Of a DNA stretch of 64,000 bases, positions 1 through 64,000 are shown in pieces. This DNA is from Prevotella sp. (lineage in GTDB: Bacteria; Bacteroidota; Bacteroidia; Bacteroidales; Bacteroidaceae). Every line of letters begins with the position of its first letter. The stretch's first letter is position 1. The stretch lies in the NCBI GenBank assembly GCA_017617615.1, contig JAFZVV010000009.1:62001-126000 (forward strand). Direction: 5' to 3'. Position numbers and translations under genes: made by a program. The notes below the pieces were generated by a model that saw only the letters and a program-made list of their open reading frames with translations, was not told the DNA's origin and searched no databases.

Positions 1-451
1 CTGCAAGGTTGACGAAATCATAGTCAAGCACGTCATTCCTCCCGTCGTTGTGGAGCATGTTCTTCAACGGATAGGTCACGAAATACCTCCGGCGGTTGTT
101 GGGATCGAGTCCCCAACAGTAGTGGGCAAGATGGTCGTCGACCCATTTCCTGCCGCATTTCCCCTGTTTCTCTTTTGAGGAAACCGACGATTTCCACCAT
201 TCGAGTCGTTGAAAATAGTTCTGTCCGTCGAATCCCACGTTCATGATGAATTTCTTCATCATGTGGCTGTCGTCGATGGGGATGAAAGCCTCGTCGGTTC
301 CCCCTGGCGTGATGTCGCGCACCTCTGTGACGATGGCATGCTCTGCCGTCAGCTGCACGTTGACGCTGATGCGGTGGAGGACGGTCTGTGCTCCCGCCGT
401 GATGGTCAGTGGCAACAAAGCCCATGCCAGTAAAAGCTTGGTTTTTCTCAT
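1..451 (-). CDS. Secreted protein, DUF2207-like N-terminus (partial, runs off left edge)
   Basis: The reading frame opens with ATG at 449-451 and stays open to base 2, giving 150 residues with the C-terminus outside the window. It begins with a signal peptide (MRKTKLLLAWALLPLTITAGAQ). The next segment, with the pattern VNVQLTAEHAIVTEVRDI, resembles the amphipathic start of DUF2207-type membrane proteins, which open with a beta-sandwich ectodomain. That family assignment is by eye from the N-terminus only and is tentative. The gene is divergent from the SusC-like gene at 946. A possible -7 box (TATTTTTGC on the minus strand) lies at 619-627. The start is the only Met followed directly by a signal peptide. 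Confidence 0.6.
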   Translation of the reverse strand, partial: MRKTKLLLAWALLPLTITAGAQTVLHRISVNVQLTAEHAIVTEVRDITPGGTDEAFIPIDDSHMMKKFIMNVGFDGQNYFQRLEWWKSSVSSKEKQGKCGRKWVDDHLAHYCWGLDPNNRRRYFVTYPLKNMLHNDGRNDVLDYDFVNLA

Positions 452-945
452 AGCCCTGGTTTTAGTCTTCGGTTCCGAAGGGAGAGTAACAAAGGGAGGG
501 TGATGGAAAGCCCGTGAATCAATCGCAGGAATACCATATCAGTCCGTTCCTTGCAATCCTTTTCATCTACCTTCTACTTCCCCTTCCAAAGGAAGCATAA
601 GAAGTCGGTTTACGTGATGCAAAAATACATAAAAAAAGCAAACAACAAGATTCTGGGAGAATAAATTTTTCGGTCACCGGCACCAGACCGTATATTTATC
701 CACAAAAACATGGCATATTCATTCATTTCATGTGTTTTATAAGGATTTTCGGCACCGTCGCACCGACACTTCGTCAAGCGAATTGTTAAAAAAAGCACCC
801 CTTTGCCATATAAGATTAGTAAACCTCGTATTATTTTCACTTTTTTATGGTTTTGTTTGCAATTTGCAAGAAAAAACGCTAATTTTGCAAACTGCATTTA
901 TGTGCAATGTTGGAAACGAACAATAATAGATAAACACACTTTTTT
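452..945. other. Intergenic region between divergent genes
   Basis: This 494-base stretch separates the partial minus-strand gene from the SusC-like gene. I see no supported gene in it. The short frames it contains lack a ribosome-binding context and recognisable products. It holds the promoter of the SusC-like gene (856-888) and a possible minus-strand -7 box (619-627). The 610-890 part is AT-rich, as expected of regulatory DNA here. Confidence 0.6.
856..888 (+). promoter_or_regulatory. Promoter of the SusC-like operon
   Basis: The -33 element TTTG (856-859) is followed by a 20-nt spacer and the -7 element TAATTTTG (880-887). This matches the Bacteroidota primary sigma consensus TTTG-N19/20-TAnnTTTG. 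Transcription would start near 893, giving a leader of about 50 nt before the ATG at 946. Confidence 0.75.
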
Positions 946-3900
946 ATGAAAAAAAGACTATGCTTGATTTTGGCCTGCCTTTTCATGTCTATTGGAACGG
1001 CATTGGCTCAGCACACTGTCAATGGTACCGTGGTATCGGCCGACGACGGTGAGCCTATCATCGGCGCCACAGTGAAGGTGAAAGACACCAATACCGGTGT
1101 GGTGACCGACATCGACGGTAAGTTCAGCCTGAGCACCAGTACAGCCAAACCCACCCTCGAAATTACCTATATCGGTATGAAGAAAATGACCGTGAAAGGC
1201 GGCAAGGACATCGTGGTGAAAATGACATCCGATGCCAACCTCATCGAGGAAGTGGTGGTCACTGGTATGCAGCAGATGGACAAGCGTCTGTTTACCGGTG
1301 CCACGACAAAAATAGATGCCGACAAGGCGAAGCTCGACGGTGTGGCCGACGTCACCCGTTCGCTTGAGGGCCGTGTGTCGGGTGTGACGGTGCAGAACGT
1401 GTCGGGAACCTTCGGTACTGCCCCGAAAATCCGCGTGCGTGGCGCCACCTCCATCTACGGCAGCAGTTCGCCACTGTGGGTGGTCGACGGTGTGATTATG
1501 GAGGATGCCGTGAACGTATCGGCCGACGACCTTTCGTCGGGTGATGCCGCCACGCTGATTTCCAATGCCATTGCCGGTCTGAATGCCGATGATATTGAGA
1601 GTTTCCAAGTGCTCAAGGACGGTAGTGCCACTTCCATCTACGGTGCGCGCGCCATGGCCGGTGTGGTGGTCATCACCACAAAGAAGGGCCGCTCGGGCAG
1701 CAGCAGCATCAACTATACGGGAGAGTTCACCTACCGCATGAAGCCCAGTTACGCCGAATACAACATCAGCAACTCCCAGGAACAGATGGGTATCTACAAG
1801 GAGATGGAAGCCAAGGGCTGGCTGGAATTCTCCGCCCTTGCCAACGGCTCGTCGTCGGGTCTCTACGGCCGCATGTACAACATGATGGACCAGTGGGATG
1901 CCGAGAAAGGGTTCAGTCTCCCCTTCACTCAGGCCGCCATGAACAGATACCTGCAGCAGGCAGAGTTCCGCAATACCGACTGGTTCGACCTGTTGTTCAA
2001 CAACAACGTGATGATGAACCACTCGGTGAGCATCTCCACAGGTACGGACAAGGCCAATCTCTATGCCTCACTCTCCGCTCTCGTCGACCCGGGATGGTAT
2101 AAGGACAGCAAGGTGCAGCGCTATACCGCCAACATGAACGCCTCGTTCAACCTCTCGAAGAACGTGACGCTGACCATGCGCACCACCGGTTCGTTCCGCG
2201 ACCAGAAGGCTCCTGGTACACTCAACCAGAGCACCGACGTGGTGAGTGGTGCCGTGAACCGTAGTTTCGACATCAACCCGTTCAGCTTCTGTATGAACAC
2301 CTCACGTACGCTCGACCCCTACGACACCTATACCCGTAACTATGCTCCGTTCAATATCTTCGACGAGTTGGACAACAACTACATCGACGTCGACGTGATG
2401 GACCTGAAGTTCCAGGGCGAGTTGTCGTGGAAACCTATCCTCGGTCTTGAACTGAAGGCACTGGGTGCCTACCGCATCAACCACTCCAACCGTGAGCACT
2501 ATGTGCTCAACCACTCCAACCAGGCCGAGGCCTACCGTGCCGGTGTCGACAATCCCAACATCATGTACAACAACACCTATCTGTACACCGACCCCGACGT
2601 GCCCAACTCACTCCCCATCTCCGTGATGCCCGAAGGCGGTATCTACACGCTGAACCGCAACAAGGTGAAACAGCTCGACTTCCGTGCCACCGCAAATTAT
2701 AATAAGGTATGGAACGACACCCATATTTTCAACGTCCTGGTAGGTATGGAAGCCAACCGCGCCGACTACGATGCCGCAGAGTTCACCGTGATGGGTGTAG
2801 ACTACGAGATGAGCAAACTGGTGCATATGAACAAGGACCGCACGAAGCAAGCCATCGAGGAAGGCACCACTTTCGACTCCTTCGGTCAGTCGTGGAACCG
2901 CCGTCTGGCCTACGTTGCCAACCTCAACTATTCCTACAAGGGCCGTTACGTGTTGAACCTTACCGGTCGTTACGACGGTTCCAACCAGTTGGGCAAGGCC
3001 CGCAAGTCGCGCTGGCTCCCCACCTGGAACGTCTCCACTTCGTGGAACGCCCATGAGGAGAAATGGTTCCAGAACTGGCAGGAGAAGACCCGCAACGCCT
3101 TCTCGCATGCCACCCTCCGCCTGTCGTACTCGCTCAACGGTGAGCAGACCACCGCTTCAAACGCCCTTGCCATTTATCGTTCGGAAATCATCTGGCGTCC
3201 ATGGGGCGACCAGCAGGAGAGTGCCATCTACCTCTCCTCGTTGGCCAACTCTGAACTGACCTACGAGAAGAAGCATGAGTTCAACGTGGGTATAGACCTC
3301 GGTTTCATCGGCAACCGCATCAACTTGGTGACCGACTTCTACTGGCGCGACAACTTCGACCTGATGGGTTATACGAACACCCCGGGTGCTGGTGGTGAAA
3401 TCCGCAAGTTTGCCAACGTGGCTTCGATGAAGTCACATGGTGTAGAGGCTACCCTGACCACACAGAACATCCGTACCGACGACTTCTCGTGGACCACCGA
3501 CCTCACCTTTGCCTATTGCAAGACCGAGATTACCGACCTGCTTGCCCAGACCCGTGTCATCGACCTGGTGCGCCAGAACGGTTCCTACCGCAAAGGCTAT
3601 CCTCACCGCTCGCTGTTCTCTATCCCCTTCATGGGTCTGAACGACGAAGGTATCCCCACTATCACCAACGAGGAGGGTGAAGTGACCACTACCAACATCA
3701 ACTTCCAGGAGTACGACAAGCTCGACTTCCTGAAGTATGAAGGTCCGACGGAGCCCACCACCACCGGTGGTATGAACAATATGATTCGCTGGAAGAACTG
3801 GCGCCTGAACGTGTTCGTCACCTATTCCTTCGGCAACAAGATTCGCCTCGACCCGGTGTTCGCCTCCGGCTACTCTGATCAGGCCGCCATGCCCAAAGAG

Positions 3901-4269
3901 TTCAAGAACCGCTGGGTGATTCCCGGCGACGAGGAGAAGACCATCATCCCCGCCATCGCCAGTGTGCGCCAGCGTTCGAACGACTACACGCTGAGTTACG
4001 CCTACAATGCCTACAACTACTCTACGGCCCGTGTGGCCGACGGTGGTTTCATCCGTCTGAAAGACGTGTCGCTCACCTACGACTTCAACCCCAGCTTCCT
4101 GCACAAGATTGGACTGAGCACCGCCTCGCTGAAACTCGATGCCACCAACCTGGTGTTGCTCTATGCCGACAAGAAACTCAACGGCCAAGACCCGGAGTTC
4201 GTGAACGCCGGTGGTGTGGCCTCTCCCCTCTCGAAGCAGTTTACGCTGACTGTCCGTCTCGGCATTTAA
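946..4269 (+). CDS. SusC/RagA-family TonB-linked outer membrane receptor
   Basis: The 1107-residue protein has a signal peptide (about 1-22) and a carboxypeptidase-regulatory-like domain (about 24-100; GEPIIGATVKVKDTNTG). A TonB-box-like EEVVVTG segment follows, then a plug domain (about 115-245; QVLKDGSATSIYGARAMAGVVVITTKKG), then a long beta-barrel ending in TVRLGI. Family members import oligomers across the outer membrane with a SusD-type lipoprotein lid, powered by TonB-ExbBD. The SusD partner is the next gene, 35 nt downstream. No glycoside hydrolase is nearby. The downstream metallopeptidase and DUF4302 lipoprotein suggest a peptide or protein substrate rather than a glycan, which is inference. 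The operon's energiser is probably the TonB set at 41.8-45 kb. Confidence 0.95.
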   Translation: MKKRLCLILACLFMSIGTALAQHTVNGTVVSADDGEPIIGATVKVKDTNTGVVTDIDGKFSLSTSTAKPTLEITYIGMKKMTVKGGKDIVVKMTSDANLIEEVVVTGMQQMDKRLFTGATTKIDADKAKLDGVADVTRSLEGRVSGVTVQNVSGTFGTAPKIRVRGATSIYGSSSPLWVVDGVIMEDAVNVSADDLSSGDAATLISNAIAGLNADDIESFQVLKDGSATSIYGARAMAGVVVITTKKGRSGSSSINYTGEFTYRMKPSYAEYNISNSQEQMGIYKEMEAKGWLEFSALANGSSSGLYGRMYNMMDQWDAEKGFSLPFTQAAMNRYLQQAEFRNTDWFDLLFNNNVMMNHSVSISTGTDKANLYASLSALVDPGWYKDSKVQRYTANMNASFNLSKNVTLTMRTTGSFRDQKAPGTLNQSTDVVSGAVNRSFDINPFSFCMNTSRTLDPYDTYTRNYAPFNIFDELDNNYIDVDVMDLKFQGELSWKPILGLELKALGAYRINHSNREHYVLNHSNQAEAYRAGVDNPNIMYNNTYLYTDPDVPNSLPISVMPEGGIYTLNRNKVKQLDFRATANYNKVWNDTHIFNVLVGMEANRADYDAAEFTVMGVDYEMSKLVHMNKDRTKQAIEEGTTFDSFGQSWNRRLAYVANLNYSYKGRYVLNLTGRYDGSNQLGKARKSRWLPTWNVSTSWNAHEEKWFQNWQEKTRNAFSHATLRLSYSLNGEQTTASNALAIYRSEIIWRPWGDQQESAIYLSSLANSELTYEKKHEFNVGIDLGFIGNRINLVTDFYWRDNFDLMGYTNTPGAGGEIRKFANVASMKSHGVEATLTTQNIRTDDFSWTTDLTFAYCKTEITDLLAQTRVIDLVRQNGSYRKGYPHRSLFSIPFMGLNDEGIPTITNEEGEVTTTNINFQEYDKLDFLKYEGPTEPTTTGGMNNMIRWKNWRLNVFVTYSFGNKIRLDPVFASGYSDQAAMPKEFKNRWVIPGDEEKTIIPAIASVRQRSNDYTLSYAYNAYNYSTARVADGGFIRLKDVSLTYDFNPSFLHKIGLSTASLKLDATNLVLLYADKKLNGQDPEFVNAGGVASPLSKQFTLTVRLGI

Positions 4270-4304
4270 TCATCATTGAATCCATTAAAAAGCAACCATA
4301 AGAT

Positions 4305-6035
4305 ATGAAATCAGTAAAATATATCATGATGTCGGCGCTCGTAGCGCTCTCCCTGTCGTCATGCAGCGAGAGTTTCCTCGACCATCCTGCCGACGACCGC
4401 ACTGAAATCGACTCTGAGGACAAGATCATCAAACTGCTGACCAGTTCTTATCCTGGGGGCAACTACTTGTGGGTTTGTGAATTGTCGAGCGACAACCTCA
4501 TCGACAACCAGACTCCGCATATGCCTACGAAGAGTTGGGACCCGCAAATCCTCTCCCACTACAACTACCCCTCTTACGACCGTGCCGACGACCAACTCTA
4601 CAAGTTCGAGCCTGCCACGATGTCTACCTACTCCGACCACGACCAGCCTGGCCAGATATGGGAAGGGTTCTACTCCAGTATAGCCTCTGTAAACGCTGCT
4701 CTTGAAGCCATCGACAAAGTGGCTGCCGAGACAGGCATGACAGCCCGTCTGAAGGCCGCCCGTGCCGAGGCCCTGCTTATCCGTGCCTACGACCATTTCT
4801 GCCTGGTGAACGTTTTCTGCCAGCCCTACAAGGATGCCGAGGCCAGCAAGCGTGATATCGGCGTGCCCTACGTGACCGTTTCAGAGGATGTGGTACAGAA
4901 GGAATACGACCGTGGCAACGTGGCAGAGGTCTATGACAAGATCCAGGCCGACCTGGAGGAAGGCCTTGCTTCCCTCGACGAGCAAATCTTCGAGAAGCCC
5001 AAATGGCACTTCAACAACAAGGCAGCCCATGCCTTTGCCGCCCGCTTCTATCTCTATAAGCATGAGTGGCAGAAGACCATCGACCATGCCAACGCCGTGC
5101 TGGGCACCGACTACAGCACGCTCAAGGACATGATGTTCGACTATGCTCCCCTTGGTGATGCCTACTATGGCGACGATTTTGCCAACGCCTGGCAGAATCC
5201 TGCCCAGAACAACAACCTATTGCTCATCTCCACCTATTCGGTATTGGCACGCCGCTCCGTGGGCTACCGCTATTCCTGCGCCGGCCCTGCCGCCCGCGAG
5301 GTGTTCCTCATTACCAGTGGCCGCCACGCTTTCTGGCGCAGTTACTACATCTGCCCGCTCACCGGTGTTGCCGGCATGTTCGGCTCCAGCACCTCCGACT
5401 ACGGCTATCGTTCGGGCAAGATCAGCGAGCAGTTTGAATTCACCGACAAGATTGCCCAGATTGGCTACGCCCATATCATCCACCGCGCCTTCACCGCCAA
5501 CGAACTGTTGCTGGAGCGCGCTGAGGCCAAAATCATGCTGAAGCAATATGACGCTGCCTGTGAAGACATGTGCAACTACTGGAACATCAGCATCGAGAAA
5601 CTTCCCGACGTAGACAAGGCCACCTATGGCGCATACGTCAACGTGGCCACCAAGGCCATCATCGACTCGTGGTATTCGGATGCCTCTCACGACAACTGCT
5701 TCGAGAACTGGGACTTCACCCAGGGTGTGAGCAGCAGCTATGTGATACCTCATGAGGCTACCCCATACATGAACTGCCTGAACGAATGGCGCCGCTGGGA
5801 GACCTCGTTCGAGGGACTCCGTTTCTTCGACCTGAAGCGCTGGGGATTGGAATACAAGCACATCGTGGGTCTGAACAGTGAGGAATACCCACTTCCCGTG
5901 AACGACCCGCGCCGTGCCATCGAAGTGCCCTGGGAGGCCATTTCTGCCGGTATGGCCAGTTCACGCGGCGCGATGTCGGCTCCCGCCAATGCCAACATCG
6001 GACTGATTGACACCAAAGAATTCAAGACCAATTAA
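4305..6035 (+). CDS. SusD/RagB-family nutrient-binding outer membrane lipoprotein
   Basis: This 576-residue lipoprotein has lipobox LSSC with Cys20 as the lipidated residue. The family signature near the C-terminus (EWRRWETSFEGLRFFDLKRWG) is clear, and the central part has the helical, TPR-like character of SusD proteins. It would sit on the outer face over the SusC barrel and capture substrate. It lies 35 nt after the SusC-like gene and 14 nt before the metallopeptidase gene, so all are probably co-transcribed from the promoter at 856-888. Substrate specificity cannot be read from the sequence. Confidence 0.94.
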   Translation: MKSVKYIMMSALVALSLSSCSESFLDHPADDRTEIDSEDKIIKLLTSSYPGGNYLWVCELSSDNLIDNQTPHMPTKSWDPQILSHYNYPSYDRADDQLYKFEPATMSTYSDHDQPGQIWEGFYSSIASVNAALEAIDKVAAETGMTARLKAARAEALLIRAYDHFCLVNVFCQPYKDAEASKRDIGVPYVTVSEDVVQKEYDRGNVAEVYDKIQADLEEGLASLDEQIFEKPKWHFNNKAAHAFAARFYLYKHEWQKTIDHANAVLGTDYSTLKDMMFDYAPLGDAYYGDDFANAWQNPAQNNNLLLISTYSVLARRSVGYRYSCAGPAAREVFLITSGRHAFWRSYYICPLTGVAGMFGSSTSDYGYRSGKISEQFEFTDKIAQIGYAHIIHRAFTANELLLERAEAKIMLKQYDAACEDMCNYWNISIEKLPDVDKATYGAYVNVATKAIIDSWYSDASHDNCFENWDFTQGVSSSYVIPHEATPYMNCLNEWRRWETSFEGLRFFDLKRWGLEYKHIVGLNSEEYPLPVNDPRRAIEVPWEAISAGMASSRGAMSAPANANIGLIDTKEFKTN

Positions 6036-6049
6036 AGGAGGACACAGCA

Positions 6050-7258
6050 ATGAGAAACAGACTGAATATCCTATTTTTCTGCGCCATGATGATGGTGGGC
6101 ACCGGGTTCATCTCCTGTTCTGAAGACGACCTTGGCCCCAGCATCTTCGACACCAACGACTATCCGCTTGACAGGACAAAATACTCATTTCCCCTCGACA
6201 CCTTCCTGAAGGTAAACTTCCTGGAGCCCTACAACGTGAAGTTCATCTACCGCATGGAAGACATCGGCTCCGACATGTCGAAGAACCTTACGCCAGCCGA
6301 ATATTCGAAGAGCATCCAGTTGGCCGTGCTGTCGAAATATCTCTGGTACGACGTATATGAGAAATACGGCACCGACCGGTTCCTGAAAGAGAACAGTCCG
6401 CGTATCATCCATGTCATCGGCTCGAAGAACCTGAACCCCAGCCAAGGCACCGAGATCCTGGGTGTGGCAGAGGGAGGCTTGAAAATCTCGCTCTACAACG
6501 TGAACAACCTCAATCCTGCCGACATCGACATGATGAATGAATATTTCTTCAAGACGATGCACCATGAGTTCGGCCATATCCTCGACCAGACCCACCTGCG
6601 CCCATCTGACTTCAACATGATTTCGCGCAGTTTCTACGATGCCTCGACGTGGACCAACCTGCCCGACTCCATGGCTGCCGGCCGTGGCTTCGTGTCACCC
6701 TACGCCGCCAGTGCCGCCGGTGAGGACTGGGTAGAGGTGCTCGCCAACTACGTCACCCGCGATTCGCTGAGCTGGGCAGCCATGATGCGTGCCGCTGCTT
6801 ACGAATGGGAAGAAGTCGACATGACCCGGGAGGATTACGTGAAGCGTGCCGCCGGTGCCAACCTCGATACCGTGGGCTACTACCGCCAGCACGACAACGG
6901 AGAGGAAAAAGTGTATCGCAAGGTTTGCAAGCGCTACTCCGACGACTATGTGTCACTCGATGAGGACGGCAACGTGCAATGGGAACATCCCGCCGGCGTT
7001 TTTGGCGACCAAGTCATCCTGCAGAAGCTCGAGATGGTAGAGGCCTGGATGAAAGAGCACTGGAACATTGATATCCATGGCCTGCGCTACGAAGTGCAGC
7101 ACCGCCAGTTTGCCACCAATCCCGATGGCTCGTTCAAGATTGGCTTCAATGGCCGTCTCGTGAACCGTCTCACCGAGCCTTACGAGGGAGATTCCTCCAT
7201 CACGCTGATGGACTACCTGGAGACATGGGTTACGATTTATAAGAGTATACAACAATAA
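6050..7258 (+). CDS. Putative zinc-binding metallopeptidase lipoprotein (Peptidase_Mx1-like)
   Basis: The 402-residue protein has a lipoprotein signal ending FISC (Cys23). A gluzincin-type HExxH motif lies at residues 172-176 (HEFGH), extended as HEFGHILDQTH. A downstream ED-W-EVLANYV segment could supply a further zinc ligand. The match is to the putative zinc-binding metallopeptidase family that commonly follows SusC/SusD pairs in Bacteroidales. The protein would be anchored in the outer membrane and could trim a peptide substrate for the adjacent transporter. That role is inferred from position. The ATG lies 14 nt after the SusD stop, behind AAAGGAGG, an unusually strong Shine-Dalgarno for this phylum. 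Confidence 0.85.
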   Translation: MRNRLNILFFCAMMMVGTGFISCSEDDLGPSIFDTNDYPLDRTKYSFPLDTFLKVNFLEPYNVKFIYRMEDIGSDMSKNLTPAEYSKSIQLAVLSKYLWYDVYEKYGTDRFLKENSPRIIHVIGSKNLNPSQGTEILGVAEGGLKISLYNVNNLNPADIDMMNEYFFKTMHHEFGHILDQTHLRPSDFNMISRSFYDASTWTNLPDSMAAGRGFVSPYAASAAGEDWVEVLANYVTRDSLSWAAMMRAAAYEWEEVDMTREDYVKRAAGANLDTVGYYRQHDNGEEKVYRKVCKRYSDDYVSLDEDGNVQWEHPAGVFGDQVILQKLEMVEAWMKEHWNIDIHGLRYEVQHRQFATNPDGSFKIGFNGRLVNRLTEPYEGDSSITLMDYLETWVTIYKSIQQ

Positions 7259-7267
7259 GACACCGAC

Positions 7268-8695
7268 ATGAAAAAGATATTAAGCATTTCATTGATTCTG
7301 GCCGCCTGCCTCGCTTTCAACTCCTGCGTGCAGGAAGAGGACGACATCTTCGACAAATCTGCTGCCGAGCGTCTGAATGAGGCCAGTGACGTGTATTCCA
7401 AGCGTCTGATGGCATCGCCCAACGGCTGGGCCATGCAGCTGTATCCCACCAACGAAGACGAATGGCCCTACGGCAACGGTTATCTGGTGCTCTGTCGTTT
7501 CAACAAGGACTACTCCGTTGACGTGTCGATGAACAACATTTTCACCGACGGAACGTATTGGACGGAAACCTCGCTCTGGGAAGTGCTCACCGACAATGGT
7601 CCCGTGCTGTCGTTCAACTCGCACAACAAGTGTATCCATGCTTTCAGCGACCCCTATGACATCTGGTTCACCGGTACCGACGACCATGCCAACAACGAGT
7701 CGGGCACGGGTATCGGCGGCGACTATGAGTTCATCATCGTCGACGCCCCCGAGGATGCCTCGTACATGATGCTCAAGGGCAAGAAGCGCGGCACCTACAA
7801 CCTGCTCACCTCCGTGGAGATGGGTGTGGACTTCGAGGACTACCTCACCGATGTGAAGAACTTCCGCAAGACCTACTTCCCGATGAATGCCCCCACGTTC
7901 GACGTAGTGCATTTCGGCGACAGTCTCTGCAAGATGGAGATGAGCTACCCCAGCGAGATGAACGGTGACGCGACGAAGAACCTCGACTTCGACGGTCTGC
8001 CCAACATCTATCCTTACGACGGCGACCCCATCATCGACCAGAAGTTCAACACTTTCCTCATCACCAAGCGTGGCAACGAATACTATCTGCGTTTCCGCGA
8101 CAAGATCAAGGCTGGCGACGTGGAAGTGCAGGAATTCGTTTATCGCACCGAGAAAGACATCTTCGAGTCGGTAGACAACCCTGCCTATTACATCGAGGGT
8201 AACAACCCCTTCACGTTCTTTTCCTCTACGATGGAGAAGGGAAGCGCCACATGGATTCTCACCGACCAGTCGGAGAAAGGTGCCGCTTTCATCAGCCAGC
8301 TCAGCGAGTACTTCACCTCGCTCTCCAACTCGTCGAACACGGTATCGTTCGGACAAGTACAGCTGGTTCCCACCGACCAGGGCATTCTCCTTCAGGTGGC
8401 CTACAAGAACAAGCCCAAGAAAGGCCGTGAGAGCACAGGCTACATGCAATACCTCTACAACATGAACAATTCTGGCGGAAAGTTCAAGCTGACCTACAAC
8501 AAGCCCTATGGCACCACCTCACAGGAAGAGAACACGTCGATGATTGGTCTCGACCAACCCTCCGTCAAGGCCGTGGTCGACTTCTTTGCCCAGGAGTTCG
8601 AGATTGGTGGCGGCACGACTGCCTTCAACCTCAATACCGTAAGGCTATCGCCTTCTTCGGCCACCAGCTCATACATCATCATGTCGAAAAAGTAA
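7268..8695 (+). CDS. DUF4302 domain-containing lipoprotein
   Basis: This 475-residue lipoprotein has lipobox FNSC (Cys20). The segment just after the anchor (DIFDKSAAERLNEASDVYSK, then a PNGWAMQLYP motif) is typical of DUF4302 proteins. These repeatedly accompany SusC/SusD and the HExxH lipoprotein in Bacteroidales. The function of the domain is unknown. It is probably an extra surface binding or scaffold subunit of the uptake complex, judged only from gene order. It starts 9 nt after the metallopeptidase stop and belongs to the same operon. Confidence 0.83.
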   Translation: MKKILSISLILAACLAFNSCVQEEDDIFDKSAAERLNEASDVYSKRLMASPNGWAMQLYPTNEDEWPYGNGYLVLCRFNKDYSVDVSMNNIFTDGTYWTETSLWEVLTDNGPVLSFNSHNKCIHAFSDPYDIWFTGTDDHANNESGTGIGGDYEFIIVDAPEDASYMMLKGKKRGTYNLLTSVEMGVDFEDYLTDVKNFRKTYFPMNAPTFDVVHFGDSLCKMEMSYPSEMNGDATKNLDFDGLPNIYPYDGDPIIDQKFNTFLITKRGNEYYLRFRDKIKAGDVEVQEFVYRTEKDIFESVDNPAYYIEGNNPFTFFSSTMEKGSATWILTDQSEKGAAFISQLSEYFTSLSNSSNTVSFGQVQLVPTDQGILLQVAYKNKPKKGRESTGYMQYLYNMNNSGGKFKLTYNKPYGTTSQEENTSMIGLDQPSVKAVVDFFAQEFEIGGGTTAFNLNTVRLSPSSATSSYIIMSKK

Positions 8696-8720
8696 TTACT
8701 CATTTTTAATTTTATAGCGT

Positions 8721-10514
8721 ATGAAAAAATCTTTATTCCTAACATTGGCACTCACATGTGCCTTGGCGGGCTTTGCCCAGACGCCAACAGTAAAAGACGG
8801 CTACATCACGAAGAGCCAGATGAAGGACCTGCCCAACCAGAAGATGGAGCGGGCCGACCTCAATGTCTCTTCGCGTCCCCGTCATTCAGTAGACAACAGC
8901 GTGTACTACACCATCCCCGGAGGCCTCTTTACCGCATGGGGTGTCGATGGTAGCGGCTATATCGTTTCCCAAGTTGTCTTGCCACCGTTTGTGGAGACCA
9001 CCTTCAAGAACATGAAGACCGACAAGTCGAAAGACGTTTGGATGATGAACAGCAGTGACCTCACCTCAATGGAAGACGAGAACGGCGACATCGTTACCAC
9101 TTGGAACCCCATGGGAATGTGGTATACCTTCGTCCTTGGCTCATCCAACAACAACAACACCTACCAGTGGAATGAGGACAACTACTGGGTAAAGTCAGGT
9201 TCATACGGAGCCAACGACCTCTCTGTCATCTCTACCTACAGCATGTATGGCGGCGACGTGCTCATGCTTTCGGCCACCGACATGCACGGCAGCCGTCTGA
9301 GTGGCAAGAACTATTACCGCAACACCCTGTCGGGCTGGGGATTCCTGAGCACTGACTTCCTGTTCGGTACCGGTAACGCCAATGATGAAAGCGACCCTGA
9401 CTATGCCTATGGCTTCGCACAGGAATACAATGCCCTTCTTGCTCCTCTCTACATCGACGAGCTGCACGTGATGGGTCTTACCTACAACCAGTCTGGTCCT
9501 ATCCCCGAGGGCAAGTCACTGAAGGCATACTTGATGCTGGTTGACACCCTGGAGAACACCACAGAGACTCTTGCCACCTTCGAGGCACTCGCAGGCGACA
9601 CCATCGACTTTGTGGAGTCTTCACCCAACTGGGGTTCTTCAGATGGCCCCAACGCCAACAAGACCGCCTATTTCGGTACTGTGGTGTTCAGGAACACAGA
9701 GAAGGTTGCCGACATCTTCGGCAACGAGCAGCCCCTTCCTGCTGCCATCCCCGCCGGCAGTGTATGGCGCATTCAGTTTGAGGGTCTGAACGACGAGGGT
9801 GTTTGCCTCGGCGTATATGGTGTCGTCAACAGCGACGTGGAAGCTTCCTATATCCCACAGGGCACCGTGCTCACCGAACAGGGCTATGCCTATTCCTACC
9901 GTTCACACATTTCTCCCGCCATCGAGATTCTCGGCCAGTTCGAGTCGATTGACGTGGTGGAGAAAGACTTCCTCAACTTCGAGTCTGAGGCCGACTTCCC
10001 CGCCGACAAGTTCAACGGATGGAATGTGCTGCGCGTATCGGCCGACGGCCAGACCGTGAGCACCGATGGTCTTGAGGGCGGTGACTACGACATGGGCTGT
10101 GCTTTCGTAGGCACTACCATCGACTGGTTTGACGAGGGTGGAAGCGCCAACTACGACATCGCCGTAGAGGACGCTCCCGAGTGGCTTACCGGTATCCAGG
10201 TTGACACCACCTACTACAATGGCAACAACATCCCCGGCTACAACCTGGTTATCCCCGTTTGCGAGCCCCTTCCAGAGGGTGTTACCGGCCGTCAGTGCGC
10301 TGTCAACATCGTTGGCTATGCCGACATCCCCGGCAACCACCAGCTCATCATCCTCCAGGGTGATGCCCAGATCGACCTCGGCATCAAGGATGTTGCCCGT
10401 CAGGAAGGCCGCAAAGGCGACAACAGGACTTACGGCCTTGGTGGCCAGCGCCTGTCGAAGCCCGTTGCAGGTCAGGTATTCATCAAGAACGGTCAGAAAT
10501 TCATCAAGAAATAG
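8721..10514 (+). CDS. Secreted protein with C-terminal sorting tail; last gene of SusC/D locus
   Basis: The 597-residue protein starts with a signal peptide (MKKSLFLTLALTCALAGFAQ). It ends with a short tail of the type YGLGGQRLSKPVAGQVFIKNGQKFIKK, the pattern seen at the end of many Prevotella proteins thought to leave through the type IX system. The body is rich in Asn, Thr and Gly with alternating beta character. I recognise no catalytic motif or named domain. It follows the DUF4302 gene by 25 nt and precedes a strong terminator, so it is probably the last gene of the operon. It may be a surface-exposed binding protein for the same substrate, which is inference from position. Confidence 0.7.
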   Translation: MKKSLFLTLALTCALAGFAQTPTVKDGYITKSQMKDLPNQKMERADLNVSSRPRHSVDNSVYYTIPGGLFTAWGVDGSGYIVSQVVLPPFVETTFKNMKTDKSKDVWMMNSSDLTSMEDENGDIVTTWNPMGMWYTFVLGSSNNNNTYQWNEDNYWVKSGSYGANDLSVISTYSMYGGDVLMLSATDMHGSRLSGKNYYRNTLSGWGFLSTDFLFGTGNANDESDPDYAYGFAQEYNALLAPLYIDELHVMGLTYNQSGPIPEGKSLKAYLMLVDTLENTTETLATFEALAGDTIDFVESSPNWGSSDGPNANKTAYFGTVVFRNTEKVADIFGNEQPLPAAIPAGSVWRIQFEGLNDEGVCLGVYGVVNSDVEASYIPQGTVLTEQGYAYSYRSHISPAIEILGQFESIDVVEKDFLNFESEADFPADKFNGWNVLRVSADGQTVSTDGLEGGDYDMGCAFVGTTIDWFDEGGSANYDIAVEDAPEWLTGIQVDTTYYNGNNIPGYNLVIPVCEPLPEGVTGRQCAVNIVGYADIPGNHQLIILQGDAQIDLGIKDVARQEGRKGDNRTYGLGGQRLSKPVAGQVFIKNGQKFIKK

Positions 10515-10553
10515 CCGTTTGTAAAGACAAACGACTGTTTCCTTCAACATTAC

Positions 10554-10587
10554 AAAAGCTCCTGTCCGGGTCCGGACAGGAGCTTTT
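10554..10587. terminator. Bidirectional intrinsic terminator
   Basis: A near-perfect hairpin pairs AAAAGCTCCTGTCCGG with CCGGACAGGAGCTTTT around a 2-nt centre. It is flanked by A and T runs, so it can terminate the plus-strand SusC/D operon and the convergent minus-strand protease gene. A smaller stem (10516-10533) precedes it. Confidence 0.9.
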
Positions 10588-10608
10588 TCGTATGCCATGT
10601 GGTGAAGG

Positions 10609-12714
10609 TCACTTCACCACCACTTTCTTACCATCCATGATATAGATGCCTTTGCCCTGCGGCCTATCGCCCACAAATTGTCCGGTAATGGTATAGATGC
10701 CTGTCGAAGCCGTGTGTTTCTCCGTCAGTGTCGACGCAATACCATTCGTATCCTGTTTCTTGATATAGATACGGATGTTGTCGCCCTGGTTCTGATAGCA
10801 TGTGAATGACGTATTGCCTATATTATAGCGGATGTTCTTATTGGCATTCTTCGTCTGGAAGGTAATGGTGGCATCACCACCCTCGATGCTGATGGTGGCT
10901 GCAGCCATGTTGCTGGGTTTGGCAGTAGAGATGAGTTTCTCGCCCGATGCGGTGGCGGTGAGGTAGGCGTCGCCCACCATCATTGCCCACATGCCGTTGG
11001 CCGTTTTCTTCAACACGACGTCCTGTATGCTCTCCTCAGCGATGATGGTCGTCTCGTCGAGCACATTCACGGAGACTCCTATACGAGCCTCTGAGGTTTG
11101 TGTCTTCCCCATGGCCACGGCATCAGCCACGTTGACGAACACTATTGTATCGCCTTCCTCGAGCGCACTTGCGTCGCTCACCAGCACATACTCTTGTCCT
11201 TCTACGGGCTTATAGGTATAAGCCGCATCATTTCCCATGATATTGAAGGTGATGGTGCGGTCGGCATGTTTCATCACCTTATAGATAGGCACGTCGTTGC
11301 AGTCGGTATTGTTGTAGTATTGCCATGTTTCCTTGTTCACCACGGCATTTCCATAGAGATTCGACTGTGCTGCCGAGTAATAGAGTTTCGCATTGTCGGC
11401 AGGCAACGCACATGCCCGTTTCATGCTTTGCGTGTTGTTGAGCGTATTGCTTCCCCATTTGTCCTTGGAATACGCAAACCTTGTGACGAGCAGTCCGCTT
11501 CCCATTTCCTGAGCGAACCAGTCGCCGCGCTGTTTGTTCTCGAAGATGAAGTACTCCTTGTCGTTGTTTGGCTTACGGAAGAGCACTGCCGGCACGCTGC
11601 CCTCCACCTCAGGGTCGCCCAATACGATGCCCTGCGGTGAGTTGACTTCAGGGATAGTGAGCCATCCCAGGTAACTGCGCTCATAGGCCATATAGCCCAC
11701 AGGGGCCCTGCCATTGTTGATCATGCATCCCGAGTCCATGATGCTCCAGTTGCCGAAGGGCGACTCATCCTCATAACTGTAGTTCGTGCAATAGAAGTCG
11801 GGGAGTCCGAGTCCGTGTCCGAACTCATGACAGAACGTCCCGATGCCGTCGAGTCCACCATAATAGCTCAGTTCATTGCCCACGAAATAGGATTTGAAAC
11901 TATAGCCTGAGATTGAAGAGGTCCACGACGACAGATCGAGCTGATGGGGCCATATGGTGTCTTCGTCGCCACCACCTGCCTCTCCGAGTCCGGCATAGAT
12001 TACACTTACCAGAGGCACGCTCTTTCCCACGTAGTATTGTGAGAAGTCCACGCCCTGGTCCACCGCCAGTCCTATGGCTTCCCTCACCATCGCGAGCACC
12101 GCCTTGTCATTTCCGTCGGAGTCGTTGCCTCCATATTCCGCATATCCCTTCGACAGGGTCACCTTAGCCACCACAGGGAAATGCGGACTGAAGATTCCGA
12201 AGCTTTGGTCGATGAAATAGTCGCGTGCCGACCCCACGCAGTTGGGCTCATCATGATATCCCTCCTCGTTGAAGTACCTATCCATCTTCTCTATGGTGTT
12301 CTCCTCCTTGAAAGCCTTGTCGGCAAAATCGACGAGGATAACAGGGATGGTCACTTCACCGATGCTGTTCACCGACCCCATTCCACTTTTCCCGTACTCT
12401 CCCAGTCCGTCTTCGGTAGATGAATAATGGCTTTTCTGCTGTCCGGCATTCGCCCTGATCCTCGCCTTATTCGTCTCCGCAGTGCTGAGCAAAGCCTCCC
12501 TTTGCGTCGGGATATAGTCTCCGTTCTCATTTTTGATGAAACACCTTCCGTCGCTGGCTTGCCAGAAATGCATGTACTCGTTTCCACGCAACTCGACCTG
12601 CAACTGTGTCCCGTCACTCAACGTGACCGTACGCCATATCCCCCGTCTTGCGGGAATGGCACTCACGGCCACGACACAAGCCGCCATGGCCATGGTTATC
12701 AAGAATTTTCTCAT
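10609..12714 (-). CDS. Secreted M6-family metalloprotease with C-terminal sorting tail
   Basis: The 701-residue protein has a signal peptide beginning MRKFLITMAMAACVVAVSA. The zinc motif HEFGH is at residues 296-300, extended HEFGHGLGLPDFY as in M6 (immune inhibitor A-like) peptidases. A GTP-like or extra catalytic domain is not seen. The C-terminal portion looks like beta-sandwich followed by a tail ending GIYIMDGKKVVVK, typical of type IX cargo. I chose ATG 12714. The reading frame extends to a GTG at 12735, but that would put seven polar residues before the signal peptide. The gene converges on the SusC/D operon and is divergent from a paralogous protease gene. Confidence 0.88.
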   Translation of the reverse strand: MRKFLITMAMAACVVAVSAIPARRGIWRTVTLSDGTQLQVELRGNEYMHFWQASDGRCFIKNENGDYIPTQREALLSTAETNKARIRANAGQQKSHYSSTEDGLGEYGKSGMGSVNSIGEVTIPVILVDFADKAFKEENTIEKMDRYFNEEGYHDEPNCVGSARDYFIDQSFGIFSPHFPVVAKVTLSKGYAEYGGNDSDGNDKAVLAMVREAIGLAVDQGVDFSQYYVGKSVPLVSVIYAGLGEAGGGDEDTIWPHQLDLSSWTSSISGYSFKSYFVGNELSYYGGLDGIGTFCHEFGHGLGLPDFYCTNYSYEDESPFGNWSIMDSGCMINNGRAPVGYMAYERSYLGWLTIPEVNSPQGIVLGDPEVEGSVPAVLFRKPNNDKEYFIFENKQRGDWFAQEMGSGLLVTRFAYSKDKWGSNTLNNTQSMKRACALPADNAKLYYSAAQSNLYGNAVVNKETWQYYNNTDCNDVPIYKVMKHADRTITFNIMGNDAAYTYKPVEGQEYVLVSDASALEEGDTIVFVNVADAVAMGKTQTSEARIGVSVNVLDETTIIAEESIQDVVLKKTANGMWAMMVGDAYLTATASGEKLISTAKPSNMAAATISIEGGDATITFQTKNANKNIRYNIGNTSFTCYQNQGDNIRIYIKKQDTNGIASTLTEKHTASTGIYTITGQFVGDRPQGKGIYIMDGKKVVVK

Positions 12715-12978
12715 ATGGTTTTTTGTTGATTTCACTGTGGTTTTTCACCTAAAGGTGCATAATGTTGCAAAATTATAACAATCTCCGAAAAATTCCATGT
12801 AAAATCTCTACTTTTTTGTGGATTCCTCACCATATTTCAAAAAAAGGCAAACAAAAACGACTTTATCCGAAAAAAAAGCACTACCTTTGCCGTAATGCGA
12901 TTCCATCTTCCGGGTGTTGCATTCCCTTTCTATTTCGCCACCTTTTCCCATCCGTCAGCAAAAACAAGAAAGCATACG
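12715..12978. promoter_or_regulatory. Divergent promoter region between the two M6 proteases
   Basis: The region carries a -7 box for the minus-strand gene (TAATTTTGC, complement of 12767-12775). It carries another for the plus-strand gene (TACCTTTGC, 12882-12890). No exact TTTG -33 element sits at the right spacing for either, so these promoters may be weak or activator-dependent. No gene is seen here. Confidence 0.5.
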
Positions 12979-14739
12979 ATGAAAAGAATACTGTTTGTCC
13001 TTCTTATGGCATCAATGTTCACCATGGCGCATGGCATCCCCGCCTTGAGCGTTTGGCGCACATACCATCAGAGCGACGGCAGCGAGGTGATGCTCATGCT
13101 CGTTGGCGACGAGAATTTCCATTACTTCATTACCACCGACCATATTGCCGTGATGGAAAGAGGCGGCAGTTATTACTATGCCGATGCCAACGGCGCGATG
13201 CTTACCGCCACCAACATGCTGGCACACTCACCGGCATCGCGCACCACCGCTGAGACAGCAGCCATCGCACGGTTGGGCTGTACCCAGTCCAACTTACGCC
13301 GCATCCGCTCCAACATGCCGCAAGTGACACAGCCCCGCAGAGTGGGTGACCCCATGACTGGTCTTACGGGCAGCAAACGCGGCTTGGTCATTTTGGTGAG
13401 TTTCGATGACCTTGACTTCAAGAGCGAAGATGCCAACGCGCTCTTCACCGACATGGTGAATACCGAGGGCTACACCAACACCTATGGTGCCATTGGCAGC
13501 GTGCACGACTATTTCTCCGCCCAAAGCTACGGCGTGTTCGACCTCACCTTCGACGTTGTCGGTCCATACAAGACTCCGAAGAGCGTGACCTATTACGGCG
13601 AGAACGACAATGGCGGCGACCAGCGTGGCCGTTTGATAGAATTCGTCAAGTTCGCCTGCGAGTCGGCCGATGCCGATGTCGACTTCAAGGACTACGACTG
13701 GGACAACGACGGAGAGGTAGAACAAGTATTCATCCTCTTTGCCGGCAAGGGTGAGGCCAACGGCGGCGAGAGCTATACCATCTGGCCCCATGAGTCACAT
13801 ATAGGCAACATCCCCACCCCATATATCCTCGACGACGTGATACTTGACACCTATGCGTGCAGCGAGGAACTCAACAGTGCCAATCAGTACTCCGGCATCG
13901 GCACGTTCTGCCATGAGTTCTCACATTGCATGGGTCTGCCCGACCTCTACGACACCGCCGTGAACAATGGCGGTGCATCGGTCAACTACGGCATGGGATC
14001 GTGGGACGTGATGTGCGTGGGCAGTTACAACAACAACGGCTGGATACCCGCCTCGTATACAGGCTACGAGCGCCATTTCTGCTCTTGGCTCGAATACAAG
14101 GAACTTGTAGACCCGTGCAAGGTAAAAGACCTCAAACCACTTGCCGACAACGGCGACGTGTTTGTATGCTACAACCCCGCCAACCAAGACGAATACTACC
14201 TTTTCGAGCACCGCAACAACAGCGTGGGGTGGGACAAAGGCGTCGCGGGGAAAGGACTGCTCATCTATCACGTGAACTATATCGCCGGCAGGTGGCACAA
14301 CAACACGGTGAACTCCTCTGCCTACAGCGAGCCCTGCCTGACCATCTCGCCTGCCGACAACGTCTCCTCCGAGTTCACGACAAGCGGCGACCTTTATCCC
14401 AATTCTTCGGGCGGTATTGCCAACAACAGGTTTGCCGACAACACCTCACCTGCCGACATCCTCTACACCCCCAACACCGACGGCACCTACCTGCTGCACA
14501 TCAAATTGAGCAAGATTGCCTATACGAACACGTCGAAGACCGTATCGTTCACGTTCAACGACGGCACGGATTTCTATAATGGCATCGATGACCTCGACAT
14601 CTCGCACGGCACTGCCGGCCTCTATACCGTCGACGGCATGCCCCTCGATGTCCCTGCCACAGATACCGGCATTCTCCGCCAGGGCCTCTATATTGTCAGG
14701 TCTGCCGATGGCAGCGTGCGGAAAGTGCTGGTGAAATGA
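12979..14739 (+). CDS. Secreted M6-family metalloprotease
   Basis: The 586-residue protein has signal peptide MKRILFVLLMASMFTMAHG. The zinc motif HEFSH is at residues 312-316, extended HEFSHCMGLPDLYD, diagnostic of the M6 family. The mature N-terminus (SDGSEVMLMLVGDENFHYF, then DHIAVMERGG) is a propeptide-like segment shared in pattern with the neighbour at 10609. The C-terminus (GLYTVDG through VRKVLVK) is a degenerate sorting tail, so export through type IX is likely. The frame is open upstream to 12895, but the ATG at 12979 is followed immediately by the signal peptide. The two divergent proteases look like an old duplication. Confidence 0.88.
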   Translation: MKRILFVLLMASMFTMAHGIPALSVWRTYHQSDGSEVMLMLVGDENFHYFITTDHIAVMERGGSYYYADANGAMLTATNMLAHSPASRTTAETAAIARLGCTQSNLRRIRSNMPQVTQPRRVGDPMTGLTGSKRGLVILVSFDDLDFKSEDANALFTDMVNTEGYTNTYGAIGSVHDYFSAQSYGVFDLTFDVVGPYKTPKSVTYYGENDNGGDQRGRLIEFVKFACESADADVDFKDYDWDNDGEVEQVFILFAGKGEANGGESYTIWPHESHIGNIPTPYILDDVILDTYACSEELNSANQYSGIGTFCHEFSHCMGLPDLYDTAVNNGGASVNYGMGSWDVMCVGSYNNNGWIPASYTGYERHFCSWLEYKELVDPCKVKDLKPLADNGDVFVCYNPANQDEYYLFEHRNNSVGWDKGVAGKGLLIYHVNYIAGRWHNNTVNSSAYSEPCLTISPADNVSSEFTTSGDLYPNSSGGIANNRFADNTSPADILYTPNTDGTYLLHIKLSKIAYTNTSKTVSFTFNDGTDFYNGIDDLDISHGTAGLYTVDGMPLDVPATDTGILRQGLYIVRSADGSVRKVLVK

Positions 14740-14790
14740 CGCCATTCCAACCGAAATTACACGTAATAACAATATCTAAATCTTAACAAC

Positions 14791-16254
14791 ATGCAACAAG
14801 GCAGTAAAATCTATCTATTCTCTATCGTGTTAGTAGCCGTCCTTGGCGGTCTGCTCTTTGGTTACGACACCGCTGTCATCTCGGGTGCAGAAAAGGGTCT
14901 ACAGGCATTCTTCATGGAAGCGAAAGACTTCGCCTACACCGACGGATGGCATGGTTTCACCTCCGCGTCAGCCCTCATCGGCTGTATCATCGGCTCGGCC
15001 ATCTCGGGCTTGCTTGCCACCAACCTCGGCCGCAAGAAGTCGCTCATCATCGCCGGCCTGCTGTTCTTCATCTCGGCTCTCGGGTCGATGAATCCGGAAT
15101 TCCTGTTCTTCGAGTATGGCAAACCCACCTATTCGCTGCTCATCATGTTCAACATCTACCGTGTGATTGGTGGTGTGGGCGTAGGTCTTGCCTCAGCCAT
15201 CTGCCCGATGTACATCGGTGAGGTAGCACCCTCCAACATCCGCGGCATGCTCGTGAGCTGGAACCAATTTGCCATCATCTTCGGTCAGCTGGTTGTCTAT
15301 TTCGTCAACTTCTTCATCCTGGGCGACCATATCCAGCCCGTGGTAGAGGAGATGGGCAAAGGCCTTGCCGCCATCAACCCCAACGCGCAGTGGACAGTAA
15401 CCACCGGCTGGCGCTACATGTTTGGTTCCGAGGCTGTTCCCGCAGGTCTCTTCGCCCTGCTCATCTGCTTCGTCCCTGAGACACCGCGTTATCTGGTGAG
15501 CGTAGGACAAGACGAGAAAGCCCTTGGCATCCTCTCGAAGATCAATGGTTCGGAGAAGGCAAGCCAGATTCTCCAGAATATCAAGGAGACGATGACGGTG
15601 AAGACTGAGAAACTGATGACATACGGTGCCTTGTGCATCTTCGTGGGTATCATGCTCTCCGTATTCCAGCAGGCTGTGGGTATCAACGCCGTGCTCTATT
15701 ACGCACCGCGTATCTTCGGCGACATGGGCATGGAGAACCCGATGGTAGTGACCGTGTTCATGGGTGTGATCAACATCCTCTTCACCCTCGTGGCCATCTT
15801 CACCGTGGAGAAGTGGGGTCGCAAGCCCTTGCTCATCTACGGTTCGCTGGGCATGGCCCTCGGTGCGTTCGGTGTAGCCATCACCTTCGGTCATGAAGGC
15901 ATGGAACTCGTAACCGCCATCTCCATCATGGTCTACTCTGCCTCGTTCATGTTCTCATGGGGTCCCATCTGCTGGGTGCTTATCTCCGAGATATTCCCCA
16001 ACACCATCCGTGGTGCTGCCGTAGCCATCGCCGTGGCATTCCAGTGGATATTCAACTTCATCGTGTCGAGTACTTTCGTACCGATGTTCAACATGCATCT
16101 CACCGAGGGCGATGACTTCGGCCACTGGTTCACCTATGGCCTCTATGGCATTATCTGTATCATCGCCGCCATCTTCGTCTGGCGCCTGGTGCCCGAGACC
16201 AAAGGCAAGACGCTCGAAGACATGACCAAGATGTGGAAGGAAAGAAAGCAATAA
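14791..16254 (+). CDS. Sugar porter family MFS transporter (XylE-like)
   Basis: The 487-residue integral membrane protein has about 12 hydrophobic segments. Sugar-porter signatures include FGYDTAVISGAEKGL in helix 1, NLGRKKSL between helices 2 and 3, PETPRYL before the central loop, KWGRKPLL in the second half, and PETKGKTLEDM at the end. Such proteins are proton-coupled symporters or facilitators for monosaccharides such as xylose, galactose or arabinose in the inner membrane. The exact sugar cannot be told. The gene starts 51 nt after the protease gene and has a hairpin just downstream, so it may be transcribed alone or with the protease. Confidence 0.92.
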   Translation: MQQGSKIYLFSIVLVAVLGGLLFGYDTAVISGAEKGLQAFFMEAKDFAYTDGWHGFTSASALIGCIIGSAISGLLATNLGRKKSLIIAGLLFFISALGSMNPEFLFFEYGKPTYSLLIMFNIYRVIGGVGVGLASAICPMYIGEVAPSNIRGMLVSWNQFAIIFGQLVVYFVNFFILGDHIQPVVEEMGKGLAAINPNAQWTVTTGWRYMFGSEAVPAGLFALLICFVPETPRYLVSVGQDEKALGILSKINGSEKASQILQNIKETMTVKTEKLMTYGALCIFVGIMLSVFQQAVGINAVLYYAPRIFGDMGMENPMVVTVFMGVINILFTLVAIFTVEKWGRKPLLIYGSLGMALGAFGVAITFGHEGMELVTAISIMVYSASFMFSWGPICWVLISEIFPNTIRGAAVAIAVAFQWIFNFIVSSTFVPMFNMHLTEGDDFGHWFTYGLYGIICIIAAIFVWRLVPETKGKTLEDMTKMWKERKQ

Positions 16255-16274
16255 TACTTCGCAATAGGTATTTC

Positions 16275-16304
16275 ATCAGGGCGGGCCGCATGGTCCGCCC
16301 TGAT
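16275..16304 (+). terminator. Hairpin downstream of the MFS gene
   Basis: ATCAGGGCGG (16275-16284) pairs with CCGCCCTGAT (16295-16304) across a 10-nt loop. There is no good T run directly after it, so termination efficiency is uncertain. Confidence 0.55.
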
Positions 16305-16357
16305 TGATTATCTGGGTCTTTGATCTCTTTAGAGTCCTTTGTGACCTGAGGCGGGCC

Positions 16358-16587
16358 GAAGTTGGGATGCACCTTGGCAACGGAAGCAAAAAACTTTGCC
16401 TTTTGTTTCGCATTGCGCTCGGTTTTCACTAACTTTAGCTTCGCTGAAAGTACTCACATTCGGAAAAGCACAAATAAATCTAACCTTCGGTTGAATTTTG
16501 TCACGACTCAGCAAAGAATATGCAAGCATATCTTTGCATTCGCTGCTTCAAAATTTGGCTTTTCGCTCACTTAATCGTACCTTTGTC
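16358..16587 (+). repeat. Promoter-carrying intergenic repeat, copy A (upstream of metF)
   Basis: The first part (about 16358-16436) is a degenerate roughly 90-bp unit like those at 36.3-36.6 kb, with the shared pattern GGGATGC, AAAAAACTTTG and TTTCACTAACTTT. The second part (about 16437-16587) is a longer unit. Of its bases 16461-16563, about 99 of 103 match the reverse complement of 55987-56089 by eye. It contains an inverted repeat (16511-16537; GCAAAGAATATGC / GCATATCTTTGC) and ends in a full promoter reading into metF. Confidence 0.8.
16554..16586 (+). promoter_or_regulatory. metF promoter inside repeat copy A
   Basis: TTTG (16554-16557), a 20-nt spacer and TACCTTTG (16578-16585) make a consensus Bacteroidota promoter. 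The predicted start of transcription is near 16591, leaving a leader of only about 15 nt before the metF ATG. Confidence 0.8.
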
Positions 16588-16606
16588 CCCAAATAGACTA
16601 TTTTCA

Positions 16607-17566
16607 ATGAACATTGCCGATTTGCTGACCCATGGCGACGGAACGACACATTTCTCGTTCGAGGTGCTGCCCCCCCTGAAGGGCAACGGCACAGAGAGCC
16701 TTTTCCGCACCATTGAGAAGTTGTGTGACTTTGGTCCTGCCTATATCAATATCACTACCCATCATAGCGAGTACGTGTACAAGGAATTGCCCAACGGTCT
16801 CCTTGAACGCAGCCGTATCCGCCGTCGTCCCGGCACCATTGCCATTGCCGCTGCCATCCAGCAGCGTTTCCAGCTTCCGGTAATCCCCCACGTCATCTGC
16901 AGCGGCACGACGGTAGAGAACATCGAATACGAGTTGCTCGACCTGCAATTTCTCGGCATCAGCAACCTGCTGTTGCTTCGTGGCGACAAGGCCAGAGACG
17001 ACAAGGTGTTTGTAGCGACGCCCGGCGGCCATGCCCATACCACCGACCTGATAGCCCAGGTGACCCGCTTCAACGAAGGTTTCTTCGCCGACGGCACACC
17101 CATCAGTCGCCCCGGCGAGCCATTCTCCTTTGGCGTGGCCTGCTATCCCGAGAAACATGAGGAAGCGCCCAACCTGGAACAAGACATGGGACATCTGAAG
17201 ACAAAGCAAGACATGGGTGCACGCTATGCCGTGACACAGATGTTCTTCGACAACAAGAAATACTTCGATTTCGTGGCACGTGCCCGTGAGATGGGCATCA
17301 CCATCCCCATCATCCCTGGCATTAAACCGGTGACGAAACTCTCGCAAATCACGATGATTCCCAAGACCTTCCACTGCGACCTCCCCGACGACCTCGCCAA
17401 GGAGATGCTCCGCTGCAAGACCGATGACGATGTGCGCCAGGTGGGTGTGGAGTGGACGACAGCCCAGTGCCGCGACCTCTATGAGCATGGCGTAGGAAAC
17501 ATCCATTTCTACACCATCTCTGCCGTAGACTCGGTGCGTGAGATAGTTAAACGTATCAGATATTGA
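16607..17566 (+). CDS. metF: Methylenetetrahydrofolate reductase
   Basis: The 319-residue protein is a full-length MetF. It opens with the family pattern FSFEVLPPLKGNG and continues with ITTHHSEY, IPHVICSG, LLLRGD and FSFGVACYPEKHEEAPN. These belong to the TIM-barrel flavoprotein that reduces 5,10-methylene-THF to 5-methyl-THF for methionine synthesis. The ATG at 16607 gives the usual length. The frame is open upstream, but that part lies in the repeat element and is not conserved protein. The gene leads a set of closely packed genes (metF, holB, ricT, gldH). holB begins 10 nt after its stop. Confidence 0.95.
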   Translation: MNIADLLTHGDGTTHFSFEVLPPLKGNGTESLFRTIEKLCDFGPAYINITTHHSEYVYKELPNGLLERSRIRRRPGTIAIAAAIQQRFQLPVIPHVICSGTTVENIEYELLDLQFLGISNLLLLRGDKARDDKVFVATPGGHAHTTDLIAQVTRFNEGFFADGTPISRPGEPFSFGVACYPEKHEEAPNLEQDMGHLKTKQDMGARYAVTQMFFDNKKYFDFVARAREMGITIPIIPGIKPVTKLSQITMIPKTFHCDLPDDLAKEMLRCKTDDDVRQVGVEWTTAQCRDLYEHGVGNIHFYTISAVDSVREIVKRIRY

Positions 17567-17575
17567 CCCACTGCC

Positions 17576-18721
17576 ATGAGATTCGACGAAGTGATAGGGC
17601 ACGATGATGCCAAACTGCGGCTGAAGGCGATGGTAGAAGGCAACCACCTTCCCCATGCCCTGCTCTTCTGTGGTCCGATGGGCTGTGGCAAGATGGCGCT
17701 CGCCATGGCTTTCGCTTCCTATCTGCTCTGCCAGAGCCATAATGCTGATGACGACAGTTGTGGCAAGTGCCTGCAATGCGCGATGCTACGCAAATGGTCG
17801 CATCCCGACCTTCATTTCACCTACCCCACCATCAAACCTGCCAACAGTCCGTCGGACTACGTACCCATAAGCGATGATTTTGCCCGTGAATGGCACGAAC
17901 TGCTGGCCGATGGTCCGTATTTCACCATCGAGCAATGGCTCGACAAACTGGGTGCCACGTCGCAACAGGCCATCATTACGGCGAAAGAGAGCGACGAGGT
18001 AGCGCATAAACTCAGCATGAAATCGAGTCAGGGAGGCTACAAGGTGTCGCTCATCTGGCTTCCCGAGCGCATGAATGCTGCATCAGCCAACAAGTTGCTG
18101 AAGCTCATAGAGGAGCCTCCCTCGCAGACGGTGTTCCTTCTGGTGAGCGAAGCCCCTGATGAACTGCTGGAAACCATCAGGAGCCGAACACAGCGATTCG
18201 AACTTCGCCGCATCGACACCGAAGCGGTAGAAGAGGCCCTCGTATCACGCCGTGGAATCGACCCTGACTCCGCCCACCGCGTAGCACGCCTGTCGGGTGG
18301 TAGCTGGACCCAGGCCCTCGATGCCCTCGACGCGGAGAACGAGAGCCACCAGTTCCTCGCCGACTTCATCCAGATGAACCGCACGTCGTTCATGCGCAAC
18401 TTGCGTGCCCTCACCGACTGGTCGCTGTCGGTAAGCGGTTACGGCCGTGAGAAGCAGAAGCGGCTGCTGTCTTATTTCGTACGCATGACGCGTGAAAGTT
18501 TTGTATACAACTTCCACCAGCCCGAATTGTCGTACATGACGATGGAAGAAGAGCAGTTCGTGAAGAAATACGCTCCCTTCGTCAACGAGGCCAATGTCAT
18601 TGCCCTGTCGGAGTTGTATGCCACGGCTCGTCATGACATCGGCCGCAATGCCAATGCCAAAATCGTGTTCTTCGATGTAGCCCTCCAGGCATCGGTGCTG
18701 CTGAGAAGGAAACTCCAATAA
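17576..18721 (+). CDS. holB: DNA polymerase III delta' subunit
   Basis: The 381-residue AAA+ clamp-loader subunit opens with FDEVIGHDDAKLRL, followed by a Walker A GPMGCGK (33-39). Zinc-knuckle cysteines lie at 62, 65 and 68, with C52 as a possible fourth ligand. ANKLLKLIEEPP and RSRTQRFELR (SRC-like arginine region) are the conserved clamp-loader motifs. It would help load the sliding clamp in the gamma complex. Many delta' proteins are ATPase-inactive, but here the Walker A lysine is present. The order holB-ricT-gldH is a conserved Bacteroidota neighbourhood and supports the call. Confidence 0.9.
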   Translation: MRFDEVIGHDDAKLRLKAMVEGNHLPHALLFCGPMGCGKMALAMAFASYLLCQSHNADDDSCGKCLQCAMLRKWSHPDLHFTYPTIKPANSPSDYVPISDDFAREWHELLADGPYFTIEQWLDKLGATSQQAIITAKESDEVAHKLSMKSSQGGYKVSLIWLPERMNAASANKLLKLIEEPPSQTVFLLVSEAPDELLETIRSRTQRFELRRIDTEAVEEALVSRRGIDPDSAHRVARLSGGSWTQALDALDAENESHQFLADFIQMNRTSFMRNLRALTDWSLSVSGYGREKQKRLLSYFVRMTRESFVYNFHQPELSYMTMEEEQFVKKYAPFVNEANVIALSELYATARHDIGRNANAKIVFFDVALQASVLLRRKLQ

Positions 18722-18757
18722 CGTTCCGCCTTTGGCGGTATCAAAAAAGCAAAGAAG

Positions 18758-20116
18758 ATGGATTACAAGAATATGAAATTCAGGCTCAGCACCAGTTGTG
18801 ACAGAGGACTCTGCCGCAAAGGTGTGGGTCGCCAGGACAAACAACTCAACACCTACGACTGGCTGGCCGACGTTCCCGGCAACACAGAGAGCACCGACCT
18901 CGTGGAGGTGCAATTCAAGAACACCCGTAAAGGCTATTTCCACAATGTTAACCACCTGCCGCTTCAGAAAGGCGACATCGTGGCAGTGGAGGCCAATCCC
19001 GGCCACGACATCGGTGTGGTGACGCTTACGGGCGAGTTGGTGAAACTCCAGGTGAAGAAAGCCAACCTGAAGTCGTCGGAAGAAATCAGGCGCATCTACC
19101 GTCTTGCCAAGCCCGTCGACTTGGACAAGTACAAGGAAGCCAAGAGCCGTGAGCATGCCACGATGATCCAAAGCCGGCAGATAGCCAAGGACCTGAACCT
19201 TGACATGAAGATTGGCGATGTGGAATACCAAGGCGACGGCAACAAAGCCATCTTCTATTACATTGCCGACGAGCGCGTAGATTTCCGTCAGCTCATCAAG
19301 GTGCTCGCCGAGACGTTCCATGTACGCATTGAGATGAAGCAGATAGGTGCCCGTCAGGAGGCAGGCCGCATCGGCGGTACCGGTCCGTGCGGCCGTGAGT
19401 TGTGCTGCGCCACATGGATGAAGAACTTCATCAGCGTGAGCACCAATGCCGCCCGTTTCCAGGACATCTCCCTCAACCCCCAGAAACTGGCCGGCATGTG
19501 CGCGAAACTGAAGTGCTGCCTGAACTACGAGGTAGACAACTATATCGAAGCGAGCCGCCAGTTGCCTGGAAAAGACATCATCCTGCAGACCCAGGATGCC
19601 GACTACTATCTCTTCAAGACCGATATCCTTGCCGGCCTGCTCACCTACTCCACCGACAAGCGCACCGCTGCCAACCTGGAGACCATCTCTGCCGAGCGCG
19701 CGAAGGAGATTATCGAACTCAACAAGCAAGGCGAGAAACCCCTCATGCTGCAGGAGGATGGCCATCAGTCGAACGACCACCCCATCGACCTTCTCGAGGG
19801 CGAGAGCATTACCCGATTCGACAAGGCAAAGAAGAAGCGCAAGCGCAAGTACAAGGACAAGGACAACAAGGATGCTTCACCCATCAAGGGCAAGCCTGCC
19901 AATGAAACCAAACCTATCGAGCCCAAAGCCGATACCACGGTGAACAAGCCTGAAACCAAAGCCAAGAACAAGGTGAATGAGAAAGGCGACCGCAATGCCA
20001 ATGCTCCTGTCCGTGGCAACCGTCCCCAGCGTGCCGACCGCCGTCAGCGCCCGGGCAAAGGTCCCTCACACCCCCAGAACCGTGTCAACAAAGACAACAA
20101 CCCCGAACAACAATAA
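18758..20116 (+). CDS. ricT: PSP1-domain protein, RicT/YaaT homologue
   Basis: This 452-residue protein has a PSP1 C-terminal domain in its first two thirds. Conserved cysteine clusters are CDRGLCRKG near the N-terminus, GPCGRELCCATWM and CAKLKCC in the middle. In the family these cysteines bind iron-sulfur clusters, and the protein works with RicA/RicF in RNA maturation in Firmicutes. Its role in Bacteroidota is less clear. After about residue 350 the sequence becomes a long Lys/Pro/Asn-rich, probably disordered tail. The gene starts 36 nt after holB and ends 3 nt before gldH. Confidence 0.88.
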   Translation: MDYKNMKFRLSTSCDRGLCRKGVGRQDKQLNTYDWLADVPGNTESTDLVEVQFKNTRKGYFHNVNHLPLQKGDIVAVEANPGHDIGVVTLTGELVKLQVKKANLKSSEEIRRIYRLAKPVDLDKYKEAKSREHATMIQSRQIAKDLNLDMKIGDVEYQGDGNKAIFYYIADERVDFRQLIKVLAETFHVRIEMKQIGARQEAGRIGGTGPCGRELCCATWMKNFISVSTNAARFQDISLNPQKLAGMCAKLKCCLNYEVDNYIEASRQLPGKDIILQTQDADYYLFKTDILAGLLTYSTDKRTAANLETISAERAKEIIELNKQGEKPLMLQEDGHQSNDHPIDLLEGESITRFDKAKKKRKRKYKDKDNKDASPIKGKPANETKPIEPKADTTVNKPETKAKNKVNEKGDRNANAPVRGNRPQRADRRQRPGKGPSHPQNRVNKDNNPEQQ

Positions 20117-20119
20117 TCT

Positions 20120-20614
20120 ATGTTGTTTCCTCTCCGACGCAACATCATCACCATTACCGTCGCCATCCTTGTAGTGACGGTGGCTGTGTCGTGTTTCGAC
20201 CGCACCACATTCTTCCATTACCACGCCATCGACCTTGAGGGTTGGGAAAGGATGGATTTCAAGGAATACGAGATGAACGCTCTCGAAGAAGACGGCTACT
20301 ACGTGGAAGAGATAGGCGTGAGAACCACCACCACCTATCCTTTCAAGCGCCTGAACCTCATCGTGAAGCAAGACATCATCTCTACCACCAGTACCCACCC
20401 CAGCCGTTTCAGGTGCGACACCCTTTGCATCGACATCTATGACAGTTGGGGAAAACCCAAAGGCAAAGGCATCGACCTTTACCAACATGTCGTGCCGCTG
20501 AAGACACTGCCCTTGAAATCGGGCGACTCTCTCTCCGTGCGCATCGCCCACTGTATGACGACGTTCTCGGTGAAGGGTGTCAGCGACGTGGGGCTGAAGA
20601 TTACCCGCCAATAG
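20120..20614 (+). CDS. gldH: Gliding motility lipoprotein GldH homologue
   Basis: The 164-residue lipoprotein has lipobox AVSC with Cys25. The size, the lipid anchor and the position directly after ricT match GldH, as does the pattern TTTYPFKRLNLIV then CDTLCIDIYDSWGKPKGKG. GldH is needed for gliding in flavobacteria but is kept in non-gliding Bacteroidales such as this one, where its job is unknown. It starts 3 nt after the ricT stop, so translation is probably coupled. Confidence 0.85.
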   Translation: MLFPLRRNIITITVAILVVTVAVSCFDRTTFFHYHAIDLEGWERMDFKEYEMNALEEDGYYVEEIGVRTTTTYPFKRLNLIVKQDIISTTSTHPSRFRCDTLCIDIYDSWGKPKGKGIDLYQHVVPLKTLPLKSGDSLSVRIAHCMTTFSVKGVSDVGLKITRQ

Positions 20615-20678
20615 CTTTTTAGGATTTTAAGGACTTAAGGTCGTTATAGTCTTAAAGGACCTAATGACCGCCCCTGCC

Positions 20679-22148
20679 TCAGGTGCGGATGAGGTTGCGG
20701 CTTGCGTCGATTCTGAGGAAGATAAACAACAAGATGGTGAATCCCCACAACGAACTGCCTCCATAACTGAAGAAAGGCAGCGGGATTCCGATTACCGGTG
20801 TCAGTCCGAGCACCATTCCCACATTGATGAATACATGGAAGAGGAAGATACTGAGCACACAGTATCCATACACCCTTCCGAACTTGAATGGTTGCCGTTC
20901 GGCCAGTTTTATCAGTCGCAACACAAGGGCCAGGAACAAGAGTAGCACGCCCGCCGACCCCACGAATCCCTCTTCCTCACCCACGGTGCAGAAGATGAAG
21001 TCGGTGTCTTGCTCGGGCACGAACTTGAGTTTTGTCTGCGTGCCGTTGAGGAATCCCTTCCCCTTCAGTCCACCCGACCCGATGGCTATCACACTCTGAT
21101 GCACGTTGTATCCCGCTCCTGCCAGGTCGTCCTCGAGTCCGAGCAACACGTTGATACGCGTGCGTTGGTGCTCACCCAGCACGTCGTTGAGCACGATACT
21201 CGCCGAATAGAAGAAGATGATGGAGCCGAGCGAGAACAGCGCCACGTAGAGATAGTTGCTCACACGCGTGCTGAGTGCCTGGTACAAGTAATAACCGATG
21301 AGGGCGGCACACACGAGGAGTTGCACCCATACGATGTCGAACGGTATGACATATTCGGAGAAGAGGAGGAACACCATCGTCACCCCGAGCACGAATCCCA
21401 AGATATTGAGGGCTTTTGTCTTGTCATCGCAGTAGATACGCACCAAAGCCGCCGAGAACAACTGTATGAGGAGGAGCACCACGAATTTCCCCTCTGATGT
21501 GGGTGTATCCCAGAGCATCACCTGCTCATAGCGTATACCCACTACGAAATAGACCACCAGTGCCACACCAGTGAAGAGTATGCTCCCCGGCATACCCTCG
21601 CGGTAGAACATCAGGAAGAAGGCGAGATAGACCAGGGCCGACCCTGTCTCTTTCTGCATGATGATGAGCACCATGGGCAAGAGCACAATGGCACAGGAGA
21701 GCGCGAAGTCGCGCATACGGCGAATATTGAACCCATATGTACTCATGAACTTGCTGATGGCAAGCGCTGTGGCAAACTTGGCGAACTCTGCCGGCTGTAG
21801 CCTCAGCGGTCCCATGACTAGCCACGACCGCGAACCCTTTATCTCATGCGGATTAAAGATGGTGAGGAAGAGGAGCAGGAGCAAGCCCGCATAGAGCACA
21901 TACGCAAACGTGTCGTAATAGCGGTCGTCGAGCATGAGGAGCACGAAACCCAGGCATATCGACGTGGCAATCCACACCACCTGCATTCCCGAGCGCGTAG
22001 TGGTACTGAGGATATCCGGGTCGCTGAAAGAGTAGCTGGCTCCGCAGACACTCATCCATCCGAAGACGAGGAGTGCCACGTAGATGGCTATGGTCCACCA
22101 GTCGAGCGACCTGAGCACGCTATTCTGTCTATCTGTCCTTGGTTCCAT
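20679..22148 (-). CDS. rodA: Rod shape-determining protein RodA (SEDS glycosyltransferase)
   Basis: The 489-residue polytopic membrane protein has SEDS motifs. These include GSRSWLVMGPLRLQPAEFAK, VIAIGSGGLKGKGFLNGTQTKLKFVPEQDTDFIF and GIPLPFFSYGGSSL. RodA polymerises glycan strands with PBP2 in the elongasome. The extra central loop makes it longer than the Escherichia coli protein, which is usual in Bacteroidota. I chose ATG 22148 (MEPRTDRQNSVLRSLDWWT). The frame is open to 22238, but that part overlaps mrdA and looks non-native. The chosen start overlaps the end of mrdA by 20 nt. Confidence 0.94.
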   Translation of the reverse strand: MEPRTDRQNSVLRSLDWWTIAIYVALLVFGWMSVCGASYSFSDPDILSTTTRSGMQVVWIATSICLGFVLLMLDDRYYDTFAYVLYAGLLLLLFLTIFNPHEIKGSRSWLVMGPLRLQPAEFAKFATALAISKFMSTYGFNIRRMRDFALSCAIVLLPMVLIIMQKETGSALVYLAFFLMFYREGMPGSILFTGVALVVYFVVGIRYEQVMLWDTPTSEGKFVVLLLIQLFSAALVRIYCDDKTKALNILGFVLGVTMVFLLFSEYVIPFDIVWVQLLVCAALIGYYLYQALSTRVSNYLYVALFSLGSIIFFYSASIVLNDVLGEHQRTRINVLLGLEDDLAGAGYNVHQSVIAIGSGGLKGKGFLNGTQTKLKFVPEQDTDFIFCTVGEEEGFVGSAGVLLLFLALVLRLIKLAERQPFKFGRVYGYCVLSIFLFHVFINVGMVLGLTPVIGIPLPFFSYGGSSLWGFTILLFIFLRIDASRNLIRT

Positions 22149-23970
22149 ACTTGAGATGCTGGCTTTGTATCTGTGCGGCCTGTCGTTTGGAGCTTTCCGA
22201 GAGTTCGCCCTTGATATACTGTTCCATGATGAGTGCACCTATAGGCACGCCGAAGGTAGCACCGAATCCGCCATTCTCCACATACACGCTGACAGCGATT
22301 TTTGGCTCGTCCATCGGTGCGAATCCCATGAATACCGAGTGGTCGCGCCCACGGTTCTGTGCCGTTCCGGTCTTTCCACACACCTGATAGTCGCTGCGGT
22401 TGGCGCGCCGGCATGTACCACCGGTCACAGCCCGCCGCATTCCCCTTGCCACGAGGTCGTAGGCAGTCTTTGAGGCGAGCGTGTATTTCTTCTTTGTATA
22501 CAAGGTGTCGAGGGTTTGGCCTTCTATCTCCTTCACCACATGTGGGGTGATGTAGTATCCCCTATTGGCGATGGTGGCTCCCAGGTTGGCAATCTGCAGG
22601 GGTGTCAGCGTCACCTCTCCCTGTCCGATGGCGATGGAGATGACACCCAGCGCGTTCCAGTTGTTCTTGAAGGCCTTGTCGTAGAACGTGGCATTGGGAA
22701 TCATTCCCCGTTTCTCACCCGGCAGGTCGATGCCCAGCTTGTATCCGAATCCCATGCTCACCATATAGTCACGCCATTTGTCCATGGCATTCTGCAGCGT
22801 GCCGTATTTCTGCTTGTTGGTAAGCATGTAGTAGAGTCCCCAGCAGAAGAAGCCGTTGCACGACGTACCGATGGCGGGAATCAGGTTGAGGGGCGAGGGA
22901 TGTCCGTGGCATCCCACCCTCATGCCTTTGGTGACGAATCCCCTATAGCAGGGATACCTGGTGGTGGAGTCGATGATTTCCTCTGTGAGGAATGTGAGCG
23001 CCTGACTGGTCTTGAACGTGGAGCCCGGAGGATACTGTCCCATGATGGCACGGTTGAGCAGTGGCTTGAGCGGGTCTTTCGACAATGCGATATGGTTTTT
23101 TCCGCGCTGGCGGCCAATCATCATTCGTGGGTCGTAGGAAGGCGACGATACCATGCACAACACCTCGCCTGTAGCTGGCTCGATGGCCACGATGGCACCC
23201 AACTTCCCCTCCATGAGGCGTTCACCCAACCGCTGCAGTTCGATATCCACGCCCAGGGTGAGTGCCTTTCCCGGCACGGGTTTCGTGTCGAACTCCCCGT
23301 TGCGGTAACTTCCCTGGATACGTCCGCGTGCGTCGCGTAGCAGCACCTGCACGCCTTTCGTCCCCCTGAGTTCCTTTTCGTAGAACCGTTCTACACCTAT
23401 CTTCCCGATATAGTCACCAGGCTGGTAGTAGTCGTCTTCCTTGATGTCGTCGGGCGATACTTCCGCTACGTCGCCGAGGAGGAGTGCCCCGCTGGGGTAT
23501 TCATACTGCCGTATGCTTCGCCGCTGGATATAGAATCCCGGAAACTTGTAGGCTTTCTCCTGGAAGACGCTGAACTCCTGGTCGGAGAGTTGGGACATGA
23601 AGAGCTGTTGTGTGAAACTGGAATATCCCGGGGTATTCTGTATCTCCTTCATGCGCTTGACGAAGAAGTCTTTCGTGATATTGAGGGCATTGCAGAACTC
23701 CACGGTGTCGAGCCTTGACTTCTGTTCGCTGACAATGACCATGATGTCGTACGACGGCTGGTTGTACACCAGCAGTTTCCCGTTCCTGTCGGAGATGATT
23801 CCCCTTGAGGGGAACTCCACTTTCTTGAGGAAGGCGTTGCTATCGGCGTTTTTCTTGTAATCGTCGCTCATGATTTGCAAGACAAACAGGCGCACGATAT
23901 AGATGGCTACGATGGCGATGGCCACCCCAGCGATTACATATTGCCGTCTGTCAAGATCGTAGTCTTTCAT
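22129..23970 (-). CDS. mrdA: Penicillin-binding protein 2, elongasome transpeptidase
   Basis: The 613-residue class B PBP has an N-terminal membrane helix (about 9-32) and a dimerisation domain (SRGIISDRNGKLLVYN). In the transpeptidase domain the catalytic motif STFK places the nucleophile Ser at residue 317. The KTGT motif (KTGTAQN) lies near the C-terminus. It crosslinks peptidoglycan made by RodA. ATG 23970 is chosen over an upstream Met at 23991 because it places the charged MKDYDLDRRQ directly before the membrane helix. The gene lies between mreD (73 nt upstream) and rodA (20-nt overlap). Confidence 0.95.
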   Translation of the reverse strand: MKDYDLDRRQYVIAGVAIAIVAIYIVRLFVLQIMSDDYKKNADSNAFLKKVEFPSRGIISDRNGKLLVYNQPSYDIMVIVSEQKSRLDTVEFCNALNITKDFFVKRMKEIQNTPGYSSFTQQLFMSQLSDQEFSVFQEKAYKFPGFYIQRRSIRQYEYPSGALLLGDVAEVSPDDIKEDDYYQPGDYIGKIGVERFYEKELRGTKGVQVLLRDARGRIQGSYRNGEFDTKPVPGKALTLGVDIELQRLGERLMEGKLGAIVAIEPATGEVLCMVSSPSYDPRMMIGRQRGKNHIALSKDPLKPLLNRAIMGQYPPGSTFKTSQALTFLTEEIIDSTTRYPCYRGFVTKGMRVGCHGHPSPLNLIPAIGTSCNGFFCWGLYYMLTNKQKYGTLQNAMDKWRDYMVSMGFGYKLGIDLPGEKRGMIPNATFYDKAFKNNWNALGVISIAIGQGEVTLTPLQIANLGATIANRGYYITPHVVKEIEGQTLDTLYTKKKYTLASKTAYDLVARGMRRAVTGGTCRRANRSDYQVCGKTGTAQNRGRDHSVFMGFAPMDEPKIAVSVYVENGGFGATFGVPIGALIMEQYIKGELSESSKRQAAQIQSQHLKYGTKDR

Positions 23971-24043
23971 GAGCAGGAAAAACAAGTCCAATCAATAGTA
24001 TTACATCATCAGCCCTTTATAGGGCGCATTAGAGCAAGGCATG

Positions 24044-24550
24044 TCATTTGGGCGAGCGCCTGAGGCTGTCGACAGCCATGATGAGCGCAATGGTGAGCAC
24101 CGCGCTGCCCAGTACGCTCTCTACCCATCTGAGGAGGTTGAAGAAGCTGAACATCTCGAGGGTAAAAAACACCATGCAATAGGCCACGACGAAAACGGTG
24201 ACGTAGTTGAAGAATGGTTTCTTCCCCAAGGCCAGCCTGGAAGGCACGAAGTCGCTCTCGCCCTCGCGGGTGACGAACAGTTCGAGCAGTGTGGGTTGTG
24301 CCATGGCAGCGAGTGTGAGCGAAGCGGCACACACACCGGGGGTATTGGCGAAAATATCCAATGTGATGCCCATGACGAAGGCCCATACGAGCATGGCCCA
24401 TCGTGCCATTCCCTTGCGCATGGCAATCACGAAATACACATAGAAGAGCGGGATGGCCACGCCGAAGAGCTGCACGTGGTTGAACACGAACACCTGCAGG
24501 GCGCACAGGGCGACGAACAGCAGTGGAAGTCGGATGAAGTCGTTGTTCAT
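24044..24550 (-). CDS. mreD: Rod shape-determining protein MreD
   Basis: The 168-residue protein is almost entirely hydrophobic, with about five membrane segments, ending in LRRSPK. Sequence conservation in MreD is low. The call rests on size, topology, the FYVYFVIAMRKGMARW segment, and its place between mreC and mrdA in a classical mre operon. MreD is an inner-membrane partner of MreC in the elongasome. It starts 3 nt after the mreC stop. Confidence 0.9.
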   Translation of the reverse strand: MNNDFIRLPLLFVALCALQVFVFNHVQLFGVAIPLFYVYFVIAMRKGMARWAMLVWAFVMGITLDIFANTPGVCAASLTLAAMAQPTLLELFVTREGESDFVPSRLALGKKPFFNYVTVFVVAYCMVFFTLEMFSFFNLLRWVESVLGSAVLTIALIMAVDSLRRSPK

Positions 24551-24553
24551 ATC

Positions 24554-25426
24554 CTACTGGTTTCGCTGAGGTTTGATGGAGTCGACGGCCTGCCTGAGGA
24601 GGTTGAGCCGCTCGCGCACGGCGGAGTCGTCGATGACGCACACGTCGCGCAGCCGTCCGAAGTCTGTCGACAGTTTTACCTCGAGCCGATACGACAGTCC
24701 GTCTTCCGAGTCGCTTTCCTTGACCACCTTCCCCACCATGATTCCCGGCGGGAACATCGATGAATATCCACTGGTGACGATGGTGTCGCCCATCTCGAAC
24801 TGTGCATGTCGCGGGATGTCGTCGACGTATGCCACGTCGATGGGTCCTCCTTTCCACCGCAGGTATCCGAAGTATCCGCGGTTCTGGATGGCGCAACTGA
24901 TGTTCGACTTCGAGCTGAGCACGGGAATGACGACGGCATAATGTCCTGATGCCATGTAGACCACGCCCACTACACCGTTTCCGCAAGCCACACCCATGTC
25001 GGCATGCACGCCGTCGTAGAGTCCCTTGTCGATGGTGATGAAATTATCGGCCTTGTCGACGGAGTTGCTCACCACCTTTGCGGGAATGAGCCTGAACTGC
25101 GAGAGGATGTCGCCCACCCCCCGGTCAACGTATGTGGAGTCGTGCTTGATGCGCTCGTCGACGAGCTGTGCCCTGAGGATGGCCACCTCTCTTTCGAGGG
25201 AGAGGTTTCTCTCCGTGAGTTCCTCGTTTACCTTACCCTGGTTCATGAAAGCGCTGATTTTCGAGTCGGCCTCATAGGTCATTCCCGAGATATAGTTGGC
25301 CGAAGAGAACCACACGCTCCCCTGGTAGTTGTTGTATTGGAACATCAGCACGAGGCTCACGACCTCGAGCAGCACGAATACGAACCAATAGTTGTATTTC
25401 TTCAGGAACTCGAAGAGGTTGCGCAT
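24554..25426 (-). CDS. mreC: Rod shape-determining protein MreC
   Basis: The 290-residue protein has one N-terminal membrane helix (about 12-30) and a coiled coil (about 65-95, rich in Glu, Leu and Arg). The periplasmic beta-rich MreC domain follows (VVSNSVDKADNFITIDKG, GVVGVVYMASGHYAVVIPVLS, GDTIVTSGYSSMFPPGIMVGKV). MreC activates PBP2/RodA. It starts 10 nt after mreB and is followed at once by mreD. Confidence 0.94.
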   Translation of the reverse strand: MRNLFEFLKKYNYWFVFVLLEVVSLVLMFQYNNYQGSVWFSSANYISGMTYEADSKISAFMNQGKVNEELTERNLSLEREVAILRAQLVDERIKHDSTYVDRGVGDILSQFRLIPAKVVSNSVDKADNFITIDKGLYDGVHADMGVACGNGVVGVVYMASGHYAVVIPVLSSKSNISCAIQNRGYFGYLRWKGGPIDVAYVDDIPRHAQFEMGDTIVTSGYSSMFPPGIMVGKVVKESDSEDGLSYRLEVKLSTDFGRLRDVCVIDDSAVRERLNLLRQAVDSIKPQRNQ

Positions 25427-25436
25427 AGCGGGGGTT

Positions 25437-26459
25437 TTATCTCATCAGGAACGAATACCTGTCGACGTTTTTGAGTGCCACCCCGGCGCCTTTCGCCACG
25501 CTGTGGAGCGGGTCGTCGGCAATATGGAACGGTATCTGTATCTTGTCGTGAAGCCGCTTGTCGAGTCCGCGCAGCAAGGCTCCGCCTCCAGTGAGGTAGA
25601 TGCCGTTGTGCACGATGTCGGCATAGAGCTCAGGGGGTGTCTTCTCGAGTGCCGAGAGCACGGCATTCTCTATCTTCGCCACCGTCTTGTCGAGACAGTG
25701 GGCGATTTCCTGATAGCACACGGGCACCTCCATGGGGAGAGCCGTGATGCGGTTGGGACCGTGCACGATATAGTCTTCGGGAGCCTCGTCGCCGAGGTCG
25801 GTGAGTGCCGACCCCACATGTATCTTGATGCGCTCGGCCATACGCTCGCCCACCTTCAGGTTGTGCTGACGGCTCATATAGTCCTGGATATCGGCGGTGA
25901 GGTCGTCACCGGCAATGCGGATGGAATTGTTGGATACGATACCACCCAGCGAGATGACGGCGATTTCGGTACTACCGCCCCCGATGTCGACAATCATGTT
26001 GCCTTCGGGAGCCTCGACGTCGATACCGATACCGATGGCGGCTGCCATGGGTTCGAAGATGAGGTACACGTCGCGTCCGTCGGCATGTTCCGCAGAGTCG
26101 CGCACGGCACGCAGCTCCACCTCGGTAGAGCCCGACGGCACGCCGATGACCATCCTCAGCGAAGGCGAGAAGAAGCGGCTGCCGGTATGCACCATCTTGA
26201 TGAGTCCCCTCATCATCTGCTCACAAGCCGAGAAGTCGGCGATGACACCGTCGCGCAGCGGCCTCACTGTGCGTATGTTGTCGTGTGTCTTCTCATACAT
26301 CAGTTTGGCTTTCTCTCCTACGGCGAGCATCTTGTCCGTACGTTTGTCGAGTGCCACGACCGAGGGCTCGTCGACCACAATCTTGTCATCGCTGATGATG
26401 ATGGTGTTGGCCGTACCCAGGTCCATCGCTATTTCGCGAGTAAAAGAAAAGAATCCCAT
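25437..26459 (-). CDS. mreB: Rod shape-determining actin homologue MreB
   Basis: The 340-residue actin-fold protein has phosphate loop 1 DLGTANT from residue 13 and phosphate loop 2 DIGGGSTEIAVI. The adenosine motif is GIYLTGGGALLRGLD near the C-terminus. Length and motifs are those of a full MreB, which forms membrane filaments that guide cell-wall elongation. It leads the mreBCD-mrdA-rodA set. The stand-alone IMP cyclohydrolase gene lies 45 nt upstream on the same strand and may share its transcript. Confidence 0.96.
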   Translation of the reverse strand: MGFFSFTREIAMDLGTANTIIISDDKIVVDEPSVVALDKRTDKMLAVGEKAKLMYEKTHDNIRTVRPLRDGVIADFSACEQMMRGLIKMVHTGSRFFSPSLRMVIGVPSGSTEVELRAVRDSAEHADGRDVYLIFEPMAAAIGIGIDVEAPEGNMIVDIGGGSTEIAVISLGGIVSNNSIRIAGDDLTADIQDYMSRQHNLKVGERMAERIKIHVGSALTDLGDEAPEDYIVHGPNRITALPMEVPVCYQEIAHCLDKTVAKIENAVLSALEKTPPELYADIVHNGIYLTGGGALLRGLDKRLHDKIQIPFHIADDPLHSVAKGAGVALKNVDRYSFLMR

Positions 26460-26504
26460 TTTAAGTCTGTCGTAAATAAATGTCCTTTGTCGTTTTGAAT
26501 GTTT

Positions 26505-27101
26505 CTATTTGGCCACGAACCAAGAATGGATGGCGGTGTCGTAGTGGCTGCTCACGCCGAAGGCCTTTGCGGCGAATGCCTTCCTTTCGGCCAGCGAGGT
26601 GACGGCTCCCTTCTCGCGAAGGATGTCGACGAGCATGGCATACTCAGCCTTGCTGGGCACGATGACCACATCGTTGAAATTCTTTGCTGCAGCGCGGATG
26701 AGCGAGATGCCACCAATGTCAATCTTCTCGATTATATCCTGCTCGGCGGCGCCACTTGCCACGGTATCCTCGAACGGATAGAGGTCTACGACGACGAGGT
26801 CGATTTCCGGAATCTCATATTGTTGCATCTGCTCCCTGTCACCCTCGTTGTCGCGCCGTCCGAGGATGCCACCAAACACCTTGGGGTGCAACGTCTTCAC
26901 CCTTCCCCCGAGTATGGATGGATAGGTGGTGACGCTCTCCACGGTCTGGCACTCGTAGCCGAGCGACTCGATGAACTGCTGTGTTCCGCCGGTAGAAAGG
27001 AATTTCACGCCCTGGTCGTTGAGCAGTGCGAGCATCTCCTCAAGGCCGTCTTTGTGGAAGACCGACACGAGTGCGGTCTTTATCTGTTTGTTGTCTGTCA
27101 T
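26505..27101 (-). CDS. purH: IMP cyclohydrolase domain of PurH as a stand-alone protein
   Basis: The 198-residue protein covers only the N-terminal MGS-like IMP cyclohydrolase domain of PurH. Motifs are ALVSVFHKDGLEEM, LLSTGGT-like FLSTGGTQQFIESLG, GGRVKTLHPKVFGGIL, VVVDLYPFEDTV, EKIDIGGISLIRAAAKNF and SHYDTAI. The transformylase half is absent here and is encoded at 51228. It closes formyl-AICAR to IMP, the last step of de novo purine synthesis. ATG 27101 begins MTDNKQIKTALVSVF. The frame is open to 27167 but the extra part is not PurH-like. A -7 box (TACCTTTGC, minus strand) lies at 27134-27142. purN is divergent. Confidence 0.9.
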   Translation of the reverse strand: MTDNKQIKTALVSVFHKDGLEEMLALLNDQGVKFLSTGGTQQFIESLGYECQTVESVTTYPSILGGRVKTLHPKVFGGILGRRDNEGDREQMQQYEIPEIDLVVVDLYPFEDTVASGAAEQDIIEKIDIGGISLIRAAAKNFNDVVIVPSKAEYAMLVDILREKGAVTSLAERKAFAAKAFGVSSHYDTAIHSWFVAK

Positions 27102-27201
27102 TGTGTTTAAGAAATCTTTTGTATATAGAGTTTGCAAAGGTACGAAAAAATGGGTTCTTCGTAACATATTTGCCGCAAAATTTTATTTTTTTCCCCGATT
27201 A

Positions 27202-27233
27202 TTTGATTTATGTTATTTTTGTATTATTTTTGC
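27202..27233 (+). promoter_or_regulatory. purN promoter
   Basis: TTTG (27202-27205), a 19-nt spacer and TATTTTTG (27225-27232) fit the Bacteroidota consensus. The predicted leader to the purN ATG is about 75 nt. Confidence 0.7.
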
Positions 27234-27312
27234 GCAGCATTTGTGGTGCATCATCATGTGCCATCATCATTTCAGAGCGGAAAAATCTGCCAAATATTTC
27301 ATTCACAGCAAC

Positions 27313-27894
27313 ATGAAGAAGACAAACATAGCCATTTTCGTTTCTGGCAGTGGGTCGAACTGCGAGAACCTTATCCGTCATTTCTCTGATTCGCCGCAGG
27401 TGAACACCGCCCTCGTGGTGAGCAACCGTGCCGATGCCTACGCCCTCGTGCGTGCCGAACGGCTCGGTGTGCCCTCCACGGTAGTGAACAAGTCGCAGTT
27501 GCACGACCCCGACTATTTGCTTCCACTGCTCAGCGAATACGATATCCACTTCATCGTGCTGGCAGGTTTCCTGCCACTCATTCCTACCTATCTCATCGAG
27601 CGCTTCCCGCGCCGCATCGTGAACCTGCACCCGGCCTTGTTGCCCAAGTTCGGCGGCAAGGGAATGTGGGGTCACCATGTGCACAAGGCCGTGAAAGCCG
27701 CAGGCGAGAAAGAGACGGGCATGACGGTGCACTATGTGAGCGAGGTGTGCGACGGCGGCGAGATTATCGCCCAGTTCTCCGTTCCACTATCACCCGACGA
27801 CACCGTCGACGATATCGCCGCAAAGGAGCACGAGCTGGAGATGCAGCATTTCCCCGAGGTGGTGGAACGGCTGATTATGGGCGTTGTGGAATAA
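27313..27894 (+). CDS. purN: Phosphoribosylglycinamide formyltransferase (GART)
   Basis: The 193-residue PurN opens with IAIFVSGSGSNCENLI. The formyltransferase motifs include VSNRADAYAL, FIVLAGFLPLIP, IVNLHPALLPKFGGKGMWGHHVHKAV with catalytic Asn-His, and GMTVHYVSEVCDGGEIIAQ with the catalytic Asp. It transfers formyl from 10-formyl-THF to GAR. The ATG at 27313 gives the standard size. The frame is open far upstream through the promoter, which is not protein. The gene is divergent from the IMP cyclohydrolase gene, so two purine genes share one intergenic region. Confidence 0.95.
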   Translation: MKKTNIAIFVSGSGSNCENLIRHFSDSPQVNTALVVSNRADAYALVRAERLGVPSTVVNKSQLHDPDYLLPLLSEYDIHFIVLAGFLPLIPTYLIERFPRRIVNLHPALLPKFGGKGMWGHHVHKAVKAAGEKETGMTVHYVSEVCDGGEIIAQFSVPLSPDDTVDDIAAKEHELEMQHFPEVVERLIMGVVE

Positions 27895-27908
27895 GGAAAA
27901 ATTTTAAC

Positions 27909-28340
27909 ATGAAGACGATTGGATTCTGGATGTGGGCTGCCATTCTTTGCATTTGTGGCTGGGGGCTGCTCGCCGCTTGCAGCAGCGACGATGACGATGA
28001 CAAGCAAGAGACCACGCTGCCCATAGGACAGTGGATATATGAAGGCAAGGGATTACTAAGCGAGTATTACGATGCCACCGTGCTCGAATTCGCGGAACCG
28101 AACTACTTCAGGCTCCTTGGAAGACTGGCTGCCGACGGCAAGTGGTATGACTATCCCTTGACCGGCACATACCACATTGAGGCAAGGACAGCGACCACGG
28201 GCACCATCACCTTTCAGGACAAGACATTCGGGACGACCATCTACAAACTGTCGGGCAACACCCTGACACTGACCGTAGGGAGAGACAACTATACTTTCAC
28301 CCGCACCAGTGGCATCAGAAGCGAGGGAATGGCTCCGTGA
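27909..28340 (+). CDS. Small lipoprotein, lipocalin-like (hypothetical)
   Basis: The 143-residue protein has a lipoprotein signal ending LAAC (Cys24), then an Asp-rich linker (SSDDDDD). The domain of about 110 residues has repeating short beta strands (GQWIYEG, YFRLLG, GTYHIEAR, GTITFQDKTFG, YKLSGNTLTLTVGRDNYTFTR). This pattern fits small lipocalin-like domains common in Bacteroides and Prevotella lipoproteins. The function is unknown. It begins 14 nt after purN and may be co-transcribed with it. Confidence 0.7.
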   Translation: MKTIGFWMWAAILCICGWGLLAACSSDDDDDKQETTLPIGQWIYEGKGLLSEYYDATVLEFAEPNYFRLLGRLAADGKWYDYPLTGTYHIEARTATTGTITFQDKTFGTTIYKLSGNTLTLTVGRDNYTFTRTSGIRSEGMAP

Positions 28341-28375
28341 AGGGATGCTATTTTTTAAACTAAAAATACTGACAA

Positions 28376-28972
28376 ATGAAAAAGAAAAAAATATGGATAC
28401 TCGCCGCCATCTGCGGCATTTGCGGCATTATGGGCGGTTGCAACAACCCATCTGCCGAAAAAGCCGGTGACACAGCCAGCGACAGTACGGCAGTGGCTGA
28501 AGAGATAGAGACCTATTTTACTGCCATCGACCGTTTCTTCACCGACAGCATTGGCAGCCTGTATGCCAAGGGTGACGTGTGCATCCCCTTCCACCTCGTC
28601 GTGGACGTGGATGAGACAGACAGCACCGACATCAAGGTGTGGGGTGACTTCTGGGTAAACAACTACCAACAAGCAGGCGACACGCTGAAGACCGTCTCCG
28701 GTGGCAGTCATCCTGGACTGATACATGTGCGCCAGAACGGCGACCACTTCGAGGTCGTCGCCTTTGATGCCGTGGGCGACGGTTCCGACTATGTGCCTAC
28801 TGCTCGCCGTATCTTCGGCGACAAGTTCGACGAACTGCAGCGCGTCAGTTCCGACCAAGCGCGCCGTGATGCCATGCGCCGTGATGCCGTGGCCGCCTAT
28901 GTGAAGCGCCACCATCTCCCTGCCTCGATGTTCCAAGACTATGGTTGGGATGCGGTGAGCCTAACGGAATAA
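28376..28972 (+). CDS. Lipoprotein of unknown function
   Basis: The 198-residue protein has a lysine-rich start and lipobox MGGC (Cys22). A short Ser/Asp/Ala linker follows, then a globular domain with VCIPFHLVVDVDETDSTDIKVWGDFWV and a charged helical tail (DQARRDAMRRDAVAAYVKRHHL). I do not recognise the family. The domain size and the KVWGDFWVNNY-HPGLIHV pattern suggest an NTF2-like or SnoaL-like cone fold, but that is only a guess. It is 35 nt after the previous lipoprotein gene and is followed by a clear terminator. Confidence 0.7.
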   Translation: MKKKKIWILAAICGICGIMGGCNNPSAEKAGDTASDSTAVAEEIETYFTAIDRFFTDSIGSLYAKGDVCIPFHLVVDVDETDSTDIKVWGDFWVNNYQQAGDTLKTVSGGSHPGLIHVRQNGDHFEVVAFDAVGDGSDYVPTARRIFGDKFDELQRVSSDQARRDAMRRDAVAAYVKRHHLPASMFQDYGWDAVSLTE

Positions 28973-28996
28973 AAAAACAGCGATAGGATATGAAAG

Positions 28997-29033
28997 AAGA
29001 GGGGATGATGCCGAATTGGCACCATCCCCTCTT
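28997..29033 (+). terminator. Intrinsic terminator after the lipoprotein pair
   Basis: AAGAGGGGATG (28997-29007) pairs with CATCCCCTCTT (29023-29033). An inner TGCC/GGCA stem gives a nearly continuous hairpin, followed by a pyrimidine-rich stretch. Confidence 0.85.
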
Positions 29034-29191
29034 TCTTGGTTTACAGTTATTTCCTAATTGGAAACTGTCGTGTCCTATTGTCGTGTTCTGTTTCTGCTTC
29101 TTCCTCAGCTGAAGCGGGCACGCATTACTTTCACTTCCTTTCTACGTCCTTTCATTTCAGCAAGTTGAGCGAAAGCGAGACCTGAACAATT

Positions 29192-31168
29192 TCATTTCTT
29201 CTTGATGATCAGTTGTTCGCTCGTATACTTGGAAAGCATATCGAAAAGTTGACGCAAGTCGGCATAGTCCTTCTCCGGGTAAGCAATTTTGTTGACACCG
29301 AACTGGTATGACATCTGTATACGCCCCTCGTTGAATGTCGTCAGTACACGTCCCTCGATGCCCTTGTCGGAAGTGACGATGGTGGTATTTCTGGGTTCAC
29401 CTTCCACTACATATCCCTCGGGAAGGGAAATGTTGATAACGTAGCGCTCGCTGCTGACGCATGGGAACTCTACCGGCATTTTGCGCGTCTCGGCAGTGAA
29501 GGGATTCTCAAACATCTTGTCAGGGAAAGGACAGATGGTGATTTGCCCATCGGTCACCTGACCTTTCTTGGTGTAGACAGATTCCTCTGTTTCGCCTCCC
29601 TCGTTGCGGGTGGTCTGCTTGCCAGAGAGCGTGCCATCGGCAGAGAGTTTGGCATCGACGACGGTATTTCGCTCCGACTTCGACACCTTCTGCAGGTTCA
29701 CCCACGCGCTCTTCTTATCCTTCTGCACCAGTCGGGCCTTCTCTACTTGCACCACCTCTGGCAGTATATTCAGCCAGCCATTCTTGTTTGAGGCATCGAA
29801 ATAGACGTTACCACCCGTAGGCATGACGACACCCACAATGTATGTCGAGAGTTTACGGATAGAAGGGAAATTATAAGGCAACTGTCCCAGGTCGCGTGTC
29901 CTGAGCACTACGGGCGCGGCATTGAGTCCCACATCGTGCAGCGACTGGATGAGCAACAGGTTGATGTCGGCATTCGAGCCCTCGCCTTTCTTCAGTGTCT
30001 CCAAGGTTGCCGCAGGACTCAGCGCATACTTGCCGTTCCACTTCACCTTGCCCATCACCAACTTATACACCGCAGCCACCCGCTCGCGCAAGTTGGCAAT
30101 CTCTTCTATCTTTGCCTCCTTCAATTCGTTGGCCAACGGACTGTGGTCGTTCAGGTGAATGCCCAAGTCATCAGAAGTGAGTATCATCTCGTCGATTTGG
30201 TCCCACGTCTTGGCATAGTCCATCTGCGTCATGCCAGGCAGGCGGTACTGTTTCAGTTCGGCAGTGATGCCAGCCCAGTAGTCCTGGGCATTCCACACAT
30301 AGTCGTCCTTGGGCATGGCCATCAGGTCACGGCCCACGTAGACATAGTGGTTGGTGTTTACCGTCATAGGGTTAGCCAGCGGGTCGCTCACCAGCTTGAA
30401 TTTCAAGGAACCGACTGTACAGGTATACGTCAGGCGCTGGATGCCGTGGTCCTCGATATTGAATATCAGGTAACTGGGGATATCCATGTCCAATTTGGCA
30501 TAGACCACGGGAATCTCGCATTGGGCATACCAGTCGTGCAGTTCCCAGAAAAGCTGGCTATGGACCGTGTACTCGTATTCTATCACGGTGCCTTCCTTCA
30601 CGTTGGGGACGGTAAACTCCACCTGAAAGTTATGTTCGTCGAACTTCGTCTTCACGATGTCGCTTTTCTTCAAGGAAGTCTTCGCCACCTTGCCTCCTTC
30701 CAGGTTGAAGGCCGTGGCCTTGATGTCTTCCACGCTCTCGTCGGCATCGGTGCCAAAGACGCCTTCCGTCATCGAGCCCGACTCCCCTTCGAAATAAGAA
30801 TCGGAACTGCCGCCCGGTTTAGGAAGGGCAAAGCCCGTGACCTTCAGACCGCCGATGTTGTTGCCCACCGACATATGCTGCTTATAGGGAACGACAACTT
30901 TGGCGAAACGGGCGCCACTGGGTTTCAGCACCTTGATGCGCCACTTCTCATGATAGTCCACCAGAAAACTGGAAGGCTGCACGGTGTATTCCACGTCGGT
31001 CAGCCGGCATAGTACTACGGCCTCGGCATTCGGCTCTGCCTCGTAGACCGTCATCTGCATTTCTTCATTGGTGGGTTTGCCGAACTTCATGTTCACATTG
31101 GTCTGCGCTGTCGCCGTCATGAAGGGGCAGGCCAACAAAACGAATAGTTTGATGAGGTTTTGTTTCAT
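29192..31168 (-). CDS. DUF3857 / transglutaminase-like secreted protein
   Basis: The 658-residue protein has signal peptide MKQNLIKLFVLLACPFMTATAQ. A DUF3857 beta-sandwich region covers roughly residues 60-320, with the family pattern VEFTVPNVKEGTVIEYEYTV. A transglutaminase-like region follows (KVKWNGKYALSP, then GEGSNADINLLLIQSLHDVGL, then YFDASNKNGWLNILP). The Cys expected in active transglutaminases is replaced (SNAD), so it is probably not catalytic. This is common for DUF3857 proteins. Its role is unknown. ATG 31168 is used because it starts the signal peptide. An upstream Met at 31198 adds ten residues that do not fit. Confidence 0.88.
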   Translation of the reverse strand: MKQNLIKLFVLLACPFMTATAQTNVNMKFGKPTNEEMQMTVYEAEPNAEAVVLCRLTDVEYTVQPSSFLVDYHEKWRIKVLKPSGARFAKVVVPYKQHMSVGNNIGGLKVTGFALPKPGGSSDSYFEGESGSMTEGVFGTDADESVEDIKATAFNLEGGKVAKTSLKKSDIVKTKFDEHNFQVEFTVPNVKEGTVIEYEYTVHSQLFWELHDWYAQCEIPVVYAKLDMDIPSYLIFNIEDHGIQRLTYTCTVGSLKFKLVSDPLANPMTVNTNHYVYVGRDLMAMPKDDYVWNAQDYWAGITAELKQYRLPGMTQMDYAKTWDQIDEMILTSDDLGIHLNDHSPLANELKEAKIEEIANLRERVAAVYKLVMGKVKWNGKYALSPAATLETLKKGEGSNADINLLLIQSLHDVGLNAAPVVLRTRDLGQLPYNFPSIRKLSTYIVGVVMPTGGNVYFDASNKNGWLNILPEVVQVEKARLVQKDKKSAWVNLQKVSKSERNTVVDAKLSADGTLSGKQTTRNEGGETEESVYTKKGQVTDGQITICPFPDKMFENPFTAETRKMPVEFPCVSSERYVINISLPEGYVVEGEPRNTTIVTSDKGIEGRVLTTFNEGRIQMSYQFGVNKIAYPEKDYADLRQLFDMLSKYTSEQLIIKKK

Positions 31169-31255
31169 TGTATTAAATAGAGAAAGCTGATTATCCAAAA
31201 TATCTGTTATTACGAACTAAGGCCGAATAAACGGTCAATTGGTTCTCTTATGTCT

Positions 31256-31287
31256 GCAAAAATAAGTTTTTTTTGTGAAAACACAAA
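31256..31287 (-). promoter_or_regulatory. Promoter of the DUF3857 gene
   Basis: On the minus strand TTTG (31287-31284), a 19-nt spacer and TATTTTTG (31264-31257) match the phylum consensus. The leader to the ATG at 31168 would be about 80 nt. Confidence 0.75.
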
Positions 31288-32045
31288 AAAAACATCAAAA
31301 ACCCGCCTTTTTTGCCCTCTGATTACGATTTTGTTCTATTTCCAAGGGGTAGTTGAACCATTTTTTTAGATTTTATTCGCCACTTTTCGAAGAGTTATGA
31401 AAAACAATTCATAACTTTGCCTTCACTGTTATGCAATAAAGTTTAAGGCTTGATTATGGATATTTAACTGTCCATAAAAATGATAATTCTTCGACGAGCC
31501 AAGTGACAAGGTCGAGCGCATGTTGAATAATTATTCGCTGAGTTGTTACGTCAGAATATATACCCAATTATGAGAATAACGATTGTTGGTGCAGGGTCTG
31601 TAGGCACACATTTGGCCAAGTATTTGTCGGGGGAACGCATGGACATTTTTATCATAGATAAAGATGCTGGCAAACTGGCAATGCTGCCCTCAAATAATAA
31701 AGAAATTGGTTCTATTTCTATGGGCAAGAAGAACCAACATTTAGATATTTCTATGAAATGTCAATCATTCACTCATAGAAACTAATGACGATCGTACTTT
31801 TATCAATGGGTCCATACCATTTCATGTGGAATCCATTGAAAGCCTAAAATCACCGCCTAAAACATAATTTTATACGGTACAAATAATTACATTGCCATTT
31901 GGGGGTTGATTTGAGCCTATTTGTTGTGTTTTATGACAATTATGAAGCTGTCGAAAAACAATAAAAATATGGTTTTGTTGAGGTTGTTTAACCACCTACG
32001 TTATCACAAACAATTTGCTGTTTATTTTTTTATTTAGCCATATTG
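31288..32045. other. AT-rich gap with a gene remnant
   Basis: This roughly 760-base stretch is clearly more AT-rich than the surrounding coding DNA. It contains the trkA remnant at 31570-31785 and a lone -7 box (TAACTTTGC, 31412-31420). I see no intact gene, RNA or repeat in the rest. It looks like a decayed locus. Confidence 0.5.
31570..31785 (+). pseudogene. trkA: trkA remnant: N-terminal NAD-binding segment only
   Basis: The frame from ATG 31570 gives 71 residues. The first 43 or so match the start of TrkA RCK-N domains: IVGAGSVGTHLAKYLSGERMDIFIID contains the GxGxxG Rossmann motif and the acidic strand-2 end. After about residue 43 the match stops and the sequence becomes a short unrelated tail, then a stop. 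Intact TrkA has about 450 residues and regulates potassium uptake with TrkH. No trkH lies beside it. It is best read as a fragment left by deletion. A short expressed Rossmann peptide cannot be excluded. Confidence 0.65.
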
Positions 32046-32077
32046 TTTGTCTTAATTCCATTTTTTTATAAATTTGC
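32046..32077 (+). promoter_or_regulatory. Promoter of the Omp28-like gene
   Basis: TTTG (32046-32049), a 19-nt spacer and TAAATTTG (32069-32076) match the phylum consensus. The predicted leader to the ATG at 32096 is about 13 nt. Confidence 0.75.
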
Positions 32078-32095
32078 AATAAATATGGAGATGAA

Positions 32096-33619
32096 ATGAA
32101 ACGTACGTGCCTTTTGTCAACACTTCTGCTGGCTGTCACTGTCTCTGCACAGAATCGTATCGTACTTGTCGAGGAATTCACCAATACGGGATGCGGTCCT
32201 TGTGCGTCATGGTCTCCTGAACTCGATGCCGTGATAGAAAACCGCTTAGGTGATTGCGTTGCTATCAAGTATCACAGTAGTTATCCCAACCGTCACGACG
32301 AGTTCTATAATTACGATCCCGATACGCAGCAAAAGCGCCACGATTTCTATGAAGTAACTGGTGTGCCTGCCACTTTTGTCAACGGAGAAGCGTTGTCTTT
32401 CCGCACATCTTCCTGTCTGGATGAAACCATCACCCAGCAGATGGCACAGCCGGAAAGATTCTCGCTCACACTATCGAAAGGAATTGAAGACCACAGGATG
32501 TCGGTTCATGTCAACCTTACACCGCTACAGGAAATCGAGAGTGGCACTTCGCTGAGGCTATTCGTGGCCGCCATAGAGGAGCATATCACCCCATCCAAAC
32601 CATATCCCAATGGCGAGACCTCGCTCCATTACACCATGCGCAAGATGTTCACCGGTGGAGATGGTGTTCAGATAAGTGATGATGGTCTCCATGCTGGCCA
32701 GACCTACTCCTATAGTGCGTCGTGGGAAATCGACTTCTGCGATGACGAGACTCAACTCGGCGTGGTAGCTTTCCTGCAAGACATTGAAACCAAGGAAGTG
32801 GTATGTACAGCATATAGCGGCCCCGGGACAAACAAGGAAAACCACCTGACGTTGGTAGCGTTGGCCGACACTCCTGATTTCATCTGCGTGTCCGACTACT
32901 ATGGACAAGTGGTGTTGCGGAATGATGGTTATAACACGCTGACCATCGCCACACTTAATGTGAAGGTCAACGGGGCATTGGAGCAATACCTTTGGACGGG
33001 TGCACTCAACTATCTTGAGCGCGACACGATGACATTCGGCGGATTCCACGATTTCTCTCTTTCCGATGAAGAAAACCAGGTCCTAATATGGTTCTCCGAT
33101 GTCAATGGCATCGCTGCCGAGAGCAATCGCATCAATAGTTCTTTCTCCAATTCCCCGCAGGCACACTACGGCGTGCAGTTGAGGCTTTATACAGACAACA
33201 AGCCCAATGAGACGACATGGAAACTCTACAATTCAGCGGGGGATGTGGTGCAAGAGGGAGGACCATATGCCGAGCCTATGAAACTATATATCGAAAACTT
33301 TCCATTGACACAAGACGACTGTTACCTGCTCGAATTCCTCGACGCCGGCAATGATGGTATCAAGGGCAACAACGGAACCGGCTACTATCAACTCTTTCAG
33401 ATTGATCATGCAGGAATGACCCAACACCTCACACAAGGCAATTACGACGGGGCGGTACACGACGTGTATTTCAATCTGACCGAGGCATCATCGACAGGTG
33501 TCGTAGAGATTCCTTCAGATGTTTCATCTGGCTCGAGCTACGACTTGCAAGGACGCAGAGTACCACATCAAGAAAGGGGCATCAACATCGTGAATGGGAA
33601 GAAAGCGGTTGTGAGATAA
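32096..33619 (+). CDS. Secreted Omp28/thioredoxin-like protein with sorting tail
   Basis: The 507-residue protein has a signal peptide (MKRTCLLSTLLLAVTVSAQ). A thioredoxin-like domain follows with a CGPC redox pair (Cys33, Cys36) in the context EEFTNTGCGPCASWSP, and a cis-Pro segment GVPATFVNG. The middle resembles Omp28-related proteins. The C-terminus is a type IX sorting tail (YDLQGRRVPHQERGINIVNGKKAVVR). It would be a secreted or surface thiol-disulfide active protein. The substrate is unknown. Its codon use is a little less GC-biased than that of the flanking housekeeping genes. Confidence 0.82.
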   Translation: MKRTCLLSTLLLAVTVSAQNRIVLVEEFTNTGCGPCASWSPELDAVIENRLGDCVAIKYHSSYPNRHDEFYNYDPDTQQKRHDFYEVTGVPATFVNGEALSFRTSSCLDETITQQMAQPERFSLTLSKGIEDHRMSVHVNLTPLQEIESGTSLRLFVAAIEEHITPSKPYPNGETSLHYTMRKMFTGGDGVQISDDGLHAGQTYSYSASWEIDFCDDETQLGVVAFLQDIETKEVVCTAYSGPGTNKENHLTLVALADTPDFICVSDYYGQVVLRNDGYNTLTIATLNVKVNGALEQYLWTGALNYLERDTMTFGGFHDFSLSDEENQVLIWFSDVNGIAAESNRINSSFSNSPQAHYGVQLRLYTDNKPNETTWKLYNSAGDVVQEGGPYAEPMKLYIENFPLTQDDCYLLEFLDAGNDGIKGNNGTGYYQLFQIDHAGMTQHLTQGNYDGAVHDVYFNLTEASSTGVVEIPSDVSSGSSYDLQGRRVPHQERGINIVNGKKAVVR

Positions 33620-33628
33620 GCCCTCACC

Positions 33629-35812
33629 TCACTTGACAAGCAGTTTCCTCCCATTCTGGATATATAAACCTCGCATGGGCTTGCCTTTCAGACAACGACC
33701 TCCCATATCGTATAGTGTGGCATCATTATTATCAACAACCGAAGTAGAGCTGACGGCATCATCGTTCATTTCAGAAATGATTTGGAAGTCGCGCCACCCA
33801 CGTTTGGATTGATACTTGTCGGTGGTGCCATTTGGGACGTGAAGGATGGCTCTGCTTGTCACCGCATCAGGGAAGCACTTGCCGTATAATACCACGTCGC
33901 CGTGAACATCCTCTACATCGTTCACGTCGAAAGGTTCCTCAATATACGACCATACCTCCCAGATGTTCTCGCACCCACAGAAGGTGCCGCCTGCCAGTGT
34001 TGTCACAGAACGGCCTATCGTCACATCCTCCAAGCCACTACAGTCCCTGAAGGCATCCCAGCCCACATACTCCACCTTGTCGGGAATGACAAGTTCCTTG
34101 GGCGTTCGACAACCCAGAAAAGCATACTGGTCGATGATGGTCACTCCCTGTGGAATTTGGAACACGGGCAGACTGCTACAGTCGCGGAAAGCACACATGC
34201 CGATGTAGTTCAGACCTTCGGGAATATTCACCTCGCTGAGACTGCTGCAACCGTCGAATGTCCAGCCCTCGATGCGGGTAAGACCATCGGGAAGATGGAC
34301 TTTCACAAGTGACGTACAGCCGGAAAAAGCCGATGTGCCTATGCTCTGTATCGTGTTAGGCACATAAAGTTCTGTCAAGCTCGAGCAACCACTGAGGGCT
34401 CCATTACCGATGGCAGTTACGGTGGCTGGTATCGAAATGCTTTCCAATTGGGCGCAACCACTCAGCCAACTATTACCTATTTTTGTCAGTGTCGGTGGCA
34501 GCGTGATACTTTTCAACTTGCTACCTTGGAAAACTGCAGGAGTGATGTCAGTCACCGTTGCAGGGATATCGTAGTGGTTCTTGTCGCTTTGTACCGGGAA
34601 GAGCATCAGTGTCGTTATGTCGTGGTTGAAGAGCACACCATCTTCGCAGAGGTATGATGGGTTGCCGTCTTCCACGGTGATGCTCCGCAGTCCTGTGCAT
34701 CCTATAAACGCCGTTTCCGTGATGTCGGTCAACGTTTTGGGAAAGGCCAGTTCCTCAATGCAAGAACAATAAAAGAAAGCATAATCGCCTACTCGCTGCA
34801 ACGACTTTGGGATATTGACTTCTTTCAATTTGTAGCAACGAGTGAAAGTCCAGTCGTCAATCTCGGTGATGTTGTCTGACAACTTTACAGATGTTAGTTC
34901 TCCACACTCATAAAAAGCATAGCCACCCAATGTTGTCACCTGTTCGGGAATGTCGATGGATGTCAGACTGCCGCATTGCTCAAAAGCGCCGTTGCCAATA
35001 GAGCACAGTGACTGCGGCAGATTGATGGCCGTCAAACTTCTGCATTGATTGAAAGTACTTTTCCCGATAGAGTGCAGCGACTGTGGCAGATGAACCGTAG
35101 TCAGTTGGCCGCAAAGATAAAAAACCCTATCCTCCAATTTCTCTATTCCCTCCGGCACGGTCACCTCCTTGAGGCTACCACAGCCGCCGAACGCCGTGGA
35201 ACCAATAGCCTGCACGCTACTGGCAATCGACAGGGTAGTCATCGAGTTGCAGCCAGCAAAAGCATTTGAGCCTATCTGCGTGACCGAGGATGGGATGACC
35301 ACCGATGTGAGGGCTGTGGCATCGTGGAAAGCATCATTGGCAATGACCGTCACATCATCGGGTATCACCAACTCCTTCACCTCCTCACCATTTAAAAACA
35401 GACGGTGTGCCAGACTGAGGGGGTTGCACTCCGAGCCTCCAACATAACTCATATTACACCAGGCGGTGAGGTCCTCGATATGAACAGCCTTCAGCCCATA
35501 ACAACCACTGAAGGCAGAATAACCGATTTTCTGCACAGTAGCAGGGATGGCAATTGATGTCATCTTACTGCAAGCGCCAAAAGCCCATCCGTTGATTTCG
35601 GTAACGGTATATTCCTTTCCACCATAACTGACCTTGCTAAGTATCTTGATGTCGCCTACCAGTTGGTCTGGAACCATCTGTCGGGCTACACAGGCTGTCC
35701 TTGCACTTTCCGACAATACGTCGTAACTGATGCCTTCAACGTCGAAAGCTGCAACAGTTGCGCTCCATAATATGAAGACGAATGCAATATATATCTTTTG
35801 AACTGTTGTCAT
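33629..35812 (-). CDS. BspA-like leucine-rich repeat secreted protein with sorting tail
   Basis: The 727-residue protein has signal peptide MTTVQKIYIAFVFILWSATVAA. About twenty LRR_5 (BspA/TpLRR) repeats of roughly 23 residues follow, with the pattern IGxxAFxGCxSLxxIxIPxSVTxI. A spacer (EDGNPSYLCEDGVLFNHDITTLMLFP) sits between two repeat blocks. It ends with a type IX tail (LYDMGGRCLKGKPMRGLYIQNGRKLLVK). Such proteins are surface adhesins or host-binding proteins in oral and gut Bacteroidetes and protists. It is convergent with the Omp28-like gene with only 9 nt between stops. A -7 box (TATTTTTGC, complement of 35837-35845) lies just upstream of its start. Confidence 0.92.
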   Translation of the reverse strand: MTTVQKIYIAFVFILWSATVAAFDVEGISYDVLSESARTACVARQMVPDQLVGDIKILSKVSYGGKEYTVTEINGWAFGACSKMTSIAIPATVQKIGYSAFSGCYGLKAVHIEDLTAWCNMSYVGGSECNPLSLAHRLFLNGEEVKELVIPDDVTVIANDAFHDATALTSVVIPSSVTQIGSNAFAGCNSMTTLSIASSVQAIGSTAFGGCGSLKEVTVPEGIEKLEDRVFYLCGQLTTVHLPQSLHSIGKSTFNQCRSLTAINLPQSLCSIGNGAFEQCGSLTSIDIPEQVTTLGGYAFYECGELTSVKLSDNITEIDDWTFTRCYKLKEVNIPKSLQRVGDYAFFYCSCIEELAFPKTLTDITETAFIGCTGLRSITVEDGNPSYLCEDGVLFNHDITTLMLFPVQSDKNHYDIPATVTDITPAVFQGSKLKSITLPPTLTKIGNSWLSGCAQLESISIPATVTAIGNGALSGCSSLTELYVPNTIQSIGTSAFSGCTSLVKVHLPDGLTRIEGWTFDGCSSLSEVNIPEGLNYIGMCAFRDCSSLPVFQIPQGVTIIDQYAFLGCRTPKELVIPDKVEYVGWDAFRDCSGLEDVTIGRSVTTLAGGTFCGCENIWEVWSYIEEPFDVNDVEDVHGDVVLYGKCFPDAVTSRAILHVPNGTTDKYQSKRGWRDFQIISEMNDDAVSSTSVVDNNDATLYDMGGRCLKGKPMRGLYIQNGRKLLVK

Positions 35813-36122
35813 GGCCTATAAGTTTTTCTTTCAACCGCAAAAATATAAAAAAATGCAGAAAGCTCGTAAGAATAAAGGTGATAAATATTGTTTAGAAGCA
35901 AAAACCACAGCATTGAGGAGAAAGATGCATACTAATTGACCGTATCTCACTCTCATTCGGTCAATAATCAAAACCTTGATGACCTCCCCCAAAAACGGTC
36001 TTCCTATACCGCCTTTCCCAAACGGATTTCACACATAATTAGAACGAGTAAACTTTCACATCACTTTCAACAACAAAAATAATCAGAGAGTCACGGAAAT
36101 CGTAACTCTCTGACTTTTTATG
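35813..36122. other. Intergenic region between LRR gene and tRNA-Met
   Basis: It holds the LRR gene's -7 box (35837-35845), the tRNA terminator (36083-36113), and a perfect 8-bp inverted repeat ATTGACCG/CGGTCAAT (35935-35942 and 35958-35965) of unknown role. I see no gene. Confidence 0.5.
36083..36113 (-). terminator. Terminator of tRNA-Met
   Basis: TCAGAGAGT (36083-36091) pairs with ACTCTCTGA (36105-36113) plus an inner ACG/CGT. On the minus strand the stem is followed by ATTATTTTTG, a U-rich tail. Confidence 0.75.
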
Positions 36123-36196
36123 TAGCGGGAGCCGGGATTGAACCGGCGACCTCATGATTATGAATCATGCGCTCTAACCAGCTGAGCTATCCCGCC
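36123..36196 (-). tRNA. tRNA-Met (anticodon CAT)
   Basis: The cloverleaf folds fully on the minus strand. The acceptor stem GGCGGGA pairs with TCCCGCT (one G-U). The D arm is GCTC-GAGC. The anticodon stem CATGA/TCATG encloses loop TTCATAA with anticodon CAT. The T arm GCCGG-TTCAATC-CCGGC is regular. The discriminator is A and CCA is not encoded. The anticodon stem lacks the three G-C pairs of initiator tRNA, so this is the elongator Met form. A lysidine-modified Ile2 tRNA with the same CAT anticodon cannot be excluded by eye. Confidence 0.93.
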
Positions 36197-36214
36197 ATCA
36201 TGTTTTAAGCGGGT

Positions 36215-36246
36215 GCAAAGGTAAGCATTTTTTTGTTATCACCAAA
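36215..36246 (-). promoter_or_regulatory. tRNA-Met promoter
   Basis: On the minus strand TTTG (36246-36243), a 19-nt spacer and TACCTTTG (36223-36216) fit the consensus. The box lies about 20 nt before the tRNA 5' end. Confidence 0.75.
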
Positions 36247-36299
36247 AATATTTCTTCTTTTTTTCTTGTGTCGAACTATTTTTGCTCCATTTGGTCTCT

Positions 36300-36598
36300 G
36301 GCCTAAATGTAGAATGACTTCGGGATCAACGGTAGTTGTTCGCGAAGTGAGGTTAAGCAAAAGCAAACAAAAAAACTTCGTTATTTATTTGGTTTTTCAC
36401 TCGCCTTTCACTATATCTGGCCTTCGGCCGAATATAGGATGCGCCTCGGAAATCCAGATAAAAAAACTTTGTCTTTTATTTGGTATTTCACTCAGCTTTC
36501 ACTATATTTGCCACTGCGAACATAGGATGCGGCTCGACAATGAAAACAAAAAACACTGTCTTTTGTTTTGCATTGTGCTCGCCTTTCACTATATTTGC
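36300..36598 (+). repeat. Promoter-carrying intergenic repeat, copy D: three tandem units
   Basis: Three imperfect direct units end near 36419, 36510 and 36597. Units 2 and 3 are about 92 and 87 bp. Each shares an opening like CGAAnATAGGATGCGnCTCG, a middle A-rich AAAAAACTTTGTCTTTT-like run, and an end CTTTCACTATATTTGCC. Each unit contains a TTTG-N19/20-TATATnTG promoter (36388-36419, 36479-36510, 36567-36597) pointing at the gene at 36656. Unit 1 has the weaker -7 TATATCTG. The first unit of copy A (16358-16436) is homologous. There is no gene in 36197-36655. Confidence 0.8.
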
Positions 36599-36655
36599 CA
36601 CATCATTGCCATACTACCTATTGATGAAAATGGAACCTTAATCCCCTTGAAGCCG

Positions 36656-37054
36656 ATGAAAAAACAACAAATCGATATAGAACACAGCCTCAGGTCAACC
36701 TCTCCCAACATTATCTGGAGAATCATCAGCACTGAAGGCGGTTTAGGCAAATGGCTTGCCGACGAGGTGAAAGCCAAAGACGACAAGTTCTTCTTCACAT
36801 GGGGCGACGAATGGAGTCACCATGAGAAACGTTGCGCCAACACATTGGAGCGCGTGCGCCACAGCCATATCCGCCTGCGCTGGGACGATGAGACAGACCC
36901 CGATGCATATCTGGAACTGCGCATGGTGCACAATGAGATGACCGACGGCTTCAGCCTTCACGTGACCGACTTCGCGCTCCCCGAAGACCTCGACAGCCTC
37001 TACGACATCTGGGAGCAGAATTTCGACCAGCTCCGCCAGGCCACAGGTCTCTGA
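36656..37054 (+). CDS. START-like domain protein (SRPBCC fold)
   Basis: The 132-residue protein matches the small Bacteroidota START-like family. It opens MKKQQIDIEHSLRSTSPNIIWRIIST and has the helix-grip pattern TWGDEWSHHEKRCANTLERVRHSHIRLRW, VHNEMTDGFSLHVTDFALPEDL and a C-terminal helix. Such proteins usually sit just before an LptF/LptG-type permease gene, as here. A lipid-handling role is plausible but unproven. The frame is open upstream to 36233, but that part is translated repeat DNA. ATG 36656 begins the conserved protein. Confidence 0.85.
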   Translation: MKKQQIDIEHSLRSTSPNIIWRIISTEGGLGKWLADEVKAKDDKFFFTWGDEWSHHEKRCANTLERVRHSHIRLRWDDETDPDAYLELRMVHNEMTDGFSLHVTDFALPEDLDSLYDIWEQNFDQLRQATGL

Positions 37055-37136
37055 CTGTCGTTCAATTGACATGAGGGACACACCTTCACAGAAGAATAAA
37101 AAATCAAAAAAATGGGAGTTTCTGCCAAAATTGTCG

Positions 37137-37145
37137 TACTTTTGC
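37137..37145 (+). promoter_or_regulatory. Possible -7 box before the LptF/G permease gene
   Basis: TACTTTTGC fits the -7 consensus TAnnTTTG, about 40 nt before the ATG at 37184. No TTTG is at the correct -33 distance, so this is a weak call. Confidence 0.4.
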
Positions 37146-37183
37146 ATTTCGACAATGAACCCGTGATATAGTATTCGTTCTCG

Positions 37184-39118
37184 ATGTTAGGGATAAAGAG
37201 GCTCCACGTCATGATTATCAAGCAGTTCGCGCTGCTTTTTGTCGGCACATTCTTCATCAGTCTTTTCGTGCTGATGATGCAATTTGTGTGGCAATATGTC
37301 GACACCCTCATCGGCAAGGGTCTTACCCTCGACATCCTCGGACAGTTTTTCTGGTACATGTCGTTGATGATGGTGCCCCAGGCCCTCCCCCTCGCCATCC
37401 TCCTCTCCTCGCTCATCACTTTCGGTAACCTCGGCGAGACCTCCGAACTCACCGCCATCAAGGCGGCAGGCATCTCTCTGATGCAGACGCTGACGCCCCT
37501 TGCTATCATCGTGGTGGGCATCGCCTGCGGCTCGTTCTACTTCCAGAACAACGTGGGGCCGGAGTCGAAGAAGAAGATGGCCCGCCTGCTCATCTCGATG
37601 AAGCAGAAGAGTCCGGAACTCGAGATTCCCGAAGGTATCTTCTACGACGGCATCCCCCAGTGCAACATCTACGTGCAGCGGAAGGACATGGACACCGGCA
37701 TGCTCTACGGCATCATGATATACCGCATGACAGGCAGTTACGACGATGCTGCCATCATTCTCGCCGACTCCGGCATGCTGCAGTCGACCGCCGAGAAGAA
37801 GCACCTGCTGCTGAACCTATACAGCGGAGAGTGGTTCGAGAACATGCGTTCCTCGGAACTCGGTGGCGGCGCTTCCGTGCCCTACCGCCGCGAGACATTC
37901 TGGAAGAAACGCATCGTCATCGACTTCGACGGCGACTTCAACCTCGCCGATGCCAACGCATGGGGACAGAACGCCCAAGGCAAGAGCCTCAGCCAGATAC
38001 GCACCGACATCGACTCACTGAACCATATCTACGACAGCATCGGCCGTGCTTACTTCAACGATGCCAAGCGCGTGACCTATGCCATCCAGGGCATCTCGAA
38101 GGCCGACTCGCTGCGCGCGCTCCAGGCCTCGCGACGCCAGGAATACAACATCGACAGCCTCTACAACAAACTCTCTCCCGACAAGCGCCGCCAGGCCACG
38201 AACAACGCCCTCTCAAAAGTGAACCAGCACATGAGCGAACTCGACTTCAAGAGCATGGTGACCGATGAGGGCGACTACGACCTGCGCCAACATAAGATAG
38301 AAGCCCTCAACAAATTCGTGCTCGCCCTTTCGTGCATCATCTTCTTCTTCATCGGTGCACCGCTGGGAGCCATCATCCGCAAAGGCGGTCTCGGCATACC
38401 CATCATCGTATCGGTGGTGGTGTTCATCATCTTCTACATCCTCGACAACACCGGCTATCGCATGGCACGTGGCGGGATGTGGACCATCTGGTTCGGCAAG
38501 GGCCTCGCCACTGCCGTCCTCGCCCCCACGGCAGCCTTCGTGACCTACAAGGCCAACAACGACTCTGCCGTGTTCAACCTCGATGCCTACGTGAACCTGG
38601 GCATGCGCATCCTGGGCATGCGCCGCAAGCGCAGCGTACAGGGCAAGGAAGTCATCATCAACGACCCCGACTATCCCCGCGACGTGGCGGAACTGGAGCG
38701 CCTGAGCAGCGAAGTGACCACCTATGCCCACGAGCACAACCTGAAGTCACCACCCAACATCATCAAGGTGTTCTTCAAATACCAACCCGACCACGAGATA
38801 GAACGAATCAGTGAAGAACTCGAGGCGGTAATCGAAGACCTCGGCAACACCCGCGACCGGATGATCATCTCGCTGCTGGGCCGCTATCCCGTCGTATCGG
38901 AGAAAGCCCACACCCGGCCCTTCGAGCGCAAATGGCTCAACATCATGGCTGCCATCCTCGTGCCCCTTGGTGCCTTCCTCTACATCCGCATGTGGACGTT
39001 CAGGCTCCGCCTGCTCAAGGATCTCCGCGTAATCAAGCAGAACAACGCCAACATCATCGGCCGTATCAAGGAGAAGGACCTCGTCCAATCAACCACAGGA
39101 AACGACATCACATTATAA
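37184..39118 (+). CDS. LptF/LptG family lipopolysaccharide export permease
   Basis: The 644-residue protein has three N-terminal membrane helices ([24 protein letters not shown], then [45 protein letters not shown]). A large periplasmic beta-rich part follows, then three C-terminal helices ([30 protein letters not shown]). The [17 protein letters not shown] coupling-helix motif is typical of LptF/G, which with LptB2 extracts LPS from the inner membrane. After the last helix there is a long cytoplasmic extension and another hydrophobic stretch, as usual in Bacteroidota members. It ends 4 nt before ribBA. Whether it is the F or the G subunit is not resolved. Confidence 0.9.
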
Positions 39119-39122
39119 TATT

Positions 39123-40331
39123 ATGGAACAAATCATCATCGACCGCATAGAAGACGCCGTGAAAGACTTTCGCGAAGGAAAGTTCGTCATCGTCGTCGAC
39201 GATGAAGACCGCGAGAACGAGGGCGACCTCATCATCGCCGCCGAGAAAATCACCGCCGAGAAGGTGAACTTCATGCTCAAGCATGCCCGCGGCGTGCTCT
39301 GCGCACCCATCACCATCTCACGGTGCGAGGAACTCGACCTGCCCCGCCAGGTATCGGAGAACACCTCCGTGCTCGGCACCCCCTTCACCGTGACCATCGA
39401 CAAAATTGAAGGGTGCACCACCGGGGTGAGCGCCCACGACCGCGCCGAGACCATCCGCGCGCTTGCCGACCCCACATCGACCCCCTCAACCTTCGGACGT
39501 CCAGGTCATGTGAACCCCCTCTACGCCCAAGACCACGGTGTGCTACGCCGCAGCGGCCACACCGAGGCCACCATCGACCTCTGCCACCTTGCTGGCCTCT
39601 ACCCCGCCGGTGCACTGATGGAAATTATGAACGACGACGGCACGATGGCGCGTCTGCCGGAACTGAAGAAGATGGCCGTGGAACACAACCTGAAAATCAT
39701 CTCCATCAAGGACATGATAGCCTACCGCCTGCAGCGCGACTCGCTCATCGAGGTGGGCAGCGAGGCCGATCTCCCCACGCAGTGGGGGCATTTCAGGCTC
39801 ATCCCCTTCAGGCAGAAGAGCAACGGCACTGAGCACTTCGCACTCATCAAAGGCAATTGGGCCGACGACGAACCCGTGCTCGTGAGGGTACACTCCTCGT
39901 GCACTACCGGCGACATCCTCGGCAGCATGCGCTGCGACTGTGGTGAACAGCTGCACAAGTCGCTGGAAATGATAGAGAAGGAAGGCAAGGGAGTGCTCGT
40001 ATACATGCAACAGGAAGGGCGCGGCATCGGCCTGATGAACAAGATAGCTGCCTACAAACTGCAGGAAGAAGGCTACGACACCGTGGATGCCAACACCCAC
40101 CTCGGCTTCAAGCCCGATGAGCGCGACTATGGCTGCGGTGCCCAGATGCTGCGCCACCTGGGCATCCACAAGATGCGCCTACTCACCAACAACCCCGTGA
40201 AACGCGTGGGCCTCGAGGCCTATGGCCTGGAAATCGTGGAAAACGTGCCCATCGAGACCACCCCCAATCCCTACAACATCAAATACCTGCGCACCAAGAA
40301 AGAGCGCATGGGCCACAACCTGCACCTATAG
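39123..40331 (+). CDS. ribBA: Bifunctional DHBP synthase / GTP cyclohydrolase II
   Basis: This 402-residue protein is a complete RibBA. The N-terminal half (about 1-205) has the DHBP synthase motifs [36 protein letters not shown] and [22 protein letters not shown]. The C-terminal half has GTP cyclohydrolase II motifs [24 protein letters not shown], with three zinc cysteines, then [13 protein letters not shown] and [12 protein letters not shown]. It makes both precursors of riboflavin from ribulose-5-phosphate and GTP. It starts 4 nt after the permease gene. No FMN riboswitch is visible upstream because the gene is internal to an operon. Confidence 0.97.
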
Positions 40332-40435
40332 TAACATGCCACCCTTTGCCAGAAAGGCTGAAAAACCCCTCCTGCAACGTAATAAAGTGGTATTCCACAC
40401 GTTTAAAAACAAGAAAACCAAAAACAACGATATTT

Positions 40436-41629
40436 ATGGCAAAACTATCAGCACGTCTCAACCGCCTCGCCCCTTCTGCCACCCTCGTGATGTCGCAAAA
40501 GAGCAATGAGATGAAAGCCCAGGGCATCGACGTGATCAACCTCAGCGTCGGCGAGCCCGACTTCAACACCCCCGACGCCATCAAGGAACTTGCCAAGAAG
40601 GCCATCGACGACAACTACTCGCGCTACTCCCCCGTACCAGGCTATCCCAGCCTGCGCAAGGCCATCAGCGAGAAGCTGAGCAAAGAGAACCACCTGCAGT
40701 ATTCCCCCAGCGAAATCCTCGTTTCCAATGGTGCCAAGCAATGTGTATGCAATGCCATCATGGCCCTCGTCGACGACGGTGAGGAAGTCATCATCCCCGC
40801 CCCCTACTGGGTGAGCTACCCACAGATGGTGAAGCTGGCTGGCGGCATACCCGTGGTGGTACCCACCGGCTTCGGACAGAACTTCAAGATGACCGCCGCG
40901 CAACTCGAGGCCGCCATCACCCCCAAGACCCGCATGATCATCCTCTGCTCGCCCAGCAACCCTACTGGCAGCGTGTATACGAAGGAAGAGCTGCGCGCGC
41001 TTGCCGATGTCGTCCTCGCCCATGACGACCTCTTCGTGCTCGCCGACGAAATCTACGAGCACATCAACTATACCGGCCACCATGAGAGCATCGGACAGTT
41101 CGACGGCATGAAAGACCGCGCCATCATCATCAACGGCGTTTCCAAGGCCTATGCCATGACCGGCTGGCGCATCGGTTTCATGGCCGCCCCCGAATGGATT
41201 GTGAAAGGCTGCAACAAACTGCAGGGACAATACACCAGCGGTGCCTGTTCGGTGAGCCAGAAAGCCGCCGAGGCTGCCTACGTGCTGCCACAGGACTGCG
41301 TGGAGGAGATGCGCCAGGCCTTCGAGCGCCGCCGCGACCTCATCGTGGCCCTCGCCAAGGACATCCCCGGACTCGAGGTGAACGTGCCTGAAGGCGCCTT
41401 CTACCTCTTCCCCAAGTGTGACTCCTTCTTCGGCAAGAGCGACGGCACCACGACCATCAACAACTCCACCGACCTCGCCCTTTACCTCCTCGACCGCGCC
41501 CACGTTGCCACCGTTGCCGGCGATGCCTTCGGCGACCCCGAGTGCTTCAGGATGAGTTATGCCACCAGCGATACGAATATCCGTGAGGCGATGCGACGCA
41601 TCAAGGAAGCCCTCGGCGTGCTGCAATGA
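40436..41629 (+). CDS. aspC: Pyridoxal-phosphate aspartate aminotransferase (class I/II)
   Basis: The 397-residue protein is a type-I fold aminotransferase. It has INLSVGEPDFNTPDAIKE, the cofactor-contacting YWVSYPQMV and CSPSNPTGSVYTKEEL, and ADEIYEHINY. The PLP lysine lies in INGVSKAYAMTGWRIGF, and FRMSYATSD holds the substrate-binding Arg. The subfamily resembles bacterial aspartate (or prephenate) aminotransferases of the I-beta class. ATG 40436 begins MAKLSARLNRLAPSAT, the expected N-terminus. The frame is open to 40346 but that is intergenic DNA. Confidence 0.93.
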   Translation: MAKLSARLNRLAPSATLVMSQKSNEMKAQGIDVINLSVGEPDFNTPDAIKELAKKAIDDNYSRYSPVPGYPSLRKAISEKLSKENHLQYSPSEILVSNGAKQCVCNAIMALVDDGEEVIIPAPYWVSYPQMVKLAGGIPVVVPTGFGQNFKMTAAQLEAAITPKTRMIILCSPSNPTGSVYTKEELRALADVVLAHDDLFVLADEIYEHINYTGHHESIGQFDGMKDRAIIINGVSKAYAMTGWRIGFMAAPEWIVKGCNKLQGQYTSGACSVSQKAAEAAYVLPQDCVEEMRQAFERRRDLIVALAKDIPGLEVNVPEGAFYLFPKCDSFFGKSDGTTTINNSTDLALYLLDRAHVATVAGDAFGDPECFRMSYATSDTNIREAMRRIKEALGVLQ

Positions 41630-41713
41630 CAAGAGACCGAGGCGAAGAGAGGGAAAAACAAGAAATTAACTGTTAAAATTTCTTAATCGCAAGATTAGTT
41701 TCATCGAAATTAT

Positions 41714-41722
41714 TATCTTTGC
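41714..41722 (+). promoter_or_regulatory. Possible -7 box of the exbB operon
   Basis: TATCTTTGC matches the TAnnTTTG consensus, followed by an AT-rich leader of about 110 nt before exbB. No exact TTTG lies at -33. The leader shows no obvious hairpin. Confidence 0.45.
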
Positions 41723-41837
41723 GAAGTTAATGTCATCACTATATCCTTGCTTAAGCATTATACCTTTAAGTATTATATTATCGACATTTTTATAACTTAA
41801 ATTTATTAATAACTTAAATCAACAAATTAAAAAAATT

Positions 41838-42680
41838 ATGGCAACAACAACAAAACCCGCTGGCGCTGCAAAGCCGGCAAAGAAAAGTACTGGTTTCACA
41901 GGAGTGAGAGGCGCATTCTGGATTATCATCGCCTGCGCGATTTTCGCTTTCTTGTTCTTCTTCTTGTGGTTTGGTCACGCCTCGCACTTTGAGGGTGGTA
42001 CCGCCGAAGGTGAAGCAAAGGATGTTTGGGGTCTGATTTTCAAGGGCGGTGTCATCGTGCCTGTGATCCATACCCTGTTGCTCACTGTGCTCGCCATGTC
42101 GATCGAGCGCTGGCTGGCCCTGAAGACCGCATTCGGAAAAGGCTCGCTGCCTAAGTTCGTGACCAACATCAAGGCTGCCCTCAACGCCAACGACTTCAAC
42201 AAGGCTCAGCAGCTCTGCAACCAGCAGAAAGGTTCCGTGGCCAACGTGCTCTCCGCTTCGCTGAACGCTTACAAAGAGATGGAGCAGACTCCCGGCATCA
42301 AGAAGGCCCAGAAAGTAGCCAAGATTGCCCAGGCTCACGAGGAAGCCACCCAGCTTGAGATGCCTACCCTCACGATGAACCTCCCGATCATCGCTACCAT
42401 CGTTACCCTCGGTACACTTACCGGACTTCTCGGAACTGTGGTCGGTATGATCAAGTCGTTCTCCGCCATGGGTAAAGGTGGTGCCGCCGACTCCGGCCAG
42501 CTGGCACAAGGTATCTCCGAGGCCCTTATCAACACCGCCTTCGGTATTGCCACATCATGGGTTGCCGTTGTATCCTACAACTACTTCACCAACAAGGTGG
42601 ACAAGTTGACTTACGCACTCGACGAAGTTGGATATTCAATCGCACAGACCTACGAAGCCAACCACGCAGACGAAGCTTAA
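41838..42680 (+). CDS. exbB: ExbB/TolQ/MotA-family proton channel
   Basis: The 280-residue inner membrane protein has helices at about 28-48, 78-100, 170-195 and 218-240. The core has the ExbB motif LPIIATIVTLGTLTGLLGTVVGMIKSFSAMG and ISEALINTAFGIATSWVAVVSYNYF, including the conserved Thr/Ser proton path. The N-terminal Ala/Lys-rich stretch is typical of the Bacteroidota type. It leads the exbB-exbD-exbD-tonB operon that energises SusC-type receptors. Confidence 0.95.
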   Translation: MATTTKPAGAAKPAKKSTGFTGVRGAFWIIIACAIFAFLFFFLWFGHASHFEGGTAEGEAKDVWGLIFKGGVIVPVIHTLLLTVLAMSIERWLALKTAFGKGSLPKFVTNIKAALNANDFNKAQQLCNQQKGSVANVLSASLNAYKEMEQTPGIKKAQKVAKIAQAHEEATQLEMPTLTMNLPIIATIVTLGTLTGLLGTVVGMIKSFSAMGKGGAADSGQLAQGISEALINTAFGIATSWVAVVSYNYFTNKVDKLTYALDEVGYSIAQTYEANHADEA

Positions 42681-42711
42681 TTTTTGCTAACCCTTTAAAA
42701 ACTTATCAGCT

Positions 42712-43398
42712 ATGGGTAAAGTAAAAATTAAGAAAAGTGATATCTGGATCGACATGACACCTATGTCGGACGTGATGACCCTGCTGTTGACCTTCTTCAT
42801 GCTCACCTCTACGTTCATCAAGAACGAGCCTGTGAGAGTCAACGTGCCGGGAACCGTCAGTGAGACGAAGGTGCCTGAGACCAATACACTTTCGATAACC
42901 GTCAGTCCGGAGAAAGTCAACGGCGAAGCCACCGGCAATGGATTGGTATTCCTCGGAATGTCGAATGCCGCCCAGCTTGGCCAGATGCTTGACGACATGC
43001 TCCCCGGCACGGACGCCTTACAGAAGAACGTGTTTGAGAGCGAGGCACAGTTTGGTGTGCCCCTCAGTTCCATGAAGACCTACCTGAGTCTGGACCAGGC
43101 CCAGCGTTCAGAAATCCTCCAGGGCAACAACCCGAAGGTGAAGGCAGGTATCCCCCTCGACAGCATCGACGGCGGCATGAGCGAGTTCCAGCAATGGGTA
43201 ACGGCAGCCCTGGTTGCCAACACCGACGTGCAGCTTGTCATCAAATCCGACAAAGACACTCCTTACAAGACCATCAAGAAAGTCATGAGCGAGCTTCAGG
43301 ACATGGGTGAGAGCCACTACTACATGGCTACCCAGCTCGATGGCGGCAAGGTACTGTCTGCAAGATCTTACATTGAGAATATGGGAGGCGAAAAATAA
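42712..43398 (+). CDS. exbD: ExbD/TolR biopolymer transport protein (first copy)
   Basis: The 228-residue protein has the typical start KSDIWIDMTPMSDVMTLLLTFFMLTSTFI. The essential Asp lies in the single membrane helix. A periplasmic domain follows, ending near VMSELQDMGESHYYMATQL. It lies 31 nt after exbB, and its stop codon overlaps the next exbD ATG by one base. Two different ExbD copies in tandem are usual in Bacteroidales. Confidence 0.94.
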   Translation: MGKVKIKKSDIWIDMTPMSDVMTLLLTFFMLTSTFIKNEPVRVNVPGTVSETKVPETNTLSITVSPEKVNGEATGNGLVFLGMSNAAQLGQMLDDMLPGTDALQKNVFESEAQFGVPLSSMKTYLSLDQAQRSEILQGNNPKVKAGIPLDSIDGGMSEFQQWVTAALVANTDVQLVIKSDKDTPYKTIKKVMSELQDMGESHYYMATQLDGGKVLSARSYIENMGGEK

Positions 43399-44051
43399 TG
43401 GCAAAGAAAAAAGAAAGCAAACAGAAGAAAATCAATGTCCGCGTCGACTTCACCCCGATGGTGGATATGCTTATGCTTCTTATCACCTTCTTCATGCTCT
43501 GTACGACCCTCAGCAAACCGAGCAGCATGGAGCTGTTCATGCCGAGTAACGACAAGAACATCCAGGAACAGAATAAGAACGAGGCCAAGGCTTCCCAGAC
43601 CATTACGTTGTATGTGGCTGCCGACAACAAGCTCTACTACGGCAAAGGTATTCCCGAGTACAACAATCCCGACTGGATTCAGGAGACCACCTGGACCGAC
43701 AAGGGCATTCGTGACGTGCTGAGATACCACGCTGTGGAGAACGGCCAGAAGCCGGTGAACCGCATTATCCTTGCCATGGAGAAACTGGAGCAGGACAAGA
43801 AGAATCATCCTGAGAAATATCCTATCGACTCCATTTTCCAGAAGAAGAAGTCAGAGATTATGCGCGGTGAAATCGACGGTGAGAAAGTTCCTACGCTGAC
43901 CATCGTCATCAAGCCCACCGACAACTCGACCTATCAGGATATGATCAACGCTCTCAACGAGATGCAGATTCTGAGTATTGGTACTTACGTCATCGACAAG
44001 ATCAACCCCGACGATGAGAAGTTACTCACCTCGAAAGGCGTGAAGATGTGA
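43398..44051 (+). CDS. exbD: ExbD/TolR biopolymer transport protein (second copy)
   Basis: The 217-residue protein has the signature VRVDFTPMVDMLMLLITFFMLCTTLSKPSSMELFMP, with the conserved Asp in the helix. It then has a periplasmic domain with TIVIKPTDNSTYQDMINALNEMQ. The ATG shares one base with the preceding stop codon (TAATG), so translation is coupled. With ExbB and the first ExbD it forms the motor for TonB. Confidence 0.94.
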   Translation: MAKKKESKQKKINVRVDFTPMVDMLMLLITFFMLCTTLSKPSSMELFMPSNDKNIQEQNKNEAKASQTITLYVAADNKLYYGKGIPEYNNPDWIQETTWTDKGIRDVLRYHAVENGQKPVNRIILAMEKLEQDKKNHPEKYPIDSIFQKKKSEIMRGEIDGEKVPTLTIVIKPTDNSTYQDMINALNEMQILSIGTYVIDKINPDDEKLLTSKGVKM

Positions 44052-44088
44052 ACGATGTGGAATTAACCTTTTAAAAAGTAAAGCAAAA

Positions 44089-44949
44089 ATGGCAAAAATT
44101 GATCTATTCGATCCGAAATGGATTGAGATGGTATTCGCTGGCAAGAACCAGGAATACGGAGCCTATCAGCTTCGCAAGGGTACGTCGCGCCGTAACATCG
44201 TGTCACTGCTTATCCTTACGGCTGCCGTGTTCCTGATTGGCGGCTACCTCGCATGGAAGGTCATCGAGGAAGAGCGTGCCAAAGAACTGGCAGCGTACAA
44301 TGCCCAGTTGGAGCTCTCGAAATTGGAAGAAGCCGCTAAGAAAGAGCGGAAACAAGAAGAACAAAAACCACCACCACCACCACAGGAGATGAAAGTTCCC
44401 GAGGAGCGTGCAACCCAACAGTTCACCGCCCCTGAGATCAAGAAGGACGAGTTGGTGAAGGAAGAGAACATGGTGAAGCAGATGCAAGACCTCGACAAGG
44501 ACGTCGCCGTGGGTGCAAAAGACCAAGAAGGTACCAACGAGCGTATCGTTCCTCCGACGGCCGTAGAGGCTCCTCCTCCTCCCCCACCACCAGCTCCAGA
44601 ACCTGTGCAGGAGGTGAAGCAAGAGGTCACCCAGAAGATCTTCGACGTTGTGGAACAGCAGCCGTCGTTCCCTGGTGGCCAGAGTGCTCTTCTCTCATGG
44701 CTTAGCAGCAACATCCACTATCCTCCAGTAGCCGAGGAGAACGGCATCCAGGGTAAGGTTGTGGTATCGTTCGTGGTAGAGCCCGACGGTAGCATCAGCA
44801 ACGTAGCCGTGGTGCGTGGCGTAGACCAGTCGCTCGACAAGGAAGCCGTGCGTGTGGTGAAGTCGATGCCGAGGTGGAATCCTGGTAAGCAGAACGGTCA
44901 GGCAGTGCGTGTGAAGTACAATCTTCCTGTAACATTCAAGCTTCAGTAA
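44089..44949 (+). CDS. tonB: Energy transducer TonB
   Basis: The 286-residue protein has a cytoplasmic start (DPKWIEMVFAGKNQEYGAYQLRKG) and one membrane helix (about 37-60). A Glu/Lys/Pro-rich linker includes KPPPPPQ and PPPPPPPAPEPVQEV. A C-terminal TonB domain follows (NIHYPPVAEENGIQGKVVVSFVVEPDGSI ... VRVVKSMPRWNPGKQNG ... VTFKLQ). It spans the periplasm and transmits the proton-motive force from ExbBD to outer membrane receptors. It follows the second exbD by 37 nt. Confidence 0.96.
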   Translation: MAKIDLFDPKWIEMVFAGKNQEYGAYQLRKGTSRRNIVSLLILTAAVFLIGGYLAWKVIEEERAKELAAYNAQLELSKLEEAAKKERKQEEQKPPPPPQEMKVPEERATQQFTAPEIKKDELVKEENMVKQMQDLDKDVAVGAKDQEGTNERIVPPTAVEAPPPPPPPAPEPVQEVKQEVTQKIFDVVEQQPSFPGGQSALLSWLSSNIHYPPVAEENGIQGKVVVSFVVEPDGSISNVAVVRGVDQSLDKEAVRVVKSMPRWNPGKQNGQAVRVKYNLPVTFKLQ

Positions 44950-44956
44950 AGCAACA

Positions 44957-45919
44957 ATGAAAAGAACTTTTTTCTATACATTCCTTGTATTATTGACACT
45001 GTCGGCGGTTCTCTCGTCATGCGGTGGAGATAAGAAAAAGAATCATAGAACTGATACAACTACGTCAGGGGCGATGCAATTCGCCTCTGACGAAAGTTTT
45101 AGTCCTATCGTGGAAGAGGAGCGCAAGCAATTTGTATTCCTCTACCCAGAAGCCCATCTTACACCCATCTACACCGACGACATCGACGGTTTCACCAAGC
45201 TCATGGCAGGCGAGATACCCCTTTACTTCTCGTCGCGCGACCTGAAGGAAGGCGAGCGCAACCATATAGAGACGAAACTCGACATCAAGCCGCGTGTATA
45301 TCGGATAGGATATGATGGCATTACGTTTATCGTGAACCGAGCCAACAAGGACACTTGCATCTCGGTGAAAGACGTGAAACGCATCCTCAGTGGTGAGGCC
45401 ACCAACTGGAACCAGGTCGTGAAAGGTTCCACGCGTGGCAAGATTGAAGTTGTGTTCGACAATGCCCGTTCGGCGACGCTCCACTATTGTGTGGACTCCA
45501 TCCTCGACGGCAAGCCCATCAACAGCGAGAACATCGTTGCAGCCAAGACGAGCGAAGGCGTAATTGAGTATGTCGAAAACAACCCCAATGCCATTGGTGT
45601 GATTGGTTCGAATTGGGTGATGGACCACCGCGACCCCACTCACACCACCTTCAACATGAATGTCCAAGTGATGTCTGTCTCGATAAGAGACGAAGCTACA
45701 CCAGCCAACTCCTGGAAGCCCTACCAGTTCTACCTGCTCGACGGCACCTATCCCTTTGTGCGCACCCTTTATGCCATCCTCGTGGATCCCGGGTTCCGTC
45801 TGCCTCGTGGTTTCACTGAGTATGTGGCAGGTCCTGAGGGTCAGACCATTATCCTCCGTTCGGGCCTTCTGCCCTACAGAGGTGACCTGGAGCTGAAAAA
45901 AGTAGACATAAAAAAATAA
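44957..45919 (+). CDS. PstS-like substrate-binding lipoprotein
   Basis: The 320-residue lipoprotein has lipobox LSSC (Cys22). The body follows the phosphate-binding protein (PBP-like) pattern: FLYPEAHLTPIYTDDIDGFTKLMAGEIPLYFSSRDL, VYRIGYDGITFIVNRAN, VKRILSGEATNWNQVVKG, EYVENNPNAIGVIGSNW and YPFVRTLYAILVDPG. It lacks a nearby ABC permease. It sits 7 nt after tonB, a common arrangement in Bacteroidales, so its ligand and partner may relate to the Ton system rather than to phosphate uptake. That is inference. Confidence 0.87.
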   Translation: MKRTFFYTFLVLLTLSAVLSSCGGDKKKNHRTDTTTSGAMQFASDESFSPIVEEERKQFVFLYPEAHLTPIYTDDIDGFTKLMAGEIPLYFSSRDLKEGERNHIETKLDIKPRVYRIGYDGITFIVNRANKDTCISVKDVKRILSGEATNWNQVVKGSTRGKIEVVFDNARSATLHYCVDSILDGKPINSENIVAAKTSEGVIEYVENNPNAIGVIGSNWVMDHRDPTHTTFNMNVQVMSVSIRDEATPANSWKPYQFYLLDGTYPFVRTLYAILVDPGFRLPRGFTEYVAGPEGQTIILRSGLLPYRGDLELKKVDIKK

Positions 45920-46018
45920 TATTTCAAACACATTATTATTGTAATAATTTAAACGTTATTACGTTTACTCCGTCAAAGAGACAGCAATCAATTCGAAATA
46001 CTAACACTTTAAAACAAG

Positions 46019-47440
46019 ATGAAAATGAAAGCGATTAAATATTTAGCAATTGTTGCCATGCTGGTGGTATCACAGATGACCATCAGCGCGCAGACCACCG
46101 TCTACAGCTCGCAGCTGGGCCCGATCATCACCGCCCTCAAGGCTGATCCCAGCAATCCCAACGCAGCCAAGGACCTGGTGAAGAACTACGTGAAACTGTA
46201 CAAGAAGAATCCCGAGGCTCTCGTGGCGCTCGGCAATGCCTACTTCACCGCAAAGCAATACGACAAGGCCATCATGTATGCCGACATGGCACTGAAGAAG
46301 AACAAGAACTTCGGTGATGCCTATGTGCTCAAAGGCGACGTGGAGGCACTGAAGGACGATGGTGGCGAGGCCGCCATGTGGTATCAGCAGTCGATGACCC
46401 TCGACCCCACCAACCCCAACGGCTACACCCGCTATGCCAGCATCTACCGCAAGCGCGACCCGAGGACCGTTGAGCAGACCATGGAACTGCTGAAGAAAAA
46501 CGTGCCCAGCTATCCCGCTGATGCAGAGCTCGGTCATATGTTCTGGTCGATGGACCTCAGGAAGGCTTACCAGTACTATCAGCAGACCAACCCCAACACT
46601 ATCGACGAGAGTTTCCTCTATGAGTATGCCCAGGCTGCCTATTACCTTGACAAGAAGGAAGATGCACTCAATCTGAGCAAAATCGGTGTGAAGCGTTTCG
46701 CCGGTGAGGCTTATGAGGAGTACTTCGCCCGTTATGCCCTCTACAGCGCTGTCGACCTCGACCAAGTAGACCAGGCTGCCCAGTTCGTGCAGACATTGAA
46801 GAGCTCGAAGCAAGACCTGGTGACGAAGGACTACCTCTATCTGGGTAGGATTGCCGCCAGCAAGGGACAGTTCAACGAGGCTATTGACAACTACAAGAAG
46901 TCGCTCGACCTCGACGGTGAGAACATCCTGAACTACAAGTACCTGAGCGAGGCCTACAAAGGTCTTGGCGACGAGGCCAAAGCCCTTGAGTTCAGCGAGA
47001 GGTACCTCTCCCTCGACCCGAAGGCTGCTCCCTCCGACTTCGTCAACCTGGCCACCATCTACCTGAACAGGGCAAAGGGTGCCACCGACGGTGCAGAAGA
47101 CTTCACGAAGGCCATGTCTGTCTACGACAGGTTGGCTGAGAAATATCCCACCATTGCCAGTTTCGCCCACCTGCAGCAATGCAAGGCCGGTGTCGACCTC
47201 GAGAAGACCGACTATGTGGAGCTGAAAGGCAAGCAGGTCATCGACGAGCTGAAAGACAAGACCGACCTCAAGGACAGCGAGAAGGGTTACCTCACCGAAG
47301 CCTACCGCATCGTGGGTCTCGCCATCTGGCGCGACAACAAGCGTGGCGTGGAGGCTGCTCGCCCCTACCTGGAGAAACTCATCCAGCTCGACCCCGAGAA
47401 TCCCGTCTCGGTGCAGGCAAAGAAAGCACTTGGGATGTAA
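46019..47440 (+). CDS. TPR-repeat secreted protein of the Ton operon
   Basis: The 473-residue protein has signal peptide MKMKAIKYLAIVAMLVVSQMTISAQ and is otherwise made of tetratricopeptide-like helical pairs. Examples are ALVALGNAYFTAKQYDKAIMYADMALKKN, YLYLGRIAASKGQFNEAIDNYKKSLDL and YKYLSEAYKGLGDEAKALEFSERYL. It probably acts in the periplasm as a scaffold. It is the last gene of the set exbB-exbD-exbD-tonB-pstS-like-TPR, with a 99-nt AT-rich gap before it and a strong terminator after it. Its precise role is unknown. Confidence 0.87.
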   Translation: MKMKAIKYLAIVAMLVVSQMTISAQTTVYSSQLGPIITALKADPSNPNAAKDLVKNYVKLYKKNPEALVALGNAYFTAKQYDKAIMYADMALKKNKNFGDAYVLKGDVEALKDDGGEAAMWYQQSMTLDPTNPNGYTRYASIYRKRDPRTVEQTMELLKKNVPSYPADAELGHMFWSMDLRKAYQYYQQTNPNTIDESFLYEYAQAAYYLDKKEDALNLSKIGVKRFAGEAYEEYFARYALYSAVDLDQVDQAAQFVQTLKSSKQDLVTKDYLYLGRIAASKGQFNEAIDNYKKSLDLDGENILNYKYLSEAYKGLGDEAKALEFSERYLSLDPKAAPSDFVNLATIYLNRAKGATDGAEDFTKAMSVYDRLAEKYPTIASFAHLQQCKAGVDLEKTDYVELKGKQVIDELKDKTDLKDSEKGYLTEAYRIVGLAIWRDNKRGVEAARPYLEKLIQLDPENPVSVQAKKALGM

Positions 47441-47450
47441 ATCCTATACA

Positions 47451-47478
47451 AAATCCCCAGCCCGACGGCTGGGGATTT
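47451..47478 (+). terminator. Intrinsic terminator of the Ton operon
   Basis: AAATCCCCAGCC (47451-47462) pairs perfectly with GGCTGGGGATTT (47467-47478) around a CGAC loop and is followed by a T run. Confidence 0.92.
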
Positions 47479-47746
47479 TTTTATGATGGAAAAGAATAAT
47501 TTCTATTTTCGCATTCGCTTAACTATCGGAAGTTAAAGAGAAGTTAAAGGGAAATCAAAGGGACAGTCCTCTTCATTACCATTCTGGGAAGACTATCCCA
47601 TCTGCATGGCTTCGCCCCTACTATTTATACTCCATCTAACCTTCTTGCGAAAATTGAGTAAATATGAAATTGCCTTAGACATGCTCGTTGAGGCTTGACA
47701 TGAAAAAAGGCGACCATGGGCCGCCTTCGTTTATCGTTTCCTTTTG
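47479..47746. other. Intergenic region, no gene
   Basis: It contains a short doubled GAAGTTAAAG (about 47529-47550) and the ferredoxin terminator at its right end. Nothing else is recognisable. Confidence 0.5.
47707..47727 (-). terminator. Terminator of the ferredoxin gene
   Basis: On the minus strand AAGGCG pairs with CGCCTT across a 9-nt loop and is followed by a T run (complement of the A run at 47703-47708). Confidence 0.7.
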
Positions 47747-47914
47747 TTATGGAAGACTGATAGCCTCTGATGGGCATACATCAGCACAAGTTCCACACTC
47801 AGTGCAAGCATCGGGGTCAATCGAATACTTGTCGCCCTCGGAGATGGCTCCAGCGGGGCACTCGTCAATACATGTACCGCAAGCGATGCAGTCTTCACCA
47901 ATTACATAAGCCAT
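47747..47914 (-). CDS. 2[4Fe-4S] ferredoxin (55 aa)
   Basis: This small gene encodes MAYVIGEDCIACGTCIDECP and so on, 55 residues in all. Two CxxCxxCxxxCP motifs (Cys 9, 12, 15, 19 and Cys 37, 40, 43, 47) define a clostridial-type 2[4Fe-4S] ferredoxin. It would carry low-potential electrons in the cytoplasm, for example to pyruvate:ferredoxin oxidoreductase. A -7 box (TATCTTTGC, complement of 47976-47984) gives it its own promoter and a leader of about 55 nt. The hairpin at 47707-47727 ends it. Confidence 0.95.
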   Translation of the reverse strand: MAYVIGEDCIACGTCIDECPAGAISEGDKYSIDPDACTECGTCADVCPSEAISLP

Positions 47915-48092
47915 AATTCAAAATATTTTCGTTAATACTATTTTCTAATATAGGACGTACCTATTTTTAATCGCTGCAAAGATACATTTTTATTCTCATA
48001 TACCTACAATTAGGTAGGGAATTTTTTACTATTTAGATATTATCAAAATAAGGGCAAATGCAATAACGTTGGACAAACGCCGTTATTATAAT

Positions 48093-48839
48093 ATGAACCA
48101 CCGTTTGATTCCACTTCTGCTGGCAATGATGTCCGTCATTCCTGTCTTCTCTCAGGACAGGAAGGTGGAAAACCGGCCTTACATCGACCTGAGGCCGTTT
48201 CATTTCGGTGTGCTCGTTGGCACGCACCTCCAGGACATCGAGATGCTGAACGTGGGACCGCAGATGGTGGAGCTCGAAGACGGTACCATGGCCGAGAAAC
48301 TGATATCATGCGACCAGGACCGCTGGGACGCCGGCTTCAACGTGGGCGTGCTGGGCGAGTTGCGCCTAAACACCTATTTCCAGTTGCGCCTGGCTCCTAC
48401 GATGTATTTCGGCACACGTCACATCACCTTCCTCAACCACACCGACATGACTGCCGACGGGCGCCATCTCGAGGAGCACCAATTCATGAAGACGGCATAC
48501 ATTGCCACCCCCATCAACCTCATCTTCGCCTCCCCCCGCTTCAACAATCACCGTCCCTACATGATGTTGGGCATTGACCCGATGATCAACCTCTCGGGCA
48601 AAGACAACGATTACGTCAAGTTGAAGCGCTACGACGTGTTTGTGGAAGTGGGTGTGGGCTGCGACTTCTATCTGCCCTTCTTCAAGCTCCGTCCCGAACT
48701 GAAGTTCATGTACAGTCTTACCAACAGCCTCGACACCGACCATGTGAACCACATGAAGAACAAGAACATGATCATGTATGCCAATTCGGTGAAGGAGACA
48801 CGCACCAAGCTCATCGCACTGACGTTTTATTTCGAGTAA
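48093..48839 (+). CDS. porT: Type IX secretion protein PorT family
   Basis: The 248-residue protein has signal peptide MNHRLIPLLLAMMSVIPVFSQ, then the PorT-type opening RPYIDLRPFHFGVLVGTHLQDIE. Repeating amphipathic strands of a small beta-barrel follow (LRLNTYFQLRLAPTMYFGTRH ... KLIALTFYFE). PorT is required for type IX secretion in Porphyromonas. Its presence agrees with the sorting-tailed proteins elsewhere in this window. I chose ATG 48093. The frame is open to 48069, but the ATG directly precedes the signal peptide. A more general outer membrane beta-barrel protein is the alternative. Confidence 0.85.
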   Translation: MNHRLIPLLLAMMSVIPVFSQDRKVENRPYIDLRPFHFGVLVGTHLQDIEMLNVGPQMVELEDGTMAEKLISCDQDRWDAGFNVGVLGELRLNTYFQLRLAPTMYFGTRHITFLNHTDMTADGRHLEEHQFMKTAYIATPINLIFASPRFNNHRPYMMLGIDPMINLSGKDNDYVKLKRYDVFVEVGVGCDFYLPFFKLRPELKFMYSLTNSLDTDHVNHMKNKNMIMYANSVKETRTKLIALTFYFE

Positions 48840-48896
48840 GTTTTTTTCAATACAGCGAGACAGAGGGGCGGGGAAAATGTGAGCCGCTGTACGAAC

Positions 48897-49739
48897 CTAT
48901 TTCTTCTTCAGGTCGATGGTGATTTTCCCAATCCAGACACCGTTTTTCCCATTTTGGTCTACGGGGATAAGTTTCCCGTCGAGGTTGGCAACATGCTCCA
49001 GTTGCGTGAAATAAGTATGGGAGTGTCCTCCCAGCACCAGGTCGATGTTACGCGAAGCAGCGATAATAGCCTGGTCACCTAAGCCACCTTCTATCCATCC
49101 CAGGTGCGAAATACAGATTACCAAGTCGCATTTCTTCTTCTCCTTGAGCAGTGTAGCCACCTCATTGGCCTTTGCCACAGGGTCGAGATACCTCACACCC
49201 TTGCACGTGTTCTTGCCAACGAGTCCCTCTAATTGTGGGGATAGTCCGAATACCCCTATCTTCACTCCTTTGCGCTTGATGATGACGTAGGGTTTTACCA
49301 GTCCTTCCACGGGTGTACCCGTGAAGTCATAGTTGGCACATACAATCGGGAAATTGGCTTTTCTGAAGAGCCTCGCCATGTTTTCCAGCCCATAGTCGAA
49401 CTCATGGTTGCCTACAGTTGCCGCATCAAGACCCATCCTGTTCATCAGTCCAATTTCCACGTCACCCTTGAAGAGCGTGTAGAATGGTGAGCCCTGACTG
49501 AAATCGCCACTGTCGAAGTAAAGCAGGTCGGGGTCTTCCTCACGCTGTTCCTTCATGAATTCCAGTCTTCTGAGGTAGCCACCTCTCCCGGCAATCTCCT
49601 TGTCTGAGAGATTCTCGTTGAGCGGCATAATGCAACTATGCGTGTCGTTGGTGTGCAGTATCACCAGTCTTTTGTCTTGCGCCTCTGTTGCCATCGCCAT
49701 CAAAGAGCACAAGCAAACAGTCATGATATATCGCTTCAT
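48897..49739 (-). CDS. Metallophosphatase, 5'-nucleotidase N-terminal domain only
   Basis: The 280-residue protein has signal peptide MKRYIMTVCLCSLMAMATEA. The metallophosphoesterase motifs of the 5'-nucleotidase/UshA N-domain are present: VILHTNDTHS, FDSGDFSQGS, VGNHEFDYG, CISHLGW and LGGHSHTYF. The C-terminal substrate-binding domain is missing and is encoded by the gene just upstream. The enzyme would be periplasmic or surface-located and hydrolyse nucleotides, presumably together with that partner. Its start is 4 nt from the partner's stop, so the two are translationally coupled. Confidence 0.92.
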   Translation of the reverse strand: MKRYIMTVCLCSLMAMATEAQDKRLVILHTNDTHSCIMPLNENLSDKEIAGRGGYLRRLEFMKEQREEDPDLLYFDSGDFSQGSPFYTLFKGDVEIGLMNRMGLDAATVGNHEFDYGLENMARLFRKANFPIVCANYDFTGTPVEGLVKPYVIIKRKGVKIGVFGLSPQLEGLVGKNTCKGVRYLDPVAKANEVATLLKEKKKCDLVICISHLGWIEGGLGDQAIIAASRNIDLVLGGHSHTYFTQLEHVANLDGKLIPVDQNGKNGVWIGKITIDLKKK

Positions 49740-49743
49740 TTCC

Positions 49744-50508
49744 TTATTCCTCCACTATTATCCGTCCTTCCACAGCGCTCTCCACCAACTGTCCGGCAGC
49801 AGTGCGCTCCTTGATGTATTTCATCATCAGTTCACGTGTTAGTGCATCGTCCGAAGGGATAATCCTCACGTCGGTGCTACTCTTGAAAGCCACCATCCCG
49901 TTGTTGCCTTGCGAGACATAGTCGACTGTCGCCACACGGTAGGATGCTGTAGGGTCGATTTCCCTCCCTCCGATGGTGGCATGCCTGAGCTGGCGGTTGG
50001 CCGTGATTACCATACGCACTTCCCGGCTTACTCCCTCGCCTCCCCTACTGGCAATCTGGCTCATCAGTTCGAGCACTTTCTCGCCAGAGAGGGTAAGGAA
50101 ACACACCTTGTTCTCGAAAGGTGCCACGCTGTACACATCACCAATGGTGATGTCACCCTGTGCCAGTGAGGCCCTTATCCCCCCGAGATTGTATATGCCG
50201 AAATCAGGTTTCTCACCATAGAATTTACCCGACCACACCAGCACGTCGGGCAGCAGGTTACCCAAAGGACTCTCAGGGCGCTCCACAGTCAAGGGAAAAG
50301 GCGTCCGCCCCAGCACCGACGACATCAGCTCGCCAACCTTCGTCATGTACGGATCCATGAAACTCGCCACCTCAGCAGACATGGGCTTGTCGTACGACTT
50401 ATCCACCAACAAGCGTGTGCGTGTGACTTGACTTACGGCATAGTGCGTGGTACATGCCGATAAAGCCATGACCGCCACCATTACCAAAAACAAAGACTTC
50501 AATCTCAT
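49744..50508 (-). CDS. 5'-nucleotidase C-terminal domain lipoprotein
   Basis: The 254-residue lipoprotein has lipobox LSAC (Cys19). The 5'-nucleotidase C-terminal domain is clear: ESPLGNLLPDVLVW, DFGIYNLGGIRASLAQGDITIGDVYSVAPFENKVCFLTLSGEKVLELMSQIASRGGEGVS, YRVATVDYVSQGNNG. The metallophosphatase N-domain comes from the next gene, so the usual domain order is reversed in the operon. ATG 50508 begins the lipoprotein signal. The frame is open to 50616 but that is upstream DNA. Confidence 0.9.
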   Translation of the reverse strand: MRLKSLFLVMVAVMALSACTTHYAVSQVTRTRLLVDKSYDKPMSAEVASFMDPYMTKVGELMSSVLGRTPFPLTVERPESPLGNLLPDVLVWSGKFYGEKPDFGIYNLGGIRASLAQGDITIGDVYSVAPFENKVCFLTLSGEKVLELMSQIASRGGEGVSREVRMVITANRQLRHATIGGREIDPTASYRVATVDYVSQGNNGMVAFKSSTDVRIIPSDDALTRELMMKYIKERTAAGQLVESAVEGRIIVEE

Positions 50509-50626
50509 AGGAAAATGTTTTTGCGAAAATACGCATTTTTCCACGAAGTAAGCGGCATGGAGCGTAAAAAAATCGCTGTCGGGAAAAAATATTCCCCTTA
50601 AGTGTCTGTAAATCAAAAAAAAGTAT

Positions 50627-50635
50627 TACCTTTGC
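50627..50635 (+). promoter_or_regulatory. Probable -7 box of rplS
   Basis: TACCTTTGC (50627-50635) matches the consensus. The nearest -33-like element is TCTG at 50605-50608 with an 18-nt spacer. The leader of about 85 nt before rplS could hold a regulatory structure, but none is obvious. Confidence 0.5.
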
Positions 50636-50725
50636 ACCGCTTTTCCGCGTAATCGCTGACAGGAAGAAGAGTAGCCTAGTTATGTTGCGTGCGAAATGAC
50701 AACCAATATTTAACAGTTAAGCACA

Positions 50726-51091
50726 ATGGATTTAATTAAAGTTGCTGAAGAAGCATTTGCTACTGGCAATCAGTTCCCGGAGTTTCATCCTGGCGACACC
50801 ATCACCGTGGCCTACAAGATTATTGAGGGAAACAAGGAGCGTATCCAGCTCTACCGTGGTGTGGTAATCCGCATTTCCGGTCATGGCGACAAGAAGCGTT
50901 TCACCGTCCGCAAGATGTCGGGCACTGTAGGTGTGGAGCGTATCTTCCCCATCGAATCACCCAACATCGCCAGCATCGAGGTGAACAAACGCGGTAAGGT
51001 GCGTCGCGCCAAGCTGTATTACCTGCGCAAGCTCACTGGCAAGAAGGCCCGCATCAAGGAGAAGAGAACTCCCATGCAGCCGAAGGCTTAA
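50726..51091 (+). CDS. rplS: Ribosomal protein bL19
   Basis: The 121-residue protein is a standard bL19. It has [33 protein letters not shown], the [47 protein letters not shown] block, and a basic tail. It lies at the subunit interface of the ribosome. A strong terminator follows at 51147, so it is probably monocistronic. Confidence 0.98.
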
Positions 51092-51146
51092 TCACCGGTC
51101 ATTCGCCATCGCTCTTTCCGAAGCCCGGCGATTGTCCATCAGAAAT

Positions 51147-51176
51147 AAAGGGGTTTCACATGCTGAAACCCCTTTT
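51147..51176 (+). terminator. Intrinsic terminator after rplS
   Basis: AAAGGGGTTTCA (51147-51158) pairs with TGAAACCCCTTT (51164-51175) around a 5-nt loop, with further T residues after. Confidence 0.9.
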
Positions 51177-51227
51177 CTGTTTTCATTATCCGATTATCCA
51201 CGTCAAACCAACCATACCCAAACCATC

Positions 51228-52409
51228 ATGAAAGAGTTAGCATTGAAATATGGTTGCAACCCCAACCAGAAACCCTCACGTATCTTCATGGAAGAGGGCG
51301 AATTGCCCCTTGAAGTACTCAACGGCCGTCCTGGCTACATCAATTTCCTCGATGCCCTGAACAGCTGGCAGCTGGTGAAGGAGATGAAGCAAGCCACCGG
51401 CCTGCCCTCCGCTGCCAGTTTCAAGCACGTGTCGCCCGCCGGTGCCGCTGTGGGACTTCCCCTGAGCGATACACTAAAGAAGGTGTATTTCGTCGACGAC
51501 ATCCGCGAGGAACTCTCTCCCATCGCCTGTGCCTATGCCCGTGCCCGTGGTGCCGACCGCATGAGCAGTTACGGCGACTTCGTGGCACTGAGCGACACCT
51601 GTGATGCCGTCACCGCCACACTCTTGAAACGTGAGGTGAGCGATGGTGTCATTGCCCCCGACTACACCCCCGAGGCGTTGGAAATTCTGCGTGCCAAGCG
51701 CAAGGGCACCTACAATGTCATCAAGATAGCCCCCACCTACCAGCCCGCTCCCATCGAGCGCAAGCAAGTGTTCGGCATCACCTTCGAGCAGGGGCGCAAC
51801 GAGATACGCCTCGACGACCCTGCGCTGTTTGAGAATATCCCCACGCAGTGCAAGACCTTCACCGACGAGGCCCGCCGCGACCTCATCATCGCCCTTATCA
51901 CGCTGAAATACACACAGAGCAACAGCGTGTGCTATGTAAAGGACGGTCAGGCCATCGGCATCGGTGCCGGCCAGCAGAGCCGCATCCACTGCACCCGTCT
52001 CGCCGGCAACAAGGCCGATATCTGGTGGCTTCGCCAGCATCCGAAGGTGATGGGTCTGCCCTTCGTCCCCGGCATCCGCCGTGCCGACCGCGACAACACC
52101 ATCGATGTGTATATCAGCGAAGACCATGACGACGTGCTCCGCGACGGCACCTGGCAACAGTTCTTCACCGAGCGCCCCGAGGTACTCACCCTGGAGGAGA
52201 AGAAAGCCTGGATAGCACAGAACACGAAGGTTTCCTTGGGCAGTGATGCCTTCTTCCCCTTCGGCGACAACATCGAACGTGCCCACAAGAGCGGGGTGGA
52301 GTATATCGCCCAGGCTGGCGGTTCGGTGCGCGATGACAACGTGATAGAGACCTGCGACAAATACGGTATCGCCATGGCATTCATCGGCGTGCGTCTGTTC
52401 CACCATTAA
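51228..52409 (+). CDS. AICAR formyltransferase domain of PurH as a stand-alone protein
   Basis: The 393-residue protein matches the transformylase half of PurH: LALKYGCNPNQKPSRIF, GYINFLDALNSWQLVKEM, AASFKHVSPAGAAVG, CAYARARGADRMSSYGDFVALSD, LKYTQSNSVCYVKDGQAIGIGAGQQSRIHCTRLAGNKAD, KVSLGSDAFFPFGDNI and IAQAGGSVRDD. It converts AICAR to formyl-AICAR. The cyclohydrolase half is encoded separately at 26505. ATG 51228 is chosen because the frame upstream runs through the rplS terminator. Confidence 0.93.
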   Translation: MKELALKYGCNPNQKPSRIFMEEGELPLEVLNGRPGYINFLDALNSWQLVKEMKQATGLPSAASFKHVSPAGAAVGLPLSDTLKKVYFVDDIREELSPIACAYARARGADRMSSYGDFVALSDTCDAVTATLLKREVSDGVIAPDYTPEALEILRAKRKGTYNVIKIAPTYQPAPIERKQVFGITFEQGRNEIRLDDPALFENIPTQCKTFTDEARRDLIIALITLKYTQSNSVCYVKDGQAIGIGAGQQSRIHCTRLAGNKADIWWLRQHPKVMGLPFVPGIRRADRDNTIDVYISEDHDDVLRDGTWQQFFTERPEVLTLEEKKAWIAQNTKVSLGSDAFFPFGDNIERAHKSGVEYIAQAGGSVRDDNVIETCDKYGIAMAFIGVRLFHH

Positions 52410-52421
52410 TGCGCCATCGTC

Positions 52422-52622
52422 ATGAGTAAAGGCGACGATATTGACAGCATCATCCAGGAAGGCATCGTCTGGGGACGTGGCGCCAGGAACGAGGCGCCCA
52501 AGAGCCAGAAGACCAAGACGAAGGCCAAGAAAAAGGCCTACATCACCGGAGCCCATGGCAGCGGTAGCGCCCGACAGAAAGCCAAATATCGTGCTGCGCG
52601 CGCGAATCGGCATAAGAAATGA
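52422..52622 (+). CDS. Small basic protein of unknown function (66 aa)
   Basis: The 66-residue frame follows the AICAR transformylase by 12 nt. It starts with an acidic stretch (MSKGDDIDSIIQEGIVWG) and becomes strongly basic (KTKTKAKKKAYITG, ARQKAKYRAARANRHKK). This charge pattern suggests binding to nucleic acid or ribosome. A hairpin terminator follows 6 nt after the stop, which supports a real gene. I recognise no family. Confidence 0.55.
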   Translation: MSKGDDIDSIIQEGIVWGRGARNEAPKSQKTKTKAKKKAYITGAHGSGSARQKAKYRAARANRHKK

Positions 52623-52628
52623 AAAATC

Positions 52629-52663
52629 AATCCCCTTTCCTCCATGCGGAGAGAAAGGGGATT
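52629..52663. terminator. Terminator between convergent genes
   Basis: AATCCCCTTTC (52629-52639) pairs with GAAAGGGGATT (52653-52663), with an inner CTCC/GGAG stem. It lies between the 66-aa gene and the minus-strand pgeF stop and can serve both. Confidence 0.85.
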
Positions 52664-52693
52664 TACTTTTCTATGGGGTTACGAAAATTTCTC

Positions 52694-53476
52694 CTACCTG
52701 ACCATCATTCCCGAGAAGATGCGACCAGAGTCGACACCCATGCGGCGTGCGGAGAAGAAGTCGTGATGGTGGGTATAGGTACAGATGCCGGCAACGTGGA
52801 TATGGGCCTCGGGCACGCCCATCTCCATGAGTTGGATTCGGTTGCACTCCCAGAGGTCGATGTGCCATTTCCCGTATCTGCGAGCGATATGCTGCATATC
52901 GAAGTCAGCCTGCACGAACAGCTCGTATACCTCGTCGCCTACCTCGAAACACTCCAAGGAGATGCCTGGGCCGATGACCGCCTGGAGTTGCTGGGATGAC
53001 GTACCATAAGCCTGTGCCATAGAAACCATCGCCTTTTGCACGATGCGCTTTGCCGTCCCCCGCCATCCCGCATGTACGGCACAGCAAGCGTGGTGCGCAG
53101 CATCGTAGAGCAACACGGGGATACAGTCGGCAGTGGAGACGCCGATGCACACACCGACGAGGTCGGTCATCACGGCATCCTTTCCCTCCAGACTGAAAAA
53201 CTTCTCTGCCGGACTCAACGACTCCAGCCATTGCCTGTCGATGGTTTCCACCTTGTCGCCGTGAACCTGATGGGGATAAACAAGATGATACCTGTCTACA
53301 CCCAACAACTGGCACAACGCCTCGCGGTTGGCCTCGATGTCGTCGGGATTGTCGCCACAATAGTAATTGATGTTGAACGACGCGTAGTTGCCTTTCCCCA
53401 CCCCACCATGGCGGGTGGTGCTGAAGGCCATTACCCCCGGCCCCATGTCATACTCGTGAAGAACAGGCTGTATCAT
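52694..53476 (-). CDS. pgeF: Peptidoglycan editing factor / laccase-domain protein
   Basis: The 260-residue DUF152/YfiH-type protein has [44 protein letters not shown] and [31 protein letters not shown] follows, and [11 protein letters not shown] is at the end. The Cys and His residues of these motifs bind zinc or copper. The family removes misincorporated L-Ser from peptidoglycan precursors and also has purine nucleoside phosphorylase-like activity. Its ATG overlaps the obgE stop by 4 nt (ATGA). Confidence 0.93.
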
Positions 53477-54633
53477 TGTTCGTCTTCGTATTCGAAATCG
53501 TCGAGAAGTTCGATGTCATCCTCGTCCACCATTTCGATGCTGCCGTCCTCGCCCTCGTCCTGCATCTCCAGGACAAAGCGAGACATGTCCTTGTCACGGT
53601 GCACCAGTGTATCCTCCGACATGATGTTCTGCAGTTTGTTACTTTCGCTGTTGAGCTCTGTCCACAGTACGTTTTTCAGTTCCTCCAGCCCCTGTCCGGT
53701 GACCGACGAGATGAACACCACCTGCACGCCATCGGGCAGCGTGTCGCGCAACATGTCGATGAGTTCGTCGTCGAGCAGGTCGCATTTCGTCACCGCCAGC
53801 ACACGGTGCTTGTCGAGCATTTCGGGATTGAACTTCCCCAGTTCGTTGAGCAGCACCTCATACTCGTGTTTGATGTCGTCGGTATCGCCTGGCACCATGA
53901 ACAACAGGAGCGAGTTGCGCTCGATATGACGGAGGAAGCGCAGTCCCAGTCCCTTTCCTTCACTTGCCCCCTCGATGATGCCCGGAATGTCTGCCATCAC
54001 GAACGACTGGCGGTCATGGTAGCCCACGATGCCCAGTGACGGCTCAAGCGTGGTAAAGGGATAGTTGGCGATTTTCGGACGTGCACTCGAGAGTGCGGAG
54101 AGCAGTGTCGACTTCCCCGCATTGGGGAATCCCACCAGTCCCACGTCGGCGAGGAGTTTCAGTTCGAGTATCACTGTCATCTCCTGCATCGGCTCTCCCG
54201 GCTGCGCGTATTTCGGTGCCTGGTTCGTGGCCGAGCGGAACTGAAAGTTGCCCAGTCCACCGCGCCCGCCCTTGAGCAGGCACACCACCTGTCCGTCGTA
54301 CGACACGTCGCACACGAATTTCCCCGTCTCAGCATTATACACCACAGTGCCACATGGCACGTCGATATACTCGTCCTTTCCTTTTGAGCCATGGCATTTG
54401 TCACGCCCGCCGTTACCTCCATGCTGTGCGAACACATGCCGCTGGTACTTCAGGTGGAGCAATGTCCAGAAGTTATGGTTACCTCGGAGATAGACACTTC
54501 CGCCATCCCCTCCGTCACCCCCGTCGGGACCGCCATTAGGGTTGTATTTCACATGTTTCAGGTGCATGGACCCCCTGCCACCCTTTCCTGAGCGGCAGCA
54601 GATCTTTACATAGTCTACAAAATTCGATTCCAT
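53473..54633 (-). CDS. obgE: GTPase Obg
   Basis: The 386-residue protein has the glycine-rich Obg domain ([35 protein letters not shown]). The G domain has GFPNAGKST (G1), [11 protein letters not shown] (G2), [16 protein letters not shown] (G3) and TKCD (G4). The acidic tail ends in many Asp/Glu. It takes part in 50S assembly and stringent response. ATG 54633 begins [11 protein letters not shown]. The frame is open to 54777, but that region is intergenic. It sits between hpt-adk and pgeF in a conserved minus-strand order. Confidence 0.95.
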
Positions 54634-54808
54634 TGTTATTCCGGCCCTCGGCCGATTGATAATTATGCGTTGCTTGAATGTCGGTTGCGCCTCAGCATAC
54701 CAAGAGCAAGCATTTGCCTGCATTCTGCCTGCACGACATTCCCTTACCCATCCCTGGTTTGCGCCATGGATGGGCAAGGCTTCAATAATGAATCTTCACG
54801 AATGTGAA
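54634..54808. repeat. Intergenic region with a possible eroded repeat copy
   Basis: Bases about 54660-54765 weakly resemble the promoter-carrying repeat on the plus strand (GGTTGCGCCTCAGCATACCA, then GCATTCTGCCTGCACGACATT where intact units have GCATTGTGCTCGCCTTTCACTATATT). The -7 box is lost. I am unsure this is homology rather than chance. Confidence 0.25.
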
Positions 54809-55942
54809 TCAGATGGCATCGATGACCGCGCAGATGTCGGCGAAGATACGGTCGAGTGCGCCGAGCCCGTTGATAGGCTTGCGCAATCCCTCCTTCTCAT
54901 ACCAGTCGATGAGCGGTGAGGTCTGGCTGTGATACACATCGAGGCGTTTCTTGATGGTCTCCTCGTTGTCGTCGCTCCGTCCGCTCTCGAGTCCCCTCTT
55001 CACCAATCGTGTCATGAGTTCCTCCTCGGGCACGTCGAGTTCTATCATCGCAGCCACCTCATGTCCACGTTCGGCGAGCATCTTCTTCAGCGCCTCTGCC
55101 TGTGGCACCGTACGGGGGAAGCCATCGAAGATGACACCCTGGTGGTCGCTGCCATAACTGTCGTATACCTTTGCCAGCATGTCGATGATGAGGCTGTCGG
55201 GCACCAGTTTTCCCTCGTCGATATACTGTCGTGCCGTCTGTCCGAGCGGTGTCCCGTTCTTCATCTCGCTGCGCAGCACGTCGCCAGTAGAAATATGGTT
55301 AAGTCCATACTTCTCGATGATGAGGTCGCTCTGTGTTCCTTTTCCCGAACCCGGAGCACCGAAAATCACGATATTCTTCATCTTGTTTGTATTTGTAGTT
55401 GTTTCTTCTGGGATAAGCGTATAGATGTCTTTCAGGCCACGTCCCTGCTGGTCGTAGTCGAGTCCATAGCCCAGGACAAAATCATTGGGGATGGAGAAGG
55501 CCACATAATCCACATTGATGTCTTCTTTCAGCCGGTCGGGTTTCATGAGCAAGGCACAGACATGCACCGACTCGGGGTTGCGTGTTCCCAGCGATTCCAT
55601 CATCTGCTTGATGGTGAGTCCCGACTCCACGATATCCTCGACGATGATGATGGTGCGGCCAGCCAGGTTCTCATTGATGCCAATCACCTCCTTCACTTTT
55701 CCTGTAGAGGTAGTGCCCTGATAGGAAGCCAATTTCACGAATGAAATCTCACAAGGGATAGTGAGTTCACGCATGAGGTCGGCAGCAAAGATGAAAGCCC
55801 CGTTGAGTACCGCCAAGAACAGTGGGTTTTTCCCCTCCATGTCTTTGTTGAGTTGGTCGGCCACGGCCTTTATTCTCTGCTTGATCACTTCTTCGGGGAT
55901 AGACACCTCGAAGGTTTTGTCTTTGATAGTTACTGTTTTCAT
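54809..55942 (-). CDS. hpt-adk: Fused hypoxanthine phosphoribosyltransferase - adenylate kinase
   Basis: One open frame of 377 residues joins two enzymes. Residues 1-180 are a hypoxanthine PRTase (LAVLNGAFIFAADLMREL, SYQGTTSTGKVKEV, PRPP loop IIIVEDIVESGLTI, FVLGYGLDYDQQGR). Residues 188-377 are a short-LID adenylate kinase (P-loop GAPGSGKGTQ, HISTGDVLRSEM, GVIFDGFPRT, KRGLESGRSDDNEETIKKRL). The linker is only about ETTTNTNK. An in-frame ATG (55381) would make a 190-residue stand-alone Adk, so internal initiation is possible. Separate hpt and adk genes before obgE are the arrangement I would expect. The promoter lies inside repeat copy B. Confidence 0.92.
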   Translation of the reverse strand: MKTVTIKDKTFEVSIPEEVIKQRIKAVADQLNKDMEGKNPLFLAVLNGAFIFAADLMRELTIPCEISFVKLASYQGTTSTGKVKEVIGINENLAGRTIIIVEDIVESGLTIKQMMESLGTRNPESVHVCALLMKPDRLKEDINVDYVAFSIPNDFVLGYGLDYDQQGRGLKDIYTLIPEETTTNTNKMKNIVIFGAPGSGKGTQSDLIIEKYGLNHISTGDVLRSEMKNGTPLGQTARQYIDEGKLVPDSLIIDMLAKVYDSYGSDHQGVIFDGFPRTVPQAEALKKMLAERGHEVAAMIELDVPEEELMTRLVKRGLESGRSDDNEETIKKRLDVYHSQTSPLIDWYEKEGLRKPINGLGALDRIFADICAVIDAI

Positions 55943-55963
55943 AGTCTTTGCTGTTTCTTTGCA

Positions 55964-56115
55964 GCAAAGTTACGAAAAGTCGAGAGAAAAGCCAAATTTT
56001 GGAACAGCGAATGCAAAGATATGCTTGCATATTCTTTGCTGAGTCGTGACAAAATTCAACCGAAGGTTAAATTTATTTGTGCATTTCCGAGACGGAGTAA
56101 CTTCGGCGAAGCCAG
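55964..56115 (-). repeat. Promoter-carrying intergenic repeat, copy B (facing hpt-adk)
   Basis: On the minus strand this copy matches repeat copy A. Bases 55987-56089 correspond to 16461-16563 with about 4 mismatches in 103 by eye. It contains the same inverted repeat (56013-56039) and ends in a promoter toward hpt-adk: TTTG (55996-55993), a 20-nt spacer, TAACTTTG (55972-55965). The last 25 bp differ from copy A, but the promoter elements and spacing are kept. Confidence 0.82.
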
Positions 56116-56204
56116 AGTTACTATTATGTGAACAAAAAGGATATTTATCCGCATTTTTTCTTGTCCAAATGAAAGGAACAGCATTGTGAAACGATATAGT
56201 TGGT

Positions 56205-56275
56205 ATAGACGTTCGGAAAAGAAACAAAAACTTTGAGTTTTGCTTTGCTTTTCGCTCACTTAATCGTAATTTTGT
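56205..56275 (+). repeat. Promoter-carrying intergenic repeat, copy C (facing nnr)
   Basis: A shorter unit on the plus strand shares TTCGGAAAAG, an AACAAAAACTTTG run, and the end TTTTCGCTCACTTAATCGTA with copy A. It contains TTTG (56244-56247), a 19-nt spacer and TAATTTTG (56267-56274). It lies back-to-back with copy B, so the two divergent genes each receive a repeat-borne promoter. Confidence 0.75.
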
Positions 56276-56282
56276 CACCCAT

Positions 56283-57803
56283 ATGAAAATATTCACAAGC
56301 ACACAGATCAAAGAGCTCGACCAATACACCATCGAGCATGAGCCCATCAAGTCGATTGACCTGATGGAGCGTTCCGCCAAAGCCATTACCCTCGCCATCA
56401 TGAAGGAATGGCCTTCAAGCACCCCGATAGTGGTGTTCGCCGGTCCTGGCAACAATGGTGGCGATGCCCTGGCCGTGTCGCGGATGCTGGCCAACAAGGG
56501 TTACGTCATCAGCGTCTACCTTTTCAACATCAACAACCATCTTTCCGATGACTGTGCCATCAACCGCGACCGTTGCGCAGATACCAAGGGCATCAAGAAC
56601 TTCGTAGAGGTGACCCATGAGTTCGACCCTCCTCGTCTGAACAGCGACACCCTGGTGGTAGACGGACTCTTCGGCACAGGTCTGAACAAGCCCCTGGAGA
56701 AAGGCTTCGCATCGTTGGTGAAATATATCAACCAGTCGCCATGCAAGGTGGTGAGCATCGACCTTCCCTCTGGCCTGATGTCGGAGAGCAACACCTACAA
56801 CGACCACGCCCATATCATCCACGCCGACCTTACCCTTACCATCGGCGTGAAAAAACTTGCGCTGTTCTTTGCCGACAACCAGCAGTATATCGGCCGCCTA
56901 AAGGTGTTGGACATCAACCTCTCCGAGGAGTACATGACGAGAACCAACACGATGTACACGATGCAGGAGACCGACGATGTGCGTGCGTTGGTTGTTCCCC
57001 GCAACGACTTCGCCCATAAAGGCCTGATGGGGCATGCCCTCATCATTGCCGGCAGTTATGGCATGGCGGGTGCCGCCATTCTCGCCTCCCGTGCCTGTCT
57101 GCGCTCTGGCACCGGCAAACTCACCCTCTTTACCCCGAAGCGCAACGTCGACATCCTACAGGTCAGTGTTCCAGAGGCCGTAGTACAAATAGACCACGAA
57201 GACAACTATTTCTCTGATGCCGTCAGTGCCGATGAGTTCGACGCCCTCGGTATCGGTCCTGGCCTAGGACAGCTTGAGGAGACCGCCATAGCCCTTATCG
57301 CCCAGTTGCGTCGAACGCAATGTCCCGCCGTGGTGGATGCCGATGCCCTAAACATCCTGTCGAACCACCGCGCATGGATACAGCAGTTGCCCAAAGGCCT
57401 TATCCTCACCCCACACCCCAAGGAGTTCGACCGCCTGAATGGCACCCGCTGCGGTGACGATTGCGAGCGTCTGCAGAAAGCCGTGGAATTGGCCATCAAG
57501 TTGCAGGCCTACATCATACTCAAGGGACATTTCTCAGCCCTCTGCATGCCCGACGGTAAGGTGGTGTTCAACTCCACCGGCAACTCCGGCATGGCCACTG
57601 CCGGCAGCGGCGACGTGCTCACAGGCATCATCACCGGTCTGCTTGCCCGTGGCTATCATCAGGCTGAGGCCTGCCAGATAGGCATGTTCGTGCATGGCAT
57701 GGCCGGCGACATGGCTGCTGAGGCCAAAGGCAAGGAGAGTCTGGTTGCCAGCGACATCATCGACTATCTGCCCCAGGCATTCAAGTTCATCATGGAAGAT
57801 TAA
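56283..57803 (+). CDS. nnr: Bifunctional NAD(P)H-hydrate epimerase / ADP-dependent dehydratase
   Basis: The 506-residue protein joins the YjeF-N epimerase (MKIFTSTQIKELDQYTIEHEPIKSIDLMERSA, VFAGPGNNGGDALAVSRML, DGLFGTGLNKPLE, DLPSGL) and the carbohydrate-kinase-like dehydratase (AHKGLMGHALIIAGSYGMAGAA, GIGPGLG, ILTPHPKEFDRL, GNSGMATAGSGDVLTGIITGLLA). It repairs hydrated NADH and NADPH. The ATG lies only 8 nt after the -7 box of repeat copy C, so the mRNA is probably leaderless or nearly so. The N-terminus is the canonical family start, which argues against a later initiation codon. Confidence 0.95.
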   Translation: MKIFTSTQIKELDQYTIEHEPIKSIDLMERSAKAITLAIMKEWPSSTPIVVFAGPGNNGGDALAVSRMLANKGYVISVYLFNINNHLSDDCAINRDRCADTKGIKNFVEVTHEFDPPRLNSDTLVVDGLFGTGLNKPLEKGFASLVKYINQSPCKVVSIDLPSGLMSESNTYNDHAHIIHADLTLTIGVKKLALFFADNQQYIGRLKVLDINLSEEYMTRTNTMYTMQETDDVRALVVPRNDFAHKGLMGHALIIAGSYGMAGAAILASRACLRSGTGKLTLFTPKRNVDILQVSVPEAVVQIDHEDNYFSDAVSADEFDALGIGPGLGQLEETAIALIAQLRRTQCPAVVDADALNILSNHRAWIQQLPKGLILTPHPKEFDRLNGTRCGDDCERLQKAVELAIKLQAYIILKGHFSALCMPDGKVVFNSTGNSGMATAGSGDVLTGIITGLLARGYHQAEACQIGMFVHGMAGDMAAEAKGKESLVASDIIDYLPQAFKFIMED

Positions 57804-57839
57804 AGATTGAAGATTGAAAATTGAAGATTATAAATCGAC

Positions 57840-57871
57840 AAAGGAGCCGAACGGAATGTTTCGGCTCCTTT
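57840..57871. terminator. Bidirectional terminator between nnr and the esterase
   Basis: AAAGGAGCCGA (57840-57850) pairs with TCGGCTCCTTT (57861-57871) across a 10-nt loop, between two convergent genes. Confidence 0.85.
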
Positions 57872-57891
57872 GTCGTATATATACATCATAC

Positions 57892-58995
57892 TTACCGGGT
57901 GATGTCGACCGAGGCAGAAGCACCGTTCTGCCCATAGAACACGATGACGAGGTGTTTCTCCTCCGGGAAGAGGGTTGCATCGAGGTCGACTTCCTTCTCT
58001 CCGTTTTTCGCTATCGTCTTGAGCACGTTGCCAGAGAAACTCACATACTCTATCTTGCTCAGTGGTGCATCAGCCACGGCATGCAGCACATCATTTTCCA
58101 CAAGCGAGGCATTCACGTTGAGCGTGGGTCGTAAGGGAGAAGGCTGCGCCTGCTCGCCATACCCGTCGGATATTTCGAAGCCCATGGCCTGCAACATCTT
58201 GATGGCATAGCGTGTGCCGAGCGTGCGGTACCCACGGGTGGTGAAATGCAGGTGGTCGGGTCCTGCCTCACATCCCTTCGACGAAGCCACATAAGAGTTG
58301 GGCAGCACACTGGGCAAGCGGTTGATGGTGGGATTGGCATGCGCGCAGATGCCATTCTGGTCGGCATTCACTGCCTCACCTGCGATGAGCGGCACCTTCT
58401 TCGGGTCGAGGTTCAGGTCGCTGATGATGTCGCCATAGATTTTCTTCACTTTCTCCAGCCATCGGTCGTTATAGGCATCGGTCTCGCCTTGATGCAGCAA
58501 TATTCCGCGGATGACACCATCTTTCTGTGCCTTGCGTGCCAGTTCGATGAGACAACCATAAGGATTCCCCCCATAGGCGGCAATCTCATCTTTCAGCCAG
58601 TCGGGCTGGATGGTGTCGGTATAGGCCTTGTAGCCGTCTTTGTCGAAGAGGTCGATGGCACAGCCGTCCACCGCCACATGTATCACGCCTATCCTTACCT
58701 TGTCGTTGAAGTTACGTCGCATGACACGTCCGAAGAAGTCGACGAGCGACATCCCCGTATTGTTCCTGCAGAGCGGTGGGTTTGCCACGCGCCACTCCCC
58801 CTTTTTCCTGTCAGGCCCGTCGACTGCCGAGAGGCTGAGGAAGTTGTTGTCGTCGATATAGTCGGCAGGTGAAATCTTTCCCTGTCCCACCATGTTCGAC
58901 TGTCCGATGCAGAGGAAGATGTAGAAGAAGGGGTCTTGAGCCATCATTGTCAGCGGCAATACTGCCATCATTAAAGTGATTAGGTATTTTCTCAT
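57892..58995 (-). CDS. Secreted sialate O-acetylesterase-like (SASA) carbohydrate esterase
   Basis: The 367-residue protein has signal peptide MRKYLITLMMAVLPLTMMAQ. The SASA-family esterase domain has block I IGQSNMVGQG with the nucleophile Ser, GILLHQGETDA with the oxyanion region, and GPDHLHFTTRGYRTLG with the catalytic Asp/His. A short beta domain (about 285-367) follows. Such enzymes remove acetyl groups from sialic acid or xylan outside the cytoplasm. It stands alone without glycoside hydrolases nearby. It lies 74 nt after fba, separated by a hairpin, so it may be read through from fba. Confidence 0.88.
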   Translation of the reverse strand: MRKYLITLMMAVLPLTMMAQDPFFYIFLCIGQSNMVGQGKISPADYIDDNNFLSLSAVDGPDRKKGEWRVANPPLCRNNTGMSLVDFFGRVMRRNFNDKVRIGVIHVAVDGCAIDLFDKDGYKAYTDTIQPDWLKDEIAAYGGNPYGCLIELARKAQKDGVIRGILLHQGETDAYNDRWLEKVKKIYGDIISDLNLDPKKVPLIAGEAVNADQNGICAHANPTINRLPSVLPNSYVASSKGCEAGPDHLHFTTRGYRTLGTRYAIKMLQAMGFEISDGYGEQAQPSPLRPTLNVNASLVENDVLHAVADAPLSKIEYVSFSGNVLKTIAKNGEKEVDLDATLFPEEKHLVIVFYGQNGASASVDITR

Positions 58996-59011
58996 ATATG
59001 CTCCTTTACCA

Positions 59012-59045
59012 ACGACGGGAGGCCTCGGAGGAGGTCTCCCGTCGT
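59012..59045 (-). terminator. Hairpin after fba
   Basis: ACGACGGGAGGCCTC (59012-59026) pairs with GAGGTCTCCCGTCGT (59031-59045) around GGAG with one mismatch. On the minus strand no T run follows, so it may act as an attenuator or mRNA 3'-end stabiliser between fba and the esterase. Confidence 0.6.
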
Positions 59046-59069
59046 CAAGATATACATACAGTGATGTGA

Positions 59070-60080
59070 TTAGTCGAGTTGTGCGAGTTTGTTGTCGGAG
59101 CCAAGCACATCCTTGATCTTGTGCTTGTACATCTTCTCCATCTCGTCGCGAGCGGGACCGCAGAACTTACGTGGGTCGAACTCACCGGGTTTCTCTACGA
59201 GCACCTTGCGCACGGCAGCGGTGAAGGCGAGGCGTGAGTCGGAGTCGATATTGATCTTGCAGACAGCGCTCTTCGAAGCCTTGCTGAGCTGCTCCTCGGG
59301 AATACCCACAGCATCGGGCAGTTTGCCACCATACTCGTTGATGATGTCGACATACTCCTGTGGCACCGAGCTGGAGCCATGAAGCACGATGGGGAAGCCG
59401 GGGAGTTTCTCCATGATGGCATCGAGCACATCGAATGCCAATGGCGGAGGAACGAGCTTGCCGGTCTTCGGGTCGCGGGTGCACTGCTCTGGAGTGAACT
59501 TGTAGGCACCATGCGATGTGCCGATGGAGATAGCAAGCGAGTCGCATCCCGTGCGGGTGGCGAAGTCGATTACCTCTTCGGGCTTGGTATAATGGCTCTC
59601 GGCAGCCACCACGTCGTCTTCCACGCCAGCGAGCACGCCCAGTTCAGCCTCTACTGTGACATCATACTTGTGCGCGTATTCTACCACTTTCTTGGTGAGT
59701 GCGATATTCTCCTCGTAGGGAAGCGATGAGCCATCGATCATCACCGATGAGAAACCGAAGTCGACACAGCTCTTGCAGGTCTCGAAGCTGTCGCCATGGT
59801 CGAGGTGAAGAGCAATCTCAGGATGCTTGCATCCCAGTTCCTTGGCATATTCCACGGCACCCTGTGCCATGTACTGCAGCAGTGTCTGGTTGGCATAGTT
59901 GCGTGCGCCTTTCGACACCTGCAGGATGACGGGGCTCTTCAGGTCGGCCGAAGCCTTGATGATGGCCTGAAGCTGCTCCATGTTGTTGAAGTTGAAAGCG
60001 GGGATGGCATAACCGCCATTGATGGCACGAGCGAACATATCCTTCGTGTTCACAAGGCCCAAAGATTTGTAATCTACCAT
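59070..60080 (-). CDS. fba: Class II fructose-1,6-bisphosphate aldolase
   Basis: The 336-residue enzyme has class II motifs: GGYAIPAFNFNNMEQLQAI, ALHLDHGDSFETCKSCVDFGFSSVMIDGSSLPYEEN with the catalytic Asp and a zinc His, VEAELGVLAGVEDDV, LAISIGTSHGAYKF and IVLHGSSSVPQEYVDIIN. It splits fructose-1,6-bisphosphate in glycolysis. It has its own promoter at 60128-60159. Confidence 0.96.
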   Translation of the reverse strand: MVDYKSLGLVNTKDMFARAINGGYAIPAFNFNNMEQLQAIIKASADLKSPVILQVSKGARNYANQTLLQYMAQGAVEYAKELGCKHPEIALHLDHGDSFETCKSCVDFGFSSVMIDGSSLPYEENIALTKKVVEYAHKYDVTVEAELGVLAGVEDDVVAAESHYTKPEEVIDFATRTGCDSLAISIGTSHGAYKFTPEQCTRDPKTGKLVPPPLAFDVLDAIMEKLPGFPIVLHGSSSVPQEYVDIINEYGGKLPDAVGIPEEQLSKASKSAVCKINIDSDSRLAFTAAVRKVLVEKPGEFDPRKFCGPARDEMEKMYKHKIKDVLGSDNKLAQLD

Positions 60081-60127
60081 AATTTGACTATAGATTTAAA
60101 AAATATAATACTTGTATTTTTGTGATT

Positions 60128-60159
60128 GCAAAATTAGCATTTTAAATTGTCAAATCAAA
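60128..60159 (-). promoter_or_regulatory. fba promoter
   Basis: On the minus strand TTTG (60159-60156), a 19-nt spacer and TAATTTTG (60136-60129) match the consensus exactly. The leader to the ATG at 60080 is about 45 nt. Confidence 0.8.
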
Positions 60160-60270
60160 GATTTCGAGTGCTTTTTTTCCGCCACGAGAACCGTTTGAAG
60201 CCTTATCTTCGTGCCGTTCACGAAGATGTCTGGAGTTTTGCAAGATGCAGATAGCAAACGGCATTGCCAC

Positions 60271-60291
60271 AGTGCCAGAGGGCTTGGCACT
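60271..60291 (-). terminator. Hairpin after the rhodanese-MBL gene
   Basis: AGTGCCA (60271-60277) pairs with TGGCACT (60285-60291) with a 7-nt loop, directly after the minus-strand stop. No T run follows, so it is a modest candidate. Confidence 0.45.
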
Positions 60292-60298
60292 CTCGGTT

Positions 60299-61354
60299 CT
60301 ATTCGTAGTGCCGTATTCTCACGTCGATGCCATCGGCTTGCAGTTCCGTGGGCACACTACTCAGGTCGGTATCGCCGAAGTGGTAGGGGAAGAGCACCTT
60401 GGGCCTTACCACGCGTGCCGCCTTCACCAACTGTCCGGCAGTCATGGTGAACGGCTGGTTGCAGGGCAGGAAGGCGATGTCGATGTCGTTGATGGCAGCC
60501 ATCTCCTCGATGTCTTCCGTATCGCCTGCGACATACACACGCAGTCCGTCGATGGTGATGACATAACCATTGTCGCGCCCTTTGGGGTGGAACTGGAGAT
60601 GTCCCTCGGTGTAGTTGTATGCCGGTACGGCCTCTACCTTGAAGTGGTCTGCCACATCGCACTGGTCGCCATTGGTCATCACGGTGCCATAGCCCAGTAT
60701 GTCGGCACACCGCTGGTTGGTGATGACCTGCGTGTTGTCGGTAGAGAGCATCTTGATGGCATCCTTGTCGAAATGGTCGGCATGCTCATGGGTGACTAAA
60801 ATATAGTCGGCCTGGGGATACACGGAATAGTCGACCTTCCGTTCGCGGAGTTGCCGTACGGGGTCTATCTCTATCTCCATACCGTCGTAGCAGATTCTGA
60901 TGCTCGCATGTATCAGCGCGCTGAAGGTGACGGTCTTTCCACCGGGAGTCATGAAGGCATCCACCTCGACATTGCTCAACGGCATGCCGGCTTCCTTCCA
61001 TGCCAGGATTCCTCCCTTCAGGTTCACGGCCTTATAGCCCCGTGCCGTCATCATGTCGGCAGCGTTGGCCGATCGTCTGCCACTCCTGCAATACACTGCG
61101 ATGGTCTTGCCCTTGTCGAGCAGTTTCTCCACTTGTGTCATGAACCCGTCTTCCTTCACGTCGATATTCACGGCCCCCGGGATATGCCCCTCGGCATATT
61201 CGCTTGGAGTGCGCACGTCGACGAGCAATACGTCCTTGCCTTTCAACAACTCCGCGAATGACTGGGCATCCACGTTCCCGTAATTGGCATTTACACAGGC
61301 CGAGAAGGCATTCAGCCCCAGCAGCCCCACAATGAATGTGAATAGTTTTCTCAT
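60299..61354 (-). CDS. Lipoprotein fusing rhodanese and metallo-beta-lactamase-fold domains
   Basis: The 351-residue protein has a lipoprotein signal ending FSAC (Cys20). A rhodanese domain (about 28-125; LLVDVRTPSEYAEGHIPGAVNI) has active-site loop CRSGRRS with Cys89. A metallo-beta-lactamase-fold domain (about 135-351) has the zinc motif HEHADH (His189, His191, Asp193, His194), followed by VYVAGDTED and LFPYHFGDTD, resembling UlaG-type hydrolases. The lipid anchor puts both outside the cytoplasm. Sulfur transfer coupled to a metal-dependent hydrolase or persulfide chemistry is possible, but the substrate is unknown. Confidence 0.88.
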   Translation of the reverse strand: MRKLFTFIVGLLGLNAFSACVNANYGNVDAQSFAELLKGKDVLLVDVRTPSEYAEGHIPGAVNIDVKEDGFMTQVEKLLDKGKTIAVYCRSGRRSANAADMMTARGYKAVNLKGGILAWKEAGMPLSNVEVDAFMTPGGKTVTFSALIHASIRICYDGMEIEIDPVRQLRERKVDYSVYPQADYILVTHEHADHFDKDAIKMLSTDNTQVITNQRCADILGYGTVMTNGDQCDVADHFKVEAVPAYNYTEGHLQFHPKGRDNGYVITIDGLRVYVAGDTEDIEEMAAINDIDIAFLPCNQPFTMTAGQLVKAARVVRPKVLFPYHFGDTDLSSVPTELQADGIDVRIRHYE

Positions 61355-61385
61355 GTTCTCCTATGTTTTTTTAGTATGACCAAAC

Positions 61386-61413
61386 GATATGGGCATCGTG
61401 TGATGCCCATATC
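61386..61413 (-). terminator. Hairpin after the aquaporin gene
   Basis: GATATGGGCATC (61386-61397) pairs perfectly with GATGCCCATATC (61402-61413) around GTGT. On the minus strand the stem is followed by GTTTGG, a weak U tract. Confidence 0.7.
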
Positions 61414-61433
61414 ATTGTAAACCGTAAAAAGCA

Positions 61434-62117
61434 CTAATCATGGTCTTCGTTGGCGATGGCCCGCCAAACCAATGCAGCGATAGCCCCTCCCACGAATGGT
61501 CCGATGATGAACACCCAGAGGTCGGAGAGCGCCTTTCCCCCTTCGAAGATGGCTGGTCCGATAGACCTGGCGGGGTTGACAGAAGCGCCCGTGAACTTGA
61601 TTCCCACCAGATAGACGACGATGAGCGCGACACCGATGGCTATGCCGGCAAAGTTGTTGGTGGCGCCATTGGTCTTCGACGTGGCAGCCAGTGCCACGAA
61701 CACGAACACTGCAGTGAGCAATACCTCCACAATCAATCCGTTGGTCACCCCGAAATGACAGACATTGGCACCGGTAAGGGTACTTGAGGCAAGCGGGTCG
61801 CCCACTACCGTTGAAGTGACACATGTCAGTGCTGCGGCACCGAGTATGGCACCGATGGCTTGCGATATCATATACATGCCACCTTCTTTCACACCTATGC
61901 GTCCGCAGAAGAACATGCCCAGAGTGACGGCAGGATTGATGTGGCATCCCGAGAGACCGCCTATGGCATAAGCCACAGCCACTAGCGAAAGGCCAAAGGC
62001 CAGTGCCGTTCCCAGCACCGAGGCGGTGTCGGACCCACAGCTGAGTGCAACAGCCGCGCCACATCCGATAAAAGTGAGCACAAACGTACCTATCAATTCT
62101 GCTAAATACTTTTTCAT
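61434..62117 (-). CDS. aqpZ: Aquaporin (MIP family, AqpZ-like)
   Basis: The 227-residue inner membrane protein has six hydrophobic helices and the two pore motifs GCHINPAVTLG and GASVNPARSIGPAIF. The first helix (YLAELIGTFVLTFIGCGAAVAL) and the Arg after the second NPA are typical of water-selective AqpZ. Glycerol transport is less likely, because GlpF types have an Asp after the second NPA (NPARD). Two inverted repeats upstream suggest dedicated regulation. Confidence 0.94.
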   Translation of the reverse strand: MKKYLAELIGTFVLTFIGCGAAVALSCGSDTASVLGTALAFGLSLVAVAYAIGGLSGCHINPAVTLGMFFCGRIGVKEGGMYMISQAIGAILGAAALTCVTSTVVGDPLASSTLTGANVCHFGVTNGLIVEVLLTAVFVFVALAATSKTNGATNNFAGIAIGVALIVVYLVGIKFTGASVNPARSIGPAIFEGGKALSDLWVFIIGPFVGGAIAALVWRAIANEDHD

Positions 62118-62181
62118 AAGCTCATATTTTGTTATTATTTCTTTCCGTAAGTCTATTTCGCGATTTCATGCAACAGGATTT

Positions 62182-62209
62182 CGTCATATAATTATATGAC
62201 GCAAAAATA
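62182..62209 (-). promoter_or_regulatory. aqpZ -7 box with overlapping 20-bp palindrome
   Basis: The minus strand has TATTTTTGC (62209-62201). Directly after it, covering the expected transcription start, is a perfect palindrome CGTCATATAATTATATGACG (62182-62201). No clear TTTG is at -33. This looks like an operator for a dimeric regulator, or an activator-dependent start. Confidence 0.55.
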
Positions 62210-62266
62210 ATAAAAAAATTTAATTCTTACAACATTTTTTTAAGAAAATTAAGGCATAAAATCATC

Positions 62267-62290
62267 GCATATAACTACACGGTTATATGC
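62267..62290. promoter_or_regulatory. Inverted repeat upstream of aqpZ
   Basis: GCATATAAC (62267-62275) and GTTATATGC (62282-62290) form a perfect 9-bp inverted repeat with a 6-nt spacer. It lies about 60 bp upstream of the -7 box. It is a candidate activator site for aqpZ or a site for the dockerin gene's 3' end. Confidence 0.4.
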
Positions 62291-62356
62291 TGCCCTCGCA
62301 CGTCCTAGTGGATTTACCAAATGACAAATCCCGGCAAACGATACGGCCGTTGACTC

Positions 62357-64000
62357 TTACTTGTTGAGAATGGTGGAAATGATGGCCGATACGTCGGACA
62401 TGTTGATGAACTCATCACCATTCATGTTGGCCCTTTCGAAAGAGAAACTTTCTGATTGGACTCCAAGCATATAGTTGATGATGAGGGTGACATCGGTGAT
62501 ATTGATGAATCCGTCGCCATTGACATCACCCATCAAGATGGGTTGAGGTGCAAACTGCGGATTGATTACACTATCGGCATCTATCGTCAGGGTATTGCCA
62601 GATTGCTCTGCCATGGTGGTGACAAACGCCCTGAAAGCATCGACGGCAAACGTCGCAGAGGCCTCGGTGGCATCGTCTGTAGCATTGTCTTTCCGCACCC
62701 AATGGTTGTCGCTAAGCACATAGCCGTCTTCTACCTGCTCCTGCATGTTGGTGCCTACCAAGGCAAAATCGCCTATGGCGCGTGAGGGATGTAGATTGGT
62801 AGGTAACACGGTTGTCTTTTCTGCGGTAAAGAACATGACAGTCTTTCCTGCCAAGCGGTTGTCGCATGCCATCATGCAAGGCACGTTGGCCTTCACGCCT
62901 TCAGCATAGGCTGTCGCGACGGTGTCGTTCTTCACCCCCATGAAGTCGAACAGCCAGAAATCGCCCTCTTCGCTTTCAGCGTCGGCATACCATGAAAGCA
63001 GGCTTCCGTCGACACTCACATAGTCGGGTGTGAACGGCAAAGCCAGTGTGCTCCACTCGAAATTCAATGTGTCGGCGATTTCCCGTTCATAAGACACGCC
63101 TCCCGAGAAAGTCATCTCGATGGGGAAGAAGTAGTCGTACCCGTCGACCATCGTCAGTTTCCCGCCCTTGTTTGACGCATTGACGTAGTTGGAATTGGCA
63201 AGCTTGCTCGGTATCCTCTTGTCGAGCATATAGATGGTGTTGGGGTTGCTGTTGGGTATCACATTAGAGGTGTATGCATTGCGCAGGTTGATGGCAACGG
63301 CCTCCTCCGGCACATGGAACACCGCTTCTGCCAGTTTCGTGCGCAGCAGACCATCCTTTGTCCAATAGATGGCACCCTCGGCCACGTGTTTCATCCCCGT
63401 AGAGTCGTTCACCCATGTATTCAGGCTCTTCTGGTGCGATGCCATCAGGAAATAGTCTAAGCTAAAGTCGCTGAAGGGCACATCGTATTCCCTGACGAGG
63501 GATTCGCCTGGCTGCAGTTCTATGAGTTCACGCACGGCTTCCGTCACCTGTTCGTTGTTGTCGACGGTAGAGACCGTAAGGTAGTTCTTGTATTTTTTCT
63601 CGCCGGTATTGGTGACACGTACTCTGCACATGGCCCTGTCGCCGATGATGGTGGTGCCATCGTCGCTGAGGTTGAGTATCTCGATGTCTTTCTCGAGCGT
63701 GCTGTTCTCTTCCCAGAGGTTGGTGTAGAAATACTGAGTATCATACTCATCCACAGAGAGATAGTACTCATCGGCATAGGGGTCGAATTTTTTGTTTTTG
63801 TCCACGAAAATGGTGAAATCGCGACTGGTGCCCGATTCGAACGAGATATTGTCGTAAGTCACCATTGTGATTTGCTGTGTCGTGGAAAGCCGTTTCCTGA
63901 GATATATCGGCCCATAGAAATCTTCGTCGTTGTTCACGAAACTGATGTTGAGGTGCTCGTTATCCATCTCAATCCCTTTCACCTCGAAATGGGCCTTTGG
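62357..64000 (-). CDS. Extracellular protein ending in a dockerin type I module (partial, runs off right edge)
   Basis: The frame is open from the window edge (base 64000) to the stop at 62357, so the N-terminus and any signal peptide are missing. A GTG at 63982 is inside the frame and is not accepted as a start. 547 residues are visible. The first part has beta-sandwich, fibronectin-like segments (RVRVTNTGEKKYKNYLTVSTVDNN). The end has two dockerin calcium-loop repeats, GDVNGDGFINITDVTLIINYMLG and ANMNGDEFINMSDVSAIISTIL. In Bacteroidales such dockerin-like ends are common on secreted proteins without known cohesins. Its function is unknown. Confidence 0.82.
   Translation of the reverse strand, partial: PKAHFEVKGIEMDNEHLNISFVNNDEDFYGPIYLRKRLSTTQQITMVTYDNISFESGTSRDFTIFVDKNKKFDPYADEYYLSVDEYDTQYFYTNLWEENSTLEKDIEILNLSDDGTTIIGDRAMCRVRVTNTGEKKYKNYLTVSTVDNNEQVTEAVRELIELQPGESLVREYDVPFSDFSLDYFLMASHQKSLNTWVNDSTGMKHVAEGAIYWTKDGLLRTKLAEAVFHVPEEAVAINLRNAYTSNVIPNSNPNTIYMLDKRIPSKLANSNYVNASNKGGKLTMVDGYDYFFPIEMTFSGGVSYEREIADTLNFEWSTLALPFTPDYVSVDGSLLSWYADAESEEGDFWLFDFMGVKNDTVATAYAEGVKANVPCMMACDNRLAGKTVMFFTAEKTTVLPTNLHPSRAIGDFALVGTNMQEQVEDGYVLSDNHWVRKDNATDDATEASATFAVDAFRAFVTTMAEQSGNTLTIDADSVINPQFAPQPILMGDVNGDGFINITDVTLIINYMLGVQSESFSFERANMNGDEFINMSDVSAIISTILNK

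Follow-up and report, generated by a model that had tools for sequence, protein, structure and literature searches.

A stretch of DNA of 64,000 nucleotides from Prevotella sp. (the window) carries, in front of metF, a START-like gene, an hpt-adk fusion and nnr, copies of what is probably a dispersing, tandemly amplifying family of non-coding promoter cassettes. One cassette is a single imperfect inverted repeat of about 65-100 bp, and such units would have spread to many unrelated genes, where they occupy the promoter position. Insertion would take place at an existing -7 box or immediately after it, so that a -7-like box would flank the unit on both sides; of the two, the box nearer the gene would be retained and serve it, and further units, each placed after a -7 box, would arise by tandem multiplication. 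This reading builds on the observed architecture and covariation of the units, their copy number and orientation, and their presence or absence at orthologous promoters.

Repeat units in the window

The first-pass annotation had placed related repeats at three loci upstream of these four genes, and both the repeats and, judging by Pfam, the targets were found as described (Table 1). It had also assigned the pattern TTTG-N19/20-TAnnTTTG to six units, which agrees with the sigma-ABfr promoter, i.e. TAnnTTTG at -7 and TTTG near -33 (PMC7366714). Five of the six carry the pattern exactly (16554-16585, 36479-36510, 36567-36597 and 56244-56274 on the forward strand, 55965-55996 on the reverse strand), whereas the sixth (36359-36419) ends in TATATCTG; the -7 boxes do differ between units. 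The whole window contains the pattern 11 times, five times in units, whereas 50 dinucleotide shuffles gave 0.34 occurrences on average and at most 2; the six occurrences outside units are presumably ordinary promoters.

The identity of 99 out of 103 bases claimed between 16461-16563 and the complement of 55987-56089 is correct, and 74 bp of it belong to a nested palindromic repeat of about 75 bp that lies in the hairpin loop of both units. The longer arms, 16430-16585 and 55965-56120, show 87% complementarity over 156 nt. Within 36300-36598 the covariance model yields one forward-strand match (36412-36510, E 6e-6), and this region joins the repeat family through architecture more than through sequence.

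Table 1. Units, nested repeats and predicted driven genes in the window
Feature	Position	Strand	Details
metF unit 1, degenerate	16356-16437	+	upstream arm CCGAAGTT, hairpin, end box TAACTTTA; without exact promoter
metF unit 2	16443-16585	+	arm, hairpin with nested repeat, -33 TTTG 16554-16557, -7 TACCTTTG 16578-16585
Nested palindromic repeat (~75 bp), hairpin loop of metF unit 2	16482-16555	+	
metF, predicted driven gene	16607-17566	+	PF02219
TCCATTTG at START-like locus	36286-36293	+	probable left relic of native -7 box; ortholog without units (L191) has TATATTTG
START-like unit 1	36309-36419	+	end box TATATCTG
START-like unit 2	36420-36510	+	-33 TTTG 36479, -7 TATATTTG 36503-36510
START-like unit 3, gene-proximal predicted promoter	36511-36597	+	-33 TTTG 36567, -7 TATATTTG 36590-36597
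START-like gene, predicted driven gene	36656-37054	+	PF19569
hpt-adk fusion, predicted driven gene	54809-55942	-	PF00156, PF00406
hpt-adk unit	55965-56120	-	left box TAACTCTG 56113-56120, arm CGAAGTTAC, hairpin with nested repeat, -7 TAACTTTG 55965-55972
Nested palindromic repeat (~75 bp), hairpin loop of hpt-adk unit	55995-56068	-	
nnr unit, upstream arm not clear	56205-56274	+	-33 TTTG 56244, -7 TAATTTTG 56267-56274
nnr, predicted driven gene	56283-57803	+	YjeF N-terminal and NAD(P)HX dehydratase domains (Pfam)

The core promoter lies within one foldable hairpin

The upstream arm of the unit, CGAAnnTAC, pairs and covaries with the -7 box, GTAnnTTTG, so that the unit has terminal inverted repeats in the manner of a MITE, and the inner stem carries the -33 TTTG. 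Since the outer stem includes the -7 box and the inner stem the -33 element, the whole sigma-ABfr-type core promoter lies within one foldable hairpin. Both stems covary among the 12 seeds, in which CTC within the spacer is invariant. In 88 structures collected without assuming the nn pair, the nn of the arm follows that of the terminal -7 box 67 times (shuffle mean 22.5, maximum 36), and in G001, the closest relative, 25 times out of 26 (shuffle mean 8, maximum 17); because units of one array were counted separately, these are not independent events. In 19 cases the boxes flanking an array are unequal, and in 17 of these it is the terminal box that the arm matches (60 arrays meeting the patterns, 56 with a scored junction; arrays with N, duplicates and arrays failing the patterns were left out of the box comparisons). 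With any base allowed, the third T of the -7 box faces a G in 88 of 100 cases, and 36 of 45 representatives have TTTG 19 or 20 nt ahead of the -7 box, TAnnTTTG itself being required by the pattern. In the analysis that gave the 88 structures, 10 of 86 candidates matched against a shuffle mean of 2.2, but eight of these ten are tandem neighbours. Of the 45 representatives, 12 have a fold z-score that does not fall below -2, and 15 have an MFE structure that leaves the outer stem unclosed.

Search model R1, which matches metF unit 2 at 16430-16500 and 16533-16585, was derived from an early view of two separate hairpins, i.e. an inner one and one at the junction between tandem units. That view was rejected: the junction arm follows the terminal and not the adjacent -7 box, and the outer stem therefore replaces the junction hairpin. 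For the spread of the units, a cruciform or the folding back of single-stranded DNA on itself may matter.

Copies in related genomes and their position relative to genes

A count of copies in relatives of the window's genome gave many more: all 11 related genomes carry units, with at least 31-126 copies each (covariance model, E<=1e-3, no more than 150 candidates scored). The same type of model found matches in 28 of the 39 genomes of a genus sample (0-93 each, i.e. 11 congeners have no match) and in 81 of the 151 genomes of a family sample, and no match outside the query genome in a phylum sample of 198 genomes. Among the named genomes searched, Palleniella muris has four matches and Xylanibacter rarus two. 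One copy lies on a plasmid record of another genus, Phocaeicola; its core is common to rumen genomes, and its arm fits the left box better than the terminal box. Another copy lies on a viral contig (exact-pattern match), while phage records searched with one unit as query gave no match. Units stand at some MAG contig ends, and short-read genomes therefore probably undercount the repeats.

Position and orientation were scored for 65 arrays in 60 fetched regions. A single array lies inside an ORF; of the 64 outside ORFs, 59 read into a same-strand gene, four do not and one has no mapped gene, i.e. 59 of the 63 for which a downstream gene is mapped point into it. The distance from the -7 box to the start codon has a median of 27 nt and is at most 100 nt in 56 of the 59. 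Between co-directional genes, 23 arrays run with the gene direction and two against it; divergent intergenic regions hold 34 arrays and convergent ones hold one. Tandem arrays are common, with periods of about 73-91 nt. The gene-proximal box is predicted to drive transcription. The targets are mixed and many are housekeeping genes, which agrees with the first-pass view that the driven genes are unrelated; for that same reason its suggestion of co-regulation is not supported.

Orthologous promoters with and without units

G001 lacks units at two of the three window loci, metF and START-like, and its native boxes there (TACCTTTG and TATATTTG, respectively) are identical to the terminal boxes of the window. 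At metF the left flank of the window aligns uncleanly with the native promoter of G001. At the START-like locus units are present in the window, G002 and G003 and absent from G001, a pattern that precise loss in G001 would explain as well as gain. The hpt locus of the window and that of G002/G003 have different hairpin cores between conserved flanks. Most of the relatives whose sites were inspected have no units at the three window loci. A -7-like box on both sides of the array is clear at the START-like locus and suggested by eye elsewhere.

Delivery of promoters by the repeat, as proposed in the first pass, is thus supported by copy number, position and orientation, unit-free orthologous promoters, patchy congeners, and the plasmid and viral copies. 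As for a mobile or recombining repeat, spread is suggested by the genome comparisons, i.e. the units appear to move rather than to undergo only precise loss or conversion, but no mover was found among the three enzyme families tested.

At none of 60 junctions (91 arrays retained, 60 with a junction) do the bases after the first box equal those that follow the array, and a general target-site duplication of 12-16 bp, prompted by L185, L184 and L199, failed as a rule. By eye, the following bases do match at a few loci, namely hpt in L199, metF in L185 and L184, and 36503 in the window.

Alternative explanations

It is conceivable, if rather unlikely, that no transposition is involved and that old promoters multiplied in tandem through slippage between -7 boxes and became homogenised across loci through gene conversion, with hairpin-templated repair keeping the arms matched. 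The abundance of tandem arrays would agree with this, the unit-free START-like site of G001 is the expected product of recombination between flanking -7 boxes, the exchange of the hpt core between unchanged flanks is as expected of conversion, and hairpin repair explains matched arms without selection. Similar hairpin cores at many unrelated loci within a genome nevertheless argue for dispersal, as do the contrast between the 11 congeners without a match and others with up to 93, the core that the Phocaeicola plasmid record has in common with rumen genomes, and the lack of units at the three loci in most of the inspected relatives. Should the units instead be non-autonomous IS200/IS605- or REP-type elements moved by a Y1 (HUH) transposase, which we regard as very unlikely, the hairpins near the ends, the joining 3' of a fixed short site, the complementary arm and the tandem growth would have analogues, and atypical secondary structures have been described near subclass 2.6 genes of Bacteroidetes (PMC6006769). 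Y1_Tnp (PF01797), however, does not track the units: it occurs in five of the 17 genomes that have 20 or more units and in five of the 11 that have none (drafts, in which absence is uncertain), and it has no match in G001, G383 and G388. The REP tags argue in the same direction, GTAG/CTAC and CGTC/GACG each being present in 5 of 45 representatives (letters anywhere, either strand).

More generally, no transposase or recombinase was found that goes with the units among the Y1, ISL3 and reverse transcriptase families tested; RAYT/IS200 is not supported as mover by the PF01797 distribution, and neither ISL3 (PF01610) nor reverse transcriptase (PF00078) tracks the units. ISL3 elements make 8-bp duplications. 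A regulon, in which the inverted repeats would be operators of one regulator and their similarity selected rather than spread, is slightly less probable still: operators usually are palindromes overlapping promoters, which is the form seen here, and the invariant CTC of the spacer points the same way, but the stem letters vary with pairing kept, so that structure and not sequence is conserved, and neither the mixed, often housekeeping targets nor the congeners without a match are in its favour. That the units act in RNA, as leaders, terminators or riboswitches transcribed from promoters further upstream, seems extremely improbable. An upstream start within an array would place the next hairpin in the RNA, but the start predicted for the terminal unit, which in a sigma-ABfr promoter would be about 7 nt after the box, falls downstream of this unit, which is therefore absent from its gene's mRNA; moreover, at the gathering score Rfam matches nothing in the window but a tRNA, and eight sampled unit loci have no match at that score.

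Comparison with known repeats

Promoter-bearing intergenic repeats are already known, among them BrickBuilt and the Correia elements; here the core promoter is within the unit's stems. BrickBuilt, a MITE of Porphyromonas gingivalis, has 23-nt bricks between a leader and a tail, 12-bp IS5-type ends, 19 copies in one strain, a range of P. gingivalis and P. gulae, and bidirectional promoter activity (PMC4596501). It resembles the present family in being an intergenic, tandem, promoter-bearing repeat of Bacteroidales with inverted-repeat ends, in its filled and empty sites, one element adjoining argS, and in ends (GAGACCTTTGCA) that also contain CCTTTG (same source). It differs from units of 65-100 bp with the core promoter inside stems, one predicted direction, at least 31-126 copies per related genome and a spread over the family sample. 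No BrickBuilt-type leader, tail or 23-nt bricks were seen in the units, whose periods are about 73-91 nt, and no 12-bp IS5-type terminal inverted repeats were seen by eye in those inspected. The Correia elements of Neisseria are likewise short, promoter-carrying and placed just upstream of genes, in a host of another phylum (review PMC10969869). REP/REPIN sequences with TnpA-REP are likewise high-copy intergenic hairpins, possibly single-strand based (PMC6006769 and PMC3733652); unlike these, the units have the promoter inside the hairpin, show no consistent GTAG/CGTC tag and are not tracked by a Y1 transposase. The term 'putative mobile promoters' (used in PMC4596501) covers the same idea, i.e. 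promoters spreading as repeats, beyond which the units have a defined foldable architecture and, in our reading, a preference for -7 boxes.

IS200/IS605 elements use guide-target pairing, in which joining occurs 3' of a short site and an internal arm can pair with that site, as is proposed for the units; the difference is that no Y1_Tnp match exists in the three genomes of the genus sample that are richest in units. Integron attC, a folded single-strand site used by the integron integrase, resembles the units in layout only. Among the papers that came up in literature searches, titles and abstract starts contain no description of this repeat family; TAACTGA intergenic repeats in Beggiatoaceae are reportedly the subject of one paper (PMC4679880).

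Possible mode of spread

If the units of this cassette family do move, repeats would time and again have supplanted the core promoters of essential genes in this rumen group, among them genes for DNA polymerase and primase, tRNA ligases, SRP, and the synthesis of KDO and amino acids, and copy number and variant per gene would act as a fast-evolving expression dial. The kept pairing between arm and -7 box is a puzzle, for which selection on a DNA hairpin, an insertion guide or a repair by-product may be considered. A speculative and, on balance, unlikely answer is a self-targeting promoter element with the upstream arm as guide: the arm would pair with a target -7 box, perhaps single-stranded in the open complex or on the replication template, and the unit would be joined at the paired box, with no known transposase family needed. 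As the unit's own end is again a -7 box, each insertion would create a new promoter and a new target, and hence tandem growth. In this picture the nested repeat, whose ends are of AAATTT type and which sits in an AAATTT loop, might be a sibling with another guide; copies of it are also present in the related genomes.

Promoter-bearing units in the window and in related genomes

The three repeat loci reported in the first-pass annotation (at metF, at the START-like gene and between hpt-adk and nnr) are present as described, the genes named there are indeed those of MTHFR (metF), a START-like protein, an Hpt-Adk fusion and a YjeF/NAD(P)HX dehydratase, and the 103-bp pair shows the estimated identity of 99/103. 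The promoter pattern TTTG-N19/20-TAnnTTTG (sigma-ABfr type), which had been ascribed to six units, is exact in five of them, the sixth having TATATCTG instead. Of the 11 occurrences of the pattern in the window, five fall inside units; 50 shuffles gave 0.34 occurrences on average.

BLAST with one unit recovered 3-50 matches per genome in 11 related genomes, many of them arranged in tandem and repeating about every 73-76 nt. A covariance model made from 12 aligned units (R1) yielded, at E<=1e-3, at least 31-126 copies per genome in these 11 (lower bounds, no more than 150 candidates having been scored). At E<=1e-5, R1 matched 28/39 genomes of a genus sample (0-93 matches each) and 81/151 of a family sample (stricter filters, best 30 candidates per genome); in a phylum sample of 198 genomes (stricter filters, best 23 candidates per genome) the query genome alone matched. 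G001, the closest to the window of these related genomes, was included in all three samples. Being almost empty, the phylum sample doubles as a control for false R1 matches. Eight of 12 further hand-picked genomes had at least one match, and Candidatus Equimonas faecalis, one of the 12, had 44. A weak R1 match in the window (27135-27215, minus strand, E 0.063) overlaps an unrelated promoter-like pattern on the opposite strand (27202-27232). Units lie roughly 350 bases or less from an end of the MAG contigs G001:C80, G388:C16, G383:C56 and G003:C209, as would be expected if repeats break short-read assembly.

Unit architecture and covariation

The unit has the order CGAAnnTAC - spacer - CTCGG - inner stem with TTTG - CTCnnTTnnnCG - TAnnTTTG, and both of its stems covary in the seed alignment (12 units). 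A pattern that assumed no pairing of the variable letters found 88 structures; with block shuffling the yield was 0.67 per set. The arm's variable pair of letters is complementary to that of the terminal (gene-proximal) -7 box in 67/88 of these (shuffle mean 22.5, maximum 36) and in 25/26 within the G001 regions alone (mean 8, maximum 17), units of one array being counted separately in both cases. In arrays the box immediately upstream is an alternative pairing partner for the arm; when that box and the terminal one are unlike, the arm matches the terminal one in 17/19 and the upstream one in 2. In the arm-comparison set TAnnTTTG is found in 60/60 terminal boxes, which were pre-selected by a looser pattern, and in 37/56 upstream boxes, and to judge from these sequences the gene-proximal promoter therefore looks more constrained.

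The distance from TTTG to the box is 19 or 20 nt in 36/45 representatives. A G faces the third T of the box in 88/100 cases, so that the antisense box reads TAnnTTCG; we infer that this would spoil a reverse promoter while the stem is nearly kept. DNA folding gave a median z of -2.85 (below -2 in 33/45), with the outer stem closed in 30/45 best folds.

Position relative to genes

Sixty regions of at most 10 kb were chosen among the high-scoring R1 places listed (20 from G001, 16 each from G383 and G388, 5 from G002 and 3 from G004, all relatives of the window), with genes taken from our own ORF caller, not from curated annotation. They hold 65 arrays, 1 within an ORF and 64 outside; the latter have a same-strand gene downstream in 59 cases, face an opposite gene in 4 and have no mapped gene in 1. 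The arrays are thus mostly upstream and gene-directed, the orientation that the first-pass annotation had proposed to check, with a median of 27 nt between the last -7 box and the start codon (<=100 nt in 56/59). Because divergent gaps give a gene-directed reading in either orientation, two counts are cleaner: between co-directional genes 23 arrays run with the genes and 2 against (binomial p 2e-5 versus one half), and the gaps are divergent in 34 cases versus convergent in 1 (p 2e-9 versus one half). The terminal box would start transcription of the downstream gene.

The 30 downstream genes scanned (20 from G001, 10 from G383) do not look like a single functional regulon. Eight of the G001 genes score above a curated NCBIfam cut-off (glutamine-tRNA ligase, dihydroxy-acid dehydratase, leucine-tRNA ligase, KDO-8-P synthase, DNA polymerase III alpha, dapA, RlmN and DnaG) and 7/20 have no match at 1e-10; Pfam matches in G383 include SRP54, ribosomal S16, a tRNA methyltransferase and DXP synthase.

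Gain, loss and proposed movement

Presence at the orthologous START-like and metF promoters was judged by eye. START-like orthologs were found in 7/8 related genomes, with two units in G002, one in G003 and none within the 460 bases inspected in G001, G004, G006, G008 and G009. The G001 promoter reads TTTTTTTGC-TATATTTG-CCACATC, and the window has TATTTTTGC-TCCATTTG, three units, then TATATTTG-CCACATC, so that a copy of the -7 box stands on either side of the units. The metF ortholog is present in 8/8; units of differing kinds occur at its promoter in the window, G002, G003 and G004, and none within 380 bases in G001, G005, G006, G008 and G009. The native G001 metF box TACCTTTG equals the terminal one of the window, but the left flank of the window gives no clean alignment with the G001 promoter. 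In the hpt/nnr gap, inspected in 36 of the 80 listed loci, most are short and without units; units are present at L001, L002, L003, L005, L012 and L014, and a 22-bp remnant is seen at L006. Among these 80 the nearest relative of the window is the source of L001, a rumen Prevotellaceae MAG (the Hpt-Adk proteins are 92% identical, and the DNA blocks that align 76-92%). At L001 9568-9980, the nnr/hpt gap of G001, about five units of opposed orientation lie between the divergent genes, with a nearly perfect palindrome where opposed units meet.

Dispersal pattern, site, architecture and covariation of the units are matters of observation. They are probably best explained by promoter cassettes dispersed to the promoters of unrelated genes and amplified in tandem, a confidence that we set no higher because the two-sided -7 box is clear at one locus only. 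Gain, precise loss and hairpin-core replacement could all contribute; movement, rather than conversion and loss alone, would have made the pattern. That the arm complements the box makes a guide model resembling that of IS200/IS605 attractive, but hairpin-templated repair could be an alternative source of the complementarity. None of three candidate mover families tracks the units: in draft genomes with at least 20 units versus those without units, Y1 families occur in 5/17 versus 5/11, ISL3 families in 4/17 versus 4/11 and RT families in 4/17 versus 5/11, and no Y1 transposase match was found in the drafts G388, G001 and G383, the most unit-rich of the genus sample.

Units on a plasmid and a viral contig, and related repeats

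A Phocaeicola massiliensis plasmid record (OY725997.1; L211 3973-4053) carries a unit (89.5% over 57 nt) about 20 nt upstream of the ATG of a putative gene. By eye, its hairpin core is identical to that of the rumen G002 units, and its arm is a better match to the left box TATATTTG than to the terminal TAACTTTG. An IMG/VR viral contig has one complete unit (L209 7165-7247, minus strand); a search of phage records with one unit as query gave no match. A weaker match lies at 193-278 of the same viral contig.

Our search of the open-access literature found no description of this unit family. The nearest described system encountered is BrickBuilt of P. gingivalis, which (PMC4596501) shares inverted-repeat ends, tandem repeats (bricks) and promoter activity (predicted for our units), and differs in unit size, ends, direction and scale.

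Most of the 103-bp near-identity is due to a nested repeat of about 75 bp, AACCTTCGGTTG...CAAAATT, which in the window sits in the AAATAAATTT loop of the two units concerned (type-I units).

Copies of the nested palindromic repeat (~75 bp) in the window
Position	Strand	Location
16482-16555	+	loop of metF unit
55995-56068	-	loop of hpt-adk unit

It has a similar double-hairpin plan, with AAATTT-like ends in place of the -7 boxes. In related genomes it lies within or beside the same loop (L081, L082, L103 and others), with a copy also at L092, and some copies are tandem.
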